Source: Aphrocallistes beatrix (taxonomy: Eukaryota > Porifera > Hexactinellida > Sceptrulophora > Aphrocallistidae). Taken from it: a stretch of DNA of 64,000 bases. The first letter of the stretch is position 1, and every line of letters starts with the position of its first letter. This document shows, one piece after another, positions 1-64,000 of this stretch. The stretch lies in assembly GCA_963281255.1 (NCBI GenBank), contig OY725490.1:2666001-2730000 (forward strand), read 5' to 3'. The notes below the pieces were generated by a model. That model did not search any database and was not told the DNA's origin. It was given only the letters and a program-made list of their open reading frames with translations. A program made the translations under genes and the position numbers.

Positions 1-554
1 GGTTTTCCATCTCAACCACGATTTCAAACCGAGTTTCATACTTGGTCCCAGCATGGAATGCTGCTAACACAGATACAGATGAAATATTCCCACAAGCAAT
101 GGAGTTGGTGGGAAACGAATTTAGTGCGCGGATAAAATCCTTTATTGGTATTTGGCTCCCAGCAAAGAAACTGGTTCACGAGGCATTCCTAAGAGCAGTG
201 GACATAGATCCTAGGGGGGAGATAATGCTACTGACAACCGCTTGTCCTTGGAAGGACCATCTGATAGATTTAGAATCTGAGCATGGGATAGCTGGGAAAT
301 TTAAATATGTTCTCTACCCAGACGGCAAAGTTTGGCGTATTCAGTGTGTGCCTATTTTTTTGCATGGATTCGAGAATAGGAAATCACTGCCGGAGCCTTG
401 GAGAGGGCTGAGAGATGACAAACTGAGCGATTTGGCGGGCATAGAAGGGTCCACGTTTGTGCACGCTAGCGGGTTCACCGGGGGCAACCTCACCAAGGCG
501 GGAGTTATTCTCATGGCGAAAAGAGCACTCGAGTTTGAAGAAGATTGTGATTGA
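1..554 (+). CDS. MYG1: MYG1 exonuclease, C-terminal part (gene runs off the left edge)
   Basis: MYG1 is a DHH-type 3'-5' RNA exonuclease of nucleus and mitochondria. Only the last ~184 codons are inside the window. Frame 3 is open from the very first bases, and the residues before the TTG at 42 (ISTTISNRV..) already align with the family's LTTTLSARV.. segment, so the exon continues leftward and there is no start codon here. Recognisable conserved MYG1 blocks follow in order: PAWN near base 48, SWLPAK-like WLPAKKLV, ACPWKDHL, WRIQCVP, LPEPWRGLRD and FVHASGFTGG near the C terminus. The stop is TGA at 552-554. The DHH catalytic domain lies upstream and is not visible. Family assignment rests on several consecutive motifs and is firm; whether introns occur upstream is unknown. 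Confidence 0.93.
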   Translation, partial: FSISTTISNRVSYLVPAWNAANTDTDEIFPQAMELVGNEFSARIKSFIGIWLPAKKLVHEAFLRAVDIDPRGEIMLLTTACPWKDHLIDLESEHGIAGKFKYVLYPDGKVWRIQCVPIFLHGFENRKSLPEPWRGLRDDKLSDLAGIEGSTFVHASGFTGGNLTKAGVILMAKRALEFEEDCD

Positions 555-584
555 TTTGTTCGATTGGAATGTTTAGCTTTTAAC

Positions 585-590
585 AATAAA
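585..590 (+). other. polyadenylation signal of MYG1
   Basis: Canonical AATAAA about 30 nt after the MYG1 stop, giving a very short 3' UTR. Confidence 0.6.
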
Positions 591-1254
591 ATAATTTCCT
601 TTAAATTGGGTATTTTGAGGATAGCACATGTGCTTCATAAAATTTTACGCTTACTACGCTGTTAATTCAATCAGCCGTTAATAATAGGAGGTGCTACTTA
701 TCAACTTTGGGATTCCAACTATTATAAGTAAGATCATACAATGTATTATCTTCATTAATAAGACGATGCTTTCGCTACATACATAATCAACTTGGTTAGT
801 CAAGTTCTGGTGCTTTAATCTACATGATCATTGGCGAGTTCCTTGTTAATGAAGTGATCTTTTCTTTACTTTTTAGTTTTGCCGACTATACTATGTATAG
901 TAGTGAACTTCTGAAATGAATGCTTTTCTTTTTTTGAGGTTGATTATTCATGAAATAATGGTTACAAGACATGCTAATTGTTTAGTGGAATGTATCACTA
1001 CTTGGAAGGCATCAGAAAGCTTCATTGTATATATTTGAATATTAGTGCTGTGTTAGTTTCCTCTAAGATGCGTTTTTAGAGTGGACATACGGACTTTCCT
1101 GTCAGGCACTCGACCCATCGACTACCCAGTTTATACATATTTTTTGGAAATGGGATTCATCGCTAGTTACTTTTGCGGTTATTTCAACGACTGACATCTT
1201 AGATGGACAATTGCTAGACTGTTTCTTGTCCGATTTTACAATTTATTGTTAATT

Positions 1255-1340
1255 GATTCAATCAGTGGCGTGGTTAAGGGGGGCCTGGGGGGGCCTAGGC
1301 CCCCCAATTTTTTTCACCTGGCCACGCCACTGGATTCAAT
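1255..1340. mobile_element. 70-bp hAT-like miniature element with 8-bp target duplication
   Basis: The element at 1263-1332 starts CAGTGGCGTGG and ends CCACGCCACTG, with a G-run/C-run hairpin (GGGGGGCCTAGGCCCCCC-type) between. It is flanked on both sides by the perfect 8-bp direct repeat GATTCAAT (1255-1262 and 1333-1340). CAGTGGCG termini plus an 8-bp duplication are hallmarks of hAT transposons; this copy is a non-autonomous foldback. Confidence 0.88.
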
Positions 1341-1504
1341 GTCCTCAATAGTTATGGTTTTGCGCATCCCTGAACACGAAATTTATCCATGTTTGCATCA
1401 GGAATGCTACTGTCACACAGAAAATCACTTATTATAGGACATAAGAGTTATAACATAAAATGAACAGGCATAAGACAATATATTAACACACCGTTGCGTA
1501 GATT

Positions 1505-1532
1505 CCAAATTGTGTCGCGCGACACAATTTGG
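1505..1532. repeat. perfect 28-bp palindrome upstream of B56
   Basis: Both half-sites read CCAAATTGTGTCGC towards the centre between 1518 and 1519, with no mismatch and no spacer. It lies ~200 bp before the B56 start codon. It could bind a dimeric factor or form a cruciform; no function is shown by sequence. Confidence 0.85.
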
Positions 1533-1733
1533 TGGCGATGGTGAGCAAGTTGCGATGGAACCTATTGAACCACAAGGCTATTTGAGTAAGCGAACTAAAT
1601 CTCACGATTCTACGGATAATCTCAGAATCCCACACTAACCATCCATGGTTATGTAGTGTAAGAATCTCACCAATCTACGTAACAACACTAAGCATGCTCA
1701 AATATTTACAGTGTATTCTTAGGTGTAGCGCGG

Positions 1734-3137
1734 ATGGCAGAGCATACCTCCCATCACAAGTCTAAGCCTAAGAATCTCACCTCGTCCAACTTCATCAGCA
1801 AATCCAAAGCAGACCGCCTACACAACGGACAGCCCCAGAAACGAACAAGCCAGTCCGGCTCCTACATCCGCACGATCACTTCCCCTCAGCGAGAGCTGCC
1901 AGAACTCTCCTTACTGAAGAATACGCCCCCGGAACAGCACCCAGACCTGTTGAAGAAGAAACTCAGCCTCTGTTCTTCCCTCTTCGACTTTATGGACAGC
2001 ACTAGTGATCTCCGCGCCAAAGAGATCAAGCGCTCCTGTCTGAACGAACTGATCGAGTACTTCAGCACTAACAGGGGGGTGCTCAGTGAGGATACGTACC
2101 AGCCCATCATTTCAATGGTAGCCACCAACGTACTCCGCACTCTGCCGCCGAACGAACGTGAGGAATTCGACCCAGATGAGGACGAGCCTACGCTAGAAGC
2201 TTCATGGTCGCACTTACAGCTGGTGTACGAGTTCTTCGTCAAATTCTTAGAATACCCAGACTTCAACCCTCAGCTCGCTAAGAAGGTGATCAACCAGAGC
2301 TTCGTAGTTCAGCTCCTGGACCTCTTCGACTCAGAAGACCCGAGGGAGAGGGAGTACCTCAAGACAGTGCTGCATCGCATCTACGGGAAATTCCTCGGTC
2401 TGAGAGCGTTCATTCGCAAGCAAGTCAACAACATATTCCTCCGCTACACATTCGAGATTGAGAAGTTCTTCGGTATCGCTGAGCTCCTGGAGATACTAGG
2501 CAGTATCATAAACGGATTTGCATTGCCACTCCGTCCAGAACACAAGATATTCCTTCAGAAAGTGCTCGTGCCATTGCATAAGCCTAAGACGCTCTATCTC
2601 TACCATGCACAGCTGATCTATTGCATCATCCAGTTCTTAGAGAAGGACTCAGCACTCACCGAAGACGTCATACAAGGAATCCTCCGTCTCTGGCCTAAGA
2701 CTTGTAGCAGTAAGGAGGTGATGCTACTGAACGAGATCGAGGAGATTCTTGACGTCATAGACCCAGCTCAGTTTGTGAAGGTTCAGCGCATGCTTTTCAC
2801 GCGCATTGCACACTGTGTGCAGTCTCCGCACTTCCAAGTAGCAGAACGTGCGCTATACTTCTGGAATAATGACTACGTGTTCAACCTGATCGAAGAGAAT
2901 GTGCATACCATCCTACCCATCATGTATGGCCCTCTCGTGACAGCACATACGCGTCAATGGAATGCGAATATCGTGGAGATGATCTCTAACGTCTTGAAGT
3001 CTTTTAAAACCATGGACGCTGAATTTTCAGATGGGCTAGAGACTAGGCATCGAGATGAAAAACAGCTAACTGAGCTAAAGCAGAGAGAACGAGAGGTCGT
3101 TTGGAAAAAGCTTGAAGGAATGGCCCTTCGAAAATGA
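1734..3137 (+). CDS. PPP2R5: PP2A B56-family regulatory subunit
   Basis: Regulatory B' (B56) subunit that docks on the PP2A A/C core and directs the phosphatase to substrates carrying LxxIxE motifs. The product is 467 residues, usual length for the family, in one exon. A basic, Ser/Thr-rich N-terminal tail (1-55) precedes the HEAT-like B56 solenoid (~60-455). Diagnostic blocks are [13 protein letters not shown]-type near 143, [20 protein letters not shown], the substrate-pocket stretch [11 protein letters not shown] (H214, R215, Y217), [11 protein letters not shown] and [13 protein letters not shown]. The ATG at 1734 sits in a good context (GCGGATGGC) and no conserved sequence lies upstream. 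The C terminus is short and lysine-rich. I cannot say which vertebrate isoform it matches best. The lack of introns is unusual for an animal B56 gene. Confidence 0.97.
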
Positions 3138-5062
3138 TTTCAACTAATTACTATTACCTACTAACATATTTACCTCACTTATTATTGTTAGGTTATTTTG
3201 TTTGTCGTTTGTTGTTGCTGGGCTATTCACTTTATTGAAGTAATGTTGGTGTTTACTGAGTTCCGCATCCAACCCATGCGGAACTTTAGTGTTTACCTAG
3301 TTTTGACTTATCGCTTATTTGACCTATCAAATTTTATTCTCCCACAATGTAACCTTTAATTCTATTACTTATTATCTTAAATAGAACAAGCGCGTTTCGC
3401 TTGCTTGCACTGCGCGGCTTGCGGACACTGGGGCGCTTGTGGGTATCAAAGAAACGATTAATTGTTTGCTTCTAACTCCCAACTAAAAAATGTTATTTAT
3501 CTACGGTGAATAATGAATTCAGGACGGGAAAGGAAAAATTAGGTCCATGACAATATGAATTCGAAATCTACACACCTTCTTGCAGTTAGAAACTATTATT
3601 ACTAGTATCCCCATTTATGTATGTACGTACATAAAAAGTGAATTTATGATTAGTTGATCTTTTATGCCATGGGTTAGTTATACGTACATCTAAGGCTGTT
3701 CTTGGTCCTGATGACTCACTGAATCAGTGAAGAGGTTTATTGTATATTAAGAATTGTGTAATACATTTATCCTCTCCGGATAGCCTTTCTATATTGGAAC
3801 TCAAGTAAATACTGTTACAAGAGCCACATGTTAAATGTGGAAATTTAAATAATCAGTGATTATGACGAGGAAATACCTGAGTACTGGTCAGATCTCTACA
3901 CTTAGACCTCAGGATTACACGACTCAAATGCTAGTTATGATCAGGCCATATAATTGAAAAAATTTACATTTTAAAAATTAGGCAATATATTGTTTTCCAG
4001 AGTGGTTAGAATAATTTTTTATTAGACAAACAAATTAATTTTGTTAATCATTGAGAAAAATAATTTTGTAAATTTTATGATTATGTTGGTTTGGATAATA
4101 ACATGTCTCCCCCTCAAAAATGTTTGAAATAGATATGACACTCGAAATTTTAGGTCCACATGTGACCAAAGTTTACATTAGTCCTGAAGAGCAGCAATTT
4201 AACTGCTCGCACCAACTCTACCAGAGCAGAAGTACTAAACCAGAATACTAGTACTAGTACAATAATACAGGATGATATCCTAAACTAATACAATATAGTA
4301 ATTAGAGTTGTTCAAGTAGTATACTAAAGAAAATACTTAGTAAAAGTAATTATGATTAAGGTTAGATTCATTAAAATGAGGCGTTTTGGGCAAGGAATTT
4401 GTTAAACTTTCGTTCCTACAGTTAGGCTTCCATTCACGTAGAATAATGAATTCTAAGACGAGTTAACAAAATAATTATCTCTGACAATTGAAGCACAACA
4501 ATAACAATGAAGGTGTAAATAATATAATAAAATTGACTCTTTCGAGTCCTATGACTAATTACCAATTACATCCAAGAGATCTGAACTTTCTCAGATATCC
4601 CGATATCTGACTAATTGCCATCCAGATACCAGATAGATAGATGCAATGAGTCACTTTGCTAGCTGGATACTAACTATCCGGATTCCAAACACTAGTATAC
4701 ATACCCGTATATTGGAAACATTATTTAATGTTGGCGTTGATTTATATTGTGTTCTTAGAAGTACAGAGGAGACGTTGATTTCTTGAACTTTATTTATATA
4801 CAGTTGCTCAAGCAATAGAATGAAATAAAAACCATTATTTACTAAAATATCAAAATAATCAATTTAATCTAAACCAAATATAGAAATCTACTTATACACA
4901 AATCAGACTATAACTATCAGTTAAGATTCAGTTCATAGCTTATACTAACTAAAAATACCAAATTCAGTTAGATCACATTGATTCATTTGGCGTTTTATCC
5001 ATATTATACGAAAACAAACAATATTTACATGAAAGTAGAAAACATTCACTCCCAACTAAATT
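3138..5062. other. gene-free AT-rich spacer
   Basis: No coding signal seen. It contains one copy of the GC-rich structured repeat (3386-3470), a short inverted repeat with GAGCAG/CTGCTC arms near 4180-4215 that recurs in the downstream array spacers, and, from ~4740, the 3' flanking sequence shared by all members of the membrane-protein array. Confidence 0.6.
3386..3470 (+). repeat. structured GC-rich dispersed repeat, copy 1
   Basis: Begins ACAAGCGCGTTTCGCTTG, continues through a CTGCGCGGCTTGCGGACAC block and ends near ATCAAAGAAACG. Six copies occur in the window, all in AT-rich surroundings and all starting ACAAG(C/T)GCG. Here the second GGACA/TGTCC hairpin arm is degraded. Confidence 0.75.
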
Positions 5063-7213
5063 TTAGTTATTTACTTGCACATTATATTTTATAGATGCAG
5101 ACAGGCCGAGTGCTAGTCCAACCATTGAAACAGTGAAAATAAGGATTGGGATTAGTACAGTGAATGCTAGATTGAAGTTACAGGTGAATTGTATGGTACA
5201 AATGCTGTTTGAGTTTGTGATGTTCTCAGAGGTGGGAGCTAGTATGACGTCATACTTGTCAATTTGGTTCTTAGCTTCTTTGAGTGGTACAAGAGTTGAT
5301 TCATTCACTTCATAACCGAATTGCTGTACTGTGATTGGACCACTATAATAAGTTAAGGCTTCATAGGTTCCAAATTCAGAGAACTTAGTAGTATATGCTG
5401 AGTTATAGTTATAGGGACCATAATACTGGTTAAAAATGAACATTCCACTGTTCTGGATTGTACAGTTGACAGTTGTATTTGAGGTTAGGTAACAAACAGC
5501 TGTTGTGGAGAAATCTTCATTCAGAATTGCGCTTTTACACCAAAATAAGCCAAATTGGTTACTAAAGATATTACTTCCGACATAACAGGGATCCACCGTC
5601 TCTATTGCCATATATGTTAAGTATTTTATATTCGTAACTTCGTTTGAGGAATCCACTGTGGCTATTAATACAGAATCTTTAGGAATCCAAAACTGTCCTC
5701 TTGAATAAAAAGTGTGGTTATTGAGATTGTCTTGATGGACGTAAGTATGTGTCTTATTTTGTATGCGAAGTGGTTGGATGAGTTTAGCTGCATAAATTGT
5801 ACTGTTTTGACAGTCTTGAATTGGTGTATTAGGACTGTAAGGATTGTTGAATACACTGATAGAGAGGTGATCTTTATGACAAGAGTTTAATTTGCCCTCC
5901 AAATCAGTTTTATCCAAGATGTAGTAATCACCTGATTTCATTTGAATAATTTGTTTCCATTTCTCTGTCAGTAAAGGCGCGAAAAAGCAAGCAAAAAGCA
6001 AGCTGATCAGTAGAACAGTAACTACATACACTGATATTATAATTCTATTCTTTGGTTTGTAATGTGTAGTGTGTAATGCATCTTGATTGGTAGTGGTTCC
6101 CCTCATATAATTGTTATTGCGAATTAATTTTATTATCTTAGGATCGTTGCTGCTATATCCACTGTACTTGGCTTTAGTTTTGTAACGGAAATAGAGCCAG
6201 AGTACAATGAGAAATATGGAATATAGAATGACAGGTAAAGTTGCCACAATCTGGATAATAGTCAATGCGATAAGAACAAGAACATTGGTAATTGTTCCGA
6301 TAAAATTGACACTAATTAATTCAAGAGTAATGACTATAGATGCTAATAGATACTGACCGAATATGTTCACTGAAGTAAAGAATGATACAGAGATTGTTCC
6401 CCATCCTGCTATTTGAAACAACATACTCGCTCGAATTTTATCCACATAATGACTCCTATCTAGAAATTGAGTGTTGAGATCTGTGTTGAATTGATGTATG
6501 TATGTTTTCACAACACGTTGTGACACCCTAATGAACGAGAATACGAAAGGGAAACGTATAAATAACTCAAATACTTAAGTAGGTGGAATCCTGAGAAAAA
6601 AACAAGTGCATTGGGAATAATAAGCGTTCTTAATAAATCAAAAGTTGTGAACAGATCAGAAGTGTATTCATTTAGGATTAAATTGCTTATAACACCAACC
6701 TGAACTATTATAGAGTGCAAAAGTGCCAAAAAGCATACAATTTGAAACCGAAATGTTTTCTCTTTGAAATAGCAAGTAATTTGATAGAACAGCGTGATTG
6801 CAAATAAAATAATTCCATCCTGAGATACTGCATACAATCCTTCAGTTATGTAGATATACCATGGATGAAACATCTGAATTCACGAAATACACAAGGAAGT
6901 ATACAGTAGTTATTATGTTAAACACGTTGAAGCCTATCATGAAAAGTATGATGCACATTACCGCCCTGAAATGGTCATAGTATCCTCTCATTACCTTGGT
7001 ATCAACATCTCCCTCTGCTACACGCTTCAAGATATACCTGTACTTGAATACCTGCATGATGAGCTGAGCAGCTAGACGGATGTTGATGGGGAGCATCAGT
7101 AGAGAGATGAGAATGTTGATTGATGATGTCACACCGATTATACTCTGCGCGGTAGCACTAGTACCTGTTGGATAGGCAGCTGACACGATAAATGAAGTTA
7201 AACTAGAAATCAT
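5063..7213 (-). pseudogene. array member A: frameshifted copy of the orphan multi-pass membrane protein
   Basis: Full-length homologue of the intact copies at 8599-10725 and 17056-19182, but broken into three reading frames. Compared with the intact paralogues, a 5-nt deletion near 6875 (just before the FHPWYIYI segment) shifts the frame, an indel near 6560-6575 (before RFPFVFSF) shifts it again, and a 2-nt loss near 5098 alters the last residues, replacing the usual CIYKI end with a longer tail. The start region and its upstream flank are nearly identical to those of copy C. The ectodomain part (5063-~6000) is otherwise open and retains the cysteines and N-glycosylation sites. A 5-nt gap cannot be an intron, so this is a decayed copy unless the assembly is wrong. 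It may still serve as a gene-conversion donor. Confidence 0.85.
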
Positions 7214-7252
7214 TTTCTGTATCGTTTATGATACATTAATTGTTTGAAACAG

Positions 7253-7261
7253 CTATTTATT
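7253..7261 (-). promoter_or_regulatory. TATA-like box of array member A
   Basis: AATAAATAG on the minus strand 40 bp before the ATG, at the same place as in copy C. Confidence 0.5.
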
Positions 7262-7682
7262 ATCTCTTTTAGTGCCCAGCTTGACTATCTTGATATATCA
7301 TGTGCTCATGTCAAGGATATCTTGTAATATGTTATGCATTATTAATAAATTCTCTTCTAGCTAGTGTAGAGTCAATACTATACACGTGATGTTAGTACAG
7401 TTTAGAACTCATTTCATTCACCGAGTACACATTATTCAATAGCTGCATTAGTTTTTATATTGGTTGATCTCCCCTTAAATAGACGACACCAAATTCAGTT
7501 CTACGTGTATATGTAATCAGTATTTACATTGTTGCTGAAGAGCAATAATTTAGTAGCTCGTATCAACATCTAACTGAGGAGAAGACTTCTCAGTCAACAT
7601 AATCTTAGTACTATTTAATAGTACAGGGCTATACGTAGAATACTTATGGAGCTACTGAATTGATGTCCTCGTTATAATATAA

Positions 7683-7746
7683 ACAAGTGCGCTTCGCTTG
7701 CTTGCGCTGTGCGGCTGGCGGACACTTTGTGTCCGCCAGATGCGCC
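7683..7746 (+). repeat. structured GC-rich dispersed repeat, copy 2
   Basis: ACAAGTGCGCTTCGCTTG followed by a clear stem-loop with GGCGGACAC and GTGTCCGCC arms around a 3-4-nt loop. The 3' third present in other copies is missing. Its twin is copy 3 in the duplicated unit. Confidence 0.8.
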
Positions 7747-7990
7747 ATTAATTAAAAGGTAGATAGCATCTCTAAATACGTCTGTCCTACTGTTATAATC
7801 GATATCGCACGAAAAATCACCAAATTTGTCAATTTTTAAAATTTTGATGGTAATGATGACGTCATAACAAAGTGATGAGTCATCATTTGTGATAGTTACA
7901 TCATATGTGAGATATATTAAGACGTATACACATTCTATTAAAATTTCAGCCTTCTATCACCTAAATGGCTGAGTTATGTGGAAAAACTGA

Positions 7991-8030
7991 AAAATATATA
8001 TATATATATATACTAGTATATATGTATATA
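7991..8030. repeat. AT dinucleotide microsatellite
   Basis: Runs of TA/AT. The duplicated counterpart near 16441-16485 has a different length, as expected for a slipping microsatellite. Confidence 0.85.
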
Positions 8031-8598
8031 ATAGTAAGGATATAATTTCTCATATCGTATTAATTCTGCTAGCTTAAGGAAAAATATGCCACTATCGCTA
8101 TGCGGTATGATTCGTGTATCTGAGACGAAACTTTGCCAAATATGTCCGATTCAATCTCTATACAGGAGAGTCCCCAACACTCAATCCAAAAGAACCCAAA
8201 AATAGCTCAGAAAGAACGTTTGCAACTTCTAATCCAAAGCTATTCGACTTACTAACTTTCTGTACAACGCACTGAGAACATAATAATAGACATCATTCAA
8301 TCGATTCGTAATTTACAAATCCCCTTGATATATACGGTTGCTGGAAAATATATAAGATAAAAGCTATTATTTACTAAATATCAAAAACAATCAATACAAT
8401 CTAAACCGAATACATGAAATCTACAAGTACTTCTACACAAATCTTACTATAAGTAACAGTTTCTGGCTAATAAAAATACCAAATTCAGTTAGATCACATT
8501 GATTCATTTGGGGTTTTATCTATATTATACAAAAACAATATTTACATGAGGGTAGAAAACATTCACTCCCAGCTAAGTTTTATTTATTTACTTGCACA

Positions 8599-10725
8599 TT
8601 ATATTTTATAGATGCAGAGTAGGCCGAGTGCTAGTCCAACCATTGAAACAGTGAAAATAAGGACTGGGATTAGGACAGTGAATGCTAGATTGAAGTTACA
8701 GGTGAATTGTATGGTACAGATGCTGTTTAAGTTTGTGATGTTCTCAGAGGTGGGAGCTAGTATGACGTCATACTCGTCAATTTGGTTCTTAGCTTCTTTG
8801 AGTGGTACAAGAGTTGATTCATTCACTTCATAACCGAATTGCTGTACTGTGATTGGACCATTACGATAAGTTAAGGCTTCATAGGTTCCATCAAAGAACT
8901 TAGAAGTATATGCTGAAGGCAGACCAGTTTCATAGGGAAAAGAAATAAAAGTGAACATTCCACTGTTCTGGATTGTACAGTTGACAGTTGTATTTGAGGT
9001 TAGGTAACAAACAGCTGTTGTGGAGAAATCTTCATTCAAAACTGCGCTTTTACACCAAAATAAGCCAAATTGGTTCCTAAAGACACTTAAAAATCCGACG
9101 TAGCAGGGATCAACCGTCTCTATTGCCATATATGGTAAATATGTTATATTCATAACTTCGTACGGGGAATGCAATGAAGCTATTAATACAGAATCTTTAG
9201 GAATCCAAAACTGAGAAAAAGAGGTGTCGCTATTAGGATTGTCTTGATGGACATAAGTATATGTTTTGTTTTGTATGCGAATAGGTTGAATGAATTTAGT
9301 TGCATAAATTGTACTGTTTTGACAGTCTTGAATTGGTGTATTAGGACTGTAAGGATTGTTGAATACACTGATAGAGAGGTGATCTTTATGACAAGAGTTT
9401 AATTTGCCCTCCAAATCAGTTTTATCTAATATGTAGTAATCACCAGATTTCATTTGTATAATGTGCTTCCATTTCTCTGTCAGTAAAGGCGCGAAAAAGC
9501 AAGCAAAAAGCAAGCTGATCAGTAGAACAGTAACTACATACACTGATATTATAATTGTATTCTTTGGTTTATAATGTGTAGTGTGTAATGAATCTTGATT
9601 GGTAGTGGTTTCTCTCGTATCATCGTTATTATGAATTATTTCTAGTATCTTAGGATCGTTGCTGCTATATCCACTGTACTTGGCTTTAGTTTTGTAACGG
9701 AAATAGAGCCAGAGTGCAATGAGAAATATGGAATATAGAATGACAGGTAAGGTGGTTACAATCTGTACAATGGTCAATGCGATAAGAATAATTACATCAA
9801 TAATTGTACTGAAAGAATTGGCTGCCAAAAATTCATAAGTAATGAGCATAGATGCTATTACATACTGACCGAATATATTCACTGAAGTAAAGAAGGATAC
9901 AGAGATTGTCCCCCATCCTGCGATTTGGAACAACATACTCGCTTGAATTTTATCCACATAATGACTCCTATCTAGAAATTGAGTGTTGAGATCTGTATTG
10001 AATTGATGTATGTATGTTTTTACAACACGTTGTGACACCCTGATGAACGAGAATACAAAAGGAAAACGTACAAATGGCTCCAATAGGTAGAGTCCTGAGA
10101 GAGTATAAAGTCCAAAGAGAATAATACGCGTTGTTAAATCAAAAGTTATGAACAGATCAGGAGTGTATTTATTTAGGATTAAATTGTTTATAACACCAAC
10201 CTGAACTAGTATATAGATAGAGCGCAAAAGTGCCAAAAAGCATACAATTTGAAACCGAAATGCTTTCTCTTCGAAATAGCAAGTAACTTGATAGAACAGT
10301 GTGATTGCAAATAAAATAATTCCATCCTGAAACGCCGCATACAATCCCTGAGCTATGTAGATATACCATGGATGAAACCCCCAATCTGATTTCACGAAAT
10401 ACACAAGAAAATACACACTAGAGATTACGTTAAACACGTTGTAACCTATCATGAAAAGTATGATGCACATAACAACCTTGAAATGGTCATAGTATCCTCT
10501 CATTACCTTGGTATCAACATCTCCCTCTGCTACACGCTTCAAGATATACCTGTACTTGAATACCTGCATGATGAGCTGAGCAGCTAGACGGATGTTGATG
10601 GGGAGCATCAGTAGAGAGATGAGAATGTTGATTGATAGCATCACACCGATGATACTCTGCGCGGTAGCATCACTACCTGTTGGATAGGCAGCTGACACGA
10701 TGAATAAAGATAAACTAGAAATCAT
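8599..10725 (-). CDS. array member B: orphan multi-pass membrane protein with cysteine-rich ectodomain
   Basis: I do not recognise this family. The product is 708 residues in one exon. The N-terminal part has hydrophobic segments near 23-43, 84-110, 118-147, 157-179, 199-217, ~264-300 and 306-344; then a polar Thr/Asn-rich linker (~347-388), a TM at ~391-413, a ~260-residue domain (414-676) and a final TM (~678-704) with a very short tail. The 414-676 domain has eight cysteines (445, 468, 541, 558, 573, 583, 670, 676) and at least six N-x-S/T sites (e.g. 470, 486, 526, 578, 635, 662), so it is probably extracellular. The start ATG is shared by all copies and has a TATA-like box ~50 bp upstream; AATAAA on the minus strand at 8579-8584 lies just past the stop. 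The copy at 17056-19182 differs at only about a dozen residues. Receptor, channel and transporter roles all remain possible. Confidence 0.85.
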   Translation of the reverse strand: MISSLSLFIVSAAYPTGSDATAQSIIGVMLSINILISLLMLPINIRLAAQLIMQVFKYRYILKRVAEGDVDTKVMRGYYDHFKVVMCIILFMIGYNVFNVISSVYFLVYFVKSDWGFHPWYIYIAQGLYAAFQDGIILFAITLFYQVTCYFEEKAFRFQIVCFLALLRSIYILVQVGVINNLILNKYTPDLFITFDLTTRIILFGLYTLSGLYLLEPFVRFPFVFSFIRVSQRVVKTYIHQFNTDLNTQFLDRSHYVDKIQASMLFQIAGWGTISVSFFTSVNIFGQYVIASMLITYEFLAANSFSTIIDVIILIALTIVQIVTTLPVILYSIFLIALWLYFRYKTKAKYSGYSSNDPKILEIIHNNDDTRETTTNQDSLHTTHYKPKNTIIISVYVVTVLLISLLFACFFAPLLTEKWKHIIQMKSGDYYILDKTDLEGKLNSCHKDHLSISVFNNPYSPNTPIQDCQNSTIYATKFIQPIRIQNKTYTYVHQDNPNSDTSFSQFWIPKDSVLIASLHSPYEVMNITYLPYMAIETVDPCYVGFLSVFRNQFGLFWCKSAVLNEDFSTTAVCYLTSNTTVNCTIQNSGMFTFISFPYETGLPSAYTSKFFDGTYEALTYRNGPITVQQFGYEVNESTLVPLKEAKNQIDEYDVILAPTSENITNLNSICTIQFTCNFNLAFTVLIPVLIFTVSMVGLALGLLCIYKI

Positions 10726-10775
10726 TTTCTTTATCGTTTATAATACAATCGTATCAATTAATTGTTTATAACTAG

Positions 10776-10784
10776 CTATTTATT
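10776..10784 (-). promoter_or_regulatory. TATA-like box of array member B
   Basis: AATAAATAG on the minus strand 51 bp before the ATG, in the conserved context GAATAAATAGCTAG. If it acts as a TATA box, the 5' UTR would be only ~15-25 nt. Confidence 0.5.
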
Positions 10785-13606
10785 CTCTCTTTTAGTGCCT
10801 AGGTCTATCTTGATGTATCATGTATGCTCATATCAAGGATATTATTGTAATACATATATTATGCATACTATTATGACTTGAATCTCGTGTATATATAGAA
10901 TTAGCTTGTGTACTCTGTGGCAACTCTATTCTAGTTCATTGTACACACGAGTCAATACTGTACACGTGATATCAAGATATGCGAGGTAATTTTAGATATA
11001 GTCCATCCTCTATAATATATGCGGGGATACTTATCAACTGTGGACTATGTTCCTCTAGGTAGACATGCGCTACCAGCAATAATACTCAGGATATTTGGCG
11101 AATATTCCCCAAAACAGGACATTTTACGGAATCTTATGGTCATTCCATTTCTCACTCCTGAGCTCATCCATCTAACTTGCATTTCTGCAAACTCTAAATA
11201 AAAATAATGATGAGAAACTCAAACTGCACTAATTCATTTAATATTAAAGAAACAATGACTTACTGGGATTCTTCCTGAGTAATTGTCCAGAGTTGAAGTT
11301 GCATGTGCCATCCTAGAATATAGGATCTCCTAAAAGTGTTAGTGACATCAATACAGACACTGATACCGAAATAACTACGTAGATTACAACTAGGCAGGGA
11401 AGTCACTAGTCCAAGAAAGGATAAGGATGTGGCAAATGAACTTTGAGCGATAATTATGTAAGGAAATGCTGACAACTGGAGTGTACACACCTTTGCATTT
11501 TCTTGTACTTATAAATTATACAGTCGGTAATGTTAAATAAGATGCAGATAATCCCTCGGAGATTTCTGATGGAGATGGATCAGATTCTGGTAATGAGATT
11601 GCAAAAAATTCAAACCAAATTTATAGGGATTTTTGAGACTTCTCAGTCACCAGAATCTTAATACTATTCAATAGTACAGGGCTATAGAATACTTACTATA
11701 GAGCTACTAAAATTGATGTCCTCGTTATATTGTAAATATAATTTCGCATATACTACGTAGAATTAATTCTGCTAGCTTTGGGAAAAAGATGGCATTATCG
11801 GTATGGAGGTATGATTCGTGTATTTGAGAGGAAACTTGGCCAAACATGTCCGGTTCAATCTCTAGCAGGAGAGTACCCAACACTTAACCAAAAGATCCCA
11901 AAAATAGCTCAGAAAGAACGTTTGTAACTTCGAATCCAAAGCTATTCGACTTGAAACCTCCGGACTTAAGCACAAAGAAAATCCATGGACAATCATAAAG
12001 GACATCATTCGATCATAATTTACAAATCCACTAAATCTACCAACTTTATCATAGAGAGATTCCTTAACAAACTAATACCGAGCTTGCAAGGTCGCGTTAT
12101 AAAATCCAACTAACTAATGCCACTTTTTAGTGCCACCTAAGAAAAATAGCCCTAAATCTATCAATTTACGCTATTTTATGTCAATTAAAGCTAACAAATC
12201 CGCTAATAGATAAGTTTTATTCGTAATTTAATTTTAGAAAGCATTTTCCTGTTAAAATAAATACCAAAAAGATACCCAAGTTTGCCTCGACATTCCCCAA
12301 GCAGTTGCCACCCAGACTGTTTATTATACGTAGTATCTCGATTTCGGCTTCGATTTTGCAAAAGTATCTAACTATTTTTTGAGATATAATTAAAAAGATA
12401 CAAAGTGGCACAATTGTATCGCGAAGTGTTGAATAGAAAATCGTATAATGACTTCGTCTGCCCATAAACATGCTACATCTTATGTGCAAATTTCAAAATA
12501 AAGAAAGAAATATAATCATAAGAAGAATACGTTTGCCGGGTATACCTTTTATGCTGAAATACCTCAAAAAATAAGCAAAGGGGAGACCATTTTTGACAAA
12601 TACCGTTCCAGATGTAATGTTTGCAAAAATGGCTCCCCCAGACCAATTTGTGGAGGCCACCTTTTGTCAAAACAACAATTTTTTTTGCCTCGATTATCGA
12701 AAGGATTTTAGTTGCAAAATGATAGCATCTCTGTATTAGTCAATTCATTTGATTAATGATGAGTTGTTGTGTCGTATGGTTTAATGTTGAATCTTGATGA
12801 TTCATCATTCCCGAATTCAGCGATTCAGTATATTAAAATATGCTCAAATTATGCCCTAATAATGCTGAAGTATGTGCAGATTATGCTCCAAAATATCCTC
12901 AAAACTTGATCAATATATGCACTATTGATGAGCATGCTCAACTATTGATACAATTCATTTCAAAACTGGTAGCTATATCATTTCCCGTCTTGAAAAATTA
13001 CGATACCAAATTCAGTTTGTAATCAGTATTTACGTTGGTGCTGAAGAGCAGTCATTTAGTAGCTCGTACCAACATCCATCTAAGGAGAAGACTTAGTGAG
13101 TAGCCGGAATGTGTCCTACAATCTTAAATCCGGAATATGTCCTACATATTTTCCCAAACAAATGTTTTGAACAAACTAATACCGAACCTGCTAGGTCGCG
13201 TTATAAAATGCATCTAACTAATGTGCATACTCGTGTACGTACTGAAGATATACTAGTACTCGTATGTTGATTATAATCTGATCTTAGAGGTACAAAGCGG
13301 TCCTTAATTTCTTAAAACGCTGTTATATACGGTTGCGCAAGTTCTACAATGAAGTAAAAGCTGTTATTTACTAAATATCAAAAAATAAATTCAATCTAAT
13401 CCAAATATGTACATAAAATATACGATGTATACACAATCACTATAATTAACAATTTTTCAAGCTAGTAATAGACAAAAATATCATATTCAGTTAGATGATA
13501 CTTTAACATTGATTCACTTTGCCTTTTATCCGTATTATACAAAACAAAAAATATTTACATGAAGATAGAGAACACTCACTCCCTGATAAATCTATTTACT
13601 TGCACA
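10785..13606. other. array spacer B-C
   Basis: No gene is supported; the short open frames are not preserved usefully in the duplicate. The spacer is collinear with 19242-23331, which carries three extra insertions. The insertion-free target sites are TGCGCTAC at 11066-11073 and TA at 12385-12386. The 3' part (~13300-13606) is the flank shared by all copies. Confidence 0.7.
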
Positions 13607-15661
13607 TTATATTTTATAGATGCAGTACAGGCCGAGTGCTAGTCCAACCATTGAAACAGTGAATATAAGGACTGGGATTAGTACAGTGAATGCTAGACTG
13701 AAGTTGCAGGTGAATTGTATGGTACAGATGCTGTTTGAGTTTGTGATGTTCTCAGAGGTGGGAGCTAGTATGACGTCATACTTGTCAATTTGGTTCTTAG
13801 CTTCTTTGAGTGGTACAAGAGTTGATTCATTCACTTCATAACCGAATTGCTGGACTGTGATTGGACCATTATAATAAGTTAAGGCTTTATAGGTTCCATC
13901 AAAGAACTTAGTAGTATATGCTGAGAACAGAGCACCATAGGGAAAAGGGTTAAAAGTGAACATTCCACTTTTCTGGATTGTACAGGTGACAGTTGTATCT
14001 GAGGTTAGGTAACAAACAGCTGTTGTGGAGAAATCTTCATTCAGAATTGCGCTTTTACACCAAAATAAGCCAAATTGGTTACTAAAGGTATTACTCAAAT
14101 ATCCGACATAACAAGGATCAACCGTCTCTATTGACATATATGGTAAGTATTTTACACTATTCGTAACTTCGTTTGAGGAATCCACTGAAGCTATTAATAC
14201 AGAATCTTTAGGAATCCAAAACTGAACTTCTGAAAAGATGTCGATATAAGGATTGCCTTGATAGACATAAGTATATGTCTTGTTTTGTATGCGAAGAGGT
14301 TGAATGAATTTAGCTGCATAAATTGTAATGTTTTGACAGTCTTGAATTGGTGCATTAGGACTGTAAGGATTGTTGAATACACTGATAGAGAGGTGATCTT
14401 TATGACAAGAGTTTAATTTGTCCCCCAAATCAGTTTGATTCATTATGTAGTAATCACCAGATTTCACTTGAAATATTTGTTTCCATTTTTCTGTCAGTAA
14501 AGGTGCGAAAAAGCAAGTAAAAAGCAAGCTGATCAGTAGAACAGTAACTACATACTTATAGTTATTATGAATTAATTTTATTATCTTAGGATCGTTGCTG
14601 CTATATCCACTGTACTTGGCTTTAGTTTTGTAACGGAAATAGAGCCAGAGTGCAATGAGAAATATGGAGTATAGAATGACAGGTAAAGTTGTTGCAATCT
14701 GGATAATAGTCAATGTGATAAAAACAAGAACATTTGTAATTGTTCCGATAAAATTGACTCTAAAAAATGTAAGAGTGATGAATATAGATGCTAATAAATA
14801 CTGACCAAATATGTTCACCGAAGTAAAGAATGATACAAAAATTGTTCCCCATCCTGCTATTTGGAACAACATACTCGCTTGAATTTTATCCACATAATGA
14901 CCCCTGTCTAGAAATTGAGTGTTGAGATCTGTGTTGAATTGATTGATGTATGTTTTCACAACACGTTGTGACACCCTGATGAACGAGAATACAAAAGGAA
15001 AACGTACAAATGACTCCAATGAGTAGAATCCTGAGATAGCATAAAGTCCAAAGAGAATAATAACCTCTGTTAAACCAAAAGTTTCGAACAGATCAGGAGT
15101 GTATTCATTTAGGATTAAATTGTTTATAACACCAAGTTGAACTAGTATATAGATTGAGCGAAAAAGTGCGAATATGCACACAATTTTAAACCGAAATGTT
15201 TTCTCTTCGAAATAGCAAGTTATTTGATAGAGCATCGTGATTGCAAATAAAATAATTCCATCCTGAAATATCGCATACAATGCTTCAGCTATGTAGATAT
15301 ACCATGGATGAAACCCCCAATCTGATTTCACGAAATACACAAGAAAATACACACTAGAGATTACGTTAAACACGTTGAAACCTATCATGAAAAGTATGAT
15401 GCACATTACCACCCTGAAATGGTCATAGTATCCTCTCATTACCTTGGTATCAACATCTCCCTCTGCTACACGCTTCAAGATATACCTGTACTTGAATACC
15501 TGCATGATGAGCTGAGCAGCTAGACGGATGTTGATGGGGAGCATCAGTAGAGAGATGAGAATGTTGATTGATGATGTCACACCGATTATACTCTGCGCGG
15601 TAGCACTAGTACCTGTTGGATAGGCAGCTGACACGATAAATGAAGTTAAACTAGAAATCAT
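13607..15661 (-). CDS. array member C: orphan multi-pass membrane protein, short-linker form
   Basis: Intact 684-residue copy of the array family in one exon. It has the same layout: N-terminal multi-TM region, TM before the ectodomain, cysteine-rich N-glycosylated ectodomain, last TM, and CIYKI end. It differs from copies B and D by an in-frame loss of ~28 residues in the cytosolic-type linker: IHNN is followed almost at once by YKYVVTVLL, so the Thr/Asn-rich segment is gone. The first ~110 residues and the promoter match pseudogene A (TSFIVSAAYPTGTSATAQ), whereas the GWGTIFVSFF segment matches copy E, so the gene is mosaic. The ectodomain has its own variants near the GNPYIDIFSEV and NPFPYGALF patches. 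Function unknown. Confidence 0.85.
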   Translation of the reverse strand: MISSLTSFIVSAAYPTGTSATAQSIIGVTSSINILISLLMLPINIRLAAQLIMQVFKYRYILKRVAEGDVDTKVMRGYYDHFRVVMCIILFMIGFNVFNVISSVYFLVYFVKSDWGFHPWYIYIAEALYAIFQDGIILFAITMLYQITCYFEEKTFRFKIVCIFALFRSIYILVQLGVINNLILNEYTPDLFETFGLTEVIILFGLYAISGFYSLESFVRFPFVFSFIRVSQRVVKTYINQFNTDLNTQFLDRGHYVDKIQASMLFQIAGWGTIFVSFFTSVNIFGQYLLASIFITLTFFRVNFIGTITNVLVFITLTIIQIATTLPVILYSIFLIALWLYFRYKTKAKYSGYSSNDPKIIKLIHNNYKYVVTVLLISLLFTCFFAPLLTEKWKQIFQVKSGDYYIMNQTDLGDKLNSCHKDHLSISVFNNPYSPNAPIQDCQNITIYAAKFIQPLRIQNKTYTYVYQGNPYIDIFSEVQFWIPKDSVLIASVDSSNEVTNSVKYLPYMSIETVDPCYVGYLSNTFSNQFGLFWCKSAILNEDFSTTAVCYLTSDTTVTCTIQKSGMFTFNPFPYGALFSAYTTKFFDGTYKALTYYNGPITVQQFGYEVNESTLVPLKEAKNQIDKYDVILAPTSENITNSNSICTIQFTCNFSLAFTVLIPVLIFTVSMVGLALGLYCIYKI

Positions 15662-15700
15662 TTTCTGTATCGTTTATGATACATTAATTGTTTGAAACAG

Positions 15701-15709
15701 CTATTTATT
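15701..15709 (-). promoter_or_regulatory. TATA-like box of array member C
   Basis: AATAAATAG on the minus strand 40 bp before the ATG, with flanks identical to copy A. Confidence 0.5.
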
Positions 15710-17055
15710 ATCTCTTTTAGTGCCCAGCTTGACTATCTTGATATATCATGTGCTCATGTCAAGGATATCTTGTAATATGTTATGCATTATTAATAAATTC
15801 TCTTCTAGCTAGTGTAGTGTCAATACTATACACGTGATGTTAGTACAGTTTAGAACTCATTTCATTCACCGAGTACACATTATTCAATAGCTGCATTAGT
15901 TTTTATATTGGTTGATCTCCCCTTAAATAGACGACACCAAATTCAGTTCTACGTGTATATGTAATCAGTATTTACATTGTTGCTGAAGAGCAATAATTTA
16001 GTAGCTCGTATCAACATCTAACTGAGGAGAAGACTTCTCAGTCAACATAATCTTAGTACTATTTAATAGTACAGGGCTATACGTAGAATACTTATGGAGC
16101 TACTGAATTGATGTCCTCGTTATAATATAAACAAGCGCGCTTCGCTTGCTTGCGCTGTGCGGCTGGCGGACACTTTGTGTCCGCCAGATGCGCCATTAAT
16201 TAAAAGGTAGATAGCATCTCTAAATACGTCTGTCCTACTGTTATAATCGATATCGCACGAGAAATCACCAAATTTGTCAATTTTTAAAATTTTGATGGTA
16301 ATAATGACGTCATAACAAAGTGATGAGTCATCATTTGTGATAGTTGCATCATATGTGAGATATATTAAGACGTATACACATTCTATTAAAATTTCAGCCT
16401 TCTATCACCTAAATGGCTGAGTTATGTGGAAAAACTGAAAAAAAAAAATATATATATATATATATACTAGTATATATATAATAGTAATGATATAATTTCT
16501 CATATCGTATTAATTCTGCTAGCTTAAGGAAAAAGATGCCACTATCGCTATGCGGTATGATTCGTGTATCTGAGACGAAACTTTGCCAAATATGTCCGAT
16601 TCAATCTCTATACAGGAGAGTCCCCAACACTCAATCCAAAAGAACCCAAAAATAGCTCAGAAAGAACGTTTGCAACTTCTAATCCAAAGCTATTCGACTT
16701 ACTAACTTTCTGTACAACGCACTGAGAACATAATAATAGACATCATTCAATCGATTCGTAATTTACAAATCCCCTTGATATATACGGTTGCTGGAAAATA
16801 TATAAGATAAAAGCTATTATTTACTAAATATCAAAAACAATCAATACATTCTAAACCGAATACATGAAATCTACAAGTACTTCTACACAAATCTGACTAT
16901 AACTAACAGTTTCTAGCTAGTACTAAATAAAAATACCAAATTCAGTTAGATCACATTGATTCATTTGGGGTTTTATCTATATTATACAAAAACAATATTT
17001 ACATGAGGGTAGAAAACATTCACTCCCAGCTAAGTTTTAGTTATTTACTTGCACA
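15710..17055. other. array spacer C-D
   Basis: Near-identical duplicate of the A-B spacer. It holds the structured repeat copy 3 and an AT microsatellite (~16439-16485). No gene seen. Confidence 0.7.
16131..16194 (+). repeat. structured GC-rich dispersed repeat, copy 3
   Basis: Duplicate of copy 2, with the same GGCGGACAC/GTGTCCGCC hairpin and the same 3' truncation, so it arose by the segmental duplication and not by a new insertion. Confidence 0.8.
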
Positions 17056-19182
17056 TTATATTTTATAGATGCAGTACAGGCCGAGTGCTAGTCCAACCAT
17101 TGAAACAGTGAAAATAAGGACTGGGATTAGGACAGTGAATGCTAGATTGAAGTTACAGGTGAATTGTATGGTACAGATGCTGTTTAAGTTTGTGATGTTC
17201 TCAGAGGTGGGAGCTAGTATGACGTCATACTTGTCAATTTGGTTCTTAGCTTCTTTGAGTGGTACAAGAGTTGATTCATTCACTTCATAACCGAATTGCT
17301 GTACTGTGATTGGACCATTACGATAAGTTAAGGCTTCATAGGTTCCATCAAAGAACTTAGAAGTATATGCTGAAGGCAGACCAGTTTCATAGGGAAAAGA
17401 AATAAAAGTGAACATTCCACTGTTCTGGATTGTACAGTTGACAGTTGTATTTGAGGTTAGGTAACAAACAGCTGTTGTGGAGAAATCTTCATTCAAAACT
17501 GCGCTTTTACACCAAAATAAGCCAAATTGGTTCCTAAAGACACTTAAAAATCCGACGTAGCAGGGATCAACCGTCTCTATTGCCATATATGGTAAATATG
17601 TTATATTCATAACTTCGTACAGGGAATGCAATGAAGCTATTAATACAGAATCTTTAGGAATCCAAAACTGAGAAAAAGAGGTGTCGCTATTAGGGTTGTC
17701 TTGATAGACATAAGTATATGTTTTGTTTTGTATGCGAAGAGGTTGAATGAATTTGGTTGCATAAATTGTACTGTTTTGACAGTCTTGAATTGGTGTATTA
17801 GGACTGTAAGGATTGTTGAATACACTGATAGAGAGGTGATCTTTATGACAAGAGTTTAAGTTGTCCCCCAAATCAGTTTTATCTAATATGTAGTAATCAC
17901 CAGATTTCATTTGTATAATGTGCTTCCATTTCTCTGTCAGTAAAGGCGCGAAAAAGCAAGCAAAAAGCAAGCTGATCAGTAGAACAGTAACTACATACAC
18001 TGATATTATAATTGTATTCTTTGGTTTATAATATGTAGTGTGTAATGAATCTTGATTGGTAGTGGTTTCTCTCGTATCATCGTTATTATGAATTATTTCT
18101 AGTATCTTAGGATCGTTACTACTATATCCACTGTACTTGGCTTTAGTTTTGTAACGGAAATAGAGCCAGAGTGCAATGAGAAATATGGAATATAGAATGA
18201 CAGGTAAGGTGGTTACAATCTGTACAATGGTCAATGCGATAAGAATAATTACATCAATAATTGTACTGAAAGAATTGGCTGCCAAAAATTCATAAGTAAT
18301 GAGCATAGATGCTAATACATACTGACCGAATATATTCACTGAAGTAAAGAAGGATACAGAGATTGTCCCCCATCCTGCGATTTGGAACAACATACTCGCT
18401 TGAATTTTATCCACATAATGACTCCTATCTAGAAATTGAGTGTTGAGATTTGTATTGAATTGATGTATGTATGTTTTCACAACACGTTGTGACACCCTGA
18501 TGAACGAGAATACAAAAGGAAAACGTACAAATGGCTCCAATAGGTAGAGTCCTGAGAGAGTATAAAGTCCAAAGAGAATAATACGCGTTGTTAAATCAAA
18601 AGTTCCGAACAGATCAGGAGTGTATTTATTTAGGATTAAATTGTTTATAACACCAACCTGAACTAGTATATAGATAGAGCGCAAAAGTGCCAAAAAGCAT
18701 ACAATTTGAAACCGAAATGCTTTCTCTTCGAAATAGCAAGTAACTTGATAGAACAGTGTGATTGCAAATAAAATAATTCCATCCTGAAACGCCGCATACA
18801 ATCCCTGAGCTATGTAGATATACCATGGATGAAACCCCCAATCTGATTTCACGAAATACACAAGAAAATACACACTAGAGATTACGTTAAACACGTTGTA
18901 ACCTATCATGAAAAGTATGATGCACATAACCACCTTGAAATGGTCATAGTATCCTCTCATTACCTTGGTATCAACATCTCCCTCTGCTACACGCTTCAAG
19001 ATATACCTGTACTTGAATACCTGCATGATGAGCTGAGCAGCTAGACGGATGTTGATGGGGAGCATCAGTAGAGAGATGAGAATGTTGATTGATAGCATCA
19101 CACCGATGATACTCTGCGCGGTAGCATCACTACCTGTTGGATAAGCAGCTGACACGATGAATAAAGATAAACTAGAAATCAT
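17056..19182 (-). CDS. array member D: orphan multi-pass membrane protein, near-twin of B
   Basis: Intact 708-residue copy with the same topology, cysteines and glycosylation sites as copy B. I count about a dozen substitutions, among them I194G, D245N, I290L, H384Y, the EGK to GDN change near 440, I482L, P521L, E651K and L703Y. Some D-specific states (GD.LN near 440, YQ.NP near 492, LYCIYKI end) match copy C, pointing to short conversion tracts on top of the recent duplication. Single exon, with a TATA-like box 51 bp upstream. Function unknown. Confidence 0.85.
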   Translation of the reverse strand: MISSLSLFIVSAAYPTGSDATAQSIIGVMLSINILISLLMLPINIRLAAQLIMQVFKYRYILKRVAEGDVDTKVMRGYYDHFKVVMCIILFMIGYNVFNVISSVYFLVYFVKSDWGFHPWYIYIAQGLYAAFQDGIILFAITLFYQVTCYFEEKAFRFQIVCFLALLRSIYILVQVGVINNLILNKYTPDLFGTFDLTTRIILFGLYTLSGLYLLEPFVRFPFVFSFIRVSQRVVKTYIHQFNTNLNTQFLDRSHYVDKIQASMLFQIAGWGTISVSFFTSVNIFGQYVLASMLITYEFLAANSFSTIIDVIILIALTIVQIVTTLPVILYSIFLIALWLYFRYKTKAKYSGYSSNDPKILEIIHNNDDTRETTTNQDSLHTTYYKPKNTIIISVYVVTVLLISLLFACFFAPLLTEKWKHIIQMKSGDYYILDKTDLGDNLNSCHKDHLSISVFNNPYSPNTPIQDCQNSTIYATKFIQPLRIQNKTYTYVYQDNPNSDTSFSQFWIPKDSVLIASLHSLYEVMNITYLPYMAIETVDPCYVGFLSVFRNQFGLFWCKSAVLNEDFSTTAVCYLTSNTTVNCTIQNSGMFTFISFPYETGLPSAYTSKFFDGTYEALTYRNGPITVQQFGYEVNESTLVPLKEAKNQIDKYDVILAPTSENITNLNSICTIQFTCNFNLAFTVLIPVLIFTVSMVGLALGLYCIYKI

Positions 19183-19232
19183 TTTCTTTATCGTTTATAA
19201 TACAGTCGTATCAATTAATTGTTTATAACTAG

Positions 19233-19241
19233 CTATTTATT
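19233..19241 (-). promoter_or_regulatory. TATA-like box of array member D
   Basis: AATAAATAG on the minus strand 51 bp before the ATG; same context as copy B. Confidence 0.5.
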
Positions 19242-19521
19242 CTCTCTTTTAGTGCCTAGGTCTATCTTGATGTATCATGTATGCTCATATCAAGGATATT
19301 ATTGTAATACATATATTATGCATACTATTATGACTTGAATCTCGTGTATATATAGAATTAGCTTGTGTCTCTGTGGCAACTCTATTCTAGTTCATTGTAC
19401 ACACGAGTCAATACTGTACACGTGATATCAAGATATGCGAGGTAATTTTAGATATAGTCCATCCTCTATAATATATGCGGGGATACTTATCAACTGTGGA
19501 CTATGTTCCTCTAGGTAGACA

Positions 19522-19686
19522 TGCGCTACCATAGGCGCCGAACCCGGGGGGGCTGGGGGGGCTCAAGCCCCCCCTAGATTCGAAGATGGCCCATAGACGC
19601 TATACAAAATTTAGGGCTGAGCCCCCCCCCCTGGAACCCCAAAATTGTCCTTAGATTTCGAAAAGTTCGGCGCCCCTGTGCGCTAC
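19522..19686. mobile_element. 149-bp hAT-like element, filled site
   Basis: The element at 19530-19678 has terminal inverted repeats CATAGGCGCCGAAC / GTTCGGCGCCCCTG and internal G/C runs. It is flanked by TGCGCTAC (19522-19529 and 19679-19686). The duplicated locus at 11066-11073 has a single TGCGCTAC and no insert, which proves the boundaries and the 8-bp target duplication. Confidence 0.93.
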
Positions 19687-20983
19687 TAGCAATAATACTC
19701 AGGATATTTGGCGAATATTCCCCAAAACAGGACATTTTACGGAATCTTATGGTCATTCCATTTCTCACTCCTGAGCTCATCCATCTAACTTGCATTTCTG
19801 CAAACTCTAAATAAAAATAATGATGAGAAACTCAAACTGCACTAATTCATTTAATATTAAAGAAACAATGGCTTACTGGGATTCTTCCTGAGTTATTGTT
19901 CAGAGTTGAAGTTGCATGTGCCATCCTAGAATATGGGATCTCCTAAAAGTGTTAGTGACATCAATGCAGACACTGATACCGAAATAACTACGTAGATTAC
20001 AACTAGGCAGGGAAGTCACTAGTCCAAGAAAGGATAAGGATGTGGCAAATGAACTTTGAGCGATAATTATGTAAGGAAATGCTGACAACTGGAGTGTACA
20101 CACCTTTGCATTTTCTTGTACTTATAAATTATACAGTCGGTAATGTTAAATAAGATGCAGATATCCCTCGGAGATGGATCAGATTCTGGTGATGAGAGAA
20201 AAAAATTCAAACCAAATTTATAGGGATTTTTGAGACTTCTCAGTCACCAGAATCTTAATACTATTCAATAGTACAGGGCTATAGAATACTTACTATAGAG
20301 CTACTAAAATTGATGTCCTCGTTATATTGTAAATATAATTTCGCATATACTACGTAGAATTAATTCTGCTAGCTTTGGGAAAAAGATGGCATTATCGGTA
20401 TGGAGGTATGATTCGTGTATCTGAGACGAAACTTAGCCAAACATGTCCGATTCAATCTATGCAGGAGAGTACCCAACACTTAACCAAAAGATCCCAAAAA
20501 TAGCTCAGAAAGAACGTTTGTAACTTCTAACCCAAAGCTATTCGACTTGAAACCTCCGGACTTAAGCACAAAGAAAATCCATGGACAATCATAAAGGACA
20601 TCATTCGATCATAATTTACAAATCCACTAAATCTACCAACTTTATTATAGAGAGATTCCTTAAAACAAATACTTTGAACAAACTAATACCGAACTTGCAA
20701 GGTCGCGTTATAGAATCCAACTAACTAATGCCACTTTTTAGTGCCACCTAAGAAAAATAGCCCTAAAATATATCAATTTCTGCTATTTTTTGTCAATTAA
20801 AGCTAACAAATCCGCTCATAGACATGTTTTATTCGTAATTTAATTTTAGAAAGCATTTTTCTGTTAAAATAAATACCAAAAAGATACCCAAGTTTGCCTC
20901 AACATTCCCCAAGCAGTTGCCACCCAGACTGTTTATTCTAGTATCTCGATTTCGGCTTCGATTTTGCAAAAGTATTTTTGAGA

Positions 20984-21485
20984 TACAGTCGACTCTTGTT
21001 AATACGAACACGGATAAGGAGTACAATCGGATAAGAAGTACAAGTTTTGATTCCCCAACCTAATCTATGGCAAAATATATACAAACGAACTCCGGTTAAC
21101 ACGAACACGGATAAGACGAAATATCGGATAATAAGTACGATTTGTGGGTCCCCTTCAGTGCGTTTTCAATACTAAATACATCGGTTAATACGAACACGGA
21201 TAATACGAACAGGTGTGTGCTTACGAGCACTTTGAATATGGTACGTAGATAGATACTAGACAGATATTTCTCAATGAAAATACAATCGAATCTCGTTAAT
21301 ACAACATGGATAATGAGTTCTCTATTTGACAAGTACAATTTCATACTCTCACGTAGTTATCACTATGTATATTAAGGATTTGGGACAAATGTGGCTATGT
21401 ACGTACTTCGGTTAATACGTACTCCGGATAAGGAGTACAAATCTCCACGGTCCCTTGGCGTACGTGTTAACGAGAGTCGACTGTA
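20984..21485. mobile_element. 498-bp pogo/Tigger-like element, filled TA site
   Basis: The element at 20986-21483 has ends CAGTCGACTCTTGTTAA and TTAACGAGAGTCGACTG, flanked by TA (20984-20985, 21484-21485). The duplicate locus reads GAGATATAATTAAAAAG with one TA at 12385-12386 and no insert. Inner repeats of TTAATACGAACACGGATAA recur at several positions. No transposase remains. Confidence 0.92.
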
Positions 21486-22336
21486 TAATTAAAAAGATAC
21501 AAAGTGACACAATTGTATCGCGAAGTGTTGAATAGAAAATCGTATAATGACTTCGTCTGCCCATAAACATGCTACATCTTATGTGCAAATCAAACTAAAA
21601 AAAGAAATAATCATCACAAGAAGAATACGTTTGCCGGGTATACCTTGTATGCTGAAATACCTCAAAAATAAGAAAAGGGGAGATCATTTTTGACAAACCA
21701 GAATTAACGTTTGAATCGAAAAATGGTTCCCCCAGACCAATTTGTGGAGGCCACCTTTTGACAAAACAACAATTTTTTTTGCCTTGATTATCGAAAGGAT
21801 TTTAGTTGCAAAATGATAGCATCTCTGTATTAGTCAATTAATTTGATTAATGATGAGTTATTGCGTGGTATGGTTTAATGCTGAATCTTGATGATTCATC
21901 ATTTGCGAATTCAGCGATTCAGTATATTAAAATATGCTAAAATTATGCCCTAATAATGCTGAAGTATGTGCAGATTATGCTCCAAAATATCCTCAAAACT
22001 TGATCAATATATGCACTATTGATAAGCATGCTCAACTATTGATACAATTCATTTCACTGGTAGCTATATAATTTCTTGAAAAATCATCTCAAAAAAAAGT
22101 CTTGAAAAATTACGATACCAAATTCAGTTTGTAATCAGTATTTACGTTGGTGCTGAAGAGCAGTCATTTAGTAGCTCGTACCAACATCTATCTAAGGAGA
22201 AGACTTGGTGAGTAGCCGGAATGTGTCCTACAATCTCAAATCCGGAATATGTCCTACATATTTTCCCAAACAAATGTTTTGAACAAACTAATACCGAACC
22301 TGATAGGTCGCGTTATAAAATGCATCTAATGTGCAT

Positions 22337-22993
22337 ACAATCTTAGTTATTATGGTCTTTAGAGATTGTAATTCGAATATTCTCAATGGTTTTAGAAGAA
22401 TTTTCGAGTGTAAGACCTGGAACTGTGTTTTGTATGGTGAGTTTTATGGGGGGAAAATGTGTCCTGGCACGCAGCAAAAATCGAGAATCAAGGTCATAGC
22501 TTCTGTATAAAATGTCTTCACTACCAACGTTCTATGACGATTTAACACCAGATACCTTTCATTCACCATGGAAATATTTCATAAATACATTGAATTCATC
22601 ATCAAAAACGAGAGAAGTTATTATTTAACGTGTTCAAATTAGGTATAATGTGCAAAATCACCCAAAATGGCACTTGCTTTCACATCACCAAAAGTTTGAT
22701 CCGAATTGCTCTCAATATGTAGTAGTACTGATATAAACATCTTAATATTCTACAAATTTAGAGTGTTTGATGGAAATGTGAGCCAATTTTTCCTAGAATT
22801 TGAAGACTCTAGAAAGATTATTCGAAAAGCAGTGAGCCCTGATACTCAATTTTCGCTGCGTGCTAGGACACATTTTTCCCCCATAAAAATCACCATACAA
22901 AACACAGTTCCAGGTCTTAGGCTCAAAAAATATTTTAAAGTCATTGAGAATAATCGAATTACACTCTCTAAAGACCATAATAACTAAGATTGT
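22337..22993. mobile_element. 657-bp element with ~165-bp terminal inverted repeats
   Basis: The left end starts ACAATCTTAGTTATTATGG and the right end is its inverse; the arms match imperfectly for ~165 bp, including a AAGACCTGGAACTGTGTTTT block. No clear target duplication. It is absent from the paralogous spacer near 13228, though the right-hand flank also differs there. A 93-codon open frame inside is part of the inverted repeat and not a gene. Confidence 0.75.
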
Positions 22994-23331
22994 CTGAGTA
23001 TAAGAAATTTTATACCTAATGAAGCTTGTCACAGAACTTATGAGCTATCCTGTATACGGTTGCGCAAGTTCTACAATGAAGTAAAAGCTGTTACTATTTA
23101 CTAAAATATCAAAAAATAAGTTCAATCTAACCCAAATACAGGAAATCTACGATGTATACACAATCACTATAAATAACAGTTTCTAGCTAGTAATAGACAA
23201 AAATATCAAATTCAGTTAGATGATACTTTAACATTGATTCACTTTGCCTCTTATCCGTATTATACAAAACAAACAATATTTACATGAAGATAGAGAACAC
23301 TCACTCCCTGATAAATCTATTTACTTGCACA

Positions 23332-25477
23332 TTATATTTTATAGATGCAGTACAGGCCGAGTGCTAGTCCAACCATTGAAACAGTGAACATAAGGACTGG
23401 GATTAGCACAGTGAATGCTAGATTGAAGTCACAGGTGAATTGTATGGTACAGATACTGTTTGAGTTTGTGATGTTCTCAGAGGTGGGAGCTAGTATGACG
23501 TCATACTTGTCAATTTGGTTCTTGGCTTCTTTGAGTGGTACAAGAGTTGATTCATTCACTTCATAACCGAATTGCTGTACTGTGATTGGACCATTATAAT
23601 AAGTTAAGGCTTCATAGGTTCCATCAAAGAACTTAGAGGTATATGCTGAGTTATAGTTATAGGAATAATAATAATAATAATACTGGTTATTAGAAAAAGG
23701 GTTAAAAGTGAACATTCCACTGTTCTGGATTGTACAGTTGACAGTTGTATCTGAAGTTAGGTAACAAACAGCTGTTGTGGAGAAATCTTCATTCAGAATT
23801 GCACTTTTACACCAAAATAAGCCAAATTGGTTACTAAAGATATTACTCAAATATCCGATGTAACACGGATTGACCGTCTCCATTACCATATAAGGTAAGT
23901 ATTTTATATTCGTAACTTCGTTTTGGGAATCCACTGAAGCTATTAATACAGAATTTTTAGGAATCCAAAAACCCTCCGAAAATTTGTCGCTATTAGGACT
24001 GCCTTGATGGACATAAGTATATGTTTTGTTTTGTATGCGAAGAGGTTGGATGAATTTAGCTGCATAAATGGTGTCGTTTTGACAGTCTTGAATTGGCGCA
24101 TTAGGACTGTAAGGATTGTTGAATACACTGATAGAGAGGTGATCTTTATGACAAGAGTTTAATTTGTCCTCCAAATCAGTTTTATTCATTATGTAGTAAT
24201 CACCAGATTTCATTTGAATGATTTGTTTCCATTTCTCTGTCAGTAAAGGCGCGAAAAAGCAAGCAAAAAGCAAGCTGATCAGTAGAACAGTAACTACATA
24301 CACTGATATTATAATTCTATTCTTTGGTCTATAATGTGTAGTGTGTAATGCATCTTGATTGGTAGTGGTTTCTCTCGTATCGTTGTTATGAATTAATTCT
24401 ATTATCTTAGGATCGTTGCTGCTATATCCACTGTACTTGGCTTTAGTTTTGTAACGGAAATAGAGCCAGAGTGCAATGAGAAATATGGAATACAGAATGA
24501 CAGGTAAGGTCTCAACAATCAGCACAATGGTCAATGCGATAAGAACAATAACATTTGTAATTGTACCAATAAAATTAATTCCAATAAAATCAAGAGTGAT
24601 GAGTATAGATGCTAATACATACTGACCAAATATATTCACTGAAGTAAAGAATGATACAAAAATTGTTCCCCATCCTGCGATTTGGAACAACATACTCGCT
24701 CGAATTTTATCCACATAATGACTCCTGTCTAGAAATTGAGTGTTGAGATCTGTGTTGAATTGGTTGATGTATGTTTTCACAACACGTTGTGACACCCTGA
24801 CAAACGAGAATACGAAAGGAAAACGAACAATTTCTGTCATTATGTATAATATCGAGATAAGAACTACAATGAGTGTAATATACGGTGCGTATTCAACAGT
24901 TTTGAACAGATAATCGAGATAATGATCTAGTGGTAAATTGTTTGACACCAACCCTAATTCCTACATAGATAAAACGTACTAGTGCGAAAAAGCATACTAT
25001 TGGAAATTGAAATTTTTTCTCTTGAAAGTAACAAGTTATTTGATAGAATATCGTGGCTGCGAATAAAATAATTCCATCCTCAAACGCCCGATACAATCCT
25101 TCAGCTATGTAGATATACCATGGATGAAATCCCCAATCTGATTTCACAAAATACACAAGGAAGTAGACAGTAGTTATTATGTTAAACACGTTGAAGCCTA
25201 TCATGAAAAGTATGATGCACATAATTACCCTGAAATGGTCATAGTATCCTCTCATTACCTTGGTATCAACATCTCCCTCTGCTACACGCTTCAAGATATA
25301 CCTGTACTTGAATACCTGCATGATGAGCTGAGCAGCTAGACGGATGTTGATGGGGAGCATCAGTAGAGAGATGAGAATGTTGATTGATGACGTCACACCG
25401 ATGATACTCTGCGCGGTAGCATCACTACCTGTTGGATAGGCAACAGACGCGATAAATAAAGCTAAACTAACTATCAT
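23332..25477 (-). pseudogene. array member E: single-frameshift copy
   Basis: Homologous over its whole length to the intact copies. The first ~175 codons (to ~24945) read in one frame and the remaining ~530 in another. Against copy F, the shift is explained by a 2-nt loss in the segment following GIRVGV near 24940-24950. The rest is well kept, including all ectodomain cysteines, and one ectodomain patch carries a Tyr/Asn run coded by an AAT/ATA-type microsatellite near 23660-23690. Its TM-region sequence resembles F (AFEDGIILFAAT, CYFQEKK). It could be a recent null allele, or intact in other individuals. Confidence 0.8.
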
Positions 25478-25518
25478 TTTCGATATCGTTTATGAAACAA
25501 CCATTCAATTGCTTAAGA

Positions 25519-25527
25519 CTATTTATT
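25519..25527 (-). promoter_or_regulatory. TATA-like box of array member E
   Basis: AATAAATAG on the minus strand 42 bp before the ATG, although most of the surrounding spacer has diverged. Confidence 0.45.
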
Positions 25528-25799
25528 TCTCTCATATAAAGATAGGCTAGGCCGAGCCTATCTTGATACTGTATATGTATATGATCATGTCAAGGATATC
25601 TTGTATCACCATTATACGTTTTTGCTGACTTGCAATCAGCTCTCATTATGTCTCAGAACAACCTAGGATTTAGAAACTAACTAGAGTATCCTAATTAGCT
25701 AAGTCTCTGTTACCTTATTTCCAGAACTTGCAAATCCTTTAACGTTCCTCTATGCACTCCTTTAAGATATTTTTTTTGAAAATTGTTTCCACAATAATC

Positions 25800-26035
25800 A
25801 ACGGCTAATATATGACCTAAAAATATGATATTCGAAATCTACACCCCTGAAAACCCCATGTCAACTGTTGAGTGTAAGTTTCTGGCTTAATTTTGAGATT
25901 TGTTTACTTTATGTATTGTAAACAAAAGTAAACAAATAATTTATCATATAGAACTGAAAATATGATATTCGAAATCTACACTCCTAAAAATCCCATGTCA
26001 CCCGTTGGAAGCTAGTCTCTAGCATATTTTTCAAA
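25800..26035. repeat. two monomers of the 140-bp satellite-like repeat
   Basis: The motif ATGATATTCGAAATCTACA begins near 25824 and again ~137 bp on, followed by CCCATGTCA.C.GTTG. The same monomer forms the four-copy array at 44985-45530, and an inverted, decayed copy lies near 31080-31200. Confidence 0.8.
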
Positions 26036-26138
26036 ATTCGTCAAATGGTGTGAAAATATGTATATAAAGGTGTAAAAATATTCACATAATCTTTTTTTAT
26101 TGCTATACATCATGATACATTTAAGATTGGAAGTGCAG

Positions 26139-26428
26139 TACACCCTCGCTAATCCGAACAGCTCTGTACCAACGAACCAAAAAAACGTTCGAATTAGTGA
26201 ATTTGCTCCGATTAGTGAAATAACACTAATTCAATGGGGTATTATTACAATTATAGTACTATGTATAATAAATTTGCATTGTTAGAATATTAAGGATATT
26301 ATTTAGTTATGATTGCTTTTTTAACTAGGATTCTCAAACCTATCGAAAGATATAACATTACTAACGATGATTCAAAGCATAGAGGCGAATAAGATTACAT
26401 TTTGACTGTTCGGATTAGCGAGGGTGTG
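26139..26428. mobile_element. pogo-like miniature element
   Basis: Ends CACCCTCGCTAATCCGAACAG and its exact inverse at the right; a TA precedes the left end, and the right TA is mutated to TG. A related copy lies at 32870-33138. Confidence 0.75.
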
Positions 26429-27313
26429 TGTCGGACAATGATTTCTATTGTGATAGTGCAGTCATATATATTGTATAGGAAAGGTGTGAAAAGTTGTTTT
26501 CCATTTTTTTTGCAGAAGTGTGTAAATTTCGCTTAGATTTTAGAACTTAATCGTAGTCATATCATTTCACACCTACATGCCAATTTTCACATATCTATGA
26601 CTTGCCAATTCCTCAATCAATTCGGACAAAAAACAAACAAAAATCCTAGTGTTTTAATATATAAGATTATCATTATTTGTTCGGAACTTTGCCAAACATG
26701 TCCGATTCAACCTCCATGCAGGAGAATCCCCAACACTTAACCCAAAATAGCTCAGAAAGGACGTTTGTAACTTCTAATCCAAAGCTATTCGACTTCCTAA
26801 CCTCCGGACTTAAGCACAAATAAAATGGACAATCATAAAGACAATCATAAAGGTAAATTAATACCTAACCTGCTAGGTCGCATTATAAAATGTATCCAAC
26901 TAATGTACATACTCGTATACGTATTGAAGTATAGTACTCGTATGTTGGAAACATTATTTAAAGTTGGCGTTGATTTATAGTTTGATCTTAGAGGTACAAA
27001 GGGGAATCTAATTTCTTAACACTTTGTTATATAAGGTTACTTAAATACATAATGAAATAAAAGCTATTACGAGTATTTACTAAAATATCAAAAAATCAAT
27101 CCAATCTAACCCAAATACATGAAATATACTTCCACAAAAGTCGGACTATAACTAACAGTTTCTAGCTAGTAAATAAAAATACCAAATTCAGTTAGATCAT
27201 ACTTTGACACATTGATTCACTATGCCTTCTATCTGTATTATACAAAAACAAACAATATTTACATGAAGACAGAAGACATTCACTCCTGATAAGTCTATTT
27301 GTTTACTTGCACA

Positions 27314-29141
27314 TTATATTTTATAGATGCAGAGTAGGCCGAGTGCTAGTCCAACCATTGAAACAGTGAATATAAGGACTGGGATTAGTACAGTGAATGC
27401 TAGATTGAAGTTACAGGTGAATTGTATGGTACAGATGCTGTTTGAGTTTGTGATGTTCTCAGAGGTGGGAGCTAGTATGACGTCATACTTGTCAATTTGG
27501 TTCTTAGCTTCTTTGAGTGGTACAAGAGTTGATTCATTTACTTCATAACCGAATTGCTGTACTGTGATTGGACCATTATAATAAGTTAAGGCTTCATAGG
27601 TTCTATCGGAGAACTTAGAGGTATATGCAGAGTTATAGGGACCATAATACTGGTTAAAAATGAACATTCCACTGTTCTGGATTGTACAGTTGACCGTTGT
27701 ATTTGAAGTTAGGTAACAAACAGCTGTTGTGGAGAAATCTTCATTCAGAATTGCGCTTTTACACCAAAATAAGCCAAATTGGTTACTAAAGATATTACTC
27801 AAATATCCGATGTAACAAGGATTGACCGTCTCCATTACCATATAAGGTAAGTATTTTATATTCGTAACTTCGTTTTGGGAATCCACTGAAGCTATTAATA
27901 CAGAATTTTTAGGAATCCAAAAACCCTCCGAAAAGGTGTCGCTATTAGGATTGCCTTGATAGACATAAGTATATGTTTTGTTTTGTATGCGAAGAGGTTG
28001 AATGAATTTAGCAGCATAAATTGTACTGTTTTGACAGTCTTGAATTGGTGTATTAGGATTGTCAGGACTGTTGAATACACTGATAGAGAGGTGATCTTTA
28101 TGACAAGAGTTTAATTTGTCCTCCAAATCAGTTCTATCCAATATGTAGTAATCACCAGATTTCATTTGTATAATTTGTTTCCATTTCTCTGTCAGTAAAG
28201 GCGCGAAAAAGCAAGCAAAAAGCAAGCTGATCAGTAGAACAGTAACTACATACACTGATATTATAATTCTATTCTTTGGTCTATAATGTGTAGTGTGTAA
28301 TGAATCTTGATTGGTAGTGGTTTCTCTCGTATCATCGTTATTATGAATTAATTCTATTATCTTAGGATCGTTGCTGCTATATCCACTGTACTTGGCTTTA
28401 GTTTTATAACGAAAATAGAGCCAAAGTGCAATGAGGTATATGGAATATAGAATGACAGGTAAAGTTGCCACAATCAGCACAAAAGTCAATGCGATAAGAA
28501 CGATTACATATATAACTATTCCATTAAAAGTAATACCATTTGTTTCTAAGAAAACGAGTGTGAAAGTGAAACAATATTGACTGAATATACTTATTAAATT
28601 AAATAGACAAACAGAGATTGTTCCCCATCCTGCGATTTGAAACAACATACTCGCTCGAATTTTATCCACATAATGACCCCTGTCTAGAAATTGAGTGTTG
28701 AGATCTGTGTTGAATTGATTGATGTATGTTTTCACAACACGTTGTGACACCCTGATGAACGAGAATACGAAAGGAAAACGGGCAGATGTTGCCATTAGTA
28801 ATAATACCAAGATACTAAGAACTCCAGTGAATGTAGTACTCGGTGTTGTACCAGTTTTGAGCAGCTCATAGATATATTTATCTAGGAGTAAATTGTTTAG
28901 GAGACCAACTCTAATTCCTAAATAGATAAAACGTACTAGTGCGAAAAAGCATACTATTCGAAATTGAAATTTTTTCTCTTGAAAGTAGCAAGTTATCTGA
29001 TAGAACAGCGTGGCTGCGAATAAAATAATTCCATCCTCAAACGCCTGATGCAATCCTTCAGCTATGTAGATATACCATGGATGAAATCCCCAATCTGAAT
29101 TCACGAAATACACAAGGAAGTAGACAGTAGTTATTATGTTA
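27314..29141 (-). pseudogene. array member F: 5'-truncated copy
   Basis: Matches the family from the NIITTVYFLVYFV segment to the LLCIYKI end (about 600 codons in one open frame), but homology stops abruptly near 29141. The first ~98 codons, the initiator ATG, the TATA-like box and the 5' flank are replaced by a GC-rich repeat (29142-29460). No ATG lies in the retained start of the frame; the open frame begins only at GTG/CTT codons. The ectodomain is fully open and mosaic: E-like in PKNSVLIASVDSQNEV and METVNPCYIGYLSN, A-like in IFNQYYGPYN. Either a truncated pseudogene or a gene whose first exon was replaced; the former is more likely. Confidence 0.75.
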
Positions 29142-29460
29142 TGCGTCTGTTGCCGGGGCTTGAATAAACGCCGGGGCTCGAATAAGCGCCGAGGCTCGAA
29201 TAAGCGTCGGACGCCGGGGCATTTTAGTTCTCAACATCATATCAAAGTATTCTCAGTAGTGGCATAGATACAAGTGCTTTTTGAAACATAGAACTAACAT
29301 TCTCAGTTGTGGCAAAAATAAAAGCGCCATTCAATGTAGTAAACAAAAAAAAGAGCGCCGGGTCAAAATAGCGAATGAAAAGAATAAGCGCCGGTTTGAA
29401 TAAGCGCCGGGTCTAAAGGGTGCACGAAATAAATAAGCGCCCGGGCGCTTATTCGAAGCA
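29142..29460. repeat. GCGCTTATTCG-type repeat cluster at the array breakpoint
   Basis: Contains several copies of GAATAAGCGCCGGGGCTC-like units in both orientations (29155-29215, 29385-29455), ending in a GCGCCCGGGCGC palindrome. It resembles the terminal region of a DNA transposon; its class is not determined. Confidence 0.6.
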
Positions 29461-29475
29461 ATACGGTACTTACAC

Positions 29476-29715
29476 TGATTTCATTTTTTTCGAAAGAGAT
29501 TCATGAATATTACTCTTAAAAATTTGATATTACAATATAATTTCCGTTTCTAATCATATATACTTGTACAAATTTCGAGACCAGTCACCAGAGTTTCTCA
29601 AAATTTTCAATTTCAGATTAAAGATAGTCCAAAAATCAATATTTCTATCAATTAATATTGACATCGATTAACTGCGTGACCGACCTGAGGAACCAAAATA
29701 ACCGAGCCCTGGACA
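29476..29715. mobile_element. decayed relative of the hAT-like element at 63604-63941
   Basis: Shares GAGATTCATGAATATTACT, ATATTTCTA.CAATTAATATTG and AACCAAAATAAC.GAGCCC in the same order and spacing with the right part of the 63604-63941 element. The left end is missing. Confidence 0.6.
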
Positions 29716-29879
29716 GCAAAATAAAATCATTTTGTTACATTAAAGTTATGTGAAATGGGTTTTCTATAAATAAGAAGGAAAACTACGAAAAATTGTGTCC
29801 TCCAATTGAATTCAAGCTGGCCGGTTAAAAATCCCAAGCTGGCCGTAGTTTGGTAACCCCTGAATTAAATTTATGACCA

Positions 29880-29980
29880 GTGGTGTTTTGGGGGGGGGGG
29901 GCGCGGGGAGGCGCTGCCCCCCACCTTTTTCGCTTGGGGGGGCGCTGCCCCCCACTTTTTTCGCTTAGGGGGCGCTCCTT
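29880..29980. repeat. G-run / C-run tandem with GGGCGCTGCCCCCCAC units
   Basis: A 12-base G run followed by two ~30-bp units containing GGCGCTGCCCCCCAC and TTTTTCGCTT. Probably the inside of a G/C-rich foldback element; ends not defined. Confidence 0.5.
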
Positions 29981-30108
29981 ACCTCATGCTGACTACCATT
30001 TTAATTTAGCCTTAGAATGTATTACGTAGAATAACAAATTCAAATCAATTGTTGCCATTTTAAACTAACCATATTCTTTTTCTCTTTCTTATTATCACCA
30101 TTTCTAAA

Positions 30109-30997
30109 CCATCAGGCAGGGGTGGATACATGGGGGGGGTCCAGGGGGGCCATGGCCCCCCCTGAAAATTTACGAATTGATCTACGGGGAAGCTATTTGG
30201 GCCTAGCCCCCCAGATTTGTGAACTTTAGCCCTCAATTATATGAGTTTATTTTCTCAATTCCAATGATATCTACTAAGATACTTCTTTCTTCAATTCAAT
30301 TATTCCGTGTTTAATGATTTCATCAGATCTGATTTACATTAACCCATAAGTGTAACAATTATTCCTTTATTTGAGACGAATACTAAGATTAGCTTCGAGT
30401 TTCCATTTAGATTCGATTGAGGTGAAAACTTGAGTATGCTACTATTTCATAGGCATCTACATAGTAAAATCCGTCCAGAATTATTTTTCATTAGGATGCC
30501 ATACATTGTATCCAGGGTTGGGTTTTGTCCGTCCAAAACAGGTTTTGGACAGGGCAGTGGACAAAACTTGGACGAAACTTGGATATAACGGTTATATCCA
30601 AGTTTAGTCCAAGTTTAGTCCAGGTTTAGTCCAGTTTTGTCCACCCAAGTGTTGGACAGGACGGTTTTAACCTGGTTAAAACCACTAGGTTTTGTCCAAG
30701 TGGACAAAACCTGCCAACCCTGATTGTATCATTATCACTATGTTGACTAAAACCTAAATATACTCGCAAACGCTTGTGATGAATTGGTGCGAAGCACAAA
30801 GTGGTAATCAGGTTACAGGAAGGAAATTCAAATCCCGTATGAGATTTGATAAGAATTGATGTACAATGATATTTGACCACCTTAAGTTGAAAAAATTTTC
30901 TGGGGGGTTACCCCCCAGACCACCCATTACCTGCGCTCGCTCCGCTCGCTTTTGCCCCCCCCTGAGTCTAAACCCTGTATCCGCCCCTGCCATCAGG
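30109..30997. mobile_element. 873-bp hAT-like element with nested insertion
   Basis: The element at 30117-30989 starts CAGGGGTGGATACATGG and ends with the inverse, CCTGTATCCGCCCCTG. It is flanked by CCATCAGG on both sides (30109-30116, 30990-30997). It has G/C-run hairpins near both ends and a second hAT-like element inserted in its middle. No transposase reading frame. Confidence 0.88.
30505..30730. mobile_element. 210-bp hAT-like element nested inside the previous one
   Basis: The element at 30513-30722 has ends CAGGGTTGG / CCAACCCTG and a perfect 8-bp duplication ATTGTATC (30505-30512, 30723-30730). The interior is repeated TTTAGTCCA and GGACAAAAC units that fold back on each other. Confidence 0.92.
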
Positions 30998-31199
30998 GGA
31001 TTAAAGTTCACGAAAAAACATATAACTTTTTTACGGGAAGGAAGCGCCCCCCACTTCTATTTTTGGCAAAACACCGCTGTTTATGACTCAAGTCATGGCT
31101 ATATGCTAGAAACTAGCTTCCAGTGGTTGACATGGGTTTTTTAGGAGTGTAGATTTCGTATATCATATTTTCGGATCTACAATGTATATTATAAATTAT

Positions 31200-31440
31200 T
31201 TGTTTTCTTGGACATACCTAATTTACGGAATGGAACGGAACAATTCCGGGAAATCTGAGTACCTAATTTACGGAACTTGACGGAATGGTTCCGGAATGTT
31301 AAGTGCCTAATTTACGGAATACCGTCAATTAGGCATTTATAATATCCGGAATGGAATGTTCCGTAAATTAGGCATTTAAAATTCTGGAACCGTTCCGTCA
31401 AGTTCCGTAAATTAGGTTTTCAGATTTCCCGGAATGGTTA
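31200..31440. repeat. foldback repeat of CCTAATTTACGGAA units
   Basis: Alternating direct and inverted CCTAATTTACGGAA units; arms at ~31236-31315 and ~31365-31436 are near-perfect inverses. Related in design to the element at 33572-33713 (CTAATTTCCGGGA). Confidence 0.7.
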
Positions 31441-31729
31441 AATTTGAAATTGATTAGTGAAAGTTATCAATATTTGGCACCCGTAGGGACTTCTGAATTT
31501 ATTGATATTTTCAGATGTTCGCAAGGCCACTCTGCGAACACAAAGTGTTCGCTAGTAGTGCTGTGAAAGCGCGTTGTGTATAATACTTTCCGATTGCGTC
31601 TCGCAATGTCCCTTGAAATTCAAACCCCCGTCCCGCTTTTAGCATGGCTCAAGTTGGCATGTATGGTAGTATTCTAACCCTTCCACTGACTAATGATCCC
31701 TTAGCCATTATTTATTAGTCCAAATAAAT

Positions 31730-34700
31730 ATGCAAAACCCCAATGAGGACACAGAGTGGAATGACGTCCTACGAGCTCGGGGTATCCTCCCTCCCAAGCC
31801 TAAAGAGGTGTCAGAAGATGATATAGCTCAGATGGTAGAGGCTGCCGCTGAGAAGAAAATGGCAGAAGAGATGAGAGGCAGTGCTAAACCTCTCGAAGAC
31901 ATGAGTCTAGATGAGCTGTGCGAGATGGAGGATATTGAAGATGAACGTGCGCTTCAAAAATACAGGTTCTTACTCTAAATCAGTGGCGGGCAACCTTAAT
32001 CCTTAAGTGGGCCACAGTTGGGGTTTCGCGGGCCCCAAATCTGTCAGTTCTTGTTACGGTCACATCACCATGGCCGTAGCAAGAACTGACATCAGAAACC
32101 TATATGGAAGCAATGTACTAACTAAAATTATACTTATAAAAGCAAAAATAAGTAAAATAAATTGAATCATCATATAATGATTATAGAAAATACGTACCGT
32201 ATATTGATATTCAGCATCAATTTCACACCAAAATTAGGCGGGCCGATTTTGTATTACAATCACTAACACGCGGGCCCCATAATAGCGTGTTTTGAGACTC
32301 GCGGGCCATCAAATTTAGTCTCGCGGGCCCCAGGTTGCCCACCGCTGCTCTAAATACACGATGTAAATTTGAGGATTACATAGGGAGATACAGATTTATG
32401 TAGGTTCATGTTTCCATACTTACCAACCCTCCAGGGATCCCTGGGTTATCCGGGGAATTGACTTCTGATCCAGGGATTTTGAGCTTTTAACTAGCCATCA
32501 TTTCCATAATTGTACTATAGTTTATAGAATTAATTGAGTAATTTTATGTTCCTTATTATTTAGCAAGTCTTCAGGAGTCCAGGAAATTTTCCTGGATCAC
32601 GACTTTCGAAAATTGTTCTAGAATTTTGATTAAGTGATTATTTAACGCGTTAGATGACATTACATCTCATATATAAAATTGATAATATATTAAGATCAAT
32701 TTTCAACCATTGAAATCCAGGGATTTCTCTCTTAAAATCCAGGGACATTTTCAAGAGGGTTGGTAGTATGTGCTTCACTCAGTAATGTTTTAACCAATGA
32801 ACCGAAAGCGTAAGTGTCAATATTATCCATTCAATGTATTTCAAAACCAGGCCTCAAAAACTAATACAGTACACCCTCGCTAACATCATGAGCAGCTCTG
32901 TACTGATGATCGAGAAATCATTAGTGTGGATTTGTTCCGATTAGTGAAATAACAGTAATTCAATGGGGAATTAACGATAATAAATATGATGTTAGATTAT
33001 TAATTAAGGTTTTTATTTCGTTATGATTGCTTTTAACGAGGTCTCTCAATCTTATTGAAAGATAGAAGATTATAACCGTCGATTGAAAACGTGGGAGCGA
33101 ATACGATTAAATTTTTGCGTTCGCTTAGCGAGAATGTATTGCTTCCTTCTCAGAGAATTCGTAGAATGTTGGTACTCGTTACATGATATTGATGCTACTT
33201 ATATTTACTCACAGTTTCTATGCAGGACACAGCGGATGGCGGAGATCATGTCGCTACAAGCTAAGTCTACGTTCGGATCACTGCTGGAGATCACAGGTGC
33301 TGACTACATTCCTCAGGTCAACAAGGCAGGCAAGAATGTATGGGTGGTCCTACACCTCTTCCAACCATAATATCCTCCATCACAACCTAATACCTTAATA
33401 TATTTTATGTCATTCAAATACTGCCTGCTAAATTGCGCCGAATTAATCTAATACGCACAACAGTTTGGCAAAGATGCACTTTCGTCCGTTCACATTGATT
33501 AATAATTTTGGGTGAATGACAAGCAAAAAGATAAGCTCGTACATGTCTCCAATTACTGCTACTCTTCAAATGGGCATGCCTAATTTCCGGGACGGGACGG
33601 GACCGTCCCGGAAAATCTAGATACCTAATTTCCGGGAAATTAGGTATCTTTACCCGTCCCGTCCCGGAAATTAGGCATCTTAACCCGTCCCGTCCCGGAA
33701 ATTAGGCATGCCCTCTTCAAATGGATATTTTTTACTTAAAAAGCTTGCTCATACCAATGGTGCGAATCAGTCAACAAAGTATATTTTGAGTGGTATAAAT
33801 ACCTTCATATGTAATACACTGTCTATGCCTAGGTTATCCCTAGCCCTTCAATGACCTGGGGTCCATTCTATTTATAGTTTGGATCCCATATTTCTATGGC
33901 TTCCCCGCTCAAAATGAGTTAGCAAAATCCATTCCACTTCTCGATGAAACTCGCCATATTGACCAGGAATCCCTAAAATGATGGATATCGGTTGATATCT
34001 GGTGATGCGTCTTCTCTAAAGTTACCGAGGAGAACATTGCTTGCCAATATTGTATCTCCATACACTGTACTAAAATACGAACATAAAAGAGGCAATATAT
34101 TCCTTATTATTTTGTAACGTATCTCATTGTACTGTATTGTCTATTGAATACTTCCTTAACATAATGTACCATCCCGCTGTGTAACCTTATCAACAAGCAC
34201 CTCGGGGAGCTCGCTATAAGGTTCCCACACACCAAGTTCATACGCTCCATCTCCTCTGATTGCATCAAGCACTACCCCGACAAGAACCTCCCAACCCTCT
34301 TCATCTACCGAGACGGAGATATGAAGGCACAGCTGGTAGGAGCTCACACATTCGACGGAATGAACCTCAGAGTTCAAGGTACACGGAATGATATCTTGAA
34401 TTAAGCATTAATAATGTTATAATGGGAATTCTTCATAATTCCTGATAAGGATCGGATACCGTTACTATAGCTAGGATTAAATTTCACTATGGCACACTAT
34501 GATAGCATTATTTACGACATATTATCTTATATAACATTACGTGTGTCAGAGGCGTACTAATGCAGGTACACAGGATGATCGTTGTAAATGGATTTGCACA
34601 CGTAATACCTCGCACTCTACTTGTCTGGTACTAATATTTGCTAGCACTATGGTGCTGTAAGGTTAGAATGGCACCACTTCCTTTCGGAGTAATCCTTGTT

Positions 34701-35358
34701 AATATGATATCACATACATGCCAACCTCTGCAAGGAAAAAAGCGGGACTAATGTGTATTTTATGGACATGAGCTATTTACGGCACATAGTATATTTGTAT
34801 TATCTAAACTGAAAAGCTGGACAATTCCACTTTTTGAAACGTTTTCGCGGGACATGACTTTCAACATATGTCAGAAAAAGCGAGACGTCCCGCTGGGACA
34901 GTTGGCAAGTAAGGTATCAGTTCAGATCAGTCAATGCCGAATATTATGCTTTGATTTCTGCTCCTTTTAACTGAAATCAATTTAGTTGATCCTTTGACTC
35001 CTCTAATTGTGCCATTCTATCTCATCCCACAACAGAGAAATACGACTCTGCAAGTATTGGAGAGGAGCCAATGCTCTGCTTTCCTAATTCTTATTTCAAA
35101 CCTTAATATTCCTGACTCCGCTTCATTCATTCGTGTTAATATTTTCGGCTCAGTTTAGGGAGTCTACTGTATTACATTATACGGCGTCCTGTTACTGCTG
35201 GTACGTCTCGTTTAGACCTGGAGTGGATGCTGTCTGAGAAAGGCGTCCTCAAGACTGAGCTAGAATCTGATCCTAGGAAGGATCGGGCAATTCGAGACGT
35301 GTTCTCTATCGGGCTGGCCGCACCTGTCAAACAAGACTCCTCGGATGATGATGACTAG
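31730..35358 (+). CDS. PDCL3: phosducin-like protein 3, four exons
   Basis: Phosducin-like (PhLP2/VIAF) co-chaperone that assists the CCT chaperonin in folding actin, tubulin and other clients. Exons: 31730-31965, 33226-33369, 34170-34378, 35216-35358 (732 nt, 243 residues; human PDCL3 has 239). The N-terminal [14 protein letters not shown] motif and acidic helix precede a thioredoxin-like domain ([53 protein letters not shown]) and an acidic DSSDDDD tail. Introns 1 and 3 are GT-AG (CAG/GTTCTT; TTTAG/ACC). Intron 2 has AT-AC ends and is described separately; joining across it gives the conserved LHLFQP-Y-IPLC stretch. Intron 1 holds three transposon relics and intron 2 one. The start ATG fits the family N terminus. 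Assignment firm; exon ends were inferred by eye. Confidence 0.93.
31973..32355. mobile_element. 367-bp hAT-like element just inside PDCL3 intron 1
   Basis: The element at 31981-32347 has ends CAGTGGCGGGCAACCT / AGGTTGCCCACCGCTG and a perfect 8-bp duplication CTCTAAAT (31973-31980, 32348-32355). The left flank is only 7 nt past the exon-1 splice junction, so the element sits beside the 5' splice site without destroying it. Confidence 0.93.
32415..32770. mobile_element. element with CATACTTACCAACCCTC termini
   Basis: The left end CATACTTACCAACCCTCCAGGGA is mirrored on the right by AGAGGGTTGGTAGTATG, and CCAGGGAT units recur inside both arms. No target duplication was found; class uncertain. 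Confidence 0.6.
32870..33138. mobile_element. pogo-like miniature element, relative of 26139-26428
   Basis: Begins TA-CACCCTCGCTAA and ends TTAGCGAGAATG-TA, so the TA duplication is intact. The interior shares TTGTTCCGATTAGTGAAATAA with the copy at 26139. Confidence 0.8.
33370..34169 (+). other. U12-type AT-AC intron of PDCL3
   Basis: The 5' end is ATATCCTCC (33370 on), one base from the minor-spliceosome consensus ATATCCTTT. Near the 3' end is TTCCTTAAC (34152-34160), the U12 branch-site consensus, with branch A ~10 nt from the terminal AC at 34168-34169. Removing exactly 33370-34169 restores the frame (TA+C, Tyr). No GT near the exon-2 end or AG near the exon-3 start gives a conserved join. 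Confidence 0.88.
33563..33722. mobile_element. 142-bp foldback element with 9-bp duplication, inside the U12 intron
   Basis: The element at 33572-33713 begins GGGCATGCCTAATTTCCGGG and ends with the exact inverse; the arms run ~30 bp. It is flanked by TCTTCAAAT on both sides (33563-33571, 33714-33722). A 9-bp duplication fits Mutator-like elements, though 8-9 bp classes overlap. Confidence 0.88.
34711..34912. mobile_element. possible element with ACATGCCAAC / GTTGGCAAGT ends
   Basis: Lies in PDCL3 intron 3. Ends are inverse of each other, with GCGGGAC and GTCCCGC blocks inside. No target duplication seen; tentative. Confidence 0.4.
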
Positions 35359-35995
35359 ATTAAGTACGTGATAGCACAGAGTTTATTTATATTGTCTAGC
35401 ATAGCATGTACAGTTGCCTCTCATTTGTTACTGAGTTAGTTCACTTTGAGTTTATACATATATGCAATTGGTTTATAGCACCGTTCTAATATCATATTGA
35501 AACAAATCCAAATGCAAAATATTCCTTGTTTAATTAAATATCTTAGTTTAGATATGTTTGTGCTTGTGAGAACATCAATGCTTAGGTTTTTAGAAATACA
35601 TAAGGGGAAGTTCACTTTCCATTTAAATACTTCAGTTTAGTAATTTGGGTACAGGGTTGACTATATTCACTAAATTTTCCGGTAACCGGGTCATGCATGA
35701 TGTTAGTTATTTTTTATTTTCTATTTTTAATTTGACTTTGCGAATCCGAAAATATTCATTGTCAGTGGTAAAGAAGATAAATTATTGATATTTGTGAAAT
35801 TATGTTATATCCTTATTACTTGTATTTAAAATGAAAGGAAACATTTGATTCAAAAATTTGTTATTACGATTATACACTAACTCATGCATTCTAAAACACA
35901 ATGTTATGTTAAAATGAAGAAATCCACAGTAAAAAGTAAATACAAGATATGTAAGTACAAACACAGAGTAACATTGTTAGTCTCTACATCATGGT
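35359..35995. other. intergenic, PDCL3 to orphan two-TM gene
   Basis: AT-rich; holds the 3' ends of two convergent genes. No gene or repeat recognised. Confidence 0.5.
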
Positions 35996-36583
35996 CTACT
36001 GGATGGGCTGGTAGTCCCGCTTCTTCGAGTAGATGGGAGGAGACAATCCACCTCTCTTGCCATTGTCATTCCCACTCAACCTACACACACACACAATCAC
36101 ATTGTGCATGCACGTAATTAAGAGGCAGTTAGCGATGAGTACAAACGCTAGTACCATACAGACAATGCTAATCGCCGTGGTGTAGAACTGGACAGTTTGC
36201 TTGAAGTTAGTGTTGCACTCGAGAGCGAATCGTACGGTCCTTTCCTGCTCGACACTGGATTTCACGGTAACAATCCCACTTGAGAAATCCGTAATGATAC
36301 ACGGCGTGTCTGCATAAGTCGTGCATCCATTACCCCCGACGTAGAACTCCAGTTCTGTGCGTACATCGGTTAGCATTTCCAGCTGTATGTAGTCGTAGCA
36401 GTCCTGCATGTTAGTGATGGTAAGGGTGTCATTTGGGCGGATTTGGTAGACACGAGCGTAGTCCGAGTCATACGATCCAGTTAAGGAGATCATGATGGAC
36501 ATCGGCCAGTAGAGAAGGTACATGAATAGCGTGGCGTAGTAGTACCATTTGGGGAGAACGTTGAAGAGAGAGTATTCGGCCAT
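35996..36583 (-). CDS. orphan two-TM protein, possible short relative of the array ectodomain
   Basis: Not recognised. The product is 195 residues in one exon. It has an N-terminal TM at ~13-35, a ~93-residue loop (36-128) with four cysteines (62, 87, 95, 123) and one N-x-T site at 51, a second TM at ~131-158, then a Cys-rich juxtamembrane stretch (CVCR) and a basic, Gly/Pro-containing tail. The end of the loop and the last TM (RTVRFALECNTNFKQTV..IVCMVL..) resemble, in order and spacing, the end of the array ectodomain (ICTIQFTCNFNLAFTV..VSMVG..). This suggests a minimal TM-ectodomain-TM form of the same module. The resemblance is short and could be chance. Codon usage is more GC-rich than in the array genes. 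The region upstream to 37451 has no visible gene. Confidence 0.6.
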   Translation of the reverse strand: MAEYSLFNVLPKWYYYATLFMYLLYWPMSIMISLTGSYDSDYARVYQIRPNDTLTITNMQDCYDYIQLEMLTDVRTELEFYVGGNGCTTYADTPCIITDFSSGIVTVKSSVEQERTVRFALECNTNFKQTVQFYTTAISIVCMVLAFVLIANCLLITCMHNVIVCVCRLSGNDNGKRGGLSPPIYSKKRDYQPIQ

Positions 36584-37451
36584 CTTGCAGACTTGATGTG
36601 ATTATAAGCCACTTGTATTTATAGTTTTCTACGTACTGAGTTGTACCTATACCTTGCACTAATGACACGAGATATCGGATATCTTTGATATCTTACTTCA
36701 GTAATGGACATGTCACGTTTATAATAAATTTAGTTCTGCCCTAAAAATGGTACCTCCACCCCTAATTTACAAGAATGAGAAATACTCCGTATTAAGTATG
36801 CAAACTTATAAAGCCAATTTCATGCATTAGTCCTTTCAAACAACACGCAGTATACATAAATAGTACTCACGGTAATGAATATTATAAGTTGCCAATAATG
36901 AAAGGTATCGTTTAATTATAACACTGACAAGACGGAATAAAAACTCTGCTGTACTAAGAAGCATCATATCTCGAATATTTTCCATGCTGAATTAAGTTAT
37001 GGTTTTGTAAAGTTAAGTAGTCACTGTTGTAGTTACCTTGTATATAACTCATGTTTTATTATGGTCAATGAGTGAGTGTGCCACCTGCGTTTTGGAGATG
37101 TGTTTATTGAGTTCTCATTCCGCTATCTAAAACTTCATATATTGTCGGCCATAACATGCCCCCTAACTCTCCTCTTCGCGCATCTTTGTTGTGCGAAGGG
37201 AAATGGTCTGGCAACCGATTGTACATAAAGACCACCCTGATCGCACTCTACTCGATGAGTGATCCCATATTAATCACAATTAAAACCATCTGGAAATTTC
37301 AATACAAGTACACTTTTTTCATAATAGAAAAATATAAATTAAATATACTGATAATTCTCAGATAAAACATGCTTACATCACTTTATTTACATATTCATTA
37401 AATATTTCTCTAAAAATGACCCAAATGTTCCTATCTTCACTCAAGTTGAAT
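36584..37451. other. intergenic, no gene seen
   Basis: AT-rich. It holds the presumed promoter of the orphan two-TM gene and the SLC17 3' UTR, with AATAAA on the minus strand at 37382-37387, ~65 nt beyond the SLC17 stop. Confidence 0.5.
37382..37387 (-). other. polyadenylation signal of the SLC17 gene
   Basis: AATAAA on the minus strand ~65 nt after the stop codon at 37452-37454. Confidence 0.5.
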
Positions 37452-40400
37452 CTAGTTAATTATTTTTTCTGAATTATCGCTTGAATCGCTACCAAATTTT
37501 TCCGTCTTTTTTTCCACTGCCCATGACTGTAACTTCCCTGATCCCAGCAGGCCGTAGCCTATCATTCCGAACACACAGATCTCTGCAGTCACAATGAACA
37601 CTTCGATCCACTCTTTCTTGTATGTTTCGATGTATTTTGCACTTCCAACGGAAATGGTTGAAGGAGGCTAGAATGATAAAAACACGATCTTTGAAACAAT
37701 CCACGAAATATATTCTCTAACCCAGCTCAGCATATTTGTTAATGGCAATTCCGCAGTTAAAGAATATATTTCGCCTCAATTAAAATATAAAAATTCTCGA
37801 GTTTTATCTTATGAAGTAAAATTTATCCTCTTGATTTCTATCCACAAATGAATAGACCACACCATTAACGCTTTTAAAAGTTATTTTTATCCTAATTAGC
37901 GGTTATACGTATATATATCAGTGGAAGGTAGAGCGTAGAATCGTGATACTTTTTCGACGATCGAGTTTTTATGCCAAAAAATTAAATCATTTTTTAAGAA
38001 ACTTTCAGTTTTTCCTCTTTTCATTATGATCCTATTTGTTAAAATCATTAAATTGGAGACAGGGAAAACAATCGGAAAAATGATTGAGACAGATCGCGAT
38101 CCTTTTAGAAATTATGATCTTGATCGGGATCGCGATCTTCTTTTTCGCGATCAACTACTGTCCTAGCTAGTAAGTAGGAAGTCAAGCTTCCTGCACTGCA
38201 GTAAGAATCTTACCTTGACTGCGATCGCCTTTGCTACTTGAGGTCCAGCAAATCCTGGGATATTCGCGAACATATTCGTAATCCCCATTATTATCCCTGC
38301 AAACTGTGGCGCTATGTCCACATTGTTGGAGATATGTCCCGCTACCACCATACCCTGTAGTCCCACGCCTAGCGTTAGAAACACTATGGACGAGACTTCT
38401 GTTGAACCAAGATAGCCACACAATAGGAGGAACAAGGCACTGAAGAATAATCCTAGTAAATGAGAGCATTGATGTAAGATTTATTTTAAAACTATTTTTA
38501 ATTTTTTTACAATTATTCCAATGTATTACCAAGGCAGGTGAATATCTTTCTTGTCACTCCAGTGCTAATAAACCTTTTTCTCACAAAATCCGCAACAACT
38601 CCACTCACCAAGGTCATTATGAAGTACGCAACGTAAGGAATCGCTGAAAGTAGTCCATTCTATTGATGAGAGCATTTATAATTTAGTTCTAATTATATAA
38701 GTATTAGAGGATTCCAAACTTAGCTCTTGATTATGCTGAATTTGGATCCCCGACCCATAGGTTCATAATCAGTACCCATTAATGCAATGGACCATAGGCA
38801 CAACTAGGGCCATCTTAGGTGTGCATGTACCCCACTCAGAATTGTTCAGCCTATTAGTAATATCCAAATTATGTACCCCGCCCCCCACCCTGCAAAGCAA
38901 AGTTAAGCGATGTGCCCACGGACCAATGACTAATGACTGAGTACGTATTCACTAGAAGAGTAATTACAGTGGAATTTGCTTATCAGCAGATCGGGTTTTG
39001 CTCACAAAATGGTTGCTAATAAGGGAACAGAAATGATATAAAGTCTACACTTGGGACTGAAAATTGGTTGCTAATAGAGCAATATTGCTAAGAGGGGATC
39101 GGGGAACTGCTTATACAAGTAATATTAAAACTCCACCGTCTGTTCTTAAATTGTGACATTAATTATTTTTTATATACGTATTATTTTTGCTAACATTACC
39201 ATGATATCTTAATTAAACATAGCAATTTAGCTTCCTCTAAACATGTCAGATTCCTCGGACAAGGAGGACAAGTATGCCTATCTTGATAGAGACTTGCTAG
39301 CTGTCTACCGCAAAGAGGAGCAGGAGAAGTTTGATCGAGCAGTGGACATAAAGGTCCTCCATATGCTAGAGAACAAGTTGTACGTGTGTAACCTTAGAGA
39401 GAGCGTGAATGCCGCGAGGAAGTGCCGCAAGCTCAACGTCCTCTTCACAGACTATTACCAGTGGTACAGGAAGAAGTGGGGATTCATGAATTAGCCACGT
39501 AGATGCATGATCGATATTTGTACCCGTTTGTTTACCGTTATTTGTTGTTTCTGTTTGTTTGAAATATAATTAACAATTATATGTACGTATATTGCAGTGT
39601 AAAAAAAAACTGAAATTATTTGACAAAATTAATGAAGTTTTAGGCAAATTTAATTGTAAGTCAATAATGTTAATTAATGAAGTTAAACTCACGCTTTTGA
39701 TACTGAGTCCGAGTGTGTCGTGTAGGAATGTGGGCATGCATATGAGCAGTGTGTAGAATGCCCAGTTGTTACACACGGAAGCAATGCTGATTCCCCAGAC
39801 TGGAGTGGATGTCCAGATTTGTAGCCAAGGAATCTTCATCTTTGAATGGATAAATCTTATATATTAAAATGCTAGGACTTTTGTGTGTTTGTTTGTTTGT
39901 CTGAAAAGAACTGGCAAGTCGAGAGATTTTTAAGTTTCGCACGAAATATCGCTTTTAAATACGTATTTTCTTATTTTTAATTACAATAGATACATAAAGT
40001 AAACAAGTTCCGAAGATATGCTAGTGGCTAGGAGAGAGTTGCCCAAAGGGTGACTAAGGCCGTGCAGCTCTCGTATAAATAGACAGGAGTGGCGTACACT
40101 CAATTGATACCTCTTTCTTGTTTCATTTGTTTTTCAGAAAAATTTAGTTCCAAATGCAATGCCTTGGCAAATTTAGAATACGCGTGTGTTCTTATAATAC
40201 GTACACCACATAATAGCAACATTTGCAAATTTTAGTTCGAGCCACTTTAAATTGGTTAGCATTTCTATTAGCCAACAGCTGCTATCACACACCATCCCAC
40301 GAGAATGAGTTCAGATCTATCTCGGAGGTATCCGAGTACGTCCCAGCTGTCCAACCCTTTCCTGCACAACCGCCGCGTGATGGCCGCGACCACAGAGCAG

Positions 40401-43400
40401 CACAGCTGTGAGTTCGGCTCCGGCAAGTACTACGCTCTCTGCGGTTTTGGGGGAATTCTAAGCTGCGGCCTGACACATACTGCCGTTGTCCCGCTGGACC
40501 TGGTCAAGTGCCGGATCCAGGTGAATCCTGCCAAGTATCCCGGCATCTTCAAAGGGTTCAGTGTCACACTTCGCGAGGAGGGCGTACGCGCACTAGGCAA
40601 GGGATGGGCCCCGACCTTCATCGGCTACTCAATGCAGGGCTTGTGCAAATTCGGTTTCTATGAGGTCTTCAAGATATTCTACTCCAACTTTATCGGAGAG
40701 GAGCTATCCTACAGTTGGCGCACTTCGCTCTACCTCGCAGCGAGTGCGAGTGCGGAATTCTTCGCAGACATTGCACTGGCCCCGATGGAAGCCGTGAAAG
40801 TTCGCATTCAGACACAACCCGGCTGGGCCAACACTCTCCGAGAGGGGGTGCCTAAACTGATGCGGGAGGAAGGCCTCTGGGGATTCTACAAGGGCGTGGC
40901 TCCCCTCTGGATGCGGCAGATCCCTTACACCATGATGAAGTTCGCCGCCTTCGAGCGCACCGTTGAGTTCCTCTACCATTACGTGGTGCCGAAGCCGAGA
41001 TCTGAATGCAGCAAGCCGGAGCAGCTGGTCGTCACTTTCGCAGCCGGGTACATCGCTGGCATTTTCTGTGCCATCGTGTCACATCCGGCGGACTCTGTCG
41101 TGTCTAAACTCAACTCGGACAAGGGGTCCACTGCTGTCCAAGCTGCTAAGACGCTGGGGTGGAAGGGACTGTGGAAGGGGTTGGGCCTGAGAATAATCAT
41201 GATCGGTACTCTGACCGCTCTTCAATGGTTCATCTATGATTCTGTCAAAGTCTACTTCAGACTGCCCCGCCCCCCTCCACCCACCATGCCCGAGAGTCTG
41301 AGGAAAAAGATCGAAGCTAAAAAGGCGCGAAAAGAATAACTCCTCTCTCTCTTCCTCTCGACATATTCAACTATGTAGATACTTAGGTAAATATGGTAGT
41401 ACTTCCAATATACGTGTTAACTCTATTAGGTTCTATTCGACTACATGACGTCATTACGAGTTCAGTAGTGTATTCTTGTGCATCATGTGCATTATCATAA
41501 TTATGATATTTAGTTCATATTTGGTAATTGGTACTGTAGACTCAGGTTAGTTTGAACACGGATAAGACTGAACTCAAGATAAGGAGTATGCTTTTCGTAC
41601 AAAAAGTACATACAAATGACTCCGGGTAGTACGAATTTTGACCGTCCCCTAGAATAGTACTTACGAGAGTCGATTGTGTATATTTCATTGAACTAAGTAT
41701 GAAATTCATTCTGGTTATTGCGAAAGCTAATTACTCAGCGAAGATTTTTGGGAATCTTTCAATACATTTTCACTCTTCAGTATTTTTAGTGTGATAAATT
41801 CTTTAAAATCGGTCGTATTTTTCAGTTACACACATGTAGCTTATATGTTTGAATGAATCTAGTGACTACATCGAATATCAGACTTTTATTCCGCAATTCT
41901 GTACACCCAATGCTAGCCCCAGAGCAGAATGAAAAGTTCGAAAAGAACAAACAAACAATTGACTTAACTTCTAAAGCTCAATACTCAATTCCGACCACTC
42001 AATCCATTAGTCTGCCTAAATCCAAATTAACACCTAGCTCACCAAGCTTGCACATTCCTAACAAATTCTATAATTATAAACCAGGAAAAACTGATCCCAG
42101 ATTTACCCCGACCAAGAAAATAGGATCAAAATTTACCCCGACCAAGAAAATAGGATCAAAATATACAAATACATCACCGACACGTAACACAGTTGCCTTC
42201 TCATTGAAAGATGAGGAGAGTTTCATTGTAGGAACTAAATACAATGAACAGCTGATTGCACTGCTCAAACAGTCTCCTGTATGGAGTTATGACCCTCACA
42301 CCCACAACTGGACTTTCCCATTGAATCAATACGAATCACTCTTTACTCGTATTAGCACAAACCTTCAAAATCATAAAATCGAACCCATCCCACCCACGAT
42401 ACTCTCCTTGTTACGTGAAAAATACGATGATAACATTTCCCTGAAAAATTCGGACATTCCACCTGAACTCATCTCCTCTCTCTTGCCCTATCAAGTGTCA
42501 GGTGTGCAGTTCTGTGTGGCTAGGAATGGGCGGGCGATTATAGCCGATGAGATGGGACTTGGTAAGACTATACAAGCCATTGCTACTGCTTGTTATTTCC
42601 AGTTGAAATGGCCGCTATTAGTTATGTGCCCTAGTTCACTTCGGTTCGGTTGGAAGGAGCAGTTGGTTAGATGGGTCCCTTGGTTGGACGAGGATTCAGT
42701 ACACACCCCCATATCCTCTGCTGAAATCAGCTCTGACATCATGTCGATACCAGTCACTGTTCTCTCGTACGATCTGGTAACGAAGCTCTCAGCTATCAAG
42801 TTTAAAAAAGACGTAGGAAATTTCTCGATTGTGATTGTCGATGAGTCGCACTTTTTGAAGAATTCCAGGAGTGCTCGGACCAAGGCCGCGCTTCCCATAA
42901 TGAAGAAAGCGGACCATGTCCTCCTACTCACCGGCACTCCCGCCCTCAGCCGTCCGATAGAACTGTACCCTCAGATATCCGCTGTGGATAAGAAATTCAA
43001 AATGTCTATTTCTCAGTTTGCGAAGAGATATTGCAATGCATTTGAAGGGCCTTTCGGGTGGGATTATACTGGCGCCAGTCATCTACCTGAACTGCAAGTA
43101 TACCTGAACAAACGTGTCATGATTCGCAGGAATAAGAGCGAAGTGCTGGATAGTTTACCCACAAAGTCACGTAAATCTATCCTGATTAGCCTGGACGAGT
43201 CACAGAAGAGAGCTTTGAAGAGTGAGATTAGTGACATGGTGCAGAGGCCAGGGGGAGAGAGGTACGGGTGTATGCTAGAGTTATTCGCTAAGACTGCAAG
43301 CGCTAAAGCTAGCGCAGTCTGCAGTTACGTAATGAACCTGATTCAGGAGGAAATTGAGCTGTGCAACGGAGAAGCTAGTAACAGTCACGATGCGAAGAAA

Positions 43401-46400
43401 AGCAAGCCTTTTAAAGTGCTCGTGTTCTTCCATCACAAGACAATGCTAGCTGAGTTAGAGCAGACTTTAGTTTCGAACGGTATCGGTTACGTTAAGATAG
43501 ACGGAGCGACTACTCCAGCTGCTAGGCAAGCCGCCTGCGATCTCTTCCAGCACGGAGGTCCGGATGAATGCCGAGTGGCTCTGCTATCCTTAAAGGCAGC
43601 CGGCACTGGACTGACATTAACCGCAGCCAGGACTGTGGTTTTCGCGGAATTATTCTGGAATCCAGGCGACCTAAGACAGGCAGAAGATCGAGCGCATCGA
43701 ATTGGGCAAAGTGAGAATGTCGAAATTCATTATTTGGTGGCTCAGGGTTCAATTGACGACACAATTTGGCCACTGTTGCAGAAGAAATTGGACGTGTTGA
43801 GTCAGGCTGGACTAGCTAACAACTCAGAAAAGGATTCGTTTGGAGAGACTTCCGTTATGACCGAGTTTTTCCAAACAGCAGAGAATGTGTGGAAAGAATC
43901 ATCGCAACAGCGAAATATTAAAGATTTTCTTGTTCCATCTCCGAAAAGAGTGAAACAGGAGCACTCACAAACACCTTCTGAGGTGGAGTTGATTGAGGAG
44001 ATAGAAGCTTTGGACTCCGTAGAAGTGGATGACCTAATGGGCGGGGATTGGGATGACTAGATATTATTTGTCTTGTCTTTTGTTTGTTTTTTGTCTTAAC
44101 AATTAATGTTGTGTTGTAATTTCAATTAGAGAATTCTTATGCTGTACAGGGAAATTCTAATACAATCTGATCTGGTCTAATTCTAGTCTGGAGGCTTTCA
44201 AATTTAATTGTATAAAGTATACTAAACTAACTAATCTTCTCTCCCTTGACGTGGTTTCAAATTGTTACATTCCCTTCTCTTTCAGGCTAGCATTGATTAA
44301 GTGTTGTATTAATTTTATATGTATACGTACTAAGTTTAATTTGATGGCATATTCAAAATCTCATGTAGAAGTTTATCTCAAAAGTTAAATATTAATCTTA
44401 CCTTTTCCTTGTTTAATTCCATCGATAAGCTATTCTCTATGTAGGTTCTCTCGCCTTCAGAAATTCTTGGATTTGTTTCAGGTCTGCTGAAAGCGTAAAG
44501 TGTCCAAAACACGAACCAAACCATCCCAGCAGCACCTGCCACGAATTGAAATTATGAGATTTTAAAACGCCACAATTGATGTGGTTTATTTACAATGGTT
44601 AAGGAATGATATCCTTACTATTAAAACTCGATTAATGATATATTTATTTACATTTACTTACCGAATATGTAGAAAACCCATTCCCAACCCAGAGACCCAC
44701 AGATGATCCCAGAGATAGGAAAGGAGATTATATTTCCTATGTACGCACCTAGAAATAATATCCATCAGCAGTATTGTATCAATTATCATTATACACGTAG
44801 TATTAACAAAATGGATTACCGTAAACTGGACGACTTTGGCCCTAGGAGGTTGCTTTGTCCCACAATAGCAATTTTAATAAGACAAGCGCGCTTCGCTTGT
44901 ATGCGCTGCGCGGATTTCGGACAGTAAGTGTCCGCAGAGTCGCCCTGCGGGCGCCTGGAGTTGCTCAATATAAACTATTTTGGGATTTGTTTTCCTTTAT
45001 ATAAATATTGCAAACAAACGAATAATTTCTCATATGGATCTGAAAATATAATATTCAAAATTCACAGCATTAAAAACCCCAATGCCAACCGTTGAAAGCA
45101 AGTTTCTCGCAATTTTTTGAGATTTGTTTACTTTATGTATCTATTGAAACAAAAGTATACAAATTGATCATCAAATTTACTCAAAAATATGATATTCGAA
45201 ATCTACACCCCTGAAAACCCCATGTCAACCGTTGAAAGCAAGTTTCTAGCATTTTTTTGAGATTTGTTTACTTTATGTATCTATTGTAAACAAAAGTGAA
45301 CAAATTGATCGTCAAATTTACTCAAAATATGATATTCGAAATCTACACCCCTGAAAACCCCATGTCAACCGTTAAAAGCAAGTTTCTAGCATTTTTTTGA
45401 GATTTGTTTACTTTATGTATCTATTGAAACAAAAGTATACAAATTGATCGTCAAATTTATTCAAAAATATGATATTCGAAATCTTCACCCCTGAAAACCC
45501 CATGTCAACCGTTAAAAGTCTATACTTTAAACACGTTTAAACGTGTTTAAACATGTTTAAACGTGTTTAATAAACATAAACGTGTTTAAACATGTTTAAA
45601 ACCCTGCAATGCCTTTGGGGTCAAAGGTATAAATAGAAATGACCCCATTTTCACTTTCAGTTCACTTTCAATTTACTTTCACTTTCGCTATGGGCATGCA
45701 AGTGTTTTAAACATGTTTAAACATGTTTAACCCGAGGATTACTTGGGGTCAAAGGTATAAATAGAAATGACCCAGCTTTCAGTTTCATTTTCAGTTTACT
45801 TTCAATTAACTTTCACTTTCAATTCAACATTCCTGGACGTGCTCGGGTTAATAAACATAAACGTGTTTAAACATGTTTAATAAACATAAACGTGTTTAAA
45901 CATGTTTAAACGTGTTTAAACATGTTTAAACACGTTTAAACATGTTTAATCACGTTTAAACACGTATGGTCGACCGACATTTTTATGATAAATTCTCTTG
46001 TAAAACTGGATCTCACTCTCAAATTTTTTTTCGATCCAACCCCAAAGGACAAAATGCGGCATCTTTGAATGGTCAGACAGGGTGTGAACTCAGAATCCAT
46101 GAATGCAATCCTATAATTTTATAAATTGACAAGCGCGCTTCGCTTGCTTGCGCTGCGCGGCTTGCAGACACTGCTTGTCCGCAGAAGAACCCAGTGGGCG
46201 CTTGGAGATATTAGAGAAACAATACGTCGCTTTCTTACTAAGTACGCTGGATTGTCATTTGTCTACGGTTACATTTATGAAATCAGAACTGTAACAGATA
46301 TTTTACTTTGTATTAAGTCAACTAATCCTGAATGTAAGCTCAATTTGAATAGACACAAAGTTCACATTGCTAAAGATTATTATACTTATATAATCAATTC

Positions 46401-49400
46401 CAGTCCATGTGTCGTTAAAAGTTATTTTATGATCGAATTGATTGATCGTGCATATAACACACTTTAATTGTTGTTAACAATCAAATTATAGGCTCAAAAT
46501 AGTAGTATTCAATCATTTATATGAAATAGAATCGTGTGAATGGCATTATAAAAGGCTGATAATTGATTAGTTCTTTTGGTTGTATTCATAAGTCACTACT
46601 ATTTTATTCCAATGTATTTGCATTATAAAATAATGGAATTTGATTGGTCAGCACATTTTGTCACCTATCTCGGCGAGGTGTGAACATTTCGCTTAGATTT
46701 TCGAACTTAATCCTAGATTCATTATTTGACACCTACGTGCCAATTTTCGTATTTCTACGACTTGCCAATTCTTCAATCAATTCGGACAAACAATAAGATA
46801 TACTCAAACTTAGAAGTATTGCGGTTTAAATACCTTTGGATATATTGAGTTTCATTCAAGATATTATCAATGTAATTACATTGATTCATAATTTGGAAGT
46901 ATATATTAACCCTACTTGGACTTGGGGTCAAAGGTATAAATAGAAAATTCCCACTTTCATTTTCACTTTCAGTTCACTTTCAATTAACTTTCACTTTCAC
47001 TTCAACATTCCAAGTCCAATTAGGGTTAATCATGTTTTAAAAATTCATTTTGTTCCCCCAAAACAAGGTTTCTCAAGATAATGTATAAATGACAAATCTT
47101 ACAGTATGCCCTTATTGATTGGTTTAAAAAAATTCTTACTTTATAATGGAATCCACTGGAAAACCTGGTGAACTATGTGCATATTGATGTATTTCCTCGA
47201 AAATTCCAAGGAAGCTCTAAATATAATACCTTCGTTGACATATTATTCTCTAAATACTCAAATGAATAAAACATGATTAATTAATATACAGTTGACTCCG
47301 CTTAATAGGGCCACATCGGTCAGAGGACATTTTGCCCCGATTAAGCGGAGAATCCTATTAACCGAAAATATTTTGTATTAGCTTCTATGTGTGAGAGCTA
47401 TTCCGGTCCTGCCAAAAGTGGCCCGATTAAGCGGCTGACCCGATTAAGCAGTGGCCCTATTAAGCGGAGTCGACTGTACTTCCAAATTATGAATCAATGT
47501 AATCACATTGATAATATGTTGAATGAAACTCTCAATATATCCAAAGGTATTTAAACCGCAATATTTCTAAGTTTGAGTATATTTTATTAAAATTGCTCTT
47601 GTGGGACAAAGCAACCTCCTAGGGCCAAACTCGTCCCAGTTTATGGTATGTACTGAATATGAGAAATCGTGAATTCCATATAAATCCTGTAATTATAGAA
47701 TTCAATTACTTACCGGAACAGCTGATTGTTACGAGTTGACTTCTTTCCTTTGGCGGTGCCCAGTATCCCCATAGTGCCAGCATAGAGGGATAAGTTACAC
47801 CCTGGCTATAGGAGAGCGCAAAGCGCAATGTTTGAGTTAATATACAGCGTTACAAACTGAATATTTAATTAATTTCAATATCACTTTACTGTGAAAACTG
47901 TAAAGAAGCTAGTCGTTTTTATATTTTTTATAATGTTTGAATGCATCATTCATTATTACCTATTGAAATAGAGTCATAGTTAGTGTAGAATATCCCATCT
48001 ACGTACATCTGAATACAAATGGAGGTTGCAAATGATATTGCGGTGCAAGAGACAGGCTCAAACAATCTCAGCAGTCAGGAAGTACCACAAGACACGGAGC
48101 AATCAGATTACGACTCAGACGGAGAAGCTTCCTTGTCCTCAGATGAAGAGGTGTCGAAAGACCCACAAGAAGTCTTAGACAAGGCAGGCTGCCTGACTCA
48201 GCTTGCAAATCTTAAACTTAACGACGACGGTAGTGTACCTCTAGAATTGCTGCAGGAGTGTCTGCAATGCTTGCTAATGAAGAAGCTATGGCCTGCTTTG
48301 ATCCTATGCAAAGCCATATCAACCCTAGACCCTAAGGATGAACTGGTTAACCAGCTCGAGTCGGTTATTCACCAAAAGCTGATGATAGATAGCGCCAGTG
48401 ACGATGATGACGATGAAGCTGAGAGTGACAGTGAGACTGGGTCCAGTGAGGATAGTAGTGAGGTGGAAACTTCTAGTGAGAGCAGTGAGAGCGAGAGTGG
48501 AACTGATGAAGAAGATGTTGCAACGGGAGGCAAGGATAAGGAACAAGTTGGACATTCCTGTCCCGCTTGTACTAACTGAACTATTTACAATTTGATTGAA
48601 AATTATCACTTGCTAATCTAAACTCTATTTAATTTCACACATTATGATTAAACAGATCGTTTAGTGATTAACTTATGATATGTGACAGTTAACACATGGA
48701 GATGTAGAAGTATATTAATGCTACATATTTTCAGAACAAACAATGGGACTTGAGCTATGCATAAAACCTAAGGTAGATAGATAGATTTTCTTTAACCTGA
48801 ATTGTGAAACAAAGTCGTATTTCCTGCATATTAGTATCATTTCATACTGATCTATTACCCCAATACACACCTACCCTTTTACCTGACTTCCTTTCTGAGA
48901 TAATTTTTAGGCCAAATCGTAACAAACGTATTATGTCTGTTTAAAATCCGTTCTAAGATTACAAAACAATTTGGATCTTAATTGTTACTCATAAGTCATT
49001 ATTGGGAGCGTATCGCGCTACTTTAAGCGTTGATGTTTGGTCGTGAATGAGAACTGTAATATTCTCAGATGCCAATAAATATATCAATTTAAACGTTTGT
49101 GAGATTGATCCACAGAAAATATAAACGCGGCCAGCGGCCACCCGTTTGTAGTCCCTTGCTGACCCTAAAACTGTGTATAACGGCCACTACCTGTCTATAA
49201 CGGCCATCACCTTTTTCACCTTTTTATGTGTTTATTACAGGACCTGTTACGAACGATAAACAAGTTTCATGTAATTACTTCAAGTAATGGATTTCCAAAA
49301 ACTTGATATTTATTGCACTACGTTGATACCTTTTTCCTTTTGGGGATTAATATAATCACCTGTATATAACGGTCACCTGTGTATAACGGCCAATTTTGTC

Positions 49401-49976
49401 CAGTCCCTTGGGTGGCCGTTTTATACAGGTTCCACTGTAACTACCTTTGTTACTCACCTCTCCAATTCCCTCGAGCACTCTGACAGCGATCAGTAGCCAC
49501 ACGCTAAATTTAGCTGCCAATGGAGTGAGGATCGTCAGCACAATAGTGAACAATACTCCGATTCCGAACACCCACTTTCCCCCGATGTAGGTTGCTAGCA
49601 AACCCCCTGGAATCTGTGTCAAGATGTAGCCGTAGAAAAATGAGCCAAGCACCCAACCTAAGTTAAATTCATGGAATTCACAGAACAATTTTAATTTTAA
49701 ACAAGCGCGCTTCGTGAGCTTGCGCTGCGCGGCTTGCGGGAACAGCTTTCCCGCAGAGTTGCCCTGCGGGTGCCTGAGAATATCAAAGAAACGGTTGATT
49801 GTTTTCTAATTCATTAGATATACGGCAGTATATTTGATGTTGATTTTTAGCGAATTATTAATTCATCAATTAATAGTTAACAAAAGGGATTTCTTTAGCG
49901 AAATTTGACACTACTCATGCGATGTAGTTAAAAGTATGGACTTACCTTGCTGGTTATCATCCCAGTTGAAATCTCC
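37452..49976 (-). CDS. SLC17-family anion/sialic acid/phosphate transporter, 5' end missing
   Basis: Major-facilitator transporter of the SLC17 (sialin/NPT/VGLUT) group. Nine exons on the minus strand, 5' to 3': 49976-49946, 49657-49458, 47801-47714, 44748-44662, 44535-44402, 39839-39693, 38659-38530, 38452-38214, 37667-37452. They sum to 1,272 nt with every phase matching (423 residues plus stop), and all joins are GT-AG. Family motifs: [27 protein letters not shown] split over the first junction, LEGIGEG, the APPKERS loop, [31 protein letters not shown] and IPGFAGP. The exon(s) for TM1 and the first luminal loop were not found before 50236. Introns contain opposite-strand genes at 39243, 40305, 41853 and 48019. 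Closest in motif pattern to sialin, but substrate cannot be fixed by eye. Confidence 0.92.
39243..39494 (+). CDS. NDUFB10-like (complex I PDSW subunit) C-terminal domain protein
   Basis: 83 residues in one exon, nested in an SLC17 intron on the other strand. An acidic N terminus ([10 protein letters not shown]) is followed by a helical region with [16 protein letters not shown] and a second cysteine, C49 and C61 in a C-x11-C pattern. The same spacing and context (VDQEI..IMQDRLKAC..NC) occur in NDUFB10, an accessory subunit of mitochondrial complex I whose paired-cysteine helices sit on the intermembrane-space side. It is about half the usual length (~170), lacking the N-terminal half; upstream exons could be missed. 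Could also be a divergent unrelated twin-Cys helix protein. Confidence 0.55.
   Translation: MSDSSDKEDKYAYLDRDLLAVYRKEEQEKFDRAVDIKVLHMLENKLYVCNLRESVNAARKCRKLNVLFTDYYQWYRKKWGFMN
40305..41339 (+). CDS. SLC25A3: mitochondrial phosphate carrier
   Basis: Inner-membrane carrier importing phosphate with protons for ATP synthesis. The product is 344 residues in one exon. Three mitochondrial-carrier repeats are marked by P-x-(D/E)-x-x-(K/R)-type signatures: PLDLVK at 63, PMEAVK at 160 and HPADSVVSK around 261. Between them are the phosphate-carrier-specific [30 protein letters not shown]-type, [33 protein letters not shown] and [14 protein letters not shown] blocks. The ~37 N-terminal residues before HSCEFGS probably form the targeting region; the ATG at 40305 is taken as start, with ATG 40380 as an alternative. 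It is intronless and lies within an SLC17 intron, opposite strand. Very close to animal orthologues throughout. Confidence 0.97.
   Translation: MSSDLSRRYPSTSQLSNPFLHNRRVMAATTEQHSCEFGSGKYYALCGFGGILSCGLTHTAVVPLDLVKCRIQVNPAKYPGIFKGFSVTLREEGVRALGKGWAPTFIGYSMQGLCKFGFYEVFKIFYSNFIGEELSYSWRTSLYLAASASAEFFADIALAPMEAVKVRIQTQPGWANTLREGVPKLMREEGLWGFYKGVAPLWMRQIPYTMMKFAAFERTVEFLYHYVVPKPRSECSKPEQLVVTFAAGYIAGIFCAIVSHPADSVVSKLNSDKGSTAVQAAKTLGWKGLWKGLGLRIIMIGTLTALQWFIYDSVKVYFRLPRPPPPTMPESLRKKIEAKKARKE
41534..41676. mobile_element. decayed pogo-like element
   Basis: Starts CTGTAGACTCAGGTTAGTTT and ends TTACGAGAGTCGATTG, with GAACACGGATAAG inside, clearly the family of the 20986-21483 element. Lies between SLC25A3 and the SMARCAL1-like gene. 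Confidence 0.65.
41853..44060 (+). CDS. SMARCAL1: SMARCAL1-like annealing helicase (SNF2 family)
   Basis: SNF2 ATPase that reanneals RPA-coated DNA and remodels stalled forks. The product is 735 residues in one exon, versus ~950 in vertebrates. One HARP-type domain (~125-195, [17 protein letters not shown]) precedes the helicase: Walker [10 protein letters not shown] near 228-237, DESH near 330, LLTGTPA near 357, and the C-terminal lobe with [27 protein letters not shown] and DRAHRIGQ. The tail has [10 protein letters not shown] near 687, resembling a PCNA-interacting motif as in ZRANB3, then an acidic end. Residues near 85-105 show a direct duplication of [13 protein letters not shown] 41853 opens the frame, but ATG 41910 ([15 protein letters not shown]) would place a possible RPA-binding-like N terminus at the start. 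It is nested in an SLC17 intron. HARP presence favours SMARCAL1 over ZRANB3. Confidence 0.93.
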   Translation: MNLVTTSNIRLLFRNSVHPMLAPEQNEKFEKNKQTIDLTSKAQYSIPTTQSISLPKSKLTPSSPSLHIPNKFYNYKPGKTDPRFTPTKKIGSKFTPTKKIGSKYTNTSPTRNTVAFSLKDEESFIVGTKYNEQLIALLKQSPVWSYDPHTHNWTFPLNQYESLFTRISTNLQNHKIEPIPPTILSLLREKYDDNISLKNSDIPPELISSLLPYQVSGVQFCVARNGRAIIADEMGLGKTIQAIATACYFQLKWPLLVMCPSSLRFGWKEQLVRWVPWLDEDSVHTPISSAEISSDIMSIPVTVLSYDLVTKLSAIKFKKDVGNFSIVIVDESHFLKNSRSARTKAALPIMKKADHVLLLTGTPALSRPIELYPQISAVDKKFKMSISQFAKRYCNAFEGPFGWDYTGASHLPELQVYLNKRVMIRRNKSEVLDSLPTKSRKSILISLDESQKRALKSEISDMVQRPGGERYGCMLELFAKTASAKASAVCSYVMNLIQEEIELCNGEASNSHDAKKSKPFKVLVFFHHKTMLAELEQTLVSNGIGYVKIDGATTPAARQAACDLFQHGGPDECRVALLSLKAAGTGLTLTAARTVVFAELFWNPGDLRQAEDRAHRIGQSENVEIHYLVAQGSIDDTIWPLLQKKLDVLSQAGLANNSEKDSFGETSVMTEFFQTAENVWKESSQQRNIKDFLVPSPKRVKQEHSQTPSEVELIEEIEALDSVEVDDLMGGDWDD
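44882..44963 (+). repeat. structured GC-rich dispersed repeat, copy 4
   Basis: ACAAGCGCGCTTCGCTTG start, CGGACAGTAAGTGTCCG stem-loop, then GCCCTGCGGGCGCCTGGAG. It marks the left edge of the insertion that splits the inverted arm. Confidence 0.8.
44985..45530. repeat. four tandem 140-bp satellite-like monomers
   Basis: The marker ATATTC.AA recurs at 45051, 45191, 45331 and 45471, exactly 140 bp apart. Each unit has TGAAAACCCCATGTCAACCG and TTGAGATTTGTTTACTTTAT blocks. The first monomer is the most diverged. Confidence 0.9.
45596..45710. mobile_element. piggyBac-like TTAA miniature element, copy 1
   Basis: Between TTAA sites at 45596-45599 and 45707-45710. Internal GGGGTCAAAGGTATAAATAG and a CTTTCA-repeat block match copies 2 and 3; the ends are less clean here. 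Confidence 0.55.
45727..45851. mobile_element. piggyBac-like TTAA miniature element, copy 2
   Basis: TTAA-CCCGAG...CTCGGG-TTAA; element 45731-45847, inserted in the GTTTAAAC array. Interior as in copy 3. Confidence 0.7.
46129..46210 (+). repeat. structured GC-rich dispersed repeat, copy 5
   Basis: ACAAGCGCGCTTCGCTTG.., CAGACACTGCTTGTCCG, then GGGCGCTTGGAG and GAGAAACAATACG. The second stem-loop is imperfect. Confidence 0.75.
46906..47029. mobile_element. piggyBac-like TTAA miniature element, copy 3
   Basis: Element 46910-47025: TTAA-CCCTACTTGGACTTGG on the left, CCAAGTCCAATTAGGG-TTAA on the right. TTAA duplication and CCC-start termini fit piggyBac. The interior has a TATAAATAG box and repeated CTTTCA units. 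Confidence 0.8.
47287..47478. mobile_element. 188-bp pogo/Tigger-like element
   Basis: Element 47289-47476: CAGTTGACTCCGCTTAATAG on the left and CTATTAAGCGGAGTCGACTG on the right, flanked by TA. The CGATTAAGCGG motif repeats inside. It abuts the right arm of the composite element. Confidence 0.9.
48019..48579 (+). CDS. ERICH2-like glutamate-rich protein
   Basis: 186 residues in one exon, nested in an SLC17 intron, opposite strand. The order is an acidic Ser/Glu-rich N terminus (1-55), a short helical domain (~57-118) with [22 protein letters not shown] followed by [19 protein letters not shown], and a long acidic Asp/Ser/Glu tail ending HSCPACTN. The helical domain has the pattern of the C-terminal ERICH2 domain (PL.LL.EFL.AVM...Y.LA..LC..IL.YEP.N), a TPR-like pair of helices in a protein expressed in ciliated cells and sperm. 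The function is poorly known. The acidic tail is low complexity and not informative. The terminal C-x-x-C is unusual. Assignment rests on one short domain. Confidence 0.6.
   Translation: MEVANDIAVQETGSNNLSSQEVPQDTEQSDYDSDGEASLSSDEEVSKDPQEVLDKAGCLTQLANLKLNDDGSVPLELLQECLQCLLMKKLWPALILCKAISTLDPKDELVNQLESVIHQKLMIDSASDDDDDEAESDSETGSSEDSSEVETSSESSESESGTDEEDVATGGKDKEQVGHSCPACTN
49118..49439. mobile_element. pogo-like element with TATAACGGCCA repeats
   Basis: The right end ACAGGTTCCACTG-TA is clear. The left end is decayed near 49118-49165 (GCGGCCACCCGTTTGTAGTC). TGTATAACGGCCA units recur inside. The right end stops 19 bp from an SLC17 splice donor. Confidence 0.65.
49701..49800 (+). repeat. structured GC-rich dispersed repeat, copy 6
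   Basis: ACAAGCGCGCTTCG.., CGGGAACAGCTTTCCCG stem-loop, GCCCTGCGGGTGCCTGAG and ATCAAAGAAACGGTTGATTG. The stem sequence changed on both sides relative to other copies (GGGAA/TTCCC versus GGACA/TGTCC), so pairing is kept. Confidence 0.8.
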
Positions 49977-50235
49977 CTAAAGGATTGAGTATTTATTAGG
50001 TACTTTACTAAATTGAATTTAGACAAGATTGCGTTTAGGTGGGAGATACTTTTAATACAAAATAATGGGAGTTTTCATTGTTAGGGTGACCAGATGTCAT
50101 TTTTGCCATGGACAGTTCATTTTTTTGGTAAATTTGGGTGTATCCATTTTTTTAATATTTCTATTATGTACCACTATTTCTATTATTTAAATGTTATAGC
50201 AGATTCCTCAGTTGTTTAGCTAGACCCAAGCTTTC

Positions 50236-53200
50236 ATGTATTCAGAGGCTAAGGGCAGCAGAAAGGTCGGAGTTGCCCCTCCCCTGAATCAGGGTACGGT
50301 AGGGTCTATAGATCCTTCCCTGAGGAGGGTAGATCCCGGGACACTCCGGGCTAACATACATCCGGTTCCGGATATCTACTCCATACAGCCGGGGACATTC
50401 ATGAACTTCTCTCCCGTCCGCTCACTCGTTGGTGACAAAGGCGCGCCTGTGACTTCACGCATCCACCAGAGAGAACCGATCCCTGCTCTGGCTACTTACC
50501 AGAAAATGAATAAGAAGAACACGAGTGAGTTCTTAACTTATTTCACGAGTTTTTCGTGTTCTATTTGAGGCTTTCGAGAGAGATATCTTGACCTTAACCT
50601 TTCCCTGATTTCTTTGGTCTATCCTTTCGAAATCTTACTCGCTTTAAATAATTCTTTTTTATCAGTTGTTCTCATTTCGTGTTTGAATTAGTATCCCTTG
50701 TTATTCCTTTTCATTTCAACTCTGTTTAGTTATTCTCATCTATCTACGGTCGCTTAGGAATTGCTTATAAGTATATTAATTCCATAATATTTTGTAAATT
50801 TTATATTTTATACTTTGCTACTTACAAGTTACATTTTATCTTATCTGCATTCAAATCGTTCTTTCTTGCTTTCCGACAGGCAATTCTCAAGACTCGATCG
50901 TTTCTCAACCACAACAGAAATCTCAGCCTAGCAAAGTGCAGCTATCCAAGTCCACACTGGTACCTCCTCTTCCCAGAGTTACCCAACCGTCCATTCTCCC
51001 TCAGCTCCCACCCAAGCTGATACAGCAGCAGCGAAACTTCTCAAGCAAAGTCCCTTCACCTCCTAACTCGCGGAAACTACAGTCTCAAGCTAGGAAAAGA
51101 ACTTCTAGCCGTGGGAAAAAGCGCGAGGTAGAAAGTCCTATTGATTGTTTCATCGACCAGCTAACACAAGCTTCCAATCCACTGGAGTTAGTCGAACTTA
51201 TTTCCGGGCGGGAAGATGTTGGGTTCTTCTATCTGTCCACACGGGACAAGAGTCGGAGAAAGAATCGTCCTTTGAACCCGTACGACCTCAAGGTGGTGCT
51301 GTGGGAGTCAGTTAACCGGGCAGACTATAGAACCATCAGCGCGAAAGGCGTGAGCCATTTCCGCGAGGGAGAAGAGATGGAGTTCACAGCTTTATCGGAT
51401 TGGAATCGGGAGTATATGAACTATCACCATCTTCTTGAGATCAAAACTTTCGCGAAATTCCAACTCTGGAAGGCGTTCTCCACTTGGCGAAGGAATGTCC
51501 GTCGCGACATTATTCACCTGCGAAAGAAGAATCTTCAAGAGAAGCTCTTCATCTTGAATCGAGATTTATCTCCCGCATTACTGACTGTATCTGCGGAATG
51601 TCACGCCATCTGCCAGACTCAAGATCTCAGCTCCTGGCAGAGAGATCGGATCTACTCGAAGCAAGCATTCCTAGACGTGCAGTACCAGCAGATGAGTCGC
51701 GTCTCATTCACACTCGCGAAATTCCGCGAGGCGATAAAGTTCTTCGTCATCAAAGCCTGTCAGCGTGTACTCTTACGTCACATGTTCATACCGGACGAAG
51801 TGTTCCGCGTCACTCAACAAGAGTTGACCGGTTTTTCGGAAGAAACTGTGAGTTTGTATGAAACCGGTCTCCAGAAGCAAGAGTACAGCAGCGCTCTCGA
51901 GGAGCGCACAGCGCCGTTAGACACCCTCGAAAAGAGTTCCTACACTGAGCAAGCAGTCAAGCGTTCCATCACTCAGAGACTGTCCAGGTTCATTCGCCTC
52001 ACTGACTATATGATACTCAGCTCTATGCACGGACTCTCTGTCAACTCGCTCAACAACCTCCTCACCATGCTCTACAACTGTGTCACACTCTCGTTCACGC
52101 CTAAAGATCTGATCTCCGAACTGACTGAGGAGCTTAGGAAGAAGAGAGAGATGAGGGAGAGGGGAGAGGTAGCTGAGGAGGAAGAAGAAGAGACGAAGGA
52201 ACAGGAATTATCAGTCAAGCCCGTGTTCAAAACCTCTCTGAAGCTAGAAGGCCCGAATCTCTACTCGGAACCGAGTGTGGAGGAGTTCCAGCAACTAATG
52301 GAAGAAATCGGGAATCGATTCAAGGACTGTGTTCTAGCCATGCCGCGGCTTATCATAGACAACATCTTCATGTCCTATGTCCGGCCTGTCATCAACAAGC
52401 GTCGAGAAGAAGGTCCCCCCGAACCCCCCAGCCTCGAGATAATCCTAGAAGACGACCCCATCGTAGAGGAGATCCTGCACAAGATGGAGAACACGATGGC
52501 TCAGGCGTTTGAGAAAGTTCACGAGTACGCGAGGATGTGGGAACCGTTCAGGGCCTATTTCGAGGAGAATCAAGAAATGGACCTTGAGAAACTGATGGAG
52601 GAGGAGCACGATGTTCAGTTCTATGCTGACTCTCTGGAGAAGTATGACAGGCAGTACTTCCTAGCTGAGAAGTGTCCCGAGAAAATGGACGTAGGAGCCT
52701 TCATGGTTGATACGAAAGAACTGAAGACACAACTCAAACCTTCAACGATGCGATGTCTCGAGGCGATTCACAAAATATTACCAAAAATGGCGTACAAGAA
52801 ATTGGAAAAGTTGATAGAATTTGCACGTGACGCAAACGCTCGGTTAGAAACAGCTCCCAGCTCGACCAAAGAGTATGTTGAGAATATTGCATTCATTAAC
52901 AGCGTCCAAGAGGAAATGCCTTCGATTGACGAGGAGACAGTAATCGTACGTGAACTGTACGACCTGATACAGACCTATGTGGTGCCGTGTGATGCAGAGG
53001 ATATGGCAGCTTATATGACGCTAGAACCAGGGATGGCCAGTCTTAGAACCACGATTGACAAGTCTGTGAGTGAGCTCGAGAAGAAGAAGAATGAGTTCAG
53101 AACTTGTCTTGATAACGACATTACGGAGCTGGGGAAAGAGGTGAGGGAGGTTAAGGAGAAAGCTGACCAACCGATGATCCTCGACCCCAACTCAGATTCG

Positions 53201-56200
53201 AATGAGATCACAGACTACCTGAGCGGACTCCAGCAGAGAATGGATTCGCTGAATGGCCGCGCCCAGGAGTATAAAAGCTACCAGAAACAGTTCCAGATGG
53301 AAATGACACGTTTTGATGAGTTAGAAGAGACGCATGCTGAGCTCAAACTGAAACACACCCTCTGGAATGTGCAGGGAGAGTTTGAACAGCTGAGTGAAGA
53401 CTGGAAAGACACAAAGCTCTGTGACATCAATCCTGACAGCATGGGGGGACAGGTGACAAGATACTCTAAGACCACCTTCCAACTTGACAAAGGTCTCCCG
53501 CCCAATCAAATCGTCCCACAGCTCAAAGCTAAAGTCTCTCAGATGAAAGAGAAAATGCCGACAATAACAGATCTCTGTAACCCCAACTTAAAACCGCGTC
53601 ATTGGACCCAGTTGTCCGCTCTAGTCGATCGGGAAATGAACCCCGATGCGCTAACTGTGGGGGACTTGGATAAAATGGATATATTTGGACTGGCAGAGCA
53701 AGTACAGGAGATATCGGGACAAGCATCTTCAGAAGCGAACCTCTCTAACATGCTGCAAATGGTGGACGATATTTGGAAGAAGACAGAGTTCTTCGTTCTG
53801 AATCACAGAGATTCAAAAGACGTGTTCATCCTAGGCGGAACTGAGGACATACAGATTGCATTGGATGACAGTTTAGTACAAATAAGTACTATCTTAGGGT
53901 CCAGACACGTAGGTCCTATCAAACCTAAGGTTGAGGACATGCACAAGCACCTGATTCTATTCTCTGAGACGCTAGACGCATGGTTGGACTGCCAGCACCA
54001 GTGGCTCTACCTCGAGAGCATTTTCACTGCGCCTGATATTCAGAGACAACTGCCTGAGGAGGCTAAAGATTTCGCGGTTGTTGACAAGTCTTGGAAAGAA
54101 ATAATGCGCGATGTGAAGCGATCGCCGAAAGCTCTGCGTGCCTGCACAGCGCCTGGGCGTCTCGAGGCCTTCCAACAGAACAACAAGCTGTTGGAGAAGA
54201 TTCAGAAGTGCCTGGAGGAATATTTAGAAACGAAACGCTTGTCATTTCCTCGCTTCTACTTCCTGTCAAACGACGAACTCCTCGAGATTCTCTCTCAGAC
54301 GAGAAACCCACAAGCTGTCCAGCCGCACTTGAGGAAGTGTTTCGATGCGATCGCTAAGCTAGACTTCGCCAAGACTAAGAACGACCTGGGAGAAGAAGTG
54401 TTCACCAACGACATCCTAGCCATGCTATCCCCTGAAGGGGAACGTGTTCCTCTGACTAAGGGTCTGAAAGCACGTGGGAACGTGGAGAATTGGTTGAACG
54501 CGGTTGAAGACAACATGATGAAATCCCTGTACAGAATCACTAAATCGGCCTTGCAGGATTTCGAAGTGAGGCCGCGGCACGAATGGTGCATTTTGCATCC
54601 CAGCCAAGTGATACTTACTGTGTCACAGATCATGTGGGCGAAGGACCTAACTGAGGCCCTCCTTGATGAGGACGACCCCCTGGGTAAAGTGAAGCAGTGC
54701 GAAGAGCAGTGCTATGCCAATCTAAACAAGCTCGCTTCGATGGTGAGGGGAAGTCTCTCCAAACTCGCTCGCAACCTGATCACTACACTCATCACCATAG
54801 ACGTGCATGCACGAGATATCGTGACGGAGATGAAGGTGAATGAGACACGAGGCGTGTCTGATTTCGGTTGGGTGAAGAACCTGCGCTACTATTGGGACAC
54901 TGAAGTGGATAACTGTTTCGCGCGCATGTCGAATTCGAACTATTTATACGGGTACGAGTATTTGGGCGCCTGTTCGCGACTGGTGATAACTCCGCTCACG
55001 GACAGGTGCTACTTGTGTCTGATGGGGGCGTTACAGTTGGATTTGGGCGGGGCACCCGCTGGCCCAGCTGGAACAGGCAAAACTGAAACAACCAAAGATC
55101 TAGCTAAGGGACTAGCCAAGCAGTGTGTCGTGTTCAATTGCTCTGAGGGGCTCGACTTCAAAATGATGGGCCGATTCTTCTCTGGATTAGCCCAATCCGG
55201 AGCTTGGTGCTGTTTCGATGAGTTCAATCGAATCGATATTGAGGTGTTATCCGTGATTGCGCAACAGATTCTCACTATTCGGAATGCAAAAGCGCACAAG
55301 TTGGAACGGTTCTTGTTCGAAGGGCGTGAGATAAAGTTGAACAAGACCTGTTCTGTGTTCATCACGATGAACCCGGGTTACGCTGGTCGGACTGAGCTCC
55401 CCGATAACTTGAAAGCACTTTTCAGACCATTCGCTATGATGGTACCAGACTATGCACTCATCGCAGAGGTGATCCTCTACTCAGAAGGTTTCGTATCTAG
55501 CAGGGGGTTGGCACAGAAAATGGTACAAATGTACAAACTCTGTTCTGAGCAATTGTCTCAGCAATACCATTACGATTTCGGGATGCGAGCGGTTAAGTCA
55601 GTGTTGGTGATGGCAGGTGCCCTGAAGCGGGAGAATCCTGACAAACAGGAAGACGTGGTGCTTATTAGGGCGTTGAGAGATTCCAACCTGCCAAAGTTCC
55701 TCAAACAAGACGCAGTTCTGTTCAAAGCCATCCTTCAAGATCTCTTTCCGGGCATCGTACTCCCGGAACATGATTACGGTCGCTTCCAGACTGTCATTCA
55801 GGAGTGCCTGCAAGCTGAGAGTCTACAGGTGCAGGATACTCTCATCGTGAAGATCATACAGCTGCATGAGACGATGATCGTCCGTCACGGGGTGATGCTA
55901 GTAGGTCCCACGGGGGGAGGAAAAACGACCTGCTACCAGATACTGAGGGATACACTGGGGAAAATGAAGGATATTGAGTCGAGTTCGTACTATCAAAAGG
56001 TGCGTACCTACGTCCTTAATCCTAAGTCTGTAGCGATGGGGGAACTGTACGGTGAAGTGAATAAGTTGACGCTGGAATGGCAAGATGGGTTGATGGCTGT
56101 GTGTGTGAGAGAAGCTGTGAAGGACACGACAGATGATCAGAAATGGATCGTCTGTGATGGTCCTGTAGACGCACTGTGGATTGAGAATATGAACACCGTA

Positions 56201-59200
56201 TTGGATGACAATAAAATGCTGTGTCTTGCAAACTCAGAACGAATTAAACTCAACCCCACCATTCACATGTTATTCGAAGTCCAGGATTTAGCTGTGGCCA
56301 GCCCTTCGACTGTTAGCAGGTGCGGGATGGTGTATATTGACCCTGAGGAGTTGGGCTGGAGACCTTACGTGAAAACTTGGATCAAGGGCAAAATTCCTCC
56401 AGCAATGAAGGAAGCGACAAGAGATTATCTTTTCAACCTTTTTGATTCTTACATCGACTCTGGACTGAAATATGTTCGCAAGAATTGCCATCAAGTGATA
56501 GATCAAGTCGATATCGGAAAGGTGATCGGATTATGCGCTCTTCTAGAGGTGTTACTTTTCGATACAATCGAAGTGAGACAAGATGCTGTCCAAAATAAAT
56601 CTCAACCGAAAGTAGATTTGTCAGAGGACTCAGCTAAGCTGCATCCTCTGATCGCTTCGCTCTTCATTTTCTGCTACACTTGGAATATCGGCGGTAACAT
56701 TGCGCAGAATATGATGGAGAATTGGGACGGGTTTATTCGCGATAACTTCCAAGACCTGACTGAGGCTAGGATTCCTCCCTCTGGAGACATATTCGAGCAT
56801 TACGTCGATTTGGAAACGAAAAGATTCGAGAAGTGGGAAAAAATCCTGCCTGTTTTCACCTATAATAGAGAAGTGCCTTACTTCGATATTCTAGTCCCGA
56901 CTGTTGACACAGTCCGCTACGGCTTCTTGATGCAGAAGCTGCTAGGACAGAGGAGGGCTGTGCTGTTCACTGGGGAGACGGGAGTAGGAAAGAGTGTGAT
57001 TGCGAAAGGCCAATTGCTGACCTTGCAAAAAGAAGGATTCTATATTCCTGTAACACTCAATTTCTCTGCACAAACTTCTTCAAAGCGGACTCAAGAAATA
57101 ATTGAAAGCAAACTAGAGAAAAAGCGCAAGACTATTCTAGGCGCTCCAGCCGGGAAACACATCGTCCTCTTCGTAGACGACATGAACATGCCGAAGCTAG
57201 ACCGCTACGGGTCTCAACCGCCGATCGAGCTGCTGAGGCAGTACATGGATTTCCGTGGATTCTACGATCGCGAGAAATTGTTCTGGAAAGATATTCGTGA
57301 CGTCACAATCTCAGCAGCATGTGGACCGCCGAGTGGAGGCCGTAACCCGGTTACCCCGCGGATAATGCGGCATTTCACAATGTTCGCCATCCCCAGCCCT
57401 TCCATCAATTCCCTGAAGGGAATATTCAACGCTATTGTAGCGGGTTTTCTTGGAGATTTCACTGCCGATGTGAGTGAACTATCTGAATCCATTGTCAATG
57501 CTGCTGTCGATATCTACGGACGCATTAGTACTGATCTCCTCCCAACACCCGATAAGAGTCATTACATATTCAACCTGAGAGATCTGTCGAAGTGTATTCA
57601 GGGAGTGCTGCAAGCAGACCCTAGCATCATCAGGGAGAAGAAACAAATGGTGCGTTTATTCCTACACGAATCGATGCGTGCTTTCCACGATAGGCTGACG
57701 AATAAAACGGACAAAGGATATTTCTACGACATCCTCTCTGAGGTGTCTCTCAAATTCTTCAGTAAGGATATCCCTCCGGAGAAGTTTGAGAGCGACCCGA
57801 TCATTTTTGGAGACTTCATGAAAATGGGAGCACCGATAGCTGATCGGTTCTACGAAGAACTCGCGGATGTTAAGAAACTGCGGAATGTCCTTGGTGATTA
57901 TCTGGATGATTATAACATGAATGTGACGAAGGAAATGAACCTTGTCTTCTTCCTGGACGCTGTCGAGCATGTGTCTCGCATTGCTAGGATGGTGAGGCAG
58001 CCGAGGGGGAACGCGCTTTTGGTCGGGATTGGAGGTACAGGAAAGCAGAGTCTAACTCGCCTCGCCTCGCATATGAACGGCTACAAGTGTTTCCAGATAG
58101 AATTGAATCGTGGTTACAACTATGAATCTTTCCGCGAGGATTTGCGTTCACTCTACAACATGGCGGGTATTGAGAACCAGGACACTGTGTTCTTATTCAC
58201 AGACACACAAATCGTGGTAGAAGAATTCCTCGAGGACATCAACAATATGTTAAATTCCGGTGAAGTGCCTAATCTTTTCGAAGCAGAAGACTATGAAAAG
58301 ATTATAAACGCGACGAGACCCTTGGCCAAGGAGGTTGGTATCCTAGAGACAGACAGAGATGGGATTTTCAACTACTTTATCAGCAGGGTGCAAGATCGGC
58401 TGCATATCGTTATCTGCATGAGTCCCGTGGGTGACATGTTTAGATCGAGATGTCGTATGTTCCCATCCCTGGTTAACTGCTGTACTATCGACTGGTTCAC
58501 TGAGTGGCCAAGGGAGGCACTGCTCTCTGTAGCTAAAAGCTTGTTTGAAGAGGTTGAAACCATTGAGGAGAATCTCAAAGCTAAAATAGCTAGAATGTGT
58601 GTAGAGATACACACCAGTGTTACAAACATGGCTGACCGTTTCTTCGCAGAACTCCGTAGACGCTACTACACAACTCCCACCTCGTACCTCGAACTAATCA
58701 CTCTGTACCTGCAAATGCTGGATGAGAAACGCAAGCAGCTCACAATCGCTAGAGACAGAGTTGCTAATGGACTGAAAAAACTGGAAGAGACGAATGCCCT
58801 CGTGGATGATATGCAGAAGGAGCTAACTGCGCTGGAGCCCGAGCTTAAGAAGCGCTCTGAAGAGACGGAAGCGCTGATGATCAACCTTGAAGCCGACCAG
58901 AAGGAAGCGGGCCGTGTGAGGAAGGTCGTAGTGAAAGACCAGGCCAGTGCTCAGGTCAAGACCGAGGAAACACAGGCGATCGCTGCTGACGCCCAGAAAG
59001 ATTTAGACACAGCACTGCCAGCACTAGAGAATGCTAACAAGGCTCTAGATGCTCTTGATAAGTCTGACATTTCAGAGGTGAGAACTTTCGCGAAACCGCC
59101 ACCACTCGTCTTAACTGTAATGGAATCGGTTTGCATCCTATTCGCACAACGTCCAGACTGGAGTACCTCTAAAACACTGCTAGCCGATCCAAACTTTATC

Positions 59201-62200
59201 AAACGTCTTTTCGATTACGACAAAGACAACATTGCAGAGAGTACATTACGCAAGCTGAAGAAGTACATCGAGAACCCTAACTTCAATCCGGAAGAAGTGA
59301 ACAAATCCAGTCGGGCCTGCAAATCCATCGTCATGTGGGTCATAGCTATCGACATCTATGCCAAGGTTTTCAAAGAGGTGGAACCGAAGAGACAGCGTCT
59401 TGAGGGTGCACAAGCGGAGTTAGCTGTCGTGACGGAACAGCTCAAGAAGAAAGAAGCAGAGCTGGCGAGTGTTGAAGAGAAGATCGACCAACTCAAAGCC
59501 TCGTTCAACGAGAGTCTTTCAGAGAAAGAGAGACTCGAGTTCACGATGGCTCAGACTGCCGCACGTTTAGAGCGGGCTGGGCGCCTAACCACTGCTCTGG
59601 CGGACGAGCAGATCCGATGGGACGAGAATGTGAAGCAGTTTAACATTGAGCTGGGTAATGTGGTGGGAGATGTGTTCATCGCGGCGGCTTGTGTAGCTTA
59701 TTTCGGAGCTTTCACTGCTTCGTACCGCGTGGAGCTAGTCGACTCCTGGATAGGTAAGTGCAAGGAGCTGGATATCTCTGTCTCGGATAACTTATCATTG
59801 AATAAGGTGCTAGCTGACCCGTACGAAATCCGCCAATGGAATGCGGATGGATTGCCAAGAGACGCAGTTTCCACAGAGAATGCGATTCTCTGCACTCGAT
59901 CAAGACGTTGGTCGTTAATGATTGATCCACAAGACCAGGCCAATCGATGGATTAAAACGATGGAGTCTAAGAATGGCCTCAAAGTCATCAAGCTCAGCGA
60001 CCCAAACTACCTCCGAACGCTAGAGAACGCCATCCGCATGGGCATCCCAGTGTTGTTGGAGGAAGTGGAGGAGAGTTTAGATCCTTCACTGGAGCCTATC
60101 TTGCTTAAACAGACGTTCAGTAAAGGAGGCCGTCTCTTGATCCGATTGGGAGATTCTGATGTGGATTATGATAAGAACTTCCGGTTCTATATGACTTCCA
60201 AAATGTCCAATCCACACTACCTCCCTGAGGTGTCAATTAAAGTTACTATTATTAACTTCACTGTCACTCTATCTGGCCTGGAAGATCAGCTGTTGAGCGA
60301 CGTGGTCAGGTTGGAACGTCCCGAGTTGGAAGAGAAACGGAACGAACTGATCGTAGCCATTAACAGCGACAAGAACCAGTTGAAGGCTATCGAAGACAAG
60401 ATCCTGAAGATGCTATTCCAGGCGGAAGGGAATGTGCTGGACAATGAGGCGTTGGTGAGTGCGTTAGGTGACAGTAAGAAGACAGCTGGCGAGATCGCGA
60501 CACGTCTGGCACAGGCGGAATTGACTGAGATAGATATTTCTGCCGCCCGTGAGAAGTACCGGCCAGTGGCTACACGCGGGTCCTTGATATACTTCGTCAT
60601 TGCAACGTTGCCCGAGATTGATCCCATGTACCAATACTCGTTGAAATATTTCCAACAGTTCTTCAACGCATGTATCGAATCGAGTGAGAAGAGTTCAGTG
60701 TTAGAGACACGGCTTAGAACACTGCTCGACAATACAACCATGGTTTCGTACACAAACGTAGCTCGTGGCCTGTTTGAGCAGCACAAACTAGTCTTCTCGT
60801 TCATGCTGTGTTGTAACATTTTGCGTGAGAGTGGAGCTGTGAGTGGTGAGGAGTGGAACTTCTTCCTCAGGGGCGCGGCTGCTGGAGAGAAGGAGCGAGA
60901 TGAGATGCCCTCTATCGCTTGGCTGACTCTTGACGTTTGGTTTCAGTGTGTTGATCTTGAGGAGAATGTTAAAGCTTTCAGGGGATTAACAAGAGAGATA
61001 TTAGCTACACCCATTTTCATTACTTACGGAGATTTAGAAGTTGCATTGAATCCGTTGGAAGCAAGCGAGTTCGTGGATGCAGGGCCATTGCCTGATGATA
61101 TCGATGCATTTCGTGCAGAAAATCCAGACGCAGTACTAGGACATTGGGACGAGAGACTGACAGAATTCCAGAAATTGATTCTGATCAAAGTGTTCTGTGA
61201 AGAGAGAGTGATCTACGCTGCCTCTCTGTTCGTGACAAGGAACTTAGGCCAGGCGTTTGTGGAGAGTCCTTCCATTGAGTTGAATTTGCTCTATCAAAAT
61301 GTGAACAAGACAACCCCACTCATATTTATACTCTCCACCGGATCGGATCCGATGTCTTCCTTCATTCGCTTCGCAGAGGACATGAACTATAATGAGAGAT
61401 TCAACACGATATCTCTGGGACAGGGGCAAGGGCCTGTAGCTGATAATCTGATCTCAAAAGCCAAACTCTCTGGAGATTGGGTATTCTTACAGAATTGCCA
61501 TTTAGCTGCGTCCTGGATGCCTGAGTTGGAGATTATTGTGAAAGGTTTCCAAATTCCGGATGCGGAGATAAATGAAAATTTCCGTCTCTACCTCAGCTCA
61601 CTGCCAACCGCTTCTTTCCCAGTCTCAGTTCTGCAGAATTCTGTCAAGGTCACGAACGAACCTCCGAAAGGACTCCGTGCCAACTTGAAGCGCTCATTTG
61701 CTGAGATGAAACCTTCATTCTTTGAAGATCATATCTTGGACTTGGCTTGGAGGAAAATGATATTCGGCGTTTGTCTCTTCCATGCTGTTATATTAGAACG
61801 CAAAAAGTTCGGTCCTCTCGGCTGGAACATTCGCTACGAGTTCACTGATTCGGACAGAGAGACCGGTCTGCTCAATCTCAAGATGTTCCTTGAGGATGGG
61901 GAGATTCCCTGGGATGCGCTGACCTTCATCACGGGTGAGATTACGTACGGAGGTAGGGTGACTGATGATTGGGATCAGAGATGCCTTAGAACTGTTCTCA
62001 CGCGGTTTTTCGCACCCGAAACAATAGAACCCGGTTATCTCTTCTCAGAATCAGGTATTTATTATGCTCCGGAGGCACCCTATATAACCGATTACCGCGA
62101 GTATATCGACGGATTCCCACTTACTGATGATCCGGAAATATTCGGCATGCACGACAATGCGAATATAACGTACGAAGTTCAGGAAGGACAGTCCCTTGTC

Positions 62201-63172
62201 AAGACTATACTGTCCGTCCAGCCTAGGATGTCTACCAGTGGAGGCGGTAAAACGAGTGATGACATTGTGTACGATCTAGCCGAAAGCATTCTAAGCAAAT
62301 TCCCGGACTTGCTGGACATTGATAGAGCCCGGTCAGATCTCTTCGAGCAGAACGAAGAAGGACAGATCAACTCCTTGTCCACCGTGTTGGGCCAAGAGAT
62401 AGACAGGTACAATGCGCTGTTGAAAGTTGTGAAGAGCAGCATGCGCACCATTCAGAAAGCGATTAAAGGGTTTGTCGTCATGTCTGAGCAGTTGGAGAAG
62501 GTCTACACGAGCTTCATCAACCATCAGGTGCCGGGAATGTGGGAGAAAGCCGCGTATCCCTCCCTAAAACCGCTCGGCTCCTGGATTCAAGATCTCGTGT
62601 ACCGGATACACTTCATCTCTAACTGGATGTTGTACGGGAACCCGTCTTCCTACTGGATATCCGGGTTTTATTTCCCACAGGGCTTTCTTACCGGCACGCT
62701 ACAGAATCACGCGCGGAAATACCATCTACCAATAGATGAGCTCTCATTCATATACCAAGTACAGTCTGTGTACAGGCATCAGAAAGACGTATATGAGCAG
62801 TCACAGCTGACTGCACCTGGTGAAATACTGAAAATGGACAGCGAGATGAGCGTACCTGAAGATGGAGTGCTGGTGCATGGGTTGTACATGGACGCGTGTC
62901 GTTGGAATGATGAGACAATGCAGATAAGCAATCAACTAGACCGCGAAATGAATCCCCCCCTGCCTATGATGCATATGGAACCCCGTAGGAATTTGGTTAG
63001 GGATCCGAGCTTCTACGCAGCACCGTTGTACAAGACTTCAGCTAGAGCTGGTGTTCTCTCCACGACCGGACATTCCACCAATTTCGTAGTCGCAGTCAAT
63101 CTCCCTGCAGATAAGGACAATGGGTTCTGGATTTCGCGCGGAGCAGCTCTCCTAACCCAACTCAGCGATTAG
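50236..63172 (+). CDS. DNAH6: axonemal dynein heavy chain DNAH6, two exons
   Basis: Single-headed inner-arm axonemal dynein motor. Exons 50236-50524 and 50880-63172 (intron GTGAGT...ACAG, phase 1) give ~4,193 residues; human DNAH6 has ~4,158. The disordered N terminus leads into the tail and linker (SWKEIMR, QKCLEEYLE, FPRFYFLSNDELLEIL). P-loops: AAA1 GPAGTGKT ~1491, AAA2 GPTGGGKT ~1772, AAA3 GETGVGKS ~2128, AAA4 GIGGTGKQS ~2479. The stalk coiled coil spans ~2725-3010 with the microtubule-binding tip between its arms (~2840-2930), then AAA5-6 and the C-terminal cap ending LLTQLSD. DNAH6-specific agreement runs along the whole length, including LKARGNVE, IFTAPDIQRQLP and STTGHSTNFVV. ATG 50236 starts exon 1. 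A 12.3-kb exon is extraordinary for a gene with dozens of introns in other animals. Confidence 0.96.
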
Positions 63173-63603
63173 ATAAGTTCGTTTAATTCATCCGTACACT
63201 AAATCGAATTTCGACTATTTACTCACTGCTATGTTAATTGATTGGGTATTTATTGTTCTGAATCTATCCTAAATGATTTTATTTACCACATTATGTAAAT
63301 TACAATGCATTAATTTTCAATTTGTTCAGTATTGTGTTGCGTAAATGTAAAAATTGCACTCTAAACTCTAGAGTCAATGGATTGATTGTGTCGTTTCAAA
63401 GTGTTAGTTAAATGTTAGTGGACAAAAATATTTAATGCCAAATATTCTAAGAAATACATGCATTTTAAAAAAATCAGTATCTAACATGTAATACATACCT
63501 TACAGTATATAATAAAGCTGTAGAGAGCTTATCTTATATCTTAAAATACGAATTTGTACGTATAAAATAATGTGGGAATAAGCATACAATTTGTTAATGC
63601 AAG
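63173..63603. other. DNAH6 3' flank
   Basis: AT-rich. AATAAA at 63511-63516, ~340 nt after the stop, is the probable polyadenylation signal. No gene seen. Confidence 0.5.
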
Positions 63604-63941
63604 CAAGGCTGGATTCAGTTAACCGGTTAACCGCCGTCAATCACGGTTAATGGTTAAGAAAATCTTGGATCGGTTCTCCGATCTGCTTTATTTCTAAATA
63701 TTTAGACTCATTTCATTGTTTTTCAATGGAGATTCATGAATATTACTTCTAAAATTTTTATATTACATTATTATTTCTATTTTCTAACCAAATATTATAT
63801 TTCGAGACCAATATCAGGTTGAATATTAGTCGAAAAATCCATATTTCTACCAATTAATATTGACATCAGTTAACCGGTTAACCGCCATGGAGGAAACCAA
63901 AATAACTGAGCCCGAAAATCGGTTTACCAACCCCAGCCCTG
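63604..63941. mobile_element. hAT-like element at the right edge
   Basis: The left end CAAGGCTGG and right end CCAGCCCTG are inverse apart from one base. TTAACCGGTTAACCG recurs near both ends. The flanks AATGCAAG and GATGCAGG look like an imperfect 8-bp duplication. A truncated relative lies at 29476-29715. Confidence 0.65.
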
Positions 63942-64000
63942 ATGCAGGTAACATTAAATCTTGTGGATTTCTAGTGTGAAATTCAGACTCTTCCATTCAA

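Follow-up and report, generated by a model that had tools for sequence, protein, structure and literature searches.

Several well-described groups of membrane proteins resemble, in one part or another, the family reported here. Members of the GPCR superfamily (the GRAFS classes, Dicty_CAR, and lung 7TM) are built on a seven-helix module with an outer N-terminus (N-out), and those of class A also bear the D/ERY and NPxxY motifs and a disulfide joining TM3 to outer loop 2. The odorant and gustatory receptors of insects are likewise seven-helix receptors that form large tandem families, with the N-terminus inside (N-in). In P2X, ENaC/ASIC, and CD36, a cysteine-rich and glycosylated loop is held between two transmembrane segments, both ends of the protein being inside, and the allorecognition loci Alr of Hydractinia and fuhc of Botryllus consist of clustered genes for variable surface proteins. 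In allorecognition systems described so far, one locus or a small number of loci is central. Among sponges, large families of GPCR receptors are described in a demosponge (PMC4302439), and the Aphrocallistes vastus genome report describes a large tandem cluster of mostly single-exon AIG1 genes, on a scaffold where a function could be predicted for just one of its three tandem clusters (PMC10282587).

The present family shares with the GPCR superfamily a module of seven helices predicted to be N-out; it differs in having no Pfam 7TM match, in the absence of the class A motifs, and in an additional C-terminal extension of TM8, ectodomain, and TM9. Unlike the N-in insect receptors it is N-out, judging from its charge pattern and its glycosylated ectodomain, and it has no Pfam match to them. 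The TM8-ectodomain-TM9 unit resembles P2X, ENaC/ASIC, and CD36, but again there is no Pfam match, and here the unit is joined to a seven-helix module. Clustering and variability recall Alr and fuhc, whose products nevertheless belong to a different protein class. As a large, mostly single-exon tandem expansion in what is probably the genome of a glass sponge, the family parallels the A. vastus AIG1 cluster, although the proteins differ; AIG1 genes form a tandem cluster in the present genome too, on contig C12.

This genome is that of an animal, probably a glass sponge. The features given for glass sponges in two papers are many single-exon genes, a tandem AIG1 cluster, the absence of Wnt, and the presence of Frizzled (PMC10282587, PMC10280926). 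Both integrin beta and Frizzled are present in our genome, and a protist origin was therefore dropped; a dynein scored 5284 bits to a chain named DNAH6, whereas the highest score to any chain with another name was 3858. No Wnt was found in the genome, by a search that had no positive control, and the AIG1 profile is not specific, since it also gave matches in 12 of the 14 prokaryotes used as controls (above the cut-off in 8).

The window, by which we mean the entire 64,000-nucleotide stretch of DNA analysed, holds six copies of a single-exon gene for a protein of about 700 amino acids between positions 5063 and about 29230, all on the minus strand. The sequence-only reading of this DNA had described six same-strand copies with pseudogenes, and the reading frames agree, three copies being open and three broken. 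Copy 1 (5063..7213) is broken into three overlapping open pieces (5063-6526, 6508-6873, and 6842-7213) and copy 5 (23332..25477) into two (23332-24951 and 24893-25477), while copy 6 (27314..29230) is open from about codon 91, its N-terminal part having no family match. The open copies are copy 2 (P0001, 8599..10725, 708 aa), which comprises the 7TM module, TM8, ectodomain, and TM9; copy 3 (P0002, 13607..15661, 684 aa), a chimera; and copy 4 (P0003, 17056..19182, 708 aa), which lies within a segmental duplication and whose protein shares 98% identity with that of copy 2.

The architecture of the protein was predicted from hydropathy and the positive-inside rule on an alignment of 22 family members. 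Nine transmembrane helices are predicted, eight plus a final one as had been counted from the sequence, in the order of an N-out seven-helix module, TM8, an ectodomain of 222-264 residues, and TM9; on this prediction a second module, TM8-ectodomain-TM9, follows from the inner end of the seven-helix module. Inner loops 1-4 carry on average 4.6, 2.7, 6.0, and 7.4 K+R per loop, as against 0.2, 0.7, and 0.5 in outer loops 1-3. In copy 2 (minus strand) the seven-helix module, N-out by prediction, spans residues 26-342 (9700..10650), TM8 residues 393-415 (9481..9549), the ectodomain residues 416-677 (8695..9480), and TM9, predicted from hydropathy, residues 678-703 (8617..8694). The multiple N-glycosylation sites claimed for the ectodomain are present, with a mean of 8.3 sequons, and so are its eight fixed cysteines, which are invariant in all six window copies (445, 468, 541, 558, 573, 583, 670, and 676 of P0001). 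Over the 22 members eight ectodomain columns are cysteine in 16-22, a set that differs in part from that of the window; outside the ectodomain, the only cysteine kept in at least 15 of the 22 is residue 87 in TM2 (21/22). AlphaFold gave unusable models, both for P0001 alone (pLDDT 38.3) and for the alignment of the six window copies (pLDDT 33.3).

The view that the protein belongs to no known family held up against Pfam-A, NCBIfam, and PDB sequences, none of which gave a meaningful match. No 7TM Pfam family matched any of the 22 aligned members at E ≤ 1, nor any of 7 further queries from 5 loci. The family profile, run against 177635 PDB sequences, retrieved no GPCR at E ≤ 10 and a single match of any kind, a restriction-enzyme subunit (E 0.2). 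The D/ERY and NPxxY motifs and the TM3-outer-loop-2 cysteine pair are absent from the alignment by eye. Matches to PspB, Connexin, Comm, and similar Pfam families all fell below the curated cut-offs (PspB in 4 and Phage_glycop_gL in 1 of the 22 members); that to Connexin came from a single distant member, at E 0.0011 and 19.2 bits where the cut-off is 31.3, and was treated as noise. The lack of a sequence match to receptor families, GPCRs included, counts against a receptor reading.

The sequence-only reading had noticed three variable patches, and these map to outer loop 3 (about 289-310; in copy 2 residues 289-310, 9796..9861, varying in both sequence and length and formerly placed at 290-315) and to the ectodomain (about 486-545 and 593-622). 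To these we add a fourth patch, which takes in outer loop 2 and the adjoining outer part of TM5 (about 183-215; 10081..10179 in copy 2). Across the 22 aligned members variability is greatest in outer loops 2 and 3, and next in TM5 and the ectodomain. Mean identity among the 16 members of the type found on contig C20 is 0.78 in inner loops 1 and 3, 0.22 in outer loops 2 and 3, and 0.51 in the ectodomain; inner loops 2 and 4 (0.54 and 0.57) scarcely exceed the ectodomain, and the most conserved loop is outer loop 1 (0.85), both of which weigh against a receptor. TM1-TM3, like inner loops 1 and 3, are well conserved. The intact genes are under purifying selection. The beta/alpha ratio is about 0.2-0.5 in the inner loops and in the helices other than TM5 (0.74), 0.60 in the ectodomain, and 0.96 and 0.91 in outer loops 2 and 3. 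That positive selection drives most of this variation is unproven and was not accepted, only 5 of 653 sites exceeding 0.9; because such selection is nearly absent site by site, the variation of the outer loops could be relaxed constraint. When outer segments were compared between window copies by Fisher's test, 2 of 11 tests reached p<0.05 (0.027 and 0.034), both in outer loop 2 with outer TM5; this excess of dN over dS is nominal, since neither value survives correction. One of the two pairs consists of two broken copies, and the loops cannot be aligned with certainty.

The window contains a segmental duplication. Its first unit (6104..13217) starts within copy 1 and its second (14551..22329) within copy 3, and the paired segments are 96.9% (6104-11075 and 14551-19531), 95.1% (11066-12367 and 19679-20975), and 92.2% (12385-13217 and 21484-22329) identical. 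Alignment shows that copy 3, which lies across one edge of this duplication, is chimeric, with the 5' end of copy 1 (their upstream flanks are 99.7% identical) and a 3' end nearest copy 5 (98% and 95% in two 120-column blocks around and just past the stop; 82.8% over the entire downstream stretch). It lacks 26 codons of the TM7-TM8 linker and is a net 24 amino acids shorter. One clean unequal crossover in this linker can be kept only in part as its origin: the middle of the copy is a patchwork, 80-95% identical to copy 1, which calls for conversion at a later stage as well.

A search of the whole genome recovered at least 51 merged loci, spread over 14 contigs; 45 exceed 1.4 kb, 22 form one cluster on C20, and at least 25 have open full-length frames. 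A distant subfamily lies on C11, on C16, and at 1.32 Mb of C20. The family has grown by tandem duplication. Elsewhere, 67 pattern stretches in viral contigs and 44 in prokaryote genomes yielded no confirmed relative. The present analysis newly finds that the 7TM module and the ectodomain have, as their trees indicate, different histories. The two trees reject each other in AU tests with delta lnL of 501 and 714, against 4.7-48 for six random-half controls, and when a single breakpoint was placed at each of 19 cut points the best was residue 416, with 405 close behind; among C20-type relatives the change of phylogenetic signal thus falls within TM8 or at its border. Individual members agree: L040 and L043 are separated by a dS of 0.04 in the 7TM module and 0.58 in the ectodomain, L040 and L039 have the opposite pattern (7TM distant, ectodomain close), and L026, on contig C17, has its nearest 7TM relative at dS 0.88 and its nearest ectodomain at 0.32, in L019 on C20, so that it evidently bears a C20-type ectodomain. 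Even so, over all 120 pairs the distance in one module goes with that in the other (Spearman 0.84; a control that split odd from even codons gave 0.93), and the exchange is therefore superimposed on shared descent. Such exchange could be neutral gene conversion.

We favour, at somewhat better than even odds (about 0.55), the reading of these proteins as a lineage-specific family of cell-surface receptors that diversifies by ectodomain exchange. The ectodomain and outer loops 2 and 3 would bind ligands, the seven-helix module would relay the signal to a common inner partner, and new specificities would enter the repertoire as paralogues exchange modules, chiefly at a junction within or next to TM8; the sensing of environmental or microbial molecules would be the likeliest use, followed by immune recognition and then allorecognition. 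It had been proposed earlier that this is a recognition-type locus of constant scaffold, variable patches, tandem copies, and pseudogenes. That general pattern is borne out by the conservation and by the window copies; the parts that vary most are extracellular and the ectodomain is exchanged, as fits recognition receptors generally, but positive selection at the level of sites is weak. Whether the family is a divergent GPCR branch, overlooked by Pfam and extended at its C-terminus by a TM-ectodomain-TM unit, seems to us doubtful: the predicted N-out seven-helix topology would suit it, against which stand the profile searches and the missing class A motifs. An insect GR/OR affinity is opposed by loop charges and sequons that indicate N-out rather than N-in. 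It is unlikely, and slightly more so, that we have to do with a lineage-specific transporter or channel, its copies reflecting dosage or paralogue variation and its outer variation relaxed constraint. A protein of this kind with a glycosylated outer domain would have much the same topology; nine helices suit either kind of protein, the beta/alpha ratio of outer loops 2 and 3 approaches 1 and does not exceed it, and there is no match to GPCRs. However, no transporter or channel match in Pfam, NCBIfam, or PDB rose above cut-off, and among the 22 invariant alignment columns the only charged ones in predicted helices are R46, in TM1 close to its inner end, and R168, in TM4.

An allorecognition locus, whose variable surface proteins would decide between self and non-self fusion, might well show tandem copies, pseudogenes, chimeras, outward variable patches, and ectodomain exchange, all found here; but clustered, chimeric, and variable surface proteins are not specific to allorecognition, chemosensory or immune receptor families produce the same pattern, and this family is spread over 14 contigs, so we hold the idea to be improbable. 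Still more improbable is an artefact of assembly, in which uncollapsed haplotypes or mis-joined reads would yield both tandem copies and chimeras. The near-identity of copies 2 and 4, in a segmental duplication of 92-97% identity, is what such an error might leave. On the other side, the nearest 7TM-module neighbour lies at a dS of at least 0.18 for 14 of the 16 C20-type members (the exception being L040/L043, at 0.04), in our judgement beyond the usual allelic differences; moreover the mosaics span contigs C3, C20, and C17, and the window contains no N. A bolder proposal may tentatively be put forward, although we think it unlikely: an undescribed class of sponge receptors, in which seven-helix signalling modules are tethered to TM-ectodomain-TM recognition modules that are swapped as cassettes among paralogues, both inside a cluster and from contig to contig. 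The outcome would be a germline repertoire, combinatorial in nature, with which the animal could recognise microbes, self and non-self, or immune targets.

Sponge receptor surveys that start from the Pfam GPCR clan (for example PMC4302439) would miss families for which there is no Pfam model. The junction at TM8 offers a clear case of modular evolution through recombination among gene copies. To our knowledge, the molecules of sponge sensing and of self/non-self discrimination are largely unknown; the present family, in which outer surfaces vary, inner loops 1 and 3 are conserved, and paralogues exchange ectodomains, is a concrete candidate for either role.

Six copies of one gene, all on the minus strand, lie between 5063 and about 29230 of the window (C3:2666001-2730000 in a genome of 100.5 Mb and 28 contigs); three are single open frames and three are broken. 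The sequence-only reading had counted six same-strand copies with eight fixed ectodomain cysteines, and both points are borne out, the cysteines being invariant in all six. The open copies are copy 2 (P0001, 8599-10725, 708 aa), copy 3 (P0002, 13607-15661, 684 aa) and copy 4 (P0003, 17056-19182, 708 aa); the P0001 protein shares 85% identity with P0002 and 98% with P0003. Copy 1 (5063-7213) is broken into three overlapping pieces and copy 5 (23332-25477) into two, while in copy 6 (27314-29230) the family match starts only at about residue 91.

Genome protein searches gave 54 matches with P0001, 41 with a member on contig C2, 66 with one on C20, and 11 each with distant members on C16 and C11. 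Merged, these amount to at least 51 loci spread over 14 contigs, of which 45 exceed 1.4 kb and 22 lie at C20:2.607-2.699 Mb; coordinates were entered by hand, one locus was kept per set of overlapping rows, same-strand pieces less than 600 bases apart were joined, and the locus counts are lower bounds. Full-length open frames number at least 25: the 22 members of our alignment, loci L061 and L062, and C20:1337040. The nine-TM architecture recurs in a distant subfamily (L059-L063; C20:1320297-1339136, C11:3438713 and C16:553795), which has a small tandem cluster of its own at C20:1.32-1.34 Mb. A second small cluster on C3 (G000:C3:3344000-3348498; L007, L009, L013 and L020), some 650 kb from the window copies, includes one frame of 637 aa from which the N-terminal part is missing and, on the plus strand, a copy whose break lies close to the TM7-TM8 linker.

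Averaged over the 22 aligned members (P0001 numbering), hydropathy carries eight stretches past a fixed threshold; the ninth helix, TM3 (124-149), peaks right at that threshold (1.4-1.6) and was placed by eye. Inner loops 1-4 carry on average 4.6, 2.7, 6.0 and 7.4 K+R residues and outer loops 1-3 carry 0.2, 0.7 and 0.5, and the ectodomain (416-677), which ranges from 222 to 264 aa, holds 8.3 sequons on average. The alternating charge and the sequons therefore lead us to predict that TM1-7 run from N-out to C-in, that TM8 leads outward to an external ectodomain, and that TM9 returns.

Sixteen C20-type members were compared, 13 of them from C20 and a single one from each of C17, C15 and C13. Outer loops 2 and 3 show the lowest mean identity (0.22), followed by TM5 (0.40) and the ectodomain (0.51); inner loops 1 and 3 reach 0.78 and the remaining helices 0.56-0.81. 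Two findings run against a simple inside/outside rule: identity is lower in inner loops 2 and 4 (0.54 and 0.57), and no loop is better conserved than outer loop 1 (0.85). Selection was assessed in 15 members with our own grid-based codon script in the manner of FUBAR, on a fixed tree per module. The nonsynonymous/synonymous rate ratio was about 0.2-0.5 in the inner loops and the helices except TM5, 0.60 in the ectodomain, 0.74 in TM5, and 0.96 and 0.91 in outer loops 2 and 3, with a posterior for positive selection above 0.9 at 5 of 653 sites. The intact members are thus constrained, and their outer variation is near-neutral or selected just locally. In the window copies, whose pairs are non-independent, pooled pN/pS for outer loop 2 and outer TM5 was 2.03, but p<0.05 was reached in just 2 of 11 Fisher tests.

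The two modules of the protein, TM1-7 and TM8-ectodomain-TM9, have had different histories. When one tree was built for the codons on each side of the TM8 start in 15 members (13 on C20, one on C17, one on C15), each module's data rejected the tree of the other (delta lnL 501, AU 8e-5; delta lnL 714, AU 3e-4), as against delta lnL 4.7-48 in six random-half controls, one of which was itself rejected (AU 2e-5). Within modules too, the second half rejected the first-half tree, both for TM1-7 (delta lnL 22, AU 0.003) and for the ectodomain module (delta lnL 42, AU 0.0001), so that smaller exchanges have probably occurred inside them. A scan of 19 cut points, with trees re-estimated at each and equal parameters added for every cut, placed the best breakpoint at residue 416 (gain 726.7), followed by 405 (724.6) and 393 (716.3), that is, in TM8 and its outer edge. 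Individual pairs tell the same tale: L040 and L043 differ by dS 0.04 in TM1-7 and 0.58 in the ectodomain, whereas L040 and L039 differ by 0.12 in the ectodomain and more than 0.35 in helices and inner loops, and L029 and L038 by 0.12 and 0.32-0.40, respectively. For L026, on C17, the closest TM1-7 relative stands at dS 0.88 and the closest ectodomain, located on C20, at 0.32. For 14 of 16 members the two modules have different nearest neighbors, yet an odd/even-codon control gives a change in 9 of 16, and module distances still correlate over 120 pairs (Spearman 0.84; control 0.93); neighbor counts alone are therefore weak, and the argument is carried by the named pairs and the tree tests.

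The same process is seen in the window, where copy 3 is a chimera. Duplicated stretches pair 6104-11075 with 14551-19531 (96.9% identity), 11066-12367 with 19679-20975 (95.1%) and 12385-13217 with 21484-22329 (92.2%), and one duplication edge falls within copies 1 and 3. The upstream flank of copy 3 is that of copy 1 (99.7%), as are its first ~79 codons (100%); its 3' end is nearest copy 5 (98% and 95% in two blocks), and a patchwork lies between. From its TM7-TM8 linker 26 codons are missing, a net loss of 24 aa, and the reading frame is kept. Unequal crossing-over between tandem copies, then gene conversion, would be the simplest account.

The neighboring genes encode a PP2A B56 subunit, a mitochondrial carrier, a SMARCAL1-like helicase (HARP and SNF2 domains), a MYG1 fragment and an axonemal dynein heavy chain close to DNAH6 (50936-63172, plus strand, 4078-aa open frame); the B56, carrier and helicase genes and nearly all of the dynein are one open frame each. 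Compared with PDB sequences, the dynein reaches 5284, 5269 and 5264 bits with three chains named DNAH6, and no chain under another name exceeds 3858. Its residue 80 aligns at residue ~185 of the DNAH6 chains and a splice-acceptor-like tract lies 5' of the frame; hence a single exon holds almost the whole gene, and one or more further exons probably lie upstream. Between 30000 and 40000, beside the dense cluster, the sole open frame of at least 120 aa (35996-36583) has no Pfam match. Glass sponge genes are described as mostly single-exon, with a tandem AIG1 cluster (PMC10282587). AIG1 matches number 91 genome-wide, 31 of them in an array at G000:C12:534020-713489, many in ~530-aa open frames, which resembles the cluster described in Aphrocallistes vastus; the profile is not specific, because it also matched 12 of 14 control prokaryotes. 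Integrin beta gave eight matches and Frizzled three, which marks the genome as that of an animal; a Wnt search, run without a positive control, matched nowhere. In glass sponges Wnt is reported absent and one Frizzled class retained (PMC10280926), and the host is tentatively assigned to this group.

That the protein could be placed in no known family has stood against Pfam-A, NCBIfam and PDB sequences, and the claim of no relatives is limited to these and to viral and prokaryote contigs. None of the 22 aligned members, nor further ones, exceeded Pfam-A curated cut-offs (below them, PspB was hit by 4 of 22 members, with E 0.011 at best), nor did four members exceed those of NCBIfam; among PDB sequences P0001 had no match at E<=10 and the alignment profile a single irrelevant one; and no viral or prokaryote relative was confirmed. 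We know of no family with seven helices followed by a TM-ectodomain-TM unit, and, with no description recognized among the papers listed by searches of open-licence PubMed Central, the nine-TM family appears to be undescribed so far. For A. vastus, one study could assign a predicted function to just one of the three tandem clusters that share a scaffold (PMC10282587).

A divergent GPCR is a less likely reading, a transporter or channel is somewhat more doubtful, and allorecognition, the role that the variable patches and tandem copies had suggested, seems improbable. What we favor is a receptor family. A helix bundle common to all copies, conserved in inner loops 1 and 3 and variable on its outer face, together with outer domains swapped among the many copies, is what one would look for in receptors that share an inner partner and respond to many ligands. 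The ectodomain, anchored beside the bundle by both its ends, would bind the ligand or present it to the bundle.
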